Below, piece after piece: positions 1 to 34,317 of a stretch of DNA of 34,317 bases. The stretch is from a virus, in the IMG/VR virus record IMGVR_UViG_3300023184_000010, positions 1 to 34,317 of that record. The stretch is one strand, 5' to 3'. The notes below the pieces were generated by a model. It made no database searches. It had not been told where the DNA came from and saw only the letters and a list, made by a program, of their open reading frames with translations. The position numbers were made by a program, and so were the translations under genes. Position 1 is the stretch's first letter. Each line of letters starts with the position of its first letter.

Positions 1-127
1 CAACGCGATGATGGCACACTCACACCCATTGGACGACGCCTAAAAGCCATGATGCAGACAATGAAGTACAATGATTCAAACCAATGGGTACGCTACATTG
101 ATAGAGACTTTATCAGTCTAGATCAAC
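1..127. repeat. Left copy of 127-bp terminal direct repeat (contig overlap)
   Basis: Bases 1-127 are identical to 34191-34317. The repeat lies inside a coding frame, and fusing the two ends leaves one open frame of 264 codons. The length equals a common maximum assembly k-mer (127). The simplest reading is an assembly overlap of a circular or circularly permuted genome rather than a biological terminal repeat. A true short terminal repeat as in T7-like phages would more often lie between genes. Confidence 0.95.
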
Positions 128-162
128 GAGCAGCCGCCAACCCTTGGGACCTTGACAAATGA
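1..162 (+). CDS. C-terminal end of the 264-aa phage protein that begins at 33558
   Basis: The frame is open from base 1 (first codon CAA) to TGA at 160-162 and encodes the last 53 residues of the protein whose start is at 33558; the two pieces share the 127-bp overlap. The tail is polar with aromatic residues and ends NPWDLDK. Its stop overlaps the next start in an ATGA arrangement (ATG at 159), so it is translationally coupled to the 105-aa gene and, through it, to the terminase large subunit. The function is not recognised. Position just before terL suggests a packaging or head-related role, by inference only. Confidence 0.85.
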   Translation, partial: QRDDGTLTPIGRRLKAMMQTMKYNDSNQWVRYIDRDFISLDQRAAANPWDLDK

Positions 163-476
163 CCTCTGACAACACCTTACGCGACGGCATGATACACAAC
201 GCAGTGGAAAGCCGTCGTGCGGATGAAACCAAGATCATGCAAAAGGTCAACGCTGCCAATCGTGAAGCCTTTGTGCAACGCTTGCCTGGACAGTTAGAAC
301 ACACCATGCGTCTTGTGATGGAACGCCTGCAACATTGTCTAAACAAGGATTCAGATACTGTGCTGAACACACCCTCAACCTGGGTGGCACAGCCGGACGA
401 GATTGCCGCACTCAGCGCCAGCCTTTGGCATCTTGAACAGGTGCGACATTTCTGGCCCATTGATCGGATTGAATAA
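159..476 (+). CDS. Hypothetical protein upstream of terminase (105 aa)
   Basis: The start ATG at 159 overlaps the preceding stop (ATGA) and the stop TAA (474-476) overlaps the terL start by one base (TAATG), a tightly coupled trio. The protein is mostly helical in composition, with a charged first half (ESRRADETKIMQKVNAANRE) followed by an amphipathic helix and a Trp-rich C-terminus (LWHLEQVRHFWPIDRIE). The place directly before terL is where a small terminase subunit often sits, but a better small-terminase candidate lies at 31010. No family is recognised. A DNA-packaging accessory role is inference from position. Confidence 0.75.
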   Translation: MTSDNTLRDGMIHNAVESRRADETKIMQKVNAANREAFVQRLPGQLEHTMRLVMERLQHCLNKDSDTVLNTPSTWVAQPDEIAALSASLWHLEQVRHFWPIDRIE

Positions 477-2083
477 TGCTGGATCCTGGCGTGTTGATGC
501 GTCGTGCAGTGAGGTCAGTGTGTGATCAGCACAACCTCACTCCAGACTCACTGAGCCAATTTGACCATGTGACGCAAGAACAGTTTAGAGACTTGGCCAT
601 TGCTGTGGCGGATGACATGCAGTTCAATCAACTCAAGTACTTTAGACCATTTGATCACCAGCGTGAGTTCTTTCGCACAGTGAGTGATCGTCGAGGCATC
701 CTGGCTGCCAACCGAATTGGTAAAACAGTGAGCACCTGCTATGAAACTGCCATGCATCTCACTGGACTGTATCCCGACTGGTGGACTGGACACAGGTTTG
801 CCAAGCCAATCACTTGTATGGTGGCTGGTGAAGGATGGAGCCAGGTGGCCTTGGTACTACAACAAGAATTGTTGGGATCACCAGATGTCAAGTTAAGAGA
901 TGCATTAGGCACAGGCGCCATTCCCAGAGATTGCATTGTTCAAGATACCATGCGTGGTGATGGTGCCAACTGCATCGGCATTGAAATTAAACACACAAGT
1001 GGTGGTAAATCATATCTGTTGTTTGCCAACTACACACAAGAAGTGCGTCAACTGCAAGGTTTCAAACTGGACCTGGCTGTGTTTGATGAGCAGCCTCCGG
1101 ATGACTTCTTTAGTGAAATTGTTACTCGAACAGCAACCACACAAGGTATGATCCTGTGTTCGTTTACACCCTTGAAAGGCCTCAATGGACTGGTATCAAA
1201 GTTTTGGAATCGTGAAGAAGGTTATGATTACATTCGTGTGTCCTGGGATGATGTGCCAGAATACGACCTATGGGGTGAACCCTTCCTACTCACGACCACG
1301 CGACGCCAACTGGAGCGAGATTATCTTCCGCACGAACGCGAGGCTCGTATGCAAGGGCGGCCTATTATGGGCAAGGGTGCTGTGTTCCAACTTCGTGACT
1401 GGCCAACCTACCGGAGTGGTTCAATTGACTTTGCCAGCATGCCCAACATACAGCGAGTGATTGCACTTGACCTGGGTCTTGTGAATGACAAAACAGTTAT
1501 AAGTTTGATGTACTGGGATCCGTATGAACGCACAGCCTGGCTACATAAACAAATAGTGGTTCAAGGAGTTGAGGAAGCAATTCCCACACAGTATATCAAT
1601 CATCTATTGAGACCAGAGGTTTATGGCACTCCAATTGTTCTACCTGCAGATGCAAGCACCCCAGGGCGCTACACCATGTCGAGCACAAGTATCCGAGAAC
1701 TCTTCGAACAATACGAACTCAATGTTGTAGATGGCGCCATTATGAATCCACCAGACCCACAAGGTCGAGTGACCAACCACAAGTCCTACGGTATCAACCA
1801 GATGCGACAGATGTTGGAAGTGGGCAGCCTACAGGTGAATGAGAACTGTGTGGACTTCTTGCGAGAAGCCTCAAACTACTATGTGGACACACAAGGACGC
1901 TTTAGTGATCCCGACGACTGTATAGATTCATGTAGATATGCCATCCTGGCCTGCCTGCAAGGTATTGCCGAACCCTGGGACAACAAGAGCCCGGCTCAAC
2001 GAATGGCTGCACAGCGAGACCGCTATGTGCGTCGCGATGATAGTTCAAAACCTGCTTGGAAGAAAGCCTACTCTGCCACATAA
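476..2083 (+). CDS. terL: Terminase large subunit (ATPase-nuclease packaging motor)
   Basis: 535 aa. An N-terminal ATPase is shown by a Walker A-like loop AANRIGKT (residues 77-84, Lys83) and a Walker B VFDEQ (202-206, Asp204/Glu205). A C-terminal RNase H-like nuclease is shown by IALDLGLVND (Asp332) and the late acidic motif DDCIDSCRYA (Asp484). The segment GLYPDWWTGHRF following Walker A is typical of terminases of short-tailed phages. The protein docks on the portal and translocates DNA into the procapsid, cutting the concatemer. Start ATG 476 overlaps the upstream stop. Full-length, with no sign of decay. The nuclease residues are assigned by pattern, not alignment. Confidence 0.95.
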   Translation: MLDPGVLMRRAVRSVCDQHNLTPDSLSQFDHVTQEQFRDLAIAVADDMQFNQLKYFRPFDHQREFFRTVSDRRGILAANRIGKTVSTCYETAMHLTGLYPDWWTGHRFAKPITCMVAGEGWSQVALVLQQELLGSPDVKLRDALGTGAIPRDCIVQDTMRGDGANCIGIEIKHTSGGKSYLLFANYTQEVRQLQGFKLDLAVFDEQPPDDFFSEIVTRTATTQGMILCSFTPLKGLNGLVSKFWNREEGYDYIRVSWDDVPEYDLWGEPFLLTTTRRQLERDYLPHEREARMQGRPIMGKGAVFQLRDWPTYRSGSIDFASMPNIQRVIALDLGLVNDKTVISLMYWDPYERTAWLHKQIVVQGVEEAIPTQYINHLLRPEVYGTPIVLPADASTPGRYTMSSTSIRELFEQYELNVVDGAIMNPPDPQGRVTNHKSYGINQMRQMLEVGSLQVNENCVDFLREASNYYVDTQGRFSDPDDCIDSCRYAILACLQGIAEPWDNKSPAQRMAAQRDRYVRRDDSSKPAWKKAYSAT

Positions 2084-2084
2084 T

Positions 2085-2327
2085 ATGAAAACCATAGACG
2101 AATACGGACAATCCTGGAACGAAGTACCCCACGCTACACATCTCGTAGTAGTGGCAGATCAAGGTGCCACAATGCTGTGTCTAGCACACATGATGGCCAT
2201 GCGCCACACCTGCGACGCAGCCGCTATCTCTGTAGAAATATACGAAATGCCCCAGGATGAAGAGCCTGTGGCTTGTCAGGCCTGTCACTTGGCAGAAGTA
2301 CATCGTCCCAAGATCATACTGCATTGA
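2085..2327 (+). CDS. Hypothetical protein between terminase and portal (80 aa)
   Basis: ATG at 2085 comes one base after the terL stop; the longer frame from 1938 would lie inside terL, so this start is chosen. The sequence reads MKTIDEYGQSWNEVPHATHL and continues with a compact mix of hydrophobic and acidic residues, including Cys-x-x-Cys and His near the C-terminus (ACQACHLAEVH). That CxxC plus following His could bind a metal, but this is not established. No ribosome binding site is clear, so coupling to terL translation is likely. Function unknown. Confidence 0.7.
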   Translation: MKTIDEYGQSWNEVPHATHLVVVADQGATMLCLAHMMAMRHTCDAAAISVEIYEMPQDEEPVACQACHLAEVHRPKIILH

Positions 2328-2348
2328 CCCCCCTCTTTGCCCTGACCG

Positions 2349-2355
2349 CTAAATA
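2349..2355 (+). promoter_or_regulatory. TAAATA-type late promoter box upstream of portal gene
   Basis: CTAAATA lies in the 52-bp gap between the 80-aa gene and the portal gene, 24 nt before the GTG. There is no -35-like hexamer 17 nt upstream. A start site about 6 nt after the box would give a short leader containing the Shine-Dalgarno sequence AGGA (about 2368-2371). It is identical in core to boxes at 5067, 7532, 22448, 30769 and 31369. Confidence 0.55.
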
Positions 2356-2379
2356 ACACAACAGATTAGGAAAACCACC

Positions 2380-4653
2380 GTGCTGGACATAAAAAATATC
2401 ACCGTTGATGACATCAACCAAAACAAGAAAATCAACGCCAACTTTGTGCGTATGAAAAATCTAATGGATGTGAAGATGGCTTCATATCTGCGTTACCTAG
2501 GAACCAAGAATGCTATCAATAGAGCAAGCGATTATCATTATCTGTGCCTTGCTGTCACTGATTCTACTGCGCCTGTAAACGGCATAGATTATATTCACCC
2601 TAGTGTGAAACCAGTAGTGGATTACGCTACTGCGGTAATTTCCAAAGGCCTAATACCCAACGGTGAAGTCAACTTTGAATTCATTGCTGATGGCGAGGAC
2701 GATGAATCGGGCGCAAGACAAGCATCAAACATGGTCAGCCAAGTTATCAACGAACAGAATGATCCGCACTTTATACTCGAGCGTTGGATCATGGATGCCA
2801 ACATGCACAAGAATGGCATGATGATGGTTATGCCTGTGCGTGAACCTATCACACGCTATGTGGAAACAGCGGGCACAGCAGATGAACTTCGTGCATTTGA
2901 ACAACAAGCAAGTGAAAGTGGCCTAACAGCCCTGCGCCAAAGCCGTAGACGCACCAGTGTGAACCTAGAGGCTGTGATGGCCGAAGTTCAACAACTGCTG
3001 GGCGAGCACAAACAAGAACATGTGCAGGGCATGATTGATCAGACTATTCAAAGTCTTGGTGAAGAACAGGACATGGAAGCCATGATGTCCACCATGCAAG
3101 AAATGCAAGCGTCGGATGTGGAGGGTCAACAAGACATTCTCAATGACGCCATCAACCGCAACACAATCTACACAGCCAAATACAAACTCACTGGCTACAA
3201 TTTAAGAATCAAGTTCAACCCCATTGCCCAGCACTACTGGATCTGTGATCCCACAGTGGCTGAAATGCGTGACCAACCCTTCTGTGGCTACTATGACCCT
3301 ATGACCATTCAAGAAGCCGCTGAACTGTATCCAGGCATTGACCTAGATGAGTTCTCAGTACATGCCGAATACAACATGAACGGTGCGTACCAAGCAGGTT
3401 CAGTACTAAACAACTTGGCCATACACGCTAGAGACAGTGTGCCTGTTATGGGCATACCGGTCAACAGTTCTGCATCAGCAGATCCTTATTCAAGACAAGT
3501 GTCAATTGTCACAGTATGGAACAGATACGACATTGATGGTGATGGTGAATTAGAGTTGGTGGAGTTAATTTACTCTGGCACATATATTATTTCAGCCCGC
3601 GAAGTGGAATTTATCCCAGTGGCCAATATGTGTCCAAAACCCTTGCCCGGCAACTTCTATGGTATGAGCATTGCAGAGAGTGTGATCCCAATGCAGGAAT
3701 ACAACACCAGTGCCGCACGAGCAGAAATACAATTGGGCTTGTTAACAGCCACACCGCGTATTGGTGTCAAGCCCGATCGATTAGACTTTGAGATGTTGCA
3801 GGATGGTGAGAGTGCAATCTTTATCCTAGACTCTAAGTTTGATCCCACCAAAGACATCTACCAGTTGCCTCCTCCCTCGGGCAACCTGCAGTTCCTGGAA
3901 GTGGCTATGAATCGTATCCAACAAGATACAATGGCCATGGTAGGAATGACCACGCCACAAGATGTGTTCAACCCAGAAGTGATGGCTCCTGGCAATTCAG
4001 GCATTAAACTTCAGATGGCCTTGACACCTAACCAGATCATTCAAGACAACACAGTGCGTAATTCAGCAGATGGCCTAAAAGAAGCCATATGGTTGGTCTG
4101 GCGTACCCTGATACAATACGGTGATGACTACGGCGTCAAGAAACTGGCAGCCAAGTTCCACCCAGACTCCAAGCCTGTGTTCATTGACTACCAGGCCTGG
4201 GACGACATGAACTTCTGTGACCGCAAACAGATCCATATGGAATTGGCGCTGGGCATGATGAGCCAAGAAAATGCACTGGGTCGCTTGCAGATTATTCAGA
4301 AGTGTCAGACAGATCTATACACAATGACACAGGGCATGGCACAGTCTGGCACACTAACACCAGAAATCTACAACAAGGTCAAGAAACCTTTTGCAGATAC
4401 CCTGTATGTGCTGGGTGTGAAAGAAGCCGACACCTACTTGCCAAGTGATGATGAAGTCAAACAAATGATCACTCAAGGTCAAGAGGCAGCCAAAGGCCGT
4501 GAACCTTCAGCAGAAGACAAGAAGCGCCTGGCTGATGCTGGACTGGCACAGGCCAAGACTGAACAGATCAAGGCTGAAATGACCGGAGAAGATGCAGAAT
4601 CGCAACTGGACTTCATGGCAGTTGCTGCCGGCAACCCCAAGGTATACAACTAA
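2380..4653 (+). CDS. Portal protein, P22-type (757 aa)
   Basis: The length is close to the P22 portal (725 aa) and the gene follows terL and precedes the scaffold and capsid genes, the standard head-gene order. Features include PSVKPVVDYATAVISKGLIPNGE-type text in the N-terminal clip/wing region, a central run of beta-rich text, a conserved-looking stretch GNFYGMSIAESVIPMQEYN with MVGMTTPQDVFNPEVMAPGNSG, and a Gln/Ala/Lys-rich C-terminal helix (from about residue 690) resembling a portal barrel. The start is GTG at 2380 with AGGA upstream. It would form the dodecameric ring at the DNA-entry vertex. The assignment rests on position, length and sequence character. Confidence 0.88.
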   Translation: MLDIKNITVDDINQNKKINANFVRMKNLMDVKMASYLRYLGTKNAINRASDYHYLCLAVTDSTAPVNGIDYIHPSVKPVVDYATAVISKGLIPNGEVNFEFIADGEDDESGARQASNMVSQVINEQNDPHFILERWIMDANMHKNGMMMVMPVREPITRYVETAGTADELRAFEQQASESGLTALRQSRRRTSVNLEAVMAEVQQLLGEHKQEHVQGMIDQTIQSLGEEQDMEAMMSTMQEMQASDVEGQQDILNDAINRNTIYTAKYKLTGYNLRIKFNPIAQHYWICDPTVAEMRDQPFCGYYDPMTIQEAAELYPGIDLDEFSVHAEYNMNGAYQAGSVLNNLAIHARDSVPVMGIPVNSSASADPYSRQVSIVTVWNRYDIDGDGELELVELIYSGTYIISAREVEFIPVANMCPKPLPGNFYGMSIAESVIPMQEYNTSAARAEIQLGLLTATPRIGVKPDRLDFEMLQDGESAIFILDSKFDPTKDIYQLPPPSGNLQFLEVAMNRIQQDTMAMVGMTTPQDVFNPEVMAPGNSGIKLQMALTPNQIIQDNTVRNSADGLKEAIWLVWRTLIQYGDDYGVKKLAAKFHPDSKPVFIDYQAWDDMNFCDRKQIHMELALGMMSQENALGRLQIIQKCQTDLYTMTQGMAQSGTLTPEIYNKVKKPFADTLYVLGVKEADTYLPSDDEVKQMITQGQEAAKGREPSAEDKKRLADAGLAQAKTEQIKAEMTGEDAESQLDFMAVAAGNPKVYN

Positions 4654-4685
4654 CACAGCAATTACTATAAGCGTGTGACTTTTTT
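4654..4685 (+). terminator. Weak candidate intrinsic terminator after portal gene
   Basis: CACAGC (4654-4659) can pair with GCGTGTG (4671-4677) with one bulged G, and the stem is followed by A-C and a run of six T (4680-4685). The stem is short and the loop long (11 nt), so it is at best leaky; the next gene starts at 4700 with its own AGGAAT. Confidence 0.3.
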
Positions 4686-4699
4686 AGACAGGAATAGAT

Positions 4700-5059
4700 A
4701 TGATAGAAACCGAAACAGTGGAGAGTTTCAACACGAGACTCACTGTAGACACCTCAAATGTCAAGCGACTAACGCCATCACAGCGTGATCAGGTCAAACA
4801 TTATGGTTCACAAGCAGAGGCCTTGATCAAAAATCGTGAACTGGCCATGTTTGTGCATCACTACAAGTTTGAACTGGCAGACATGCTGGTGGGTGTTACT
4901 GGACACACCGAAGCAGACAACCAACAACGCATAGCCATTGCACACCAACTCACAGGCATTGACCAATTTGTCACCAGCCTGCGACGAGCCGTGTATCAAA
5001 AAAACAAAATGATTGCTTTTGAGTCACAACCTGAAGCACCAAATACCGCCTTTTCTTAA
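4700..5059 (+). CDS. Hypothetical head-region protein (119 aa)
   Basis: ATG at 4700 preceded by ACAGGAATAGAT (Shine-Dalgarno AGGA). The protein is predicted largely helical: a polar N-terminus (ETVESFNTRLTVDTSNVKRL), then helices with KHYGSQAEALIKNRELAMFVHHYKFELADMLVG. No catalytic motif or transmembrane segment is seen. It lies between portal and scaffold, a slot that in short-tailed phages often holds small head-assembly proteins. No family is recognised; the role is inferred from position only. Confidence 0.75.
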   Translation: MIETETVESFNTRLTVDTSNVKRLTPSQRDQVKHYGSQAEALIKNRELAMFVHHYKFELADMLVGVTGHTEADNQQRIAIAHQLTGIDQFVTSLRRAVYQKNKMIAFESQPEAPNTAFS

Positions 5060-5066
5060 ACACCCA

Positions 5067-5073
5067 CTAAATA
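5067..5073 (+). promoter_or_regulatory. TAAATA-type late promoter box upstream of scaffold gene
   Basis: CTAAATA lies in the 63-bp gap before the scaffold gene, 49 nt before ATG 5123, flanked by an inverted repeat ACCCA (5062-5066) / TGGGT. The leader that follows carries ATTAGGAAAAC, the same 11-mer found before the portal start (2364-2374), so the two transcription starts share both box and ribosome binding segment. Confidence 0.5.
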
Positions 5074-5122
5074 AACACACGATGGGTAACCTTTTGGGCC
5101 CTGTCAACAATTAGGAAAACAT

Positions 5123-6259
5123 ATGATGACAGCGATCACGCCTAATGCCCCCGAGGGCACGGCCAATGACACAAGCGCAGTTCCAAGTTTGGATTCAATA
5201 GCACAGAAAATGGCCGCAATGCGTAACCAAGTTCCTGCTACCGAAACGACTGCAACAGGTAATGTGGAGAGTGAGGCAGAAGCCACAAGCCCTGTAACAC
5301 CAGAAGTGTTAGAAGATGAAACCGACTATGTATCGGATGATGCCGGCACTGAAGAGGACACCGCCCAGACTGAGTCTGTAAGCGACCCAGACGCAGACAC
5401 CAGCGAAGAGACGATTGACTTTATTGAATTTGCAGAGACGAACCCGAACGCCAAGTTCAAGTTCACACGCAACGGCAAAGAAGTTGTTATCGACGCTAAA
5501 AAAGCCGCCAGCATCCTGGGACAGGGAGGTGCCATACATGAAGAAGCACGCCAGTTAAAGGTCGAGCGAAGCGAGTTTGATGAGTATCTCAAAGAACAAC
5601 GGGCACAGCAAGAAGGTTTAACACTGGCTATGGAGTTTACGGTCCAACCGCAACTGCAGAAGGCTTATGATGAGATTGTGAAAACGCAGGGTTATCAAAC
5701 TGTGTTCCACCAACAACTTGCAGCCACGCAAGACCCAGGCACTAGAGCCAGGATCGAAGCCAGCATGCGACAGAATGAATCTTACATTCAGTCACAGCAG
5801 GGAGTTATTGGACAGTTGAAACCAGCAGTGGATCAGTTCCGTCAGATACGCAGTCAGCAGGTGCAGGAAGTTTTGAACAACAACCGCAAACAGTTCCAGG
5901 ACAAAGATTTGAAAAACGAATATGTGTTCAACGAACTGCGCGACAAGGTGATCAAGATTTGGCCCCAAGCCCGTAGCGAGATGATCCCCGGCATACCCAA
6001 TATCGATTTGATATCGTCAGATGAAAACTTGTTGAGTCTTGTGAGAGATGGTCTAAAGTACCGTAGCAAGCCAAGCACACGACAGGCAGGATCCAGTATC
6101 GCACAATTAACTCAGCGTAGAGGCAACACTCAGGGCAATCGTTCTGAAGGCAACCTTGAAAAACTTCGTGAAGCAGCCAAGGCCGGTGATAAAAAAGCCG
6201 GAGACAATCTCTTAGTGCAACGACTCAGTCAGATTCGTGGCTCAAGAGGTGGTAGATAA
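5123..6259 (+). CDS. Candidate scaffolding / capsid assembly protein (378 aa)
   Basis: Directly upstream of the major capsid gene. A strongly acidic low-complexity N-terminal third (about residues 45-110, rich in Glu, Asp, Thr, Ser) is followed by FKFTRNGKEVVIDAKKAAS, long Gln/Glu/Arg-rich helices (about 130-260) suited to a coiled coil, and a basic Gly/Arg-rich C-terminus. Acidic, helical proteins in this slot with a basic tail that binds coat are typical of scaffolds. ATG 5123 and ATG 5126 are both possible; AGGAAAAC precedes them. Alternative: a minor head protein. Identification is by position and composition. Confidence 0.75.
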   Translation: MMTAITPNAPEGTANDTSAVPSLDSIAQKMAAMRNQVPATETTATGNVESEAEATSPVTPEVLEDETDYVSDDAGTEEDTAQTESVSDPDADTSEETIDFIEFAETNPNAKFKFTRNGKEVVIDAKKAASILGQGGAIHEEARQLKVERSEFDEYLKEQRAQQEGLTLAMEFTVQPQLQKAYDEIVKTQGYQTVFHQQLAATQDPGTRARIEASMRQNESYIQSQQGVIGQLKPAVDQFRQIRSQQVQEVLNNNRKQFQDKDLKNEYVFNELRDKVIKIWPQARSEMIPGIPNIDLISSDENLLSLVRDGLKYRSKPSTRQAGSSIAQLTQRRGNTQGNRSEGNLEKLREAAKAGDKKAGDNLLVQRLSQIRGSRGGR

Positions 6260-6282
6260 TAGCCCTATTCAAGGAGAATAAC

Positions 6283-7455
6283 ATGGCAGAAATTACAACC
6301 AGTCAAATTGGTAATGGTACAACCGCATACGGTTCAGATATCGTTGTCAAAGACTTAGACTTAGATGTGTCCAACCGCGTGAAGGACGATACACCTGTAC
6401 TAAACATGTGTATGAGCAAAAAACGCAAGGTAAACTCAACACTCCCATTGTGGACTGATGACATTTATCGCTTGCCTTCAGCACAAGCCGTGCAAGAAGG
6501 TGCCGCAGTCTCAACAAGCAACGCAGAATCCAATTCGCGTTACAACTTGGGCAACTACACACAGATTTTCCAAACAACAATCGCTGCCTCTGGTACTGCT
6601 CGTGCTGTTATGCAATCTGGTGGTGATCCACAAGCATATCAAGAAGTCAAGCAATTGATCGAATTGATGTTTGATGTGGAACAACAACTTGTTCGCGGCG
6701 ACCAAATCGGTACTCAGTACTCAGGTCAAGCCGGTACAGCGATTACCAACCCTGGCACAAGCCAAACAGGTGGTCGTCGTATGGGTAGTTTGAATGCATT
6801 CGCAGGCACATTGAGTTTTAACCCAAGTGCCAACGCAGCCGCAAACATCACCACAAACACCAACAACGCATCCAGCGATAGTTCAACAGCCAATGTGGGT
6901 AACCTGAACATTCAATCCAATGGTACACAGTTCTACACTGGTACATTTGTGAACCAGACTTTCCAGCCTGTGATTTACAAGCAATTGGTCACCACTGCTG
7001 AACAGCGTTACAATGCCAAGATCCGTACAATGGTTGTGCCAACATCATTGCGTACCATGATCTCTGACAACATTGTTAACAGTAACACCAGCATCAACCG
7101 TCGTAATGTGGAGCGTGGCGACACGATCCAAACTTATGAAGGTGACTTCAACTACACATACGAAATCTATGATTCCTGGATCATGGACCAGTCAGGTGTA
7201 AGCAACCAAATCTACTTCTTGAATGAAGATGTGTTGCAATGGGGTAGCCTACGCGATCTTGGACCCAACAACGAAGTGTTCTCAAACGCTGACGCTAGTT
7301 TGGATCAGTTCTTGCTTGAAGGTACATTGATTGTGCGTAACCCAGCAGGCGTTGGTGTTCTTAACAACATCAGCACCACAGGTGCCGCAGTATCAGCACC
7401 TCGTACAAGTACATTTGTATCTCGTACCAACTCAGGTGCTGGCTCAACTTACTAA
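6283..7455 (+). CDS. Major capsid protein, SU10-like (DUF5309-type) family
   Basis: 390 aa. The N-terminus TTSQIGNGTTAYGSDIVVKD and the following DLDVSNRVKDDTPVLNMC, then a mid-region TQIFQTTIAASGTARAV, match the pattern of SU10-type major capsid proteins (HK97 fold). Residues about 150-230 are a Gly/Ser/Asn/Thr-rich stretch (NITTNTNNASSDSSTANVGN) that may be a surface insertion. ATG 6283 has a strong AAGGAGAATAAC site, in line with the high expression expected of a coat protein. The gene is followed at once by a strong terminator (7477-7497). Confidence 0.9.
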   Translation: MAEITTSQIGNGTTAYGSDIVVKDLDLDVSNRVKDDTPVLNMCMSKKRKVNSTLPLWTDDIYRLPSAQAVQEGAAVSTSNAESNSRYNLGNYTQIFQTTIAASGTARAVMQSGGDPQAYQEVKQLIELMFDVEQQLVRGDQIGTQYSGQAGTAITNPGTSQTGGRRMGSLNAFAGTLSFNPSANAAANITTNTNNASSDSSTANVGNLNIQSNGTQFYTGTFVNQTFQPVIYKQLVTTAEQRYNAKIRTMVVPTSLRTMISDNIVNSNTSINRRNVERGDTIQTYEGDFNYTYEIYDSWIMDQSGVSNQIYFLNEDVLQWGSLRDLGPNNEVFSNADASLDQFLLEGTLIVRNPAGVGVLNNISTTGAAVSAPRTSTFVSRTNSGAGSTY

Positions 7456-7476
7456 TCATAAGTTTTGTCAAAACAG

Positions 7477-7497
7477 AAAGGCTCTTCGGAGCCTTTT
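7477..7497 (+). terminator. Intrinsic terminator after major capsid gene
   Basis: Perfect 8-bp stem AAAGGCTC / GAGCCTTT closed by a TTCG tetraloop (7485-7488) and running into T residues. It sits 22 nt after the capsid stop. A second weaker GGGC/GCCC hairpin follows (7503-7516). It would end the head transcript and separate it from the box-driven unit beginning at 7543. Confidence 0.85.
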
Positions 7498-7531
7498 CTC
7501 TTGGGCTTTCTGGCCCTATTTACAGGTGCCG

Positions 7532-7538
7532 CTAAATA
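7532..7538 (+). promoter_or_regulatory. TAAATA-type late promoter box, leaderless start at 7543
   Basis: CTAAATA ends 4 nt before ATG 7543, just downstream of the capsid terminator. There is no Shine-Dalgarno sequence before this ATG and no -35 hexamer 17 nt upstream of the box (TGGCCC there). Terminator, box and start codon in succession argue that this is a promoter producing a leaderless or nearly leaderless mRNA. Confidence 0.6.
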
Positions 7539-7542
7539 CTTG

Positions 7543-8136
7543 ATGAGTCAAGATCTTAACCAACCCGAATACCTAGACAACACCGATCCAGAGAAAAATT
7601 ATGACTATCAGCGTCAGGATCATGGTGGCACAATTACCAACCACAACGGCATGGCAGATGCCTTGCTAAAAAACGACAAATTGTATCGTAGCATGAAGGG
7701 CGACTGGAGCCGCACAGACTGGAACAACAGCAAGAATATCAAGATCACAACTGGTCGTGAAGATGGCAAGTTCTATATCCGTCGCGAGCAAATGAACGCA
7801 GAAGCAGTGGCACGCCGCTGTCAAGAATACCGCAAAGCAGCCGAAGCAGGCTATCCTGATCCCTTAGCACCCATCATGCCCGACGGCACACTGGGCTGGA
7901 AATGGATGGACTTGCCCAATGTTGTAAGCATCCGTATAAGCGATCAATACTTTGGTGGCATGCCTTGGTCAGCAATCAAACATGATCGTGTGCTCAAAGC
8001 ACAATTCTACAGAGTGGTGCAACAAGAATGCCCACAGTACATTTGTTATCCAGGTGGCCGACTGCCTATCCCAATTGATGTTCCGTATCCTGCCAAGGCT
8101 GGTGAACAAAAGTTCTTTAAAGGACATACCATATGA
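7543..8136 (+). CDS. Hypothetical connector-region protein (197 aa)
   Basis: The frame is open upstream to 7465, but that segment contains the terminator and the promoter box, so ATG 7543 (MSQDLNQPEYLDN) is preferred. The protein is soluble, polar and Trp/Tyr-containing, with a helical stretch REQMNAEAVARRCQEYRKAAEAGYP and DLPNVVSIRISDQYFGGMPWSAI. Its stop overlaps the start of the adaptor gene (8133) by four bases, so the two are translationally coupled. It lies where head-completion or stopper proteins are encoded. No family is recognised. Confidence 0.85.
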   Translation: MSQDLNQPEYLDNTDPEKNYDYQRQDHGGTITNHNGMADALLKNDKLYRSMKGDWSRTDWNNSKNIKITTGREDGKFYIRREQMNAEAVARRCQEYRKAAEAGYPDPLAPIMPDGTLGWKWMDLPNVVSIRISDQYFGGMPWSAIKHDRVLKAQFYRVVQQECPQYICYPGGRLPIPIDVPYPAKAGEQKFFKGHTI

Positions 8137-9125
8137 GTTTCCAAATCCCCACAGGCACAGCCCTGGTTGACTTTTTGAAAGATTTCACAGGATCGACCAA
8201 CACTGACGAAATCAAACAGTGTATCTATCTTGCTGAACTGTCAATGCGTAACATTGAACTGCCAGCCCTGCGCTCGGATCCATATGCGGCCGAAAACATT
8301 GGTACTGCCAATGCACTGGGACAGGTTCCTATTCCAGCAGACATGAACAAGCCAATCTTGTTCTTCAAACAAGGCTCACCTGGTGGTGGCACTTCAAGCC
8401 AAACAGGTCCTTGGATTGTGTATGACCGTATTGGTGACAGAGATATCATCACACAGAGCATGATTGCTCAGTTGTATCTTGCTCCTGTGAATGTGCCTGC
8501 TGTTATTCGCGGCAAATTCTCAGAAGTTTATGACTCTTATCAATTCCTACCCTGGGTTGGTGAAGGTGCCTTGATCAACTTGTACTACTACAAGGCCTGG
8601 CCCTTGTTGTTCTCACCTGTGGATGACACAGTTATTTCAACCACAGGCACAGTGGGATCAATCTCTGGTGCAGGTCCCTGGACAGCAACTATAACAGGCA
8701 TGAGCACCACAGCAGGACTTGCTGTGGGCGATGTGATCACTGCCACAGCAGGCACAGGCACATTAGGTGGTGGTGCAGGTGTGCGCACTGTGGCAACCAT
8801 ACCTGGCAACACATCAATAACATTCACCAGCACAGGTGGCACCACACCCACAGCCGGCACAGTTACCAATGTAAAACTCACAGAACAAGTGGTTGAGACC
8901 AACGCTGTGTTGCAAACATGGTCAGAAGGCTATGTGTATGCCAGCCTACGCGAATACTACATCAAGCGTCACAACAACGATGACGCCGCAATCTATCAGC
9001 AGAAATACCAGGATGCCTGGAACATTGTGGAAGATCAAAACAACCTTGGCAAATGGTCTGGTGGACACACAAGACTAACATCAGTTTGGCAGCCGCGCCA
9101 GTATCGCCAATACAACATCAAATAA
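8133..9125 (+). CDS. Head-tail adaptor, P22 gp4-like, with inserted beta domain (330 aa)
   Basis: The N-terminal (1-163) and C-terminal (about 250-330) parts form the expected adaptor: helical N-terminus, INLYYYKAWPLLF before the insert, then a Trp/Tyr-rich helix (WSEGYVYASLREYYIKRHNN) and the long final helix DDAAIYQQKYQDAWNIV. Between them residues about 164-248 are a Gly/Thr-rich low-complexity beta domain (GDVITATAGTGTLGGGAG) interrupting the family's core. The protein would bind under the portal and extend it toward the hub. The start overlaps the previous stop, with AAGGACATACC as ribosome site. A T7 gp11-like tubular protein is the alternative name. Confidence 0.75.
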   Translation: MSFQIPTGTALVDFLKDFTGSTNTDEIKQCIYLAELSMRNIELPALRSDPYAAENIGTANALGQVPIPADMNKPILFFKQGSPGGGTSSQTGPWIVYDRIGDRDIITQSMIAQLYLAPVNVPAVIRGKFSEVYDSYQFLPWVGEGALINLYYYKAWPLLFSPVDDTVISTTGTVGSISGAGPWTATITGMSTTAGLAVGDVITATAGTGTLGGGAGVRTVATIPGNTSITFTSTGGTTPTAGTVTNVKLTEQVVETNAVLQTWSEGYVYASLREYYIKRHNNDDAAIYQQKYQDAWNIVEDQNNLGKWSGGHTRLTSVWQPRQYRQYNIK

Positions 9126-9135
9126 GGATACCGCA

Positions 9136-12100
9136 ATGAGTGGAAATTCAACAAGTTTATACAGCACAAGCACAAGCAACATCACGCTGTCAAGCAACAA
9201 CTTGACCACGCTGTATCCTGGCGGTTCAGGCACAGTGACACCAGCACAACCCTACGGCAACGCCAATGTGGTAGGCCTACTGGCAGCCGGCACAGATGGT
9301 GCCAACACAGTGGCCAATATTGTGGCCACAGGCAATATTACAGGCAATTACTTCATTGGTAATGGATCACAGTTAACAGGTGTTGTTGCTGTCAGTGCCA
9401 ACACAGCCAATACTGCTGTGACCGTGACTGGCAATGCACAGCCCAATATCACCAGTGTAGGCACACTCACAAGTTTATCCAGCACAGGCAATGTCACCGG
9501 AGGCAATCTGCGGACCGCAGGTGCGGTCAGTGCCATTGGCAATGTCACAGGCAATTACTTCCTGGGTAATGGTAGCCAACTCACAGGATTACCAGCCACA
9601 TATTCCAACGCCAATGTGGTTTCGTTAATGGCCAACTTTGGTTCAAACACCATATCAACCACAGGCAACATCACCGGTGGATTTATCTTAGGTAATGGAT
9701 CACAGTTGACAGGATTACCTGCCACCTACTCAAACGCCAATGTGACTTCATTGTTGGCCAATTTTGGCTCAAATGCCATATCAACCACAGGCAATATCAC
9801 AGCCGGCAATGTGATAGCAGGTGCTGTGAGTACTCCTACTGTGTACAGTCAAGGTATGGCTACACAAGGTTATGACTATGTGCAGATGCAATACAGCAAT
9901 AGTGTTGCACTGCCTGTAACACCATATGACATAGGCACAGGATCATGGTTCTACCTGGATGCAGGTGGCGGTGTATTCCAATCAAACACAACAGGCACAC
10001 TCCAAACAGTTGTACAAGGCAATGATGGTAGTGTTAGTGCCACGGGCAATATCACAGCACCTTACTACTTTGGTAATGGCTCACAACTTACAGGTTTACC
10101 TGCCACATATTCAAATGCCAATGTCACCAGTTTGCTGGCCAATTTTGGATCAAATACTATATCAACCACAGGCAATATCACAGCAGGCTATGTTGTGGGC
10201 AATGGTTCGTTGCTGACCAGTATTACCGGTGCCAATGTCACAGGTTCAGTGGCACAGGCCAACACAGCCAACACAGCCAACGCGGTAGCAGGCGCCAATG
10301 TCACAGGTCAGGTGGCCAATGCTCTAGTTGCTGGCACAGTTTATACCAATGCACAACCTAATATTACTTCCCTTGGCACACTTTCAAGTGTAACTGTGAC
10401 AGGTAATATCACAGGTGGTAATTTGTTGACCACAGGTGTGGTATCAGCCACAGGCAACATTACCACGCAAGGCTTTTTTATAGGCAATTTCCAAGGTAAC
10501 ATCACAGGCAACTTGACAGTTCCTGGCTCAAACACCGAAGTAATCTACAACAACTCAGGCAATGCCGGAGCCAGTTCAGGATTTACATTTAATCAAGCAT
10601 CAAATGTGGTCACAGTGGCAGGCAATATTGCAAGTGGTAATATTTCAACCACAGGCAATGTCACAGGCAATTATGTGATTGGCAATGGTTCATTGCTGTC
10701 CGACATCACAGGCGGCAATGTCACAGGATCTGTAGCACAGGCCAATCAAGCCAACACAGCCAATGCTGTGGCAGGTGCCAATGTGAGTGGTCAAGTGGCC
10801 AATGCCCTGGTAGCAGGCACAGTTTATACCAACGCACAGCCCAACATTACTAGTGTTGGCACACTCACAAGTTTGTCAACCAGTGGTAATATCTCAGCCG
10901 CAGGCAATATTCAAGGCAATGTGTTCATTGGCAACGGTGCTGGATTGACCAATATTCCTGGCGGCAACATTGTGGGTGGGTATGGCAACGCCAATGTAAG
11001 CAATTTCCTTGCTACAGGATTTGGTTCAAACACCATAAGCACAACAGGCAATATTTCTGCAGGCAACATCTTGCTGGGTGATCTAGTGGGTGCTGGCAAT
11101 GTCACAGCCACTGGCAATATCACAGGTGGGTTATTTACGGGTAATGGTTCTGGACTAAGTTCAATCACAGGTGCCAATGTCACAGGCACAGTGGCCAATG
11201 CCACCTTTGCCACCACAGCAGGCTCAGCAGGCACAGCCAACACAGCAGTCACAGTCACAGGTAATGCACAGGCCAATATCACCAGTCTAGGCATATTGAC
11301 CAGCCTTTCAGTGAGTGGCAATACCACCAGCGGCAATGTGTTGACTTCAGTGGTGCAAGCCACAAATTCAGCAGGTTTGAGTCTAAAGAATGCATCCGGC
11401 ACAACACAGGCCAGCATGGGTGCCGGTGGTGGTGACAACTTTGCCATCAATGTCAGCACCAACCTGAATGGCAACAATGCTCAGATTGATATTTCACCCA
11501 CAGGCACTGGCCATGTGCATATCAAACCCACCGGCACCGGTGCTGTAGAAATTGCACCCACCAGCACTGGTTCAATCAACAACATGATCATTGGCAATAT
11601 CACACCGGCTGCTGTTTCAGCAACCACTGTGAGTGCCACTGGCAACATCACCGGCAACTACTTCATTGGTAATGGATCTCAACTGACAGGATTACCTGCT
11701 GGTTATTCAAATGCCGATGTGGCCACATTTTTAGCCAACTTTGGCAGCAATAGTATATCAACAACAGGCAATGTCACAGCCAGTTATTTTACAGGCAATG
11801 GATCATTGCTCTCAAGTATTACAGGTGCCAATGTCACAGGCACAGTGGCCAATGCCACCTACGCACTCAATGCCAATGCCGCAACCTATGCTGATCAAGC
11901 CAATTACGCAAATATTGCAAACAGTGTAAGTGGCTCAAATGTGAGTGGCCAGGTGGCCAATGCTCTAGTTGCTGGCACAGTGTACACAGCCGCACAACCC
12001 AATATCACAAGTGTTGGCACATTGACTAGTGTTGCTGTCACAGGCAACGCCACAGCAGGTAATCTATTGGCAGGCGGTGTAGTTTCAGCCACAGGCAATG

Positions 12101-14904
12101 TCACAGGCAATTACTTTATTGGTAATGGATCACAATTGACAGGCATTGTTGCCAGTTCCAATGCGGCTGGTTCCAACACACAAATACAATACAACAATGC
12201 CAATGCATTTGCTGGCAATGCTGGCTTGACATTCAATCAGACCACAGGCAATGTAGCCTTGGCCAATCTTGTGGTCAGTCCAGGAGTGGCAGGCAATGCC
12301 AACGCAGGCAACAATGCTGTGATCATAAACACAGCCACTCCGTTCAATGGTATATCAGCCACAGCCACCGGCTTGCAAGCAGGTCAAACTGTGTATGGCA
12401 CCGGCAACTATGGCAACCTGGCAGTGGGGGGTCTGCTGTTTAGCACACCCAAAGGTGCAAGAAATCTGTTCTGGGATAGTGCCAATGTGTCGGATGGATC
12501 AAATGTGGGCGTGCGATACGGCGGCCTGGCCGTGCCCTCAACAGTTACCTTGCAAGGTAATTTGACCAGCAACAACAATTTCATACGAGCATTTATCACT
12601 ACTTTGCAAGTGGGTGGCGGAGCCTCGGCCAACACCTTTACCAATGTCGGTCAAGGTGGTCAAGCCCTGGGTGCAGCCGCTTTTGCCACCACCATAGGTG
12701 AGGGTCCTGGAACGGTGACTCCACGAGTGGGCAATACCACTGTGCGAGATACTGTGAGTCTCAACAGTCAGATCACCGTTTGGAATGGTTCAAATGTGAG
12801 CAATGCTGTGTCAGCAGTATATAATTTTACCAATAGCACTGGTAATATTACCAATGCCTTAGGCGTGGTCACGCAATTTAGTGGCACAGTAAACACCACA
12901 CCAACCAATGTGGTGGGATATTACATGCCAACCAACACAGGTTCATTGGCAGGATTCAATTCAGCCAATGCCATGCGAGCGGCCACCAATTATTACTTCC
13001 TAAAGAATGATGATGCAGTGGCACAGACACAGTTGGGCAGTTTGAGAAGTTACAATGAGTTCCGTTATGATACTGCCACCACAGGCAACATAACCCTTGA
13101 CAAAAACAATGCACAGGTGCAATACATAGCACCCACTGCCAATGTGACCATAGATGGCTATGCCAATATGGTTACCAGTTTGAGTGATAGTGTAAACACG
13201 GATCAAGAAATTGACACACTCACAATCCTGGTGCAACAAGGTGCAACTCCTTACACAGTCACACTACCAACAGGTGCCACATATCAATATGCAGGCAACA
13301 TTTCAACTGTGCCTGCAGTGGCCAACTCAAGAAGCATACTAACAGTAGTGGCTGCCAATGTGTCTGGCACTGTGAACTATTTTACCACGGTTCAGAGTGA
13401 TCAAGCAGTTGTTTCCAGTTATGGCGACGCCAATGTAGCCACATTCCTGGCTGCGTTTGGTTCAAATACCATAAGCACAACAGGCACAGTCACAGCAGGC
13501 AATGTCACCGGAGGCAACATACTCACAGGTGGCATAATGTCAGCCACAGGCAATGTCACAGGCAATTACATCCTGGGCAATGGTTCGCAGTTGACAGGTA
13601 TCACAGCCACAGCCAACGCTGCCGGATCAAACACACAGATACAATACAACAATGCCGGTGCGTTTGCTGGCAGTGCCAACTTGACATTTGACAACACCAC
13701 AAATACCCTGGCAACTACCACGGTCACAGCCACTGCCAACATCAACGGTGCTGCTTTAAGCATCACAGGCAACACAACAGGTTCCAACATATTCAGTTAT
13801 CCCACCGCCAATGGTGTTATTGTCAACAGCACAGTGGCCAGCAATGTCAACGCCACAATAAATCCTTATAGAATTGTTTATGGCAATGGTTTCCGTGGTG
13901 ATTATGGTGCCAATGCTGATCCAGCCAACTTCAATAGAGGCAGTCTATTTGCGGCCATTGGCACTCAGGTGCTGGCCAACGCAGATACAACCAACTCATC
14001 CAGATTATTGACATCAAGTTATTTCATGGATCTGAACCAAGGTGCCAACATCACCAACACCAACAAACGCTATTCAGCCGGTGGATTTTATTCACAGATA
14101 GGTAATGGTAACATCACACTCACAGCCGCTAGTGGAACCAATATGGGTGCTGTTCTCAACGGTGGCACACAAACGCTCCTAATTGGTAACAGTGCCAATG
14201 CCAACCTAGGTGCTGTGAGTGTGAGTCATGCGGCAGCATTGAATTCAACTTTTATTGCCAGCACAGGAGGCACTGTGGGCAATGCAACAGGTGCCTTGAT
14301 CACCCTGCAGACAGCGGCTGCCAATGCTTCATTCACCACCAGCCAGATTGGCTACACAGCACAATTCCTGGGCACCACAGGAACACCAGCAGGCAATGTG
14401 ATTGGTTATTACATGCCATCAAATGTCACAACAAACTATGGATTTAATTCAACCAATCTAAACCGTGCAGCCACCAATTATTACTTCCTTAAGAACGATG
14501 ATGATGTGGCACAAAATCAACTGGGTTCACTCAGAGCCTATCACACATTCCAGGCCACAGGAACCACCACAGGCACCTGGAACATTGACAAGGCAAACGG
14601 TCAAGTTCAAGCCATCAGCACAACGGGTAATGTCACCATTGGATCATACACCAACTTTGTGACCACTGCCAATGATGGCACCAACAATGATTCACAAACA
14701 GACACAGTCACACTGATCATTGAACAAGGTGCAACACCTTACACAGTCACAATGCCCACTGGTAATGCCGCAATCAGGTATGCTGGCAATGTCAGCACAG
14801 TGGCCAACACAGCAAATTCAACCACAATGATTGCGATTGTTGCATATCGTACTGCGGCCAACGCCACAAGTTATCTAACCACAATTTCACCAGGATTTGT
14901 CTAA
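9136..14904 (+). CDS. Giant tail fibre / adhesin with GNGSQLTG repeats (1922 aa)
   Basis: Largest gene in the genome. Residues about 60-1040 are built from a degenerate repeat centred on GNGSQLTG (at least 12 copies of the GNGS/A-x-L core), alternating with TTGNITAGN, ANVTGxVA and LVAGTVYTxAQPNITS segments, a Gly/Asn/Thr pattern suited to a trimeric beta fibre. The C-terminal half carries two related modules (about residues 1255-1420 and 1753-1922), each with GYYMP, ATNYYFLKNDD, QLGSLR and EQGATPYTVT-type text. These may be receptor-binding or shaft-capping units. AAGGA precedes ATG 9136; the stop overlaps the next start (TAATG). No signal peptide or enzyme motif is seen. Confidence 0.85.
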   Translation: MSGNSTSLYSTSTSNITLSSNNLTTLYPGGSGTVTPAQPYGNANVVGLLAAGTDGANTVANIVATGNITGNYFIGNGSQLTGVVAVSANTANTAVTVTGNAQPNITSVGTLTSLSSTGNVTGGNLRTAGAVSAIGNVTGNYFLGNGSQLTGLPATYSNANVVSLMANFGSNTISTTGNITGGFILGNGSQLTGLPATYSNANVTSLLANFGSNAISTTGNITAGNVIAGAVSTPTVYSQGMATQGYDYVQMQYSNSVALPVTPYDIGTGSWFYLDAGGGVFQSNTTGTLQTVVQGNDGSVSATGNITAPYYFGNGSQLTGLPATYSNANVTSLLANFGSNTISTTGNITAGYVVGNGSLLTSITGANVTGSVAQANTANTANAVAGANVTGQVANALVAGTVYTNAQPNITSLGTLSSVTVTGNITGGNLLTTGVVSATGNITTQGFFIGNFQGNITGNLTVPGSNTEVIYNNSGNAGASSGFTFNQASNVVTVAGNIASGNISTTGNVTGNYVIGNGSLLSDITGGNVTGSVAQANQANTANAVAGANVSGQVANALVAGTVYTNAQPNITSVGTLTSLSTSGNISAAGNIQGNVFIGNGAGLTNIPGGNIVGGYGNANVSNFLATGFGSNTISTTGNISAGNILLGDLVGAGNVTATGNITGGLFTGNGSGLSSITGANVTGTVANATFATTAGSAGTANTAVTVTGNAQANITSLGILTSLSVSGNTTSGNVLTSVVQATNSAGLSLKNASGTTQASMGAGGGDNFAINVSTNLNGNNAQIDISPTGTGHVHIKPTGTGAVEIAPTSTGSINNMIIGNITPAAVSATTVSATGNITGNYFIGNGSQLTGLPAGYSNADVATFLANFGSNSISTTGNVTASYFTGNGSLLSSITGANVTGTVANATYALNANAATYADQANYANIANSVSGSNVSGQVANALVAGTVYTAAQPNITSVGTLTSVAVTGNATAGNLLAGGVVSATGNVTGNYFIGNGSQLTGIVASSNAAGSNTQIQYNNANAFAGNAGLTFNQTTGNVALANLVVSPGVAGNANAGNNAVIINTATPFNGISATATGLQAGQTVYGTGNYGNLAVGGLLFSTPKGARNLFWDSANVSDGSNVGVRYGGLAVPSTVTLQGNLTSNNNFIRAFITTLQVGGGASANTFTNVGQGGQALGAAAFATTIGEGPGTVTPRVGNTTVRDTVSLNSQITVWNGSNVSNAVSAVYNFTNSTGNITNALGVVTQFSGTVNTTPTNVVGYYMPTNTGSLAGFNSANAMRAATNYYFLKNDDAVAQTQLGSLRSYNEFRYDTATTGNITLDKNNAQVQYIAPTANVTIDGYANMVTSLSDSVNTDQEIDTLTILVQQGATPYTVTLPTGATYQYAGNISTVPAVANSRSILTVVAANVSGTVNYFTTVQSDQAVVSSYGDANVATFLAAFGSNTISTTGTVTAGNVTGGNILTGGIMSATGNVTGNYILGNGSQLTGITATANAAGSNTQIQYNNAGAFAGSANLTFDNTTNTLATTTVTATANINGAALSITGNTTGSNIFSYPTANGVIVNSTVASNVNATINPYRIVYGNGFRGDYGANADPANFNRGSLFAAIGTQVLANADTTNSSRLLTSSYFMDLNQGANITNTNKRYSAGGFYSQIGNGNITLTAASGTNMGAVLNGGTQTLLIGNSANANLGAVSVSHAAALNSTFIASTGGTVGNATGALITLQTAAANASFTTSQIGYTAQFLGTTGTPAGNVIGYYMPSNVTTNYGFNSTNLNRAATNYYFLKNDDDVAQNQLGSLRAYHTFQATGTTTGTWNIDKANGQVQAISTTGNVTIGSYTNFVTTANDGTNNDSQTDTVTLIIEQGATPYTVTMPTGNAAIRYAGNVSTVANTANSTTMIAIVAYRTAANATSYLTTISPGFV
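9330..12180 (+). repeat. Degenerate coding repeats of the fibre shaft
   Basis: Repeated DNA such as the GGTAATGGATCACAGTTAAC-type segment recurs about every 120-500 bp, encoding the GNGSQLTG unit. Copies differ mostly at third positions and keep the reading frame. This region is prone to recombination and assembly collapse. Confidence 0.8.
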
Positions 14905-15836
14905 TGCTAACATCCACAGCAGGAACCTCAGCGCAACTCAGCAGATGGTGGACTAGATTGCCCACACCCGCTTTGTCAGTTACCAATGCCTGGTATCGTG
15001 GTGCTTTTAATAATGGCACATTTGTAATAGTTGGTGGCAACAATTCTAATGGTGCATATTCTACCACAGGTGGATTGACCTGGACTGGATCTACGCTGCC
15101 TATTTCAAGTGCTCAATCTGTAATTTATGGAGCAGATAAATTTGTAGCAGTTGGTGGCAGCACCACAGGTGCTTATTCAACTGATGGTATCTCCTGGTCA
15201 AGTTCGGTACTGCCTTCCACAGTAAATTTTGCTGATATAGCATATGGAGCAAGTGGTTATGTGGCTGTGGGTACTAATTTATTAGGAAATTCAACTACCA
15301 CTTATGCCACATCAGGGGATGGTATAACCTGGACCACAAGAACTTTTACCGGTGGAGTATACAGCGCCATATGTTATGGCAATGGCAAATATGTGTTATG
15401 GACCACTAATGGTACTGCGTATACATCAACTGATGGTATCACCTGGAGCGGTAACAGTGGTCTTACCAATAGCATTTACAGTGTCACATATGGTAATGGT
15501 TATTATGTTGCTGTGAGTCAAAATGGAACTATTACCTGGTCAACAGACGGTGCTAGTTGGAGTACCACAAGTCTTTATAACACAGCCACCTGGGATAGAG
15601 TGGTATTTGGCAATGGTAGATTTATCATCACTGGATATGAACCAGGAGGCACTACTCAAGCCCTATGGTCAGACACAGGCACCACTAAGTGGTATTACAG
15701 CACCATGCCCGCAAGTGCAGTCTGGATAGCACCTGCATACGGAACAGTGTCATCACAACCTCGATGGATTTGTGCTGGTTATTCAGGTGGCACATCAACC
15801 ATAGCCATCAGTGCTAATGGCCAAACCTGGTCTTAA
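14904..15836 (+). CDS. Asp-box beta-propeller tail protein (310 aa)
   Basis: Six sialidase-type Asp-boxes of the form S-x-D-G-x-(S/T)-W are visible: STTGGLTW, STDGISW, SGDGITW, STDGITW, STDGASW and the terminal SANGQTW. They are spaced 40-50 residues apart with intervening YGNGxYVxV strands, giving a six-bladed beta-propeller. No glycoside hydrolase catalytic set can be claimed. Encoded between fibre and hub (TAATG overlap upstream, 14 nt gap downstream), it is probably a virion protein contacting cell-surface glycans or capping the fibre. ATG 14904 has CAGGA nine nt upstream. Confidence 0.75.
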   Translation: MLTSTAGTSAQLSRWWTRLPTPALSVTNAWYRGAFNNGTFVIVGGNNSNGAYSTTGGLTWTGSTLPISSAQSVIYGADKFVAVGGSTTGAYSTDGISWSSSVLPSTVNFADIAYGASGYVAVGTNLLGNSTTTYATSGDGITWTTRTFTGGVYSAICYGNGKYVLWTTNGTAYTSTDGITWSGNSGLTNSIYSVTYGNGYYVAVSQNGTITWSTDGASWSTTSLYNTATWDRVVFGNGRFIITGYEPGGTTQALWSDTGTTKWYYSTMPASAVWIAPAYGTVSSQPRWICAGYSGGTSTIAISANGQTWS

Positions 15837-15850
15837 AAGGAAAATCTCAA

Positions 15851-17842
15851 GTGGCCAACATACAATCAAGTTATCAAGAAGCGCGAATACCATTTGCCAA
15901 AATGAGTTACACACCCGATGTGCCTTCAACAGCACTGGGACCAAACGAATACAATTCAGGACTCAATGTGGAGACAGATGTGCGTGGCATTCGTAGCATG
16001 GCCGGTGACGAAGAAATCCTAACCACTGTGCCTGGCACACCAACCTATGTCAGTGCTGGTTATAGACGCAATGGTGAATATTGGTTCATAGTGGCCACAA
16101 CAGAAGGCTACTGGTATGCATCAAATGGTGATGACGACTGGTACAACATCACCCCCGGTGGTGGTCCTATTTCAGGCTACACACAAAGCACCAACATCAC
16201 CGAAGCCTGGAATGGTACCATACCATTCTTCAATGACAGTTTGAATCCGCCCATGTTCTTGCCGGATGAATACAATGCCACCTTGGTACTGTATTCAAAT
16301 ACATTGAGTGCTGACATAGACAATATTGCTTATCAGTCACCAACAACACAACGCATGACGCTGACCACGCTGTTGGCAACACCTTTTGCGGCAGGTGAAC
16401 AAATTATTATTTCAGGCGTAAACAATTTTTACAATGGAGTGTTTACTGTGGCAGGTAATGGTACTACCACAATTGGCCCAGATACTGTGACCTATATTGA
16501 TTACTTGGCAGTTCCTGGCGCCGCATATCCTGGCGGTCCATTGGGTACAGTAAGTCCCAAATATCAATGGAACTACAACCCTAACTGGAAAAGTTATTAT
16601 GCCGGTTGGATGAGAATCTACAACACACCCAATGTCGGTTCAATATTAGTAGCAGGCAATCTTACAGTTACTGAACAAGATGACACAGTGGTTAATTATC
16701 CTGTGACTGTGCAATGGTCGCAAAACTTTGCACTTAATCAGGCACCAATCAGTTGGCAGCCCACTGTGACCAATGTGGCCAACCAGTTGGAAGTTCCGCT
16801 TCGTGGTCCTTGTGTGGATGCGTTTCCCAGCAATGGTCAGTTGTTCCTTTGCAGTTACTGGGACACGGTGGTGTTCTCACCAATCAACTACACCACAACA
16901 TCAGCACCTATCTTGGGTGTGCGCCTATTCAACCAAGGTCGTGGTCTGCTGACATCAAATGCCTGGGCCAACACAGACAAAACAGTTTATGGTATAGACT
17001 CAAGAGACATCTGGGTGTTTGATGGCAATGACTTTACTGGTCTTGGCAATCAGCGTGTGAAGAACTGGTTCTTTGATCAACTGGATCCTTTGTATGTTCA
17101 ACGCATATTCATGGAAGTGAACACACAACGCAATCAGGTAGAAATTTATTACACAACCAAACCCGAATATGAAAATCCAACCAATCCCATTGTGAATGGT
17201 GTTCCTAACAAAATGATCAGTTACAGATATGATATTGATTGCTGGAACGCACCACGAGATGTGTCAAGTGCAACCTTTGCTTGTGAATCACCCATATGGT
17301 ATGGGCACGATGGTTCAAGCATACCATTATGGGACAGCAATGAAGGTTCGCGCACAGTGGTATATGCTCGAGGTAGAACCAGCAAGCAGTTGATTCAAAA
17401 GGATCAAGGTTACAGTTTTATCACAAGCAATGCCAATCCCAACGGTGACATTGAGAGCACATTCCGCAGAGACAATATCAAACTGATCAAGGACTATTCA
17501 GGCAAACTCATGGTGCATCGCATCTTGCCTGAAGTTGTAAACATCAACAACAATGAATTGCCAATAACGGCTGCACAGGCTGTGATAGATCCTGCTCTCA
17601 AAGGCAATATCACAGTCACAATTGAAGGTGCCAATTCAGTAGGTAGTGAGCCCACTGCTATCACACCAGTGACCATACCTGTGGATGCCAATGGCGGTAC
17701 CAACGCACAAAACCCTTGGGCACAGATCAATCAGAATGCATTCCGTGTGAACACTATTGAATTGTCAAACACATCAAACACAAACATTTGGATGTGTAGT
17801 GCCACAACCTGGCAAATCACACAAGTTGAGGATGACCGCTAA
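15851..17842 (+). CDS. Tail hub / nozzle protein, P22 gp10-like (663 aa)
   Basis: GTG start at 15851 preceded by AAAAGGAAAA. An N-terminus giving QEARIPFAKMSYTPDVPSTA and GLNVETDVRGIRSMAGDE is followed by repeated WY-rich beta strands, then GPCVDAFPSNGQLFLCSYWDTVVFSPIN and IDSRDIWVFDGNDFTGLGNQRVKNWFFDQLD. This layout is that of the tail-hub/tubular-B family (gp10 of P22, gp12 of T7). It would assemble below the adaptor and form the short-tail nozzle. It is longer than P22 gp10 (about 470 aa); residues about 190-300 may be an added domain. Assignment by position and text character. Confidence 0.75.
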   Translation: MANIQSSYQEARIPFAKMSYTPDVPSTALGPNEYNSGLNVETDVRGIRSMAGDEEILTTVPGTPTYVSAGYRRNGEYWFIVATTEGYWYASNGDDDWYNITPGGGPISGYTQSTNITEAWNGTIPFFNDSLNPPMFLPDEYNATLVLYSNTLSADIDNIAYQSPTTQRMTLTTLLATPFAAGEQIIISGVNNFYNGVFTVAGNGTTTIGPDTVTYIDYLAVPGAAYPGGPLGTVSPKYQWNYNPNWKSYYAGWMRIYNTPNVGSILVAGNLTVTEQDDTVVNYPVTVQWSQNFALNQAPISWQPTVTNVANQLEVPLRGPCVDAFPSNGQLFLCSYWDTVVFSPINYTTTSAPILGVRLFNQGRGLLTSNAWANTDKTVYGIDSRDIWVFDGNDFTGLGNQRVKNWFFDQLDPLYVQRIFMEVNTQRNQVEIYYTTKPEYENPTNPIVNGVPNKMISYRYDIDCWNAPRDVSSATFACESPIWYGHDGSSIPLWDSNEGSRTVVYARGRTSKQLIQKDQGYSFITSNANPNGDIESTFRRDNIKLIKDYSGKLMVHRILPEVVNINNNELPITAAQAVIDPALKGNITVTIEGANSVGSEPTAITPVTIPVDANGGTNAQNPWAQINQNAFRVNTIELSNTSNTNIWMCSATTWQITQVEDDR

Positions 17843-18762
17843 TGAGTCAATTTCCAGTTGAAACAGGAGACCTGCAAAGTCTAGCAGAAGGTGTAAACTA
17901 TCTGTTGAGTGGTCCTGGTGGCCTTGGCCAGAACTTTGCTGGTGTTACTAGTAGTGTGCCCAATTGGGTCACAGGTAATTTTAGAACTCCTTACACTCAA
18001 AGCACAATTGCCGAATTGTATGTGCCCGATATTCAACTTAGTTCTGCAGAAATGCTGGATCTACGCACATACAAATACACCTTTGCTACCACACAGACTC
18101 CGGCACCATTCAGTCTTGGCAATGGTATAAATGTAGAAGGTTTTATCGATCCTCAATACAACAGTGACAACAACAGCACCGGCGCTATTGGTGTGGTTGA
18201 ATGTACCACAACTTATTTTATTGTTAGAAGTTTAAGTGATGCTGACAGTATTCACGCACCTGAAGCCACAGCAGTGGCCAAGGCTTTTTATTATTCAACA
18301 GCAAGAAATGTTGCATCAGATCCTTATAACAAATCAAACTTTGTCAGTGTGCAAGATCTGCGTGTGACAGTGACCGGTGGAACTGACCGAGTGTTTATCA
18401 GCAGTCAAAGTGATATTACTTTGACTTATACAGCCACTACCTCGGGTACGGCTTATGTGGTGGCTGATATTGAACGCTGGAAGGGTGTCCCCAACAGTGA
18501 TCCTACCAATCCTGAATATTTTTTCCAATTTGATGCTACTCAAATTTACAAAGTGTATAGTTTTCCATTCACTGCAGGCACACACACCATAGACACATTC
18601 ACCAATATTTTTACCAGTGTGTTGGATCAACCCAAAATTGGTTTTTATAGATATTTCTACAACCTTGGACTGGGAAGCACAGCCACAGTGATTGCAGATT
18701 TTCAATTTACCACTTGCGAAGTCAATGTGAGAACCATGAGCACACAGGTGGTTAAAGCCTAG
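17842..18762 (+). CDS. Structural protein following the hub (306 aa)
   Basis: Starts on the last base of the hub stop (TAATG), so expression is coupled. The first 100 residues contain VPNWVTGNFRTPYTQSTIAEL; the remainder is Thr/Ser/Tyr-rich beta-type sequence (DITLTYTATTSGTAYVVAD) ending FTTCEVNVRTMSTQVVKA. No membrane segment or enzyme motif. Gene order places it among tail or internal virion genes; no family is recognised with confidence. Confidence 0.8.
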   Translation: MSQFPVETGDLQSLAEGVNYLLSGPGGLGQNFAGVTSSVPNWVTGNFRTPYTQSTIAELYVPDIQLSSAEMLDLRTYKYTFATTQTPAPFSLGNGINVEGFIDPQYNSDNNSTGAIGVVECTTTYFIVRSLSDADSIHAPEATAVAKAFYYSTARNVASDPYNKSNFVSVQDLRVTVTGGTDRVFISSQSDITLTYTATTSGTAYVVADIERWKGVPNSDPTNPEYFFQFDATQIYKVYSFPFTAGTHTIDTFTNIFTSVLDQPKIGFYRYFYNLGLGSTATVIADFQFTTCEVNVRTMSTQVVKA

Positions 18763-18791
18763 TGCTAATCCACCTATAAAAACAGGACCCA

Positions 18792-18798
18792 ATAAATA
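18792..18798 (+). promoter_or_regulatory. TAAATA-type late promoter box, leaderless start at 18804
   Basis: ATAAATA ends exactly 5 nt before ATG 18804, so a T4-late-type start site falls on the A of the ATG. There is no properly spaced Shine-Dalgarno sequence (the GGA at 18785-18787 is 16 nt away). No -35 element. It would drive the internal-protein gene block. Confidence 0.55.
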
Positions 18799-18803
18799 TC
18801 ATT

Positions 18804-21800
18804 ATGGCCACACAAGCACTTATAAATTCATTTACCCTGCCCCAGGCAGCCACTGCCGCACAAGCAGGTACTAGCCAGGTCAAAGGTTATGATGGCACCA
18901 CATATTATCTTGTGCCGCCAGGTGCCAACAAAGCCGCTTATTGGGTGGCACAAAAACCAGGCACAACCAATTATGTTCCTGTCACACTCAACAACGCCGG
19001 CAAACCCACCATTGGATCGGGTGTGGCATTCAGCAATGCCCAACAATTCAACACAGCCGTTGGCATTGCCAACAGCACAAAAGCCGCTGCCGACACAGCC
19101 ACTCAAGCGGCCATTAACAAAGCCGAGGCCACACAGGCCATCAAACCTGCCGCACCTGTTGCACCCACTGCCACAACTGGCACTAAATCCATAGCACAAA
19201 TAAATCTGGAACAGCAGGCAGCCGCACAAGCCGCTGCCGCAAAAGCAGTGGCAGATGCCAAGGCTGCCGCTGAAGCCAAGGCTGCCGATGCCAAGGCCGC
19301 TGCCGATGCCCGAGCAGCCGCAGATGCCAAAGCCGCTGCCGCAAAAGCAGCCGCTGACAAGGCGTCGGCAGATCGCCAGGCCGCTGAACGAGCCATTGCC
19401 GACCGAGCAGCCGCTGATGCCAAAGCCGCACAAGAAGCCGCTGCCGCACAGGCCAAGGCAGCCGCTGATGCCAAAATTGCAGCCGCTGAACGGTTGCAAC
19501 AGATCCAAGCACAAGAGCGCCAGGCCAGTGCTGATCGTCAGGCTGCTGAAAAAGCAATTTCTGACAAGGCAGCCGCAGATGCAAAAATTGCAGCCGATGC
19601 CCAAGTCGCTGAACAAGCACAGGCTGCCAGCGTCAAGGCAGGCACAGCATACAATACTGATTTGTTAAAAGCCACCAGTCAAGAAGAAATTGATGCTATA
19701 CAAGCCCGGGCCCAGGCCGCTGGTGCTACTTTGGATCCGGGCTACATTGATCAAGCCACGAAAAAAATACAAATACAACAGGCAGCCGATGCCAAAGCCG
19801 CCGCAGAGCCTCAACCAGTTGCACCAGAACCAGTTGCACCAGTACAACCGCAAACCACAGCACAAGGTGTTGAGGCTTATAATCAACGAGTGGCTGCTGC
19901 CAATGCCGCACAACAAGCACAAAAGGCCACGCAGGCACAATCCACTGCCGCTGGCACTGAGGCTTATAATCAACAGGTGGCTGCTCGTAATGCCGCACAA
20001 CAAGCACAACAACAATCACAAAGCCAGGCCACAGCCGCGGGTGTTGCTGAATCACAACAGGCAGCGGCTGCTCGCAATGCAGTACAGGCCGCACAAACAG
20101 CACAACAAGCACAGGCCAGAAACCAAGCAGTGGCTGCTTCAGCACAGGCCGCTGATGCAAGAAACAACAATAGTTTTATGGATTTTATCAACAGCGACTT
20201 TGGTAAACTATTCACTGTGGCAGTGCTGGGTAGCATAGTAGGACCCATGATTGGTGAAGCACTTGCTGGGGGAGCAACCACAAGTGAAGTGGCTGGTGCC
20301 GCAGCCGGTATGGCTGAATCAGGAGCCACTGCCAGTGAAATTGCAGCCACACTAGAAGCCGCAGGTGTGCCTGCCGAAGCGGCCGCCACAGTGGCTGAAA
20401 CAGCCACAGGTATCTCAACAGGTGCAGTGGATGTGCAGGCCTTGGGTGCTGCCAATGGTATCACACCTGAAGCAGTGACCACAGCGGCCAATTCAGCCAA
20501 TCCCTTGGCTGCTGTGAATGAAACCATAGCCTCTGCCACACCGGCTGCCACAACAGGTGCCATTGCTCCTGAAGCCGGTGCGCTGACCAATGGTGCAGTG
20601 GCTCCACTTACCGAACTCAATGCCGCACAAACTGCTGAGTTGATGCGCAATATTGATCCCAACATGATCTCCAGTCTAGCACCTACATCGGCAGGCACAG
20701 CCGGAGGCACAGCAGGTTCAATCTTGTCAGGCTCAAGTCTAAATCCCATTACCAATGTGCTGACCAATCTTGGTGTGACCAATCCCATTGTATCAGGTGC
20801 ATTGACCGGAGCAGGCACAGGAGCCGCAATCAATGCCATTACAGGTCGACCCATAACAGGCGACAGTTTGCTGATGGGCGCCCTGGGTGGTGGTGTTGCT
20901 GGAGGCATAGGATCTGTACTGCCAGACATGGGTGGTGGTGTCATAGGATCTGGCTTGGCCGGAGCCGCAACCAATGTGGGTGCAACTGTGGCAGTGAATC
21001 TTGTGACAGGACAACCAATCACAGCAGGTAGTCTTGCTGGTGCTGCCTTGATAGGTGGCGCAGTGGGTGCTGGTATACAAGTGGCCACAGATGCCGCTGG
21101 TAACAACACATACCAATACGAAGATGGTTCTAGTATGACCACCAATGGTCAAGGTACACCTGTTGCTGTGACAGACAATACTGGTGCTCAGGTGCCTGTG
21201 GCCGCAGTTGATAGCCGCACAGGTCAACCAAAACAACTGGCACCTGTGGAAGAAGCGCAAACACGCACACCAGAACAAATTGCAGGTCAAACCACAACCG
21301 CTGGACCAGTGGCTCCAGGTGGTGTTGATGTGGGCAACATGACTCAAGAGCAGTTGAATCAAACCTTGAGCCAAAACAATCCTTACTTGACCGCAAGTGA
21401 ACCCACACAAGTGGCAGGTCCGTACACACCTGCTCAAGAAGCCCAGTACAAACAATTGGTTGCTGAAGGCCGAACACCTGCAGAAGCCACAGACATTGTG
21501 GAATCAGGACAAGATACAGGTCCTGCTGTGCCTGTGAGCATTACTGGAGCCGCTGGCACTGCTGAAGCACCAGGTTATGCTGTGCCCAATCAAATGACTC
21601 CGGGCACACAGTTGGCCAACCAAACCGAAATTGATTCGGGTCAAGCCACTTGGAATCCAAGTGCTAATGCTTGGGAAGTTGCTCCGGCCCCAGCACCAAT
21701 AGAGCCACCACATAGTATGGGTCGATTACCTATTGTTGAGCCAACCCCTGCACCAATAGAGCCACCACATAGTATGGGTCGATTACCTATTGTTGAGCCA

Positions 21801-22415
21801 ACCCCTGCACCACCACCTGTTGAAACTGCACCTGTTGATAACATTCCAGAAATCACAATCACAGCACCAAGATTGCCAGTGGCACCACCTGTGTTTGTAC
21901 CACCCCTGACTCCAGTACAGACGGCCAATTTGACTCCAAGTCAACCCATACCTGAAGTCAAAGCAACCACCCCAACAGAAACAAGTGCGGCAACAGATCC
22001 AACCAAACCCTCAGAACCTGTTGCACCACCTGTGTATCCGCCGGTGTATGTGCCGCCAGTGGCACCACCACAAGTGCAAATGCCCACATATGGACCATTG
22101 GGACCAACACAGTGGGGTAAAGTGGGCACAGTGAACTTGCCTGGAACCAATCCTGGATTCTTTACCAATGTGCCTGCGCAATATGCCACCAACAACATGC
22201 AACAGAGTCAATTCTATTGGGGACAGCATCCATACCAAACCGGTGAAAGATTCTCACCAGAACAATACCGTAATGTGCCCAACGCACCTGTGTCACCATA
22301 TGGCCTACAACAGATGTACAATCCCCAAACACAAACCATTGAGAACCTCTTGAGAGGTGTTGGTCAAGCCGCAGCCACGGCACCATACAATCAGCCAGCG
22401 GCACCCCGAGTTTAA
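18804..22415 (+). CDS. Ala/Gln-rich internal or ejection protein with glycine zippers (1203 aa)
   Basis: Region order: a short globular N-terminus (1-95); an Ala-rich coiled-coil with TolA-like KAAADAKAAAD periodicity (about 130-290); Gln/Ala-rich helices (about 335-450); a hydrophobic segment FTVAVLGSIVGPMIGEALAGG (about 468-490); Ala/Gly helices and glycine-zipper stretches such as GALGGGVAGGIG and GAALIGGAVGAGIQ (about 640-760); and a Pro-rich C-terminus holding an exact 19-residue tandem duplication (964-1001). Membrane-inserting, helical, non-enzymatic proteins in this position form the DNA-ejection conduit in short-tailed phages, the likely role here by analogy with T7 gp15/gp16 and P22 gp16/gp20. 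Very long antisense frames here are compositional shadows. Confidence 0.8.
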   Translation: MATQALINSFTLPQAATAAQAGTSQVKGYDGTTYYLVPPGANKAAYWVAQKPGTTNYVPVTLNNAGKPTIGSGVAFSNAQQFNTAVGIANSTKAAADTATQAAINKAEATQAIKPAAPVAPTATTGTKSIAQINLEQQAAAQAAAAKAVADAKAAAEAKAADAKAAADARAAADAKAAAAKAAADKASADRQAAERAIADRAAADAKAAQEAAAAQAKAAADAKIAAAERLQQIQAQERQASADRQAAEKAISDKAAADAKIAADAQVAEQAQAASVKAGTAYNTDLLKATSQEEIDAIQARAQAAGATLDPGYIDQATKKIQIQQAADAKAAAEPQPVAPEPVAPVQPQTTAQGVEAYNQRVAAANAAQQAQKATQAQSTAAGTEAYNQQVAARNAAQQAQQQSQSQATAAGVAESQQAAAARNAVQAAQTAQQAQARNQAVAASAQAADARNNNSFMDFINSDFGKLFTVAVLGSIVGPMIGEALAGGATTSEVAGAAAGMAESGATASEIAATLEAAGVPAEAAATVAETATGISTGAVDVQALGAANGITPEAVTTAANSANPLAAVNETIASATPAATTGAIAPEAGALTNGAVAPLTELNAAQTAELMRNIDPNMISSLAPTSAGTAGGTAGSILSGSSLNPITNVLTNLGVTNPIVSGALTGAGTGAAINAITGRPITGDSLLMGALGGGVAGGIGSVLPDMGGGVIGSGLAGAATNVGATVAVNLVTGQPITAGSLAGAALIGGAVGAGIQVATDAAGNNTYQYEDGSSMTTNGQGTPVAVTDNTGAQVPVAAVDSRTGQPKQLAPVEEAQTRTPEQIAGQTTTAGPVAPGGVDVGNMTQEQLNQTLSQNNPYLTASEPTQVAGPYTPAQEAQYKQLVAEGRTPAEATDIVESGQDTGPAVPVSITGAAGTAEAPGYAVPNQMTPGTQLANQTEIDSGQATWNPSANAWEVAPAPAPIEPPHSMGRLPIVEPTPAPIEPPHSMGRLPIVEPTPAPPPVETAPVDNIPEITITAPRLPVAPPVFVPPLTPVQTANLTPSQPIPEVKATTPTETSAATDPTKPSEPVAPPVYPPVYVPPVAPPQVQMPTYGPLGPTQWGKVGTVNLPGTNPGFFTNVPAQYATNNMQQSQFYWGQHPYQTGERFSPEQYRNVPNAPVSPYGLQQMYNPQTQTIENLLRGVGQAAATAPYNQPAAPRV
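21693..21806 (+). repeat. Exact 57-bp tandem duplication within the 1203-aa gene
   Basis: Copy 1 at 21693-21749 and copy 2 at 21750-21806 are identical base for base, followed by the first six bases of a third copy. Each encodes APIEPPHSMGRLPIVEPTP. The lack of any silent difference indicates recent slippage or unequal recombination. Confidence 0.95.
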
Positions 22416-22447
22416 CCTGGCTTCTAGGACCCAAAAACATGAATACA

Positions 22448-22454
22448 CTAAATA
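22448..22454 (+). promoter_or_regulatory. TAAATA-type late promoter box upstream of 22477 gene
   Basis: CTAAATA in the 61-bp gap between the 1203-aa and 237-aa genes. The leader after it contains a strong GAGGAGAAG ribosome site (22464-22472) before ATG 22477. The segment AGGACCCAA occurs upstream both here (about 22427) and before the 18792 box. Confidence 0.5.
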
Positions 22455-22476
22455 TTAGATCACGAGGAGAAGCACA

Positions 22477-23190
22477 ATGAGCGCAGGAAAAGGCGGCAGT
22501 ACCAATGTCACAACACCGCAACTGACAGACGAGCAAAGAGCACAAATGAAGGCTCAAAACGAATTCTTTACCGGAACCATTGCTCCCACATATCAAGGCG
22601 CTGTGAAAGGTGCCACTGAATTGTACAATCAAGCCGCGCCAGGCGTGACCAATGCCGCACAGAATCTTGCAGGCACAGCCAGCCAAGTGGGACAAACAGC
22701 AGGTTCAGTAGGTGAATCAGCCCTGCGTACAGGTGTGTCAGGCCTGGAAAGTCTGTTCTCACCAGACTATGCACAAGAGCAACTCAATGCCGCAATGGCA
22801 CCTGCACAAGCACAGTATCAACAGAACTTGGCCAATCAACAGGCACAGTTTGGTGGTACAGGCAATCTAGGATCAGCCCGTCAAGCCTTGGCAGGACAAC
22901 AGTTGGCCGGACAAACACAGTCAGCACAGGCTGCAACTGCGGCCAACATACTGCGAGACATTTCAGCACAACGAGCCGGAGTGGGCGCACAACTGGCACA
23001 GATTGGTCAAGGTGGTTTATCACAAGCACTGGGTGCCGCAGGCACTGGCCTAACAGCCGCTGGTGCACCACAAGACTTGTACAACAAATATGCTTCAGTT
23101 ATCTTTGGAACACCACAAAGCAGTTATGGCATGGGCCCAACAGGATCCAGTTCAGTGACCAGCAACCAAAATATTGGTTTCAAAATTTAA
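22477..23190 (+). CDS. Small internal virion / ejection-type protein (237 aa)
   Basis: MSAGKGGSTNVTTPQLTDEQ start, then Gln/Ala-rich helices with many small residues (ATAANILRDISAQRAGVGAQ) and a Gly-rich C-terminus (SSYGMGPTGSSSV). No cysteine, signal peptide or catalytic motif. The N-terminal GKGG and overall helical Ala/Gln character resemble small injected proteins of short-tailed phages. It lies in a row with two larger internal-protein candidates (10-bp gap to the next). Strong ribosome site GAGGAG. Exact family not recognised. Confidence 0.8.
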   Translation: MSAGKGGSTNVTTPQLTDEQRAQMKAQNEFFTGTIAPTYQGAVKGATELYNQAAPGVTNAAQNLAGTASQVGQTAGSVGESALRTGVSGLESLFSPDYAQEQLNAAMAPAQAQYQQNLANQQAQFGGTGNLGSARQALAGQQLAGQTQSAQAATAANILRDISAQRAGVGAQLAQIGQGGLSQALGAAGTGLTAAGAPQDLYNKYASVIFGTPQSSYGMGPTGSSSVTSNQNIGFKI

Positions 23191-23200
23191 GGTATAAACA

Positions 23201-25885
23201 ATGGCTTACAACGATTATTCAATGGGCGGTTACATACCCGGAGATTACGAAACAGAAGAAGATCGCAGACGGCGAATGCTTGCGGAACAAGCACAAGCAC
23301 AAGCACAGGATCAAGAATCAGGTGGTATCACAGCCGAGCGTCCCAGTCTTGGTGACCTAGCCAGCCAGTACATTGGCAAAAGAGTTGATGCCGCACAGCA
23401 ACGATTGACCGATGCTGGTCAAATCATCTCTGATCCTGCTGCCGCAATGCAACGCAGAATGGGCATGCCTGAACAACCAGTTGAACCTACTCCTGTAAAA
23501 CAAACTATCACAACTGATCCTGCTACTGGTGAACAGAAGATGACTATTTCTGGTAGTGTTCAAGATCTTAGTGCTGCCAATCCACTCACACCCACTGTGA
23601 CTGGTCCTGCTGTGCCCACAGTAGAACGCGAAACTGCACAGCCTCCTGCGGCACAAGCACAGCAAATGGCACCGCCTCCTGCTGTTCCTAATATTCCGCA
23701 AGGCCTAGTGGCAGGTGGTGGTGTTCCAGAGCGTCCAGATATTGGACAAGTTCCCACTCCAGGTCCTGCAACACAAGTGGCTGGTCCTGTTAATCCTGCC
23801 ACACCTGCTGGTGAACAAGTGGCAAGTTACAAGCACCCAAGTGAAATTCCAGAAAATCGTGCTCCTGTTGTACAACAAGCACCTGCTGCCGCTCCTGGCG
23901 CAAGTCTAGCACAAATGGGACAAGCAGTGATTGATGCACACAATGAAAAAGATCCAGCAAAACGCCAGGCGGCTATGATTAATATTCTTGCCACAGGTGA
24001 TGAAGCCAGTAAGCAAATGGCCAAAAACTTTATTGCTGAAGATTACATGAAAGAAAAGAAAGTTAGAGAAGCCGAAAAACAAATTGACGAAATGACACCA
24101 ACAGATGCGGCTCGTTACCTAAAAGATCGCAACAAAGACGGCAGTTATGTCAAAGCCATTTTGTTTGCAAGACTAGGCCTAACTGATCTTGCTCGTCAAG
24201 AACAAGAAAAACTCAGCCCAAGTTTGTCAATGAGCAGTGAAATTGGTGAAGATGGACAGCGTTATAGCGTTGTGCGTGACAGCCAAGGTGCTATCACCAA
24301 AGCATTTGATTCTTCAGGTAAAGAAACCAACAGCAAAACACTGGCATCATTGAATGCCACTGCAATTGGAACTAAAGGCATTGGACAGGCTGGTGCAACT
24401 CGTGTGAGAGACAGCGAAGGCCGTGAATGGTCAGTTGTGCCGACCACACGCGGTAGTCAATTCTTTGACAACTCAGGTAAACCAGGTGTGCCTACAGGCA
24501 AAACTGTGCCTATCACAGTTGGCGGCGATGTTGGCCTACAGCGTGAATTGGCTGTTAATCGAGCACGAATTGCACTAGAAGGCAAGAAAGGTGCAGAAGC
24601 AATATCAGTGTTGGGAGATCTTAATAAGAAAAACCAGGCTGAAGGATTGCCCACAGTATCCTATGATGATATTGGCATGAATGACAAGGGCGAATTTGTT
24701 GCTCGCCCAGGTGCTGGTGGCACGGCAGCAACTACTGTTACTGCAGGCATTCCAACATTTAAAGATCCTAGTATTGAAATTATCAGTGCTCAACGACCTG
24801 CCGCCGAACAACAAGCCATGTATGATGCGGCCAAACCAGATCTATCAAAGGATCCTAGTGGCCAAACACGCTACAATACGGCTGGTAATCCAGTTGCTCG
24901 ACCAGGCACTAGCGCACATGAAGGTCCTACAGGTAATGCTTTTGATGTCAACGCTAAGAAATTAACTAGAGCAGGTCGTGCAGAATTAGCATCACAAGGT
25001 TACTATCAACCTATACCACAACAAGATCCAAATCATTGGGAACGCTTGCCTGGTCAAGGTGCGCCAGCAGGAACTACAGCAACCAGTGTTGCTGAAGTCA
25101 CACGCCAACGCGAACAAGCCTCAGCCCTGAGCAAAGAAGAGCGTAGTAACTTCCTTACCTATGAAGAGAAAGACATCATACCACGAGCAGATGCATCAGC
25201 AACTATCAGTAGAATTCGCAAGCAACAACTCAAAGGTCCAGATGGTATCCTAAACAATCCAGAGATTGTGGGTATCATGAGTGGTCAAGGTGGTGCAGGT
25301 GCTGAACTTGCCAACTTGATTCGTGACACAGTTACTGGTGGTATCAGCAACGATGAACTAAGTCGCAGAGTCAACAGTCTAGGACTTACACAGCGTCAAA
25401 AGGACCTGGTCTATAATCAATTGCAACTGAATAACACAATTGCTCCTGAAACACTCAAGGCCAATGCTGGCGCTGGTTCAGTAAGTGATGCCGAACAGCG
25501 TGCCAATAAACAAGCCAATATTGACATTACTCGTGTGCCATTGTATACTGCGGCCACAATGTTACACCGTGACCAGTTTGAGAAAGATGTTAATGTGGCA
25601 CGCCAAGCATTCCGTAGTGCCAATCCTAACATTGGAACTGTGCGTGAATTTAATGATGCCTGGGGTCGAGAAAAAGAACGCTTGCAAGGTGAATACGATA
25701 GAATTTACGAAGCACGGGCCCGGTACATTGGCAAGTACTACCAAGATGGTAAGAACCCACTTGCTATTACCGAAGCCTACAAACAATTCCCTGTACCAGA
25801 ATTCAGTCGCGATGGTGGATGGAACTACGGCACTGACTATGCTCGCAAGGCAGCCAGAAAGCCACTAGATTCATTCAATAGATAA
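23201..25885 (+). CDS. Internal virion protein with M15-type cell-wall peptidase domain (894 aa)
   Basis: The N-terminal 240 residues are Pro/Gln-rich and disordered; 245-330 is charged helix; a compact domain at about 520-620 carries a D-Ala-D-Ala carboxypeptidase/M15 signature: IISAQRP, then S571-A-H573, GNAFD582 and N611-H612-W-E614. His573, Asp582 and His612 are the expected zinc ligands. The spacing H-x4-G-x-A-x-D has two residues more than the usual H-x2-G-x-A-x-D. The C-terminal 270 residues are helical. This fits a virion-borne muralytic enzyme that opens peptidoglycan during genome entry, as T7 gp16 does with a different fold. It could also serve in lysis, since no separate endolysin is recognised. 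Confidence 0.8.
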   Translation: MAYNDYSMGGYIPGDYETEEDRRRRMLAEQAQAQAQDQESGGITAERPSLGDLASQYIGKRVDAAQQRLTDAGQIISDPAAAMQRRMGMPEQPVEPTPVKQTITTDPATGEQKMTISGSVQDLSAANPLTPTVTGPAVPTVERETAQPPAAQAQQMAPPPAVPNIPQGLVAGGGVPERPDIGQVPTPGPATQVAGPVNPATPAGEQVASYKHPSEIPENRAPVVQQAPAAAPGASLAQMGQAVIDAHNEKDPAKRQAAMINILATGDEASKQMAKNFIAEDYMKEKKVREAEKQIDEMTPTDAARYLKDRNKDGSYVKAILFARLGLTDLARQEQEKLSPSLSMSSEIGEDGQRYSVVRDSQGAITKAFDSSGKETNSKTLASLNATAIGTKGIGQAGATRVRDSEGREWSVVPTTRGSQFFDNSGKPGVPTGKTVPITVGGDVGLQRELAVNRARIALEGKKGAEAISVLGDLNKKNQAEGLPTVSYDDIGMNDKGEFVARPGAGGTAATTVTAGIPTFKDPSIEIISAQRPAAEQQAMYDAAKPDLSKDPSGQTRYNTAGNPVARPGTSAHEGPTGNAFDVNAKKLTRAGRAELASQGYYQPIPQQDPNHWERLPGQGAPAGTTATSVAEVTRQREQASALSKEERSNFLTYEEKDIIPRADASATISRIRKQQLKGPDGILNNPEIVGIMSGQGGAGAELANLIRDTVTGGISNDELSRRVNSLGLTQRQKDLVYNQLQLNNTIAPETLKANAGAGSVSDAEQRANKQANIDITRVPLYTAATMLHRDQFEKDVNVARQAFRSANPNIGTVREFNDAWGREKERLQGEYDRIYEARARYIGKYYQDGKNPLAITEAYKQFPVPEFSRDGGWNYGTDYARKAARKPLDSFNR

Positions 25886-25895
25886 GGAAACAACA

Positions 25896-26501
25896 ATGGC
25901 ATTTGATATACAAGCCGCAAAAGCCGCAGGATACACAGATGATGAAATCAATGCGTATATGCAGGCTAAACCCAAAACTGAAACAATTGCACCAGTAGCA
26001 CCTGGTCAAGAAGTAGATCCTGGTGAGCCACCTCCACCTCCTGGTGCTGAAACTTATGAGCAAGCAGGTTCGGGCAATTACATGCCGGGCTTGGCCACTG
26101 CTGGTATAGGTGCGGCGGCTGCCGCAGTACCATTAGGTATTGGTATTGGTGTTGGCAAATATGGTGGTCGTATGTTGGATACCATGAAAAATGTCATGGG
26201 CAGCGGTACAAGTATTCCAGTTACCACAACACCTGCACCAAATCCTGCCGCTATAAATTTACCAGCAGGACCTCAAATGGCGCCTGTACAAACAGCACCA
26301 GCGACTCCAGCACCACAGGTGCCACAAATGCAAGCGGCAAAAAGTATTGTGCAGAAGTTGGCATTAGATAAAATACTTAAAGGCGCTGGTGTATTAGGTG
26401 CTGGTATGGCCATAGGTCAAGGCCTGTTTGGTACCAGCGATGAAGAGATTGCTACTTTAAAAGCAGCCGAAGCACGCCGTAAGGCATTAGGACAAAGATG
26501 A
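25896..26501 (+). CDS. Small Ala/Pro-rich virion-region protein (201 aa)
   Basis: Begins MAFDIQAAKAAGYTDDEINAYM, a short UBA-like/helical motif often seen at the start of phage internal proteins, then a Pro-rich linker, a hydrophobic Ala/Gly segment LATAGIGAAAAAVPLGIGIG (about 66-85) that could insert in a membrane, another Pro-rich part and a Gly-rich helix GAGVLGAGMAIGQGLFG. The Shine-Dalgarno sequence is AAGGAAAC. The stop overlaps the Dps gene start (ATGA at 26498), coupling the two. Probably part of the ejection set; function not established. Confidence 0.75.
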   Translation: MAFDIQAAKAAGYTDDEINAYMQAKPKTETIAPVAPGQEVDPGEPPPPPGAETYEQAGSGNYMPGLATAGIGAAAAAVPLGIGIGVGKYGGRMLDTMKNVMGSGTSIPVTTTPAPNPAAINLPAGPQMAPVQTAPATPAPQVPQMQAAKSIVQKLALDKILKGAGVLGAGMAIGQGLFGTSDEEIATLKAAEARRKALGQR

Positions 26502-26977
26502 ACTCATTAGAACAGTTACACGAAGAATTAACCAGAACTTACGGTAGTGTATTTGTGGCCTATCAAAGAGCACACATAGCACACATCAACACTAGAAGTC
26601 GCAACTTCTATGGCGATCACAAGTTGTTGAAACACATCTACGAATTCTTTCAAGAAACCATAGATGTGGTAGGCGAAAAGATACAGGCATGTGGTCTGGG
26701 TGGTGTGCCCACCAGCATTGCGGATACCATGGCCTTGAGTTCAGTTGAAGACTTGCCTGTTGAAGGTTCTGCAGATGAACTGCTACACACAGTCTGGGAA
26801 GATATCAACACTCTAATCGATGTGTATCATGACCTGGCTGATGCTGCCAGAGAAGTCAACTATCCTGATGTGGACAACATGGCAGCGGATCACATTGGCA
26901 CCATTGCTACCTTTGCCTGGAAGATCGAAGCCACACTGGACCTTGAAGGTCGCCACACTCGTAGAGCACCAATTTAG
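26498..26977 (+). CDS. Dps-type ferritin-like DNA-protection protein (159 aa)
   Basis: Length and helical pattern match Dps. The intersubunit ferroxidase ligands are all present with exact spacing: His29 and His41 twelve residues apart, then Asp56 (+15) and Glu60 (+4), the same intervals as His51, His63, Asp78 and Glu82 of E. coli Dps. The family's GPxFYxLH segment appears as RNFYGDHKLLKH, and the C-terminal helix (DNMAADHIGTIATFAWKIEA) matches the last Dps helix. Family function: dodecameric cage that oxidises Fe(II) with peroxide and in some members coats DNA. There is no obvious Lys-rich N-terminal DNA-binding tail. It is coupled by ATGA overlap to the last internal-virion gene, so it is co-expressed with structural genes. 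Confidence 0.85.
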   Translation: MNSLEQLHEELTRTYGSVFVAYQRAHIAHINTRSRNFYGDHKLLKHIYEFFQETIDVVGEKIQACGLGGVPTSIADTMALSSVEDLPVEGSADELLHTVWEDINTLIDVYHDLADAAREVNYPDVDNMAADHIGTIATFAWKIEATLDLEGRHTRRAPI

Positions 26978-26980
26978 GTT

Positions 26981-27024
26981 AACACTCCCAGAGCACTATC
27001 AAGAACTGGGTGATTTTGAGTGTT
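26981..27024. terminator. Hairpin between convergent Dps and GNAT genes
   Basis: AACACTC (26981-26987) pairs with GAGTGTT (27018-27024), and an inner CCAG pairs with CTGG (27006-27009). It lies between a rightward gene end (26977) and a leftward gene end (27038). It could act as a bidirectional terminator, though no long T run follows on either side. Confidence 0.4.
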
Positions 27025-27037
27025 TCTAGCCCAGGCA

Positions 27038-27550
27038 TCATGGAATAGGCAGGCCGGTTTGTACGGTGCTCAACCTTTTGTAACAATAACTGCCACGCAC
27101 ATCGTAGCCTAGTTTCTTGTGTATTTTCAAAAATCCCTCTTGATCTCTGCGCATGGTGGTTGAACACACCACTGGCACACCAATACTGTGTGCCCATTCT
27201 TCCCACAACACAATCATGCCTGTAACCAGGCGTAATCGCTGTCGCACAGGCAGTGACAAGTCCACATGTGCCATCTTGGCACAGATCATGGCCTCATCTG
27301 ACCAAGGCATTTTTTCGTCGCGGATAGCCCAGGTATAAGCCAAGATAGCGTGGGTTTCACTACATCTAGCAACTTTTAACAACTCAGTTCCAGGATTGTA
27401 AAATTGTGCCACGGTGGCCAGTGTTAGATTCCTTGCATAGGCAATGGGATCCGGTGTGAACACCTGATCTATTTCTGTTTCAAAATGATCTTGTGCCATT
27501 TGTACCATGTGTGGTATGTCCAGGCCCGAAGTTGATTCCCAAGTCCACAT
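27038..27550 (-). CDS. GNAT-family acetyltransferase-like protein (170 aa)
   Basis: Leftward gene. ATG at 27550 overlaps the stop of the upstream HNH-like gene (TAATG), so the longer frame to 27652 is not used. An N-terminal DIPHMVQMAQDHFETEID resembles GNAT beta1-alpha1. Motif A would be around residues 91-125 (MAHVDLSLPVRQRLRLVTGM and following helix), and GFLKIHKKLGYDVRGSYCYK (139-158) is a typical GNAT C-terminal motif. The acetyl-CoA loop is not canonical (RLRLVTG). The substrate is unknown; phage GNATs of this type are often virion-associated or host-modifying. It runs against the late genes. Confidence 0.65.
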   Translation of the reverse strand: MWTWESTSGLDIPHMVQMAQDHFETEIDQVFTPDPIAYARNLTLATVAQFYNPGTELLKVARCSETHAILAYTWAIRDEKMPWSDEAMICAKMAHVDLSLPVRQRLRLVTGMIVLWEEWAHSIGVPVVCSTTMRRDQEGFLKIHKKLGYDVRGSYCYKRLSTVQTGLPIP

Positions 27551-27822
27551 TATTGATAATGCTTTCGAATTAATTTTGAATGTTCGCGTCTGGTGATCAG
27601 GTGTATGTTGTTGGGTGTCCAGGGCCCGTCCATGTCTATGCGGGCAAGACACAGGCTGTCTCGTGTGCGTCCTCTGCGTTGCCAGTTAGGTAGCCAGATA
27701 TCACGCCATGTTTCCCATGGCAAATTCCAACTCTCTCCGCGCAGTCTTGCGCTGACTCTATGATAACCAAATTGCACATACAGTCGATGTAAATGTGGAT
27801 CAGGTCCAGATATCCAAGGCAT
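27550..27822 (-). CDS. HNH-like endonuclease fragment or small nuclease (90 aa)
   Basis: Leftward gene upstream of the GNAT gene; ATG at 27822 chosen over an in-frame TTG at 27834. The C-terminal half reads LPNWQRRGRTRDSLCLARIDMDGPWTPNNIHLITRRE in overlapping segments; the core RIDMDGPWTPNN (61-72) followed by IHLITRREH matches the C-terminal part of small phage HNH proteins (pattern R-x-D-x-D-G-x-Y/W-x-P-x-N). The usual first histidine pair is not clear, so activity is uncertain. A free-standing homing-type nuclease would fit its inverted position and coupling to a second cargo gene. Confidence 0.5.
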   Translation of the reverse strand: MPWISGPDPHLHRLYVQFGYHRVSARLRGESWNLPWETWRDIWLPNWQRRGRTRDSLCLARIDMDGPWTPNNIHLITRREHSKLIRKHYQ

Positions 27823-27916
27823 AATCAAATCCAAAAAATCGGGGTGTCAGTGGCGTGGATCGGTATAGGACGATCAAAAATGGCGGTATTTGATCTAACT
27901 TGAAAGGACTCAAATT
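27823..27916. other. Divergent intergenic region between HNH-like and 47-aa genes
   Basis: About 94 bp separate the leftward start (27822) and rightward start (27917). GAAAGGA (27902-27908) is the ribosome site of the rightward small gene. I see no convincing -35/-10 pair in either direction; the leftward strand has only an isolated TATACC. Confidence 0.5.
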
Positions 27917-28060
27917 ATGAAACAACCTATCACTTTACCTACAGGCTTCATTTTTAGAGGGAGACCCGATCTGTCTCTGCGTTTAACATCAGTGGCGCGA
28001 TTGCCATTGATGTCAGCACCACTGACAATGTTATTTAGCAACCAGTTGCATTTTACCTGA
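27917..28060 (+). CDS. Small hypothetical protein (47 aa)
   Basis: ATG 27917 is preceded by a good GAAAGGACTCAAATT ribosome site. The peptide MKQPITLPTGFIFRGRPDLS continues with a basic, Leu-rich helix-like tail and ends at TGA 28058-28060. No family is recognised. The opposite strand of its 3' end holds a CTAAATA box (28032-28038), so the region may have a dual role. Moderate support: ribosome site and open frame only. Confidence 0.45.
   Translation: MKQPITLPTGFIFRGRPDLSLRLTSVARLPLMSAPLTMLFSNQLHFT
28032..28038 (-). promoter_or_regulatory. Leftward TAAATA-type box upstream of HNH-GNAT operon
   Basis: On the minus strand the text is GCTAAATAACA, the same extended form as at 2348 and 31368. 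It points toward the HNH-like gene start at 27822, about 200 nt downstream, and would give a long leader antisense to the 47-aa gene. No nearer start codon with a 5-nt spacing is present. Confidence 0.4.
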
Positions 28061-28065
28061 AAATG

Positions 28066-28094
28066 TTGCTTTTTTTTGGTTTGTCATATATACT
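28066..28094 (+). promoter_or_regulatory. Sigma70-type promoter for the 28115 gene
   Basis: TTGCTT (28066-28071), 17-bp spacer containing a T run, then TATACT (28089-28094). Start site expected near 28101, with AAGGG before ATG 28115. This is close to host consensus (4/6 at -35 and 5/6 at -10) and suggests early expression of the CxxC protein. Confidence 0.7.
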
Positions 28095-28114
28095 ATTACA
28101 AAGGGCAAAAATTA

Positions 28115-28567
28115 ATGAAACATAGCGTTTCCATTTCTGATCGACATTTACATCACCAAGTTGATGTTGTGGTCACACCCAACTTAAATCACTATGCCAA
28201 ACTGGTATGTAGAGATTGTAATGGTGCATGGGTGCAATGGTTATCTCGCGACGCTACTGAACAATTGATTGGCCCACAGGCAACCAAACAACAAAAAACC
28301 ACACAGGCAGACTGGTCAACCACACATGCCAAAGAACGCCAATTCTACACAAGTTATCAGCAACCCACTTTGAAATTACCAAGAACACCCACACAACTCA
28401 TACGCGATCGACTGGCATTGACAGGATATTCACGCTATAATGGCAACAGTATCTATACTATTCCAGCAGATTACTTACAGGCATTATTAGACACCAACAA
28501 GATCACACGCAAGGAAGACAGGCATGAAATTCAGGCAGCAATCCGATTACAACAAACCGGGACTTAA
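28115..28567 (+). CDS. CxxC zinc-knuckle-like accessory protein (150 aa)
   Basis: ATG 28115 (MKHSVSISDRHLHHQVDV) follows AAAGGGCAAAAATTA and a sigma70 promoter; the frame is open further upstream, but that part overlaps the promoter. HYAKLVCRDCNGAWVQWLS (26-44) contains a Cys32-x-x-Cys35 knuckle with a pattern seen in small phage and cyanobacterial proteins of unknown role. A C-terminal helical domain follows (about 88-150) with RTPTQLIRDRLALTGY and IPADYLQALLDTNKITRKED. Possible nucleic-acid binding; it could be a transcription or replication accessory, but that is inference. Confidence 0.75.
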   Translation: MKHSVSISDRHLHHQVDVVVTPNLNHYAKLVCRDCNGAWVQWLSRDATEQLIGPQATKQQKTTQADWSTTHAKERQFYTSYQQPTLKLPRTPTQLIRDRLALTGYSRYNGNSIYTIPADYLQALLDTNKITRKEDRHEIQAAIRLQQTGT

Positions 28568-29040
28568 CCTAGTCCTCCTGAGATTTGACCCAGTAGTATA
28601 GCATAGAAGTGACCATGAACCTCGCTACCTATACCAACAGTTGGACATGCCAAGAGTAAGGAATAAACATCTCCTGTGATGAACAGGAACAAGACTGTGT
28701 GCAAAGCAGTTACGCCAATCAGCCGTGATTGAGTTAAAATTGACGATGATAAACGGTACCCAAACACGCACTCACCTGCGTGGCAGGGTTCCTTTTGGCA
28801 AGAATGATTACGGTAATGAATGATATATGATAACAACAACAACTAGTCGGTCAGCGTCTAAAGACGCCGCCCACACAGATGTCAAAACCACTTCGTGGTC
28901 TCCTTTGACATCTATTGACCTGTTGCACATCTCAAAGAAAGAGATGCAATCAATGAGCACAAGAGACGAAGTCGATGGTGCGAATGACTCAACGCAAGTT
29001 GAGTCCCAAAGGCTCGAGTTACGACTCGATAAATTACACT
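28568..29040 (+). ncRNA. Chain of at least eight stable hairpins: candidate structured RNA or origin
   Basis: No confident gene covers 28568-28826. Hairpins in order: TCCTGT/ACAGGA (28672-28688); CAATCA-GCCG-TGATTG (28716-28731); CACGCA/TGCGTG (28765-28782) inside GGtACCC/GGGTtCC (28755-28792); GCGTC-TAAA-GACGC (28854-28867); GATGTCAAA/TTTGACATC enclosing ACCAC-TTC-GTGGT (28878-28912); TTGC..ATCTC/GAGATGCAA (28923-28949); GACTCAAC-GCAA-GTTGAGTC (28986-29005); CGAGT-TACG-ACTCG (29015-29028). Two have GNRA- or UNCG-like tetraloops. Different stem sequences with preserved pairing suggest a selected structure. Roles compatible with this: regulatory or decoy RNA, 5' leader of the 29058 operon, or a replication origin in a genome with no replication genes. 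No known RNA family is recognised and no tRNA fold is present. Confidence 0.5.
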
Positions 29041-29045
29041 TGTAA
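28827..29045 (+). CDS. Doubtful 72-aa ORF over the hairpin chain
   Basis: ATG 28827 opens a Ser/Thr/Lys/Glu-rich frame (MITTTTSRSASKDAAHTDVK onward) ending at TAA 29045, 12 nt before the next gene. There is no good ribosome site (GATATATG before it). The sequence consists largely of inverted repeats, which explains its low-complexity peptide. Either a short disordered protein or, more likely, a chance frame in a structured RNA. Confidence 0.3.
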   Translation: MITTTTSRSASKDAAHTDVKTTSWSPLTSIDLLHISKKEMQSMSTRDEVDGANDSTQVESQRLELRLDKLHL

Positions 29046-29057
29046 AAAGGAAATCAA

Positions 29058-29285
29058 ATGAAAACTTATCAACCCGAAAAAAACAACACTGAATTTTGGC
29101 GTCGCATTCACAGTCTGCCTGTGGACACTGAACAATCCTTGCAGGAATTCTGGCAATTGATACATGAACCTGGTGCTGAATATTCGGCTGGTATACTGGA
29201 ATACATCCAAAGAGAATGCCGTTTCATGGGAATCACCACGGAAGAATTTTGGAATCGCCCCAAGGACAACAATGCCACAATTTAA
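29058..29285 (+). CDS. Small hypothetical accessory protein (75 aa)
   Basis: ATG 29058 has a strong AAAAAGGAAATCAA ribosome site. The peptide is acidic and Trp-rich: MKTYQPEKNNTEFWRRIHSL, then SLQEFWQLIHEPGAEY and TEEFWNRPKDNNATI. It is predicted helical, with a repeated EFW motif (EFWRRI, EFWQLI, EFWNRP). Its stop overlaps the next gene's start by 14 bases. No family is recognised; small acidic early proteins in this position can be host-takeover factors, but nothing here shows that directly. Confidence 0.75.
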   Translation: MKTYQPEKNNTEFWRRIHSLPVDTEQSLQEFWQLIHEPGAEYSAGILEYIQRECRFMGITTEEFWNRPKDNNATI

Positions 29286-29667
29286 ATATCAAGATCGCCT
29301 GGAGATGCCCGCAAGGCCAGGTCGTAACTATGCCACTGTGTATGTCAAGCAACGCCAGGGCGAGCGTGATCGCTTGCACACCTGGCTGCGCCAAGTGGGT
29401 TCAGACATTGCCACTGTGTGTTCGCGCAGACCAGATCTAGAAACTTGGTTTTGCAATCCTGACCCCAAATTTCGCAAGCGAGAAACTGCTGGCTATTACT
29501 CACCTGCTGAACTGCTACACCATATGTTGAGTCAACTGGATGACAACAAAGACATTCCAGAGGCTATGCTGGGTCGTTGGAATCGCTGGTGTCGGGACAC
29601 GGAATGGGAGATTGACATGGTGGCTGATCAGCCACCAACTCCGGGCTTTCACGCTTTTGTTGTTTAA
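29272..29667 (+). CDS. Hypothetical accessory protein (131 aa)
   Basis: ATG 29272 (MPQFKYQDRLEMPARPGRN) has CAAGGACAACA upstream and overlaps the previous gene by 14 nt; the longer frame from 29164 would overlap by 122 nt and is rejected. The body is mixed: ATVYVKQRQGERDRLHTWLR, SRRPDLETWF, RETAGYYSPAELLHHMLSQL, then a Trp-rich helix GRWNRWCRDTEWEIDMV. No catalytic motif recognised. The last 104 bases overlap a leftward frame (29564-29776) and contain a perfect 20-bp palindrome. Confidence 0.75.
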   Translation: MPQFKYQDRLEMPARPGRNYATVYVKQRQGERDRLHTWLRQVGSDIATVCSRRPDLETWFCNPDPKFRKRETAGYYSPAELLHHMLSQLDDNKDIPEAMLGRWNRWCRDTEWEIDMVADQPPTPGFHAFVV

Positions 29668-29776
29668 ACTGCGTATATAACTGCTGTACTGGTGCGGGCA
29701 TGGGTCGTGTGAGAGTGATACTCCTTTGCCACACTCCTGTCTTCAAGCGTCGATAGGTGGTGTGTGTTTGTCTCAT
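29564..29776 (-). CDS. Hypothetical leftward protein coupled to the 138-aa gene (70 aa)
   Basis: ATG 29776 overlaps the TGA of the upstream leftward gene (ATGA), the same coupling used elsewhere in this genome. The basic N-terminal half (MRQTHTTYRRLKTGVWQRSI) looks coding; the last third lies antisense to the 131-aa gene and has a Pro/Ser/Asp-rich, shadow-like tail. It may therefore be real with an opportunistic 3' extension. No family is recognised. Confidence 0.45.
   Translation of the reverse strand: MRQTHTTYRRLKTGVWQRSITLTRPMPAPVQQLYTQFKQQKRESPELVADQPPCQSPIPCPDTSDSNDPA
29618..29637. repeat. Perfect 20-bp palindrome in convergent overlap
   Basis: The arms TGGTGGCTGA and TCAGCCACCA are exact reverse complements with no loop. 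Because it is symmetric, both opposing frames encode VADQPP here. It may be a protein-binding site or cruciform/terminator element; no T run follows. Confidence 0.6.
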
Positions 29777-30189
29777 GTGATGGGGATAGAAATCATGTTG
29801 CCTTTGCTTGATGCTATGACCTGTGTTTGTATGGCCGCGTCTGGATCCAGTTCAAAGCGTTCCACACCACAAAAAGGCAACAGTATGGGATCGTGATATA
29901 TCCACATGCCCGCAGGATCCGGTGCTGAGGTAAGTGATTGTCTTGCCACATATTCTCTAGGTATACGCAACACATACACCGGCCAGTGCTGATAGTTGTT
30001 GAGTTGACGATAGCGTGTGTCTGCTGTGGCCGGTCGGCTATACAGATACATGAATGGTGTGGTCATCTGCCCTGTTGCAGGATTCAGCGTGGTCCGCCGC
30101 ACAGGTTGGATGGTTCTGGTCTGCTCGAACTCCTGGTAGTCTGCTTCGTTCATGGCCAGATAGTAATACTTTAGTTTGGGGATCTTCAT
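29773..30189 (-). CDS. Hypothetical leftward accessory protein, possible ADP-ribosyltransferase-like fold (138 aa)
   Basis: ATG 30189 (MKIPKLKYYYLAMNEADYQE) is preferred to an in-frame TTG at 30207, because TTAAATA lies 4 nt before this ATG. The layout KYYYLAMNEADYQEFEQTRTI near the N-terminus, PVYVLRIPREYV in the middle and MWIYHDPILLPFCGVERFEL near the C-terminus recalls small ADP-ribosyltransferase-superfamily proteins (DUF4433/Tpt1-like) in strand order, but no diagnostic H-Y-E or R-S-E triad is clear. That is a weak suggestion only. It is coupled to the 70-aa gene downstream. Transcribed leftward, divergent from the sigma70 unit at 30247. Confidence 0.65.
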   Translation of the reverse strand: MKIPKLKYYYLAMNEADYQEFEQTRTIQPVRRTTLNPATGQMTTPFMYLYSRPATADTRYRQLNNYQHWPVYVLRIPREYVARQSLTSAPDPAGMWIYHDPILLPFCGVERFELDPDAAIQTQVIASSKGNMISIPIT

Positions 30190-30193
30190 GTTG

Positions 30194-30200
30194 TATTTAA
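30194..30200 (-). promoter_or_regulatory. Leftward TAAATA-type box, leaderless start at 30189
   Basis: The minus strand reads TTAAATA-CAAC-ATG: the box ends 4 nt before the start codon and there is no Shine-Dalgarno sequence. The box lies within a near-palindrome with arms GTTGT and ACAAC, so an operator function is the alternative. Confidence 0.5.
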
Positions 30201-30210
30201 ACAACACCCG

Positions 30211-30243
30211 AAACCCGCCAGAACAAAGTAATACTTTGGGTTT
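30211..30243. promoter_or_regulatory. Nested inverted repeat abutting the 30247 promoter (candidate operator)
   Basis: CAAAGT-AAT-ACTTTG (30224-30238) is a perfect inverted repeat, enclosed by AAACC (30211-30215) / GGTTT (30239-30243). It lies between two divergent genes and ends 3 bp before the -35 hexamer. A repressor site or a leftward/rightward terminator are both possible. Confidence 0.45.
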
Positions 30244-30246
30244 ACA

Positions 30247-30275
30247 TTGACTGAATATTCAAACGAGCATATAAT
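30247..30275 (+). promoter_or_regulatory. Near-perfect sigma70 promoter for the 30310 unit
   Basis: TTGACT (30247-30252), exactly 17 bp, then TATAAT (30270-30275). Start expected about 30282, followed by AAGGAGA before ATG 30310. This is the strongest host-type promoter in the window and marks likely early or constitutive expression. Confidence 0.85.
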
Positions 30276-30309
30276 ACACACATGTTCAACAGTATCAAGG
30301 AGATACAAA

Positions 30310-30546
30310 ATGGCAACTTGGGGCAGTAGAAATATCACAGTTTATTTGGCAGTCACGCTCAACTCAGATCCCACTCAGCGTGTGCTAGTCAAGACCACAG
30401 AGGACCGCATTGGTGTCAAACGCCGTGCAATTCAATCAGACATTGCATATCAACGATTCTCACGCTGGGCACCATTTGCCAATGCTGTGCTGGATCAAGA
30501 TTACACCATTCGCCTGCTCAACGAAGATTTAACACCATACAATTAA
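30310..30546 (+). CDS. Small hypothetical protein from strong promoter (78 aa)
   Basis: ATG 30310 (MATWGSRNITVYLAVTLNSD) has AAGGAGATACAAA; an upstream in-frame TTG lies inside the -35 box and cannot be the start. Beta strand then helix composition: RVLVKTTEDRIGVKRRAIQS, IAYQRFSRWAPFANAVLDQD and a short acidic C-terminus. No motif or membrane segment. Strong promoter plus strong ribosome site imply high early expression, as for host-takeover peptides, but function is unknown. Confidence 0.8.
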   Translation: MATWGSRNITVYLAVTLNSDPTQRVLVKTTEDRIGVKRRAIQSDIAYQRFSRWAPFANAVLDQDYTIRLLNEDLTPYN

Positions 30547-30558
30547 GGAGTGCCTGAA

Positions 30559-30756
30559 ATGACACCTGAACAACAGGACAGTTTACAAAAACAAAAGATG
30601 TGGCGTTTGCTCACAGGTGAACAACAACGCCAGGAGCAAGAGTATGAAGAATACTATCGTCGTAACCCACCACCCCAACTGCGTCCTGTTTGGCAACAAG
30701 CACTGATTGTGGGAGTGCCTGTAGTCATGCTGATTGCAATAGTTTGTTCAATTTAA
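30559..30756 (+). CDS. C-tail-anchored membrane protein (65 aa), lysis candidate
   Basis: ATG 30559 is chosen over GTG 30550 because AAGGAG (30545-30550) sits eight nt before it. Residues 1-47 are very polar (Gln/Glu-rich, YEEYYRRNPPPQLRP); residues 48-65 form one hydrophobic segment ending at the C-terminus (ALIVGVPVVMLIAIVCSI). This is the only clear single-span small membrane protein seen. Such topology occurs in some holin-like or antiholin proteins, but also in other small phage membrane proteins, so a lysis role is inference. It shares the transcript from 30247. Confidence 0.75.
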   Translation: MTPEQQDSLQKQKMWRLLTGEQQRQEQEYEEYYRRNPPPQLRPVWQQALIVGVPVVMLIAIVCSI

Positions 30757-30768
30757 AGAGGCTCAGTC

Positions 30769-30775
30769 CTAAATA
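30769..30775 (+). promoter_or_regulatory. TAAATA-type late promoter box, near-leaderless start at 30782
   Basis: CTAAATA ends 6 nt before ATG 30782. No Shine-Dalgarno sequence precedes this ATG and no -35 hexamer lies 17 nt above the box (TTCAAT there). The predicted transcript would have 0-1 leader bases. Confidence 0.55.
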
Positions 30776-30781
30776 CACATT

Positions 30782-30922
30782 ATGACACCATCAAGATTAC
30801 TAGAAGTTGCTCGACTGCGTAGCGTGGTTGCCAGAATGGTACGCATCTGGGGCACAGACGCCGCACTAGAAATGCTACGCCAAGTTATTGAATCTGAACT
30901 GTTGAAGGAACCTCAAGCATAG
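30782..30922 (+). CDS. Small helical protein (46 aa) at the start of the packaging block
   Basis: Open frame ATG 30782 to TAG 30922: MTPSRLLEVARLRSVVARMV, then RIWGTDAALEMLRQVIESEL and a short polar end. It forms two amphipathic helices. Framed by a TAAATA box upstream and a strong terminator (30965-30988) downstream, which makes it a self-contained single-gene unit and supports that it is real despite its size. No family recognised; a small DNA-binding or assembly factor is possible. Confidence 0.65.
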   Translation: MTPSRLLEVARLRSVVARMVRIWGTDAALEMLRQVIESELLKEPQA

Positions 30923-30964
30923 AAAACCCCTAGGCTCTCCTTGCAAAGACACTAGGAAGGTTTC

Positions 30965-30988
30965 AGCCCACAATTCGGTGGGCTTTTT
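30965..30988 (+). terminator. Intrinsic terminator before small-terminase candidate
   Basis: Perfect 7-bp stem AGCCCAC / GTGGGCT with loop AATTCG, followed directly by TTTTT. A further CCTAG/CTAGG pairing lies just upstream (about 30930-30958). It ends the 46-aa unit 10 bp before the next TAAGTA box. Confidence 0.85.
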
Positions 30989-30998
30989 CTTGACTGCA

Positions 30999-31004
30999 TA
31001 AGTA
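30999..31004 (+). promoter_or_regulatory. Variant late box TAAGTA, leaderless start at 31010
   Basis: TAAGTA is followed by exactly 5 nt and ATG 31010. It differs from the TAAATA consensus at one base. It stands right after a terminator, and the start codon lacks a Shine-Dalgarno sequence. Confidence 0.45.
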
Positions 31005-31009
31005 TTAGC

Positions 31010-31372
31010 ATGACAACGGAAAAGAATTCAATAAAACCCGCTAGAAAGAAGGCACCCTCACGCGGTGGTGCTAGGCCTGGCTCGGGTAGACCCAAAGGTT
31101 CAGGCACCAAGGTCAAGTTGGAAGACTTGATGTTGAACATTGAACTGGAGACTGGTCGCACCTATGGAGAACTCTTGGCACACAACTATGCCGGAGCCAT
31201 TCAGCGTAGTGACTGGAACGGTGTGCGGGACTATGACAAAGCGTTCATGAACAAGATGCTGGCCGACAAATCAGAAGTCACAACAGTGGAGTCGGATGAT
31301 GTTGTGGCACAGAAACAGCGGGCTTTTGCAGAAGCCATAGCCCAAATCGCTGGTATAAAGCCAGCCAACTAA
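31010..31372 (+). CDS. Candidate terminase small subunit (120 aa)
   Basis: Begins with a basic N-terminus (KPARKKAPSR) and a GGARPGSGRPKG motif (19-30), common at the start of small terminase subunits, then a helical core LEDLMLNIELETGRTYGELL, AYDY-like stretch GVRDYDKAFMNKMLADKSEV and a C-terminal helix QKQRAFAEAIAQIAG. The protein would recognise pac/cos DNA and regulate TerL. It is separated from terL by six genes on the circle, which is unusual but known. Assignment is by motif and composition. Confidence 0.6.
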   Translation: MTTEKNSIKPARKKAPSRGGARPGSGRPKGSGTKVKLEDLMLNIELETGRTYGELLAHNYAGAIQRSDWNGVRDYDKAFMNKMLADKSEVTTVESDDVVAQKQRAFAEAIAQIAGIKPAN

Positions 31373-31375
31373 ATA
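31369..31375 (+). promoter_or_regulatory. TAAATA-type late promoter box, leaderless start at 31381
   Basis: CTAAATA overlaps the stop of the upstream gene and is followed by exactly 5 nt and ATG 31381. No Shine-Dalgarno sequence. The extended form GCTAAATAACA at 2348 shares the CTAAATAACA core. Confidence 0.55.
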
Positions 31376-31380
31376 ACACT

Positions 31381-31542
31381 ATGCCGTTAACAAAATCAAC
31401 ATCCAAGAAGGCCTTCAAGGAAAACATTAGCAAGGAAGTTGCCGCGGGTAAACCCATCAAGCAATCAGTTGCGATCGCATACGCTGTTCGGCGTGAGGCG
31501 GCATCTAAAAAGACTTCGAAGTCAAAAGGAAAACAAAAATGA
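31381..31542 (+). CDS. Small Lys-rich phage protein (53 aa)
   Basis: MPLTKSTSKKAFKENISKEV, then AAGKPIKQSVAIAYAVRREA and a Lys/Ser-rich tail. This pattern (S-K-x-A-F-x-x-N-x-x-x-E-x-x-x-G-K-P-x-K-Q-x-x-A-I-A-Y) is a recurrent small protein of unknown function in phages (DUF6496-like by memory). The stop overlaps ATG 31539 by four bases, so it is coupled to the next gene. Confidence 0.75.
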   Translation: MPLTKSTSKKAFKENISKEVAAGKPIKQSVAIAYAVRREAASKKTSKSKGKQK

Positions 31543-32024
31543 AACCAAATCCAAAAACACAGAGTGACACTACTCTAAAGTTTGATGGTGCCGAGCGCGA
31601 AAGCACCGGCAGAGTTAACAGCAAAATGCACACCAACACCTGGAGTGGTCACGCCAATGATGGTCGTGAAGTCAACTTCGGCCGTGGACCCACTCGAGGC
31701 AACATGGGCTGTGGCAAGCCGGGCAAGCCAGGTGCAATGACATCAGTAACACAAGACTCATACCGCCCAGCACCAACTGACAGCCTGCCTGCCAGTGTGA
31801 AAATTCGAAACCCAGACTACATCAACGGTGGCGCACAAGTTCGCACACCAGGTGGCACTAGATCCTGGATGCCATCAGCAACACAAAACTATCACGGCAA
31901 CCCAGACAAGATTCGCATTGGTCAGAACGGTGGCGGTAGTTACAACAGTGAAAAGCCTGGCCGGGTTCCTGCCACTCGCAAGGGTGACAGCAACTTCAAC
32001 TTTGGCCCCAAGAGCCAATACTAA
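31539..32024 (+). CDS. Gly/Asn-rich basic protein with RGPTxGN motif (161 aa)
   Basis: AAAGGAAAACAAAA precedes ATG 31539. Extremely hydrophilic and low in Leu/Ile, with GRGPTRGN at residues 48-55 and repeated GKPGKPG, PGRVPATRKG and NGGGSYN runs. Likely disordered. The RGPTxGN motif occurs twice more in the 109-aa protein at 33163. Disordered basic proteins in the head-gene block may bind packaged DNA or capsid; this is inference. Confidence 0.75.
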   Translation: MKPNPKTQSDTTLKFDGAERESTGRVNSKMHTNTWSGHANDGREVNFGRGPTRGNMGCGKPGKPGAMTSVTQDSYRPAPTDSLPASVKIRNPDYINGGAQVRTPGGTRSWMPSATQNYHGNPDKIRIGQNGGGSYNSEKPGRVPATRKGDSNFNFGPKSQY

Positions 32025-32034
32025 GGACTGAGAC

Positions 32035-32379
32035 ATGATACCATTTATCGTTCAAGGCAACTCAGCCAAACTGCCTTATGCAGATGATTCAACAGACACC
32101 GCGGTGGCCTTGGCTCCTGGTGGCTTTGGTATCCCCAATTGCCTGTTGATCTTTAATCCAGACACAGCCAATGTGGCAGTGGTCAACTATGGCTTTGACG
32201 CCCTGGATCACAATGCAGTTGTGCCCACAAACGGCTTTAACGGTCAAGGTGTTGTGGTAGGACCCAATGCCACAGTGCAGGTGCGTGTGAACAACACCTA
32301 CCAGGCCAGCAATTTGTATATCTCAGTTGCAGGTGTCACAGGCACTGGCAATGTATTCATAACACCAGGACAAATTTAA
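32035..32379 (+). CDS. Beta-rich decoration-like structural protein (114 aa)
   Basis: ATG 32035 with AAGGACTGAGAC. It opens MIPFIVQGNSAKLPYADDST and continues with alternating beta strands and Asn/Gly turns (NATVQVRVNNTYQASNLYIS), no helix-forming stretch and no cysteine except one. Small all-beta proteins in head-gene blocks often decorate the capsid; the gene is coupled in layout to a second beta protein 1 bp downstream. Function inferred from composition and position. Confidence 0.65.
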   Translation: MIPFIVQGNSAKLPYADDSTDTAVALAPGGFGIPNCLLIFNPDTANVAVVNYGFDALDHNAVVPTNGFNGQGVVVGPNATVQVRVNNTYQASNLYISVAGVTGTGNVFITPGQI

Positions 32380-32380
32380 C

Positions 32381-33151
32381 ATGCCCACAGTCATTACCCC
32401 AGCATTAGAAACGGTTGTCAACACAGGCAGTCAGAATCTATTCACCATTACCACAACCACAACAGTTCCTGCAATCAATCCAGGCAATGTTGTGATTGCC
32501 AACACAGCCGGTGGCTTCACCACTGCTGAATTTAATACCTACAACATTGGTGACACAGTGACCATTAGTGGCACACAAGGTGGCACAGGCTCAATCACTG
32601 CCTACACTGATCCTACCACTTATTACATAATTGGCACGGACCAGAGCAGTAGTTTTGTGTTGAGTGCCACTCGAGGTGGTGCCAACATCATTACTTCAGC
32701 AGGAACCACAACAGGATTGAGTTTCGCGGCTTCGGGCACAGCGTTCCCAGCACAAGTGGGCGCCACACAATACAACACAGTGGCATCACCTGTGCAGGTC
32801 ACCTACTCAGCCATCACAGCCAATGTGGGCACAGACATCACCAGCAACATCTCTTCAGGTGCATTTGGTCTTGCTGGCACAGCCAACATTGCTTATCAAT
32901 TGAATGCGTTCTTAAATGTTACTGCCACGCCGGCCACATACGGTTGGGTCAACACAGGCACCAACGCTGCCATTGGCCCCACAGCAGTGGCAGGCACACC
33001 ACTGTCAACCACTTTCTACAACACCACAGGCAACACAGTGAATGTGGCAGTGAGAGTCAGTAGCCTGGATGGATCCGCATTCGCATACCCAACTCAGATC
33101 CAGGCGGCAGCGGCCACAGTGACTGAAGTATCAGGCTACACAGTAGCATAA
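32381..33151 (+). CDS. Beta-rich structural protein, possible capsid or head-fibre protein (256 aa)
   Basis: ATG 32381 follows AGGACAAATTTAAC. Residues about 35-125 are a Thr/Gly-rich domain (NIGDTVTISGTQGGTGSITA, YYIIGTDQSSSFVLSATRGG) like the beta inserts of phage tail proteins. Residues about 145-250 look like a jelly-roll or C1q/TNF-like unit (IAYQLNAFLNVTATPATYGW, then NTVNVAVRVSSLDGSAF). No catalytic motif. Probably displayed on the virion surface. Confidence 0.65.
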   Translation: MPTVITPALETVVNTGSQNLFTITTTTTVPAINPGNVVIANTAGGFTTAEFNTYNIGDTVTISGTQGGTGSITAYTDPTTYYIIGTDQSSSFVLSATRGGANIITSAGTTTGLSFAASGTAFPAQVGATQYNTVASPVQVTYSAITANVGTDITSNISSGAFGLAGTANIAYQLNAFLNVTATPATYGWVNTGTNAAIGPTAVAGTPLSTTFYNTTGNTVNVAVRVSSLDGSAFAYPTQIQAAAATVTEVSGYTVA

Positions 33152-33162
33152 GGAAAAACACC

Positions 33163-33492
33163 ATGGCAAGAATATCAACCAAAAACATGCAGGCAGCCAG
33201 CATCAATCAAAAGCGTGGCCCCACAACAGGCAATGAAAGCACAGGCACCAAGCGTGCTGACTTCATGGCTGAAAAGAGCCGCACAGGTTCAGAAAAATCT
33301 GAACTGGCCAACATGATCACAGGCGCTGTTGCGGCTCGTGGTCGTGGTATGGAAGGCTTCCGTGACAAAGCCGTTGAAGGCCTACACACCAACACCAATG
33401 TTGGTCGTGGTCCCACAAAAGGCAACGCCGGCAAGCCACAGAAAAGTGGTGGCGGTCGCCGAGGCGCACTAGGCGCCACCTCCGGTTATTAA
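33163..33492 (+). CDS. Basic Gly-rich protein with two RGPTxGN motifs (109 aa)
   Basis: ATG 33163 with AAGGAAAAACACC. Contains RGPTTGN (18-24) and RGPTKGN (82-88), an Arg-rich centre (AARGRGMEGFRDKAVEGLH) and a GGGRRGALGATSGY tail. Highly basic, few hydrophobics; partner of the 161-aa protein by motif. A strong terminator follows at once. Possible DNA- or capsid-associated protein; function not known. Confidence 0.7.
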   Translation: MARISTKNMQAASINQKRGPTTGNESTGTKRADFMAEKSRTGSEKSELANMITGAVAARGRGMEGFRDKAVEGLHTNTNVGRGPTKGNAGKPQKSGGGRRGALGATSGY

Positions 33493-33502
33493 TTAACCCC
33501 CA

Positions 33503-33534
33503 CTTGGGCACACACAGGGTGTGCTCAAGTTTTT
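33503..33534 (+). terminator. Intrinsic terminator after 109-aa gene
   Basis: 11-bp stem CTTGGGCACAC / GTGTGCTCAAG (one G-T wobble) with loop ACAGG and a run of five T (33530-33534). It separates the small-protein block from the 264-aa gene and terL; no promoter box is seen in the 23 bp after it, so some read-through must feed the packaging genes. Confidence 0.85.
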
Positions 33535-33557
33535 GATTTGTTTTGAAAGGAAATGAT

Positions 33558-34317
33558 ATGAACAAAGCCACCCCTGCCCCTGAAGGCAACATCTGGGATG
33601 ATGTCCCAAAAGAAACCCCCAAGAAAAAAGACCGAACTGACAAGGTTGTAGCCAAGCCTGCTGCCGTTGTGACCACGGTGCCACAGACTCCAGACTACGA
33701 CCTGGAAGGCTTGCAAACAGACTTCCCCACTGCCACTGATCTCGAACGCTTTGTGTTTGATGAAACCGGCGTTGTGCTCAGTCTCAAAGGCCGTGCCAAC
33801 AAGATGAAATATCAAGTGGCCATGGATGTGCTGAATGGTCAACCAGTGGATCCCAAGTTCATTGGTGAAGGTAATCCATACTTGGACAAGGCAGACATGG
33901 TGCCTGAAGAGCCCATGAAAGACCTGCCACCAAGACCCGCAGAGATACCACCACTAACAGAAGTGCAGAATGAATTCTTCACTGCGTTTGTGCCACACTC
34001 GGATCCGGAATATCATGCTCGTGGTGTGCGTATGCATTGCACCTTCCGCAAGTACAAGAACGGTTGCATCACCTATGAAGTGCTGGGACCAATTGAACCC
34101 AAACCATTCGGTGAAAAGATTGACAAGTTTGGCCGTATGAGACCCGAGATCATCAAGTGGACTGATCCCCGCACTGGTGAGCAAATCGTACAACGCGATG
34201 ATGGCACACTCACACCCATTGGACGACGCCTAAAAGCCATGATGCAGACAATGAAGTACAATGATTCAAACCAATGGGTACGCTACATTGATAGAGACTT
34301 TATCAGTCTAGATCAAC
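33558..34317 (+). CDS. Hypothetical protein, continues through the join to base 162 (264 aa total)
   Basis: ATG 33558 (MNKATPAPEGNIWDDVPKET) with GAAAGGAAATGAT. The frame is open to the window edge and continues in frame at base 1 (equivalent to 34191). The N-terminal 45 residues are Pro/Lys-rich and disordered; a central beta-helix domain includes LERFVFDETGVVLSLKGRAN; the C-terminal half has CTFRKYKNGCITYEVLGPIE, a WTDPRTGEQIVQRDDGTLTP stretch and a helix GRRLKAMMQTMKYN. No family is recognised. It is coupled to the 105-aa gene and terL, suggesting a late head or packaging role. Confidence 0.85.
   Translation, partial: MNKATPAPEGNIWDDVPKETPKKKDRTDKVVAKPAAVVTTVPQTPDYDLEGLQTDFPTATDLERFVFDETGVVLSLKGRANKMKYQVAMDVLNGQPVDPKFIGEGNPYLDKADMVPEEPMKDLPPRPAEIPPLTEVQNEFFTAFVPHSDPEYHARGVRMHCTFRKYKNGCITYEVLGPIEPKPFGEKIDKFGRMRPEIIKWTDPRTGEQIVQRDDGTLTPIGRRLKAMMQTMKYNDSNQWVRYIDRDFISLDQ
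34191..34317. repeat. Right copy of 127-bp terminal direct repeat (contig overlap)
   Basis: Exact copy of bases 1-127. The match ends abruptly at both window edges, as expected for a contig that closes on itself. Remove one copy when circularising; unique length is then 34,190 bp. Confidence 0.95.

Follow-up and report, generated by a model that had tools for sequence, protein, structure and literature searches.

A CTAAATA box in two spacing classes in a family of ~34 kb podoviruses: candidate single-element late promoters, about a third of them set for leaderless mRNAs

Could a promoter of the T4 late type operate in a small podovirus, and what would read it there? The question is raised by the IMG/VR virus record IMGVR_UViG_3300023184_000010, a stretch of 34,317 bases that was analyzed over its whole length and is called the window in the following. 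T4-type late promoters (TATAAATA) are read by gp55 together with gp33 and the gp45 clamp, and belong to large T4-like phages. An earlier note, made from the letters of the window alone, had proposed that TAAATA or a close variant lies 4–6 nt before an ATG at six places, that these boxes are T4-like late promoters without a −35 hexamer, that their +1 falls at the A of the ATG or beside it to give leaderless mRNAs, and that the genome has no recognizable gp55-type sigma. In this study, the box was followed in the window and through a set of related genomes, and the proteins of these genomes were searched for a factor that might read it.

The ends of the window carry an exact direct repeat of 127 bases (1–127 and 34191–34317), and the cluster 13 gene spans the join (33560–34317, then 1–159). 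The window is therefore probably a complete genome of ~34.2 kb, circular or circularly permuted; the length of the repeat may reflect the k-mer overlap of an assembler. The cluster 13 protein itself (~267 aa, with 56% mean column identity over 17 relatives) gave no match in database, PDB and fold searches. A structural module of the SU10 podovirus type is present, with the portal and capsid families both above the curated Pfam cut-offs (Table 1). A search of IMG/VR with the capsid protein found 567 stretches that encode a relative. The comparison set consisted of 18 genomes: the window and 17 near-full-length relatives of 30–37 kb, taken whole, with a capsid identity to the window of ~78–94%. 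In one relative of 36.9 kb (G008), the last four genes repeat the clusters of the first four in unchanged order, which suggests a long terminal repeat or redundancy. The closest named relative is MW202484, with 61% capsid identity. Its TAAATA sequences lie almost only within genes and are not placed ahead of them, and the box system is therefore not common to the whole wider lineage. GTDB genomes (genome_contigs) were searched for relatives in order to find the host, and none were found.

Table 1. Boxes, promoters, terminator-like hairpins and principal genes in the window
Feature	Position	Strand	Details
Terminase gene	476–2083		
CTAAATA box, leadered	2349–2355	+	24 nt before portal GTG 2380; leader site AGGAAAA
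Portal gene, SU10-type	2380–4653		Start GTG 2380; PF23899, 160.6 bits (cut-off 30)
CTAAATA box, leadered	5067–5073	+	49 nt before ATG 5123, gene upstream of capsid gene
Major capsid gene, SU10-type	6283–7455		PF17236, 114.7 bits (cut-off 24.1)
Intrinsic-terminator-like hairpin and T run	7477–7498	+	3′ of major capsid gene, upstream of 7533 box
CTAAATA box, putative leaderless	7532–7538	+	4 nt before ATG 7543
Conserved post-capsid gene, cluster 4	7543–8136	+	Start corrected to ATG 7543
TAAATA box, preceded by A, putative leaderless	18793–18798	+	5 nt before ATG 18804, 1203-aa gene
CTAAATA box, leadered	22448–22454	+	22 nt before ATG 22477; GAGGAG present
TAAATA box, preceded by T, putative leaderless	30194–30199	−	4 nt before ATG 30189, gene 29773–30189
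Sigma70-type early promoter, TTGACT-17-TATAAT	30247–30275	+	11/12 consensus bases
CTAAATA box, putative leaderless	30769–30775	+	6 nt before ATG 30782
46-aa early-region protein, divergent small family	30782–30922	+	
Terminator hairpin, then T run	30965–30984	+	Upstream of 30999 box
TAAGTA variant box, putative leaderless	30999–31004	+	5 nt before ATG 31010
CTAAATA box, putative leaderless	31369–31375	+	5 nt before ATG 31381

All six sites of the earlier note are present in the window, with the gaps that it gave; the box begins one base further to the right wherever the preceding base had been counted. Three more boxes on the plus strand had been missed (TAAATA at 2350, 5068 and 22449), which lie 22–49 nt before genes led by a Shine–Dalgarno sequence. 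Another TAAATA match, at 29283, was rejected as a promoter; it is inside coding sequence. The start of the post-capsid gene, ATG 7543, is in frame with the open reading frame 7465–8136, and orthologues start at the corresponding ATG. In the box at 31369–31375, the TAA doubles as the stop codon of the preceding gene. The product of gene 31010 resembles, by eye, a terminase small subunit.

The total number of TAAATA sequences in the window is not significantly raised (12 versus 8.8 expected); the signal lies in its placement before an ATG. The arrangement TAAATA-N4–6-ATG was observed five times, against a mean of 0.66 in 500 dinucleotide shuffles of the window, only one of which reached five. 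In the same shuffles, CTAAATA averaged 1.96 against seven observed (2/500 reached seven), and CTAAATA-N4–6-ATG averaged 0.15 against three observed (0/500). In the 17 relatives, TAAATA-N4–6-ATG occurs 77 times and the reversed control pattern 19 times. Over all 18 genomes, with an expectation derived from coding sequence, no hexamer is more enriched than TAAATA in the non-coding sequence ahead of genes (118 versus 1.6 expected, with 25 on the opposite strand); CTAAATA is found 73 times there versus 0.6 expected, and the Shine–Dalgarno hexamer AAGGAA (66 versus 2.9) ranks below TAAATA, all of these being counts that are not independent because the genomes are mutually related. Furthermore, among 15 hexamer permutations at 157 loci of the relatives, TAAATA has by far the highest rate of an ATG at 3–8 nt (0.31–0.34 versus a background of ~0.12), with the TAAATA-to-ATG peak at a gap of 5. 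The pattern near starts is thereby confirmed, is stronger than could be seen from the window alone and is conserved in related genomes: the box is a real, conserved and oriented regulatory feature that occurs in two spacing classes. When IMG/VR was scanned for the pattern CACTAAATANNNNTATGA, most of the contigs returned were unrelated or chance matches; eight of the 80 that were checked share proteins with the family.

The two classes are evident from the distance between box and start, which was taken from genes called in all 18 genomes by one simple caller, on which the start positions depend. The distribution over 160 boxes is bimodal: 52 lie at 4–6 nt, 38 of these at exactly 5 nt, and the rest are mostly at ~15–27 nt, with just two boxes at 9–14 nt. 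A Shine–Dalgarno-like sequence is present at 72 of the 89 leadered sites versus six of the 57 near sites, and the start codon is ATG at every one of the 52 sites with a gap of 4–6 nt. At the gap-5 sites, which represent 13 gene families, the base before the ATG is T (29) or C (9) and in no case a purine (0/38), unlike in the genes as a whole, where A is the commonest base before the start. Bacterial RNA polymerase usually prefers a pyrimidine at −1 and a purine at +1. The bimodality would be explained by a fixed start ~6 nt after the box, since the RNA then starts at the ATG itself or extends far enough ahead of it to hold a Shine–Dalgarno site; gaps of 9–14 nt would be few because leaders of intermediate length serve neither mode of initiation. 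These regularities are as expected if the mRNA of gap-5 sites starts on the A of the ATG. The near-class boxes, at which an ATG stands at the expected +1 and Shine–Dalgarno sequences are rare, would give leaderless mRNAs. About a third of the boxes have a spacing that would give leaderless mRNAs; the general proposal of leaderless messages is not supported in its original form, since most boxes have a leader with a Shine–Dalgarno site.

The position of the box is also conserved from gene to gene. Ahead of the post-capsid gene, it lies at a gap of 4–6 nt in 16 of 18 genomes according to the gene caller, and in 17 when ATG 7543 is used for the window. Ahead of gene 31010, TAAATA stands at 4–6 nt in 13 of 17 orthologues, and the other four (the window, G004, G005 and G007) have TAAGTA at the same place. 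The leadered sites are kept in a similar manner, at 20–27 nt from the portal gene in 15 of 16 genomes, at 17–25 nt in 17 of 18 orthologues of gene 22477 and at 43–51 nt from gene 5123, upstream of the capsid gene, in nine of 16 genomes. The minus-strand gene 29773–30189 has a box in three of four orthologues, two of them at a gap of 4–5 nt, and the family of gene 31381 (cluster 19) has a gap of 5 or 8 nt at eight of its ten boxes. The genes preceded in this way include structural and packaging genes, namely the portal gene, those before and after the capsid gene and large genes of the structural region. Of the 57 near boxes, 20 have a terminator-like hairpin in the 80 nt before them, versus 2.3% of random places, and such a hairpin is found upstream of the post-capsid box in most orthologues; because such hairpins are often just upstream, the near boxes appear to restart transcription after terminators. 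The box is presumably a promoter, and the genes behind it late genes.

No −35 hexamer accompanies the boxes, as the earlier note had stated, and TTGAC shows no positional signal. A −35 hexamer 16–18 nt from a −10 hexamer, as in sigma70 promoters, is missing from the boxes and present in separate early promoters. The flanks of the box are A+T-rich near −25 and −36. A palindrome or second element was also considered: TATTT, found ~16 nt upstream in ~10 of 160 sites (~ −27 to −23 relative to the deduced start) and chiefly ahead of the post-capsid gene, might act as such an element, but was set aside as too weak to count as a promoter part. The early promoters are found in a small variable region between a Dps-like gene and gene 31010, where many genomes carry textbook examples (TTGAC, 17 nt, TATAAT or TATACT), mostly 28–46 nt before small genes. 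Two promoter classes in one genome would fit an early/late programme.

Several other genes in and around this region were noted. The ferritin-like/Dps-like protein (26498–26977; PF00210, E = 1.1e-9; phrog_3636) is kept in 17 of 18 relatives and is also encoded on the otherwise different contig G018. A conserved early-region family at 27550–27822 on the minus strand (RGR..C..R.D...PW..DNV..ITR.EH) occurs in about half of the relatives and is HNH-type-like by eye, with no match in Pfam. The family of the 46-aa protein is present in eight of 18 genomes and at other loci, and in some relatives its sigma70 and TAAATA promoters overlap; a homologue search found no known counterpart, and, speculatively, this protein is the only candidate regulator that was noticed. 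Family scans recognized no replication gene in the window, region 26900–31600 included. In relatives, genes judged by eye to be primase-, helicase- or AAA-like vary in kind and in location.

Among known promoters, the late promoter of the T4-like phage Aeh1 is CTAAATA beginning at −12 (PMC1524935). The box described here is identical to it letter for letter, in the same register (C at −12 and last A at −6), without a −35 and upstream of presumed late genes. With its (A)CTAAATA core and no −35, the box resembles TATAAATA, the register having been deduced from the gap of 5 nt and the pyrimidine at −1. However, T4 boxes are mostly 24–28 nt from starts, whereas about a third are at 4–6 nt here, and the carrier of the T4-type system is a myovirus, whereas a ~34 kb podovirus with no gp55 homologue found is the carrier here. 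In the Ackermannviridae, a CTAAATA core also lies upstream of late genes, as the motif CTAAATAcCcc in EspM4VN (PMC7283392). CBA120, of the same family, is a myovirus of 157 kb in which gp55 and gp33 are annotated; it likewise has CTAAATA upstream of late genes, but as leadered sites only, with gaps of 25–37 nt or more, in the part of the genome examined. In gp55-encoding contigs, no excess was found at 4–6 nt (23 versus 30 for the control). From the T4 spacing and these counts, the leaderless spacing is a property of the present group and of three uncultivated contigs of 53–72 kb (G018, G025 and G026), and not of gp55 phages generally. In these contigs, too, TAAATA leads the upstream hexamers, and its gaps fall into a class at 5 nt and one in the 20s; they differ in being fragments with a T4-superfamily-like gene content, and no gp55 was seen in the fragments examined. 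G018 shares accessory genes with the podovirus group, and the tail sheath of G026 has 41% identity to that of PA5oct jumbo phages. A further contig of 90 kb (G023) was left out as apparently bacterial, with four sigma factors.

The other comparison is with phiEco32, likewise a podovirus with a single-element promoter lacking a −35; the portal and capsid of the window belong to SU10 families. The gp36-dependent middle/late promoters of phiEco32 consist of the single element tAATGTAtA with a start 6–8 bp downstream, and a leaderless arrangement is not reported for them (PMC8948821). Their consensus differs from the box, and no AATGTA-type hexamer is among the top 30 upstream hexamers of the 18 genomes. 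In summary, a T4-type or single-element late promoter is known, and the frequent leaderless spacing and the lack of a recognizable reader are the notable features here; no description of CTAAATA late promoters, leaderless spacing and a missing reader together was found in the open-access papers searched.

The searches for a recognizable reader were negative. The phrog_234 and Sigma70_r2 profiles matched none of 17 genomes at E ≤ 10, a gp55 HMM and HHalign gave chance-level scores only within the family, and CBA120 gp55 as a query matched nothing in the genomes. With CBA120 gp33 as the sole gp33 query, the best matches had E values of ~6 and above. A sigma of the phiEco32 gp36 type was not detected (best HHalign probability 7%). 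Thus, no gp55, phiEco32-type sigma or Sigma70_r2 was found in the 17–18 genomes searched, several of which have end repeats; a diverged analogue may be present, and the statement that no gp55-type sigma is recognizable stands after profile and HHalign searches of the family. Missed conserved open reading frames in the genomes included no sigma-like family, PDB profile searches with four conserved families of unassigned function gave chance-level matches only, and AlphaFold models of two conserved proteins of unassigned function gave no informative fold match in Foldseek. No sliding clamp is among the family-scan matches of the window. Of the proposed T4-type system, the promoter sequence is therefore matched, but the T4 protein machinery was not found and a T4-type mechanism is unproven.

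The reading that we consider probable is that the (A)CTAAATA boxes are single-element late promoters of the gp55 type, about a third of them leaderless, which are used by the host RNA polymerase with a factor that escapes recognition. The early region would be transcribed first, by the host RNA polymerase from ordinary sigma70 promoters. The polymerase would then be redirected to CTAAATA by a factor that is not recognizable by sequence and is most likely phage-encoded, in analogy to T4 gp55 or phiEco32 gp36. The box would act without a −35 hexamer and set +1 ~6 nt after its last A; a box 4–6 nt from an ATG would start a leaderless mRNA at the first base of the ATG or beside it, and one ~15–27 nt away would provide a short leader carrying a Shine–Dalgarno site. 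Packaging, head, tail and some accessory units would be driven in this manner. T4 and phiEco32 are precedents for phage promoters without a −35. The proposal of late promoters with +1 on the A of the ATG, still a prediction, is strongly supported at the level of sequence by conserved position, bimodal gaps, the exclusive use of ATG, the pyrimidine at −1, upstream terminators and the match to Aeh1.

The boxes could instead be promoters read by an alternative sigma of the host, or by an unusual housekeeping sigma, for which a phage factor would be unneeded. This is unlikely, although no phage sigma was found and G018, G025 and G026 combine other gene content with the same box and gap-5 sites, G018 sharing accessory genes as phages of one host might. 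Those contigs resemble pieces of T4-superfamily genomes, an indication of readers of the gp55 type. Moreover, TTGAC-17-TATAAT promoters are present in the same genomes, the housekeeping sigma of the host therefore has normal preferences, and TAAATA has neither the conserved final T of a −10 hexamer nor a −35.

A dependence of the small podoviruses on co-infection by a T4-superfamily phage, with their late promoters read by the gp55 of that helper, is very improbable. Virophages copy the late promoter of their giant virus, and the group would be a bacterial counterpart, a similarly improbable status, with its own capsid, lacking late-transcription and largely lacking replication machinery, and mimicking the late promoter of its helper. 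The identity of motif and register with gp55-type late promoters would be accounted for, the window has neither a sigma nor a recognized replication gene, and the same box and leaderless sites occur on contigs of T4-superfamily-like content; however, the genomes have a sigma70 early region of their own, some relatives carry primase- or helicase-like genes (by eye), and contigs that do encode gp55 lack the leaderless enrichment. Finally, it is hardly credible that the box serves translation, as a signal or as a stop/restart sequence (the TAA of the preceding gene, then a start), and is not a promoter. Near-class boxes do occupy the Shine–Dalgarno position, and a stop codon overlaps 10 of the 57 boxes in the near class and 22 of the 89 leadered ones, but the majority have no such overlap and many come after a terminator. 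The same box is also placed 15–27 nt before genes that have a Shine–Dalgarno site as well, and the effect is confined to TAAATA among its permutations.

On the favored reading of a single-element late promoter, the late genes in a widespread family of ~34 kb podoviruses appear to be driven by a gp55-type promoter with the very letters known from T4-like phages. Either these genomes would hold a new specificity factor, very small or highly diverged, or the factor would be borrowed from the host or from another phage. The family would also offer a natural series in which leaderless or Shine–Dalgarno initiation is chosen from one type of promoter.

Follow-up and report, generated by a model that had tools for sequence, protein, structure and literature searches.

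The question raised by the locus at positions 28560-29050 is whether a chain of short hairpins with unlike stems serves as a signal in DNA or RNA, belongs to a protein or has no function at all. The locus lies in the window, which is the whole 34,317-nucleotide stretch analysed and corresponds to the phage contig IMGVR_UViG_3300023184_000010. This contig carries a 127-bp terminal repeat and is therefore probably complete and circular. It encodes a T4-type large terminase and an SU10-type portal and capsid protein, and its nearest cultured phages are distant, with terminase matches approximately 31-35% identical. No replication genes were recognised among the phage proteins searched, in agreement with an earlier note on this sequence, and a search for tRNA and tmRNA found none. 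Comparison of the hairpin locus with 50,697 phage records gave no match, and no cultured relatives were found for the locus or for genes A and C, described below. The locus was compared across 80 terminase relatives and across 31 loci that surround gene C, which lies downstream, the relatives, as well as the window, being metagenomic contigs.

The chain of hairpins described by the earlier note at 28634-29028 was present as placed and reaches slightly further, with the loops and the mutually unlike stem sequences as reported. Folding of 28560-29050 on the plus strand gave -139.1 kcal/mol, whereas dinucleotide-shuffled sequences gave -114.0 +/- 5.6 (z -4.5; none of 100 as low). This energy lies well below that of shuffled sequence, contrary to the possibility, raised in the same note, that folding would prove no better than shuffled; the minus strand gave z -3.8. 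Six perfect hairpins (stem of at least 6, loop 3-8) were counted where 0.58 were expected, the maximum in 500 shuffles being 4. The chain consists of two unlike halves, a strand-specific left block (hairpins at 28672-28688, 28693-28711, 28716-28731 and 28758-28789) and a right block folding on both strands (28854-28867, 28877-28913 with an inner hairpin at 28887-28899, 28928-28946, 28957-28981, 28986-29005 and 29014-29029), whilst 28560-28660 contributes little (z -0.5). When local pairing was scanned across the genome, by regression on GC content without shuffles, the right block proved well structured (approximately -2.6 sd) but was not the top-scoring stretch. Assignment of the chain to a known RNA family was rejected, as neither the window nor any relative scanned had an Rfam match at the gathering score.

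The right block (28845-29029) is an array of unlike mini-hairpins with similar folding on both strands (z -3.3/-3.5). Loops of the types cGNAg, cGNNAg, cGNABg, cCNNGg and gCNNGc are unusually stable in DNA. The hairpin ACCAC-TTC-GTGGT at 28887-28899 has, on the minus strand, a GAA loop of the cGNAg type, and is the only one of the two window triloops of that type; the plus strand hairpin GACTCAAC-GCAA-GTTGAGTC at 28986-29005 has a cGNNAg loop and a stem identical in the relative L004. Several other window loops (TAAA, TACG) fall outside the DNA-stable types. L004 is 84% identical to the window over 27900-29025 and approximately 76% identical over the right block where alignable. The outer pair of hairpin 28887-28899 is A-T in the window and G-C in L004, a double change also seen in hairpin 28957-28981 as AT>CG; the last hairpin (29014-29029) has one pair doubly changed and is otherwise weakened, and hairpin 28928-28946 is largely lost. 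An ORF on the plus strand (28827-29045) spans the right block and is open over 72 codons, as expected if a small protein were coded here and the hairpins were incidental. However, the frame is closed in L004, in which most of the stems still pair, some after compensatory changes, the reverse of the peptide being kept and the pairing not, and folding of the ORF was stronger than in synonymous-codon shuffles (z -3.7, 0/300). The coding reading was rejected on the broken frame and is very improbable; the ORF is probably not a gene, or is a decayed remnant.

The left block (28649-28800, plus strand) is a conserved structured element whose fold, taken over 28649-28790, is significant on the plus strand only (z -2.4, compared with -0.04 on the minus strand). 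It differs from L004 by one mismatch in 152 nt, with an identical run of 134 nt, and L004 was its sole relative in viral contigs, no third being found. The small gene preceding the hairpins (28115-28567, plus strand), encoding 150 aa with a CxxC pair, had no family match and is 85% identical in L004, with 66 of 450 positions differing; of the changed codons, 24 are synonymous and 23 non-synonymous. Its structure model was of too low quality to be informative. With two sequences compared, the identity of the left block may reflect either strong nucleotide constraint or recent exchange of a short tract. The only stem change in L004 in this two-sequence comparison converts G-C to G-U, so that pairing survives on the plus strand only. 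The left block is probably a second element, an RNA structure on the plus strand within the early transcript, and the proposal of a structured ncRNA or leader fits this block. A peptide reading of the left block, with stops read through, gave peptide-like frames but was rejected, the start codon being absent in L004 and no frame being favoured.

Upstream of the hairpin array and separate from it is a leader element with three covarying helices (27898-28056, plus strand), present at 20 loci (the window, L004, L005, L014, L021, L035, L048, L065, L073, L091, L097, L099, L100, L101, L118-L122 and L127). Among its 10 seed sequences, pairing held in 90.7% of cells compared with 71.9% when shuffled, and slid controls did not exceed 50%; double changes occurred in 16/23 pairs. 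A covariance model recovered the non-seed loci L073, L048, L118-L122 and L127 at E <=6e-13 and gave values near 1e-6 for L021 and L065; over all 20 loci, in an alignment that had been fitted to this model, double changes occurred in 20/23 pairs. One G-U pair is invariant, which points to RNA of the plus strand. The leader had no Rfam match and represents a new structured-RNA candidate, better supported as such than the hairpin array itself. It sits upstream of a promoter-like TTGCTT-17-TATACT (28066-28094, plus strand), a match to the sigma-70-like consensus only, which is kept in L004, L005 and L014. An extended -10-like sequence, TGCTATACT, was also observed on the minus strand at approximately 28594-28602; it carries a T>C change in L004 and may be due to chance.

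In relatives the conserved right-hand neighbour of the locus is gene C (29272-29667, plus strand in the window), and the stretch between the conserved leader and gene C is, judging from the sequences compared, a swap site. L100 and L101, for example, contain unlike cassettes there, flanked by very similar neighbours. In nine loci (L005, L035, L072, L091, L065, L014, L101, L120 and L121, the last two nearly identical) the cassette carries gene A with hairpins. Gene A is the first early gene, encodes 223-258 aa where complete, and is only approximately 20% identical in some pairs. Its hairpins sit in the first 100 codons, which encode an N-terminal linker predicted to be disordered (pLDDT <50 for residues 1-83). 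The gene A fold had no reliable PDB match and the single strong match was to an uncultured phage protein; lipocalin-like matches were disregarded, as the model had a mean pLDDT of only 50. One array position reads CAGTGAC-TTC-GTCACTG in L005, GCGAC-TGC-GTCGC in L035 and GAGAC-TGC-GTCTC in L072. Spacing, loops and a CTCCTTTG spacer are similar in the window right block and these arrays, with no significant alignment between them, and in both the window and L004 the array stands outside any convincing gene. We infer that the window array and the gene A arrays are the same element.

Other structured stretches were observed at this locus in relatives. One of approximately 400 nt is conserved in either orientation (L118 3300-3690, plus; L073 3195-3645, minus; L122 1285-1712, minus; L130 3525-3850, plus), with a consensus fold in which 25/86 pairs are doubly changed among the four sequences, and is possibly a large ornate RNA. 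L021 contains a very stable non-coding fold without an Rfam match (4165-4545, plus; z -8.1) and L099 a multibranched fold with a 13-bp closing stem directly behind the leader (1150-1325, plus; z -5.8). A hairpin AGATCTC-(3-5 nt)-GAGATCT recurs, mostly upstream of gene C, at L021 4522, L073 3150, L118 3732, L119 1137, L122 1249, L130 3882, L133 3895 and, as AGATGTC/GACATCT, L134 370. In L038, L042, L048, L097 and L099 look-alikes of a primase and a VapE-type helicase, judged by eye, lie behind the leader and occupy the position of the window's hairpins.

The contribution of the peptide to pairing in gene A was examined by shuffling synonymous codons with the amino acids held fixed. N-terminal halves folded better than these shuffles in seven loci, with z of -4.7, -3.1, -3.6, -2.7, -3.1, -2.4 and -1.9, values ranging from -4.7 to -2.4 across L005, L035, L072, L091, L065 and L101 and being weaker in L014 (-1.9), whereas C-terminal halves showed no excess pairing (z +1.5 to -1.7). 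With DNA energies most gene A z values grew larger, and L121 and L120 gave -2.6 and -1.9 on the plus strand and -1.3 and -0.8 on the minus strand; signals were weak in L014 and L120. The peptide of the hairpin region is not conserved. Stem cells in five arrays, a small set aligned partly by hand, comprised 163 Watson-Crick, 3 GU, 5 AC and 5 other combinations, with 9 double-change columns; in a selected RNA helix GU would be expected to be commoner than AC. Loops of array hairpins with stems of at least 5 were also compared with the remaining hairpin loops of these loci. Triloops were of the cGNAg type on one strand in 12/17 cases in arrays and 1/186 elsewhere, and tetraloops of the types cGNNAg, cGNABg, cCNNGg or gCNNGc in 12/20 and 8/227, respectively. 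Merging homologous hairpins left 6/11 triloops and 8/15 tetraloops (P 4e-8 and 3e-7, values that are optimistic as the classes were named post hoc). A further hairpin, GCGAGA-N7-TCTCGC (L035 3665 and 3893, L091 3027 and 3234, L005 4618, L072 229 and L065 5201), has its loop in the opposite orientation in L035 to that in L005, L072 and L091, and is present as an additional in-frame copy in both L035 and L091, a pattern that looks like hairpin inversion and copying.

These data show that the hairpins exceed chance and that their pairing exceeds what the peptide accounts for; the stems differ from one another and carry double changes, the loops are biased, and arrays recur at a single locus. The hairpin string probably serves as a signal in DNA or RNA and not as a protein segment, since the array is intragenic in most relatives and many of its loops are of DNA-stable types. 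We read the right block as a nucleic-acid element for which DNA mini-hairpins acting at the start of replication or transcription are the likeliest explanation, one that we hold tentatively and with less than even confidence, and we infer that it works as DNA. A string of unlike stems with stable loops would then be kept by this phage group behind an early promoter. Loops of the cGNAg, cGNNAg and gCNNGc types allow very short hairpins to arise where DNA is supercoiled or single-stranded, and it is the pairing, not the sequence of the stem, that is kept. Host factors (SSB, primosome or polymerase) could enter by recognising these structures, as with the promoter hairpins of phage N4, when replication or early transcription starts. 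The broader proposal, in which a double-stranded DNA phage group without recognised replication genes recruits host machinery via an array of unlike DNA mini-hairpins with cGNAg/cGNNAg loops, located behind the early promoter, mostly concealed in a disordered coding linker and serving as multiple extrudable or single-strand entry sites, is speculative and on balance unlikely. An origin or primosome-loading site, as suggested previously, would agree with the DNA-type loops seen in the right block and with the absence of recognised replication genes; against it, cumulative GC skew, the check proposed for an origin, has no turning point at 28.6 kb (a weak test in a 34-kb phage), and L099, with its primase/helicase-like genes, is also structured there. 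A replication origin at the hairpins is not demonstrated by these data.

An RNA role and template switching are serious rivals to the DNA reading. As RNA, the array might be a processing or stability element of the early transcript, a decoy or a means of pacing gene A translation, and its location downstream of a conserved promoter-like site, the strand specificity and single G-C to G-U stem change of the left block, and the structure present at the same locus in L099 and L021 are all consistent with this. However, the right block and gene A arrays fold equally well on the minus strand, stems show no GU excess, and only one GNRA and one UNCG-type loop were found among 20 tetraloops read on the gene strand, leaving an RNA role for the array rather unlikely. 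Alternatively, the hairpins may have no function, the disordered linker tolerating hairpins that template switching or palindrome correction makes and maintains; this has been proposed for the coding palindromes of Nematomorpha mitochondria (PMC6649704). Arms are near-perfect and co-change between Watson-Crick pairs without wobble intermediates, and the GCGAGA-N7-TCTCGC hairpin has its loop inverted in L035 and is copied in frame in L035 and L091; such covariation and loop inversion are equally expected from template switching. Set against this, arrays occur at the same locus in gene A copies only approximately 20% identical, the bias towards stable loop classes far exceeds that of other hairpins of the same genomes, and the process itself is read from sequence, not observed, so that we regard this explanation as doubtful though quite conceivable. 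That arrays recur at one locus across deeply diverged phages favours a function, an effect that a mutational hot spot could mimic. The coding arrays offer a clean test system in which pairing can be altered with the peptide held constant; if kept only by template switching, they would be a compact natural record of that process within a coding gene, and if they act as DNA they would hint at the way in which phages that lack replication genes engage the machinery of the host at the outset.

Several known systems bear comparison with the DNA reading and its rivals. In the phiX174 n'-pas and the G4 origin, host factors read one or several hairpins in single-stranded DNA. Those are few, sequence-defined sites, unlike the arrays, and are likened to them by description only. 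Structured stretches also occur in aquatic phages as GOLLD-like large phage or lake RNAs, from which the window and scanned relatives differ in having no Rfam match at gathering score. Rickettsia palindromic elements (RPE) are small palindromes located in-frame within genes. RPE and REP elements (PMC3733652) share a repeat sequence whereas array stems are unlike, and the array is therefore not a dispersed repeat family. In Nematomorpha mitochondria, where template switching has been proposed for coding palindromes, there are likewise perfect inverted repeats in coding genes, with co-changing arms and both gain and loss; these palindromes reach 284 bp and are scattered over conserved protein regions (PMC6649704), whereas the array hairpins measure 10-20 nt, show a loop bias and gather at a single locus, in a disordered linker but outside genes as well.

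The N4 virion RNA polymerase promoter hairpins have a sheared G:A loop pair, are extruded in vivo with gyrase and SSB, and tolerate any non-conserved stem bases provided that these are paired (PMC4496689). The arrays share with them short stems, a phage early region and 3-nt G-N-A loops (PMC4496689), non-conserved stem bases that vary while pairing holds, and a GNA sequence that in gene orientation is mostly on the template strand. They differ in being many tandem hairpins, mostly within a coding linker, with a sigma-70-like promoter-like site upstream and no virion RNA polymerase recognised. Such an enzyme was looked for among the large virion proteins and not found, none having an RNA polymerase family or PDB sequence match, a search that a diverged enzyme could escape. 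Within the virion gene cluster, a 1922-aa protein (9136-14904) matched nothing beyond a chlorovirus glycoprotein repeat, weakly and below threshold. Shared bases around the hairpins or a start site at fixed distance, as in N4, are absent, both stems and flanks differing within an array. Because no virion RNA polymerase and no common promoter sequence around the hairpins were found, membership in the N4 type is not claimed and N4 serves as a working model only. Were the arrays to function as DNA, physiological DNA hairpins, of which N4 offers a rare case, would be known in tandem arrays as well.
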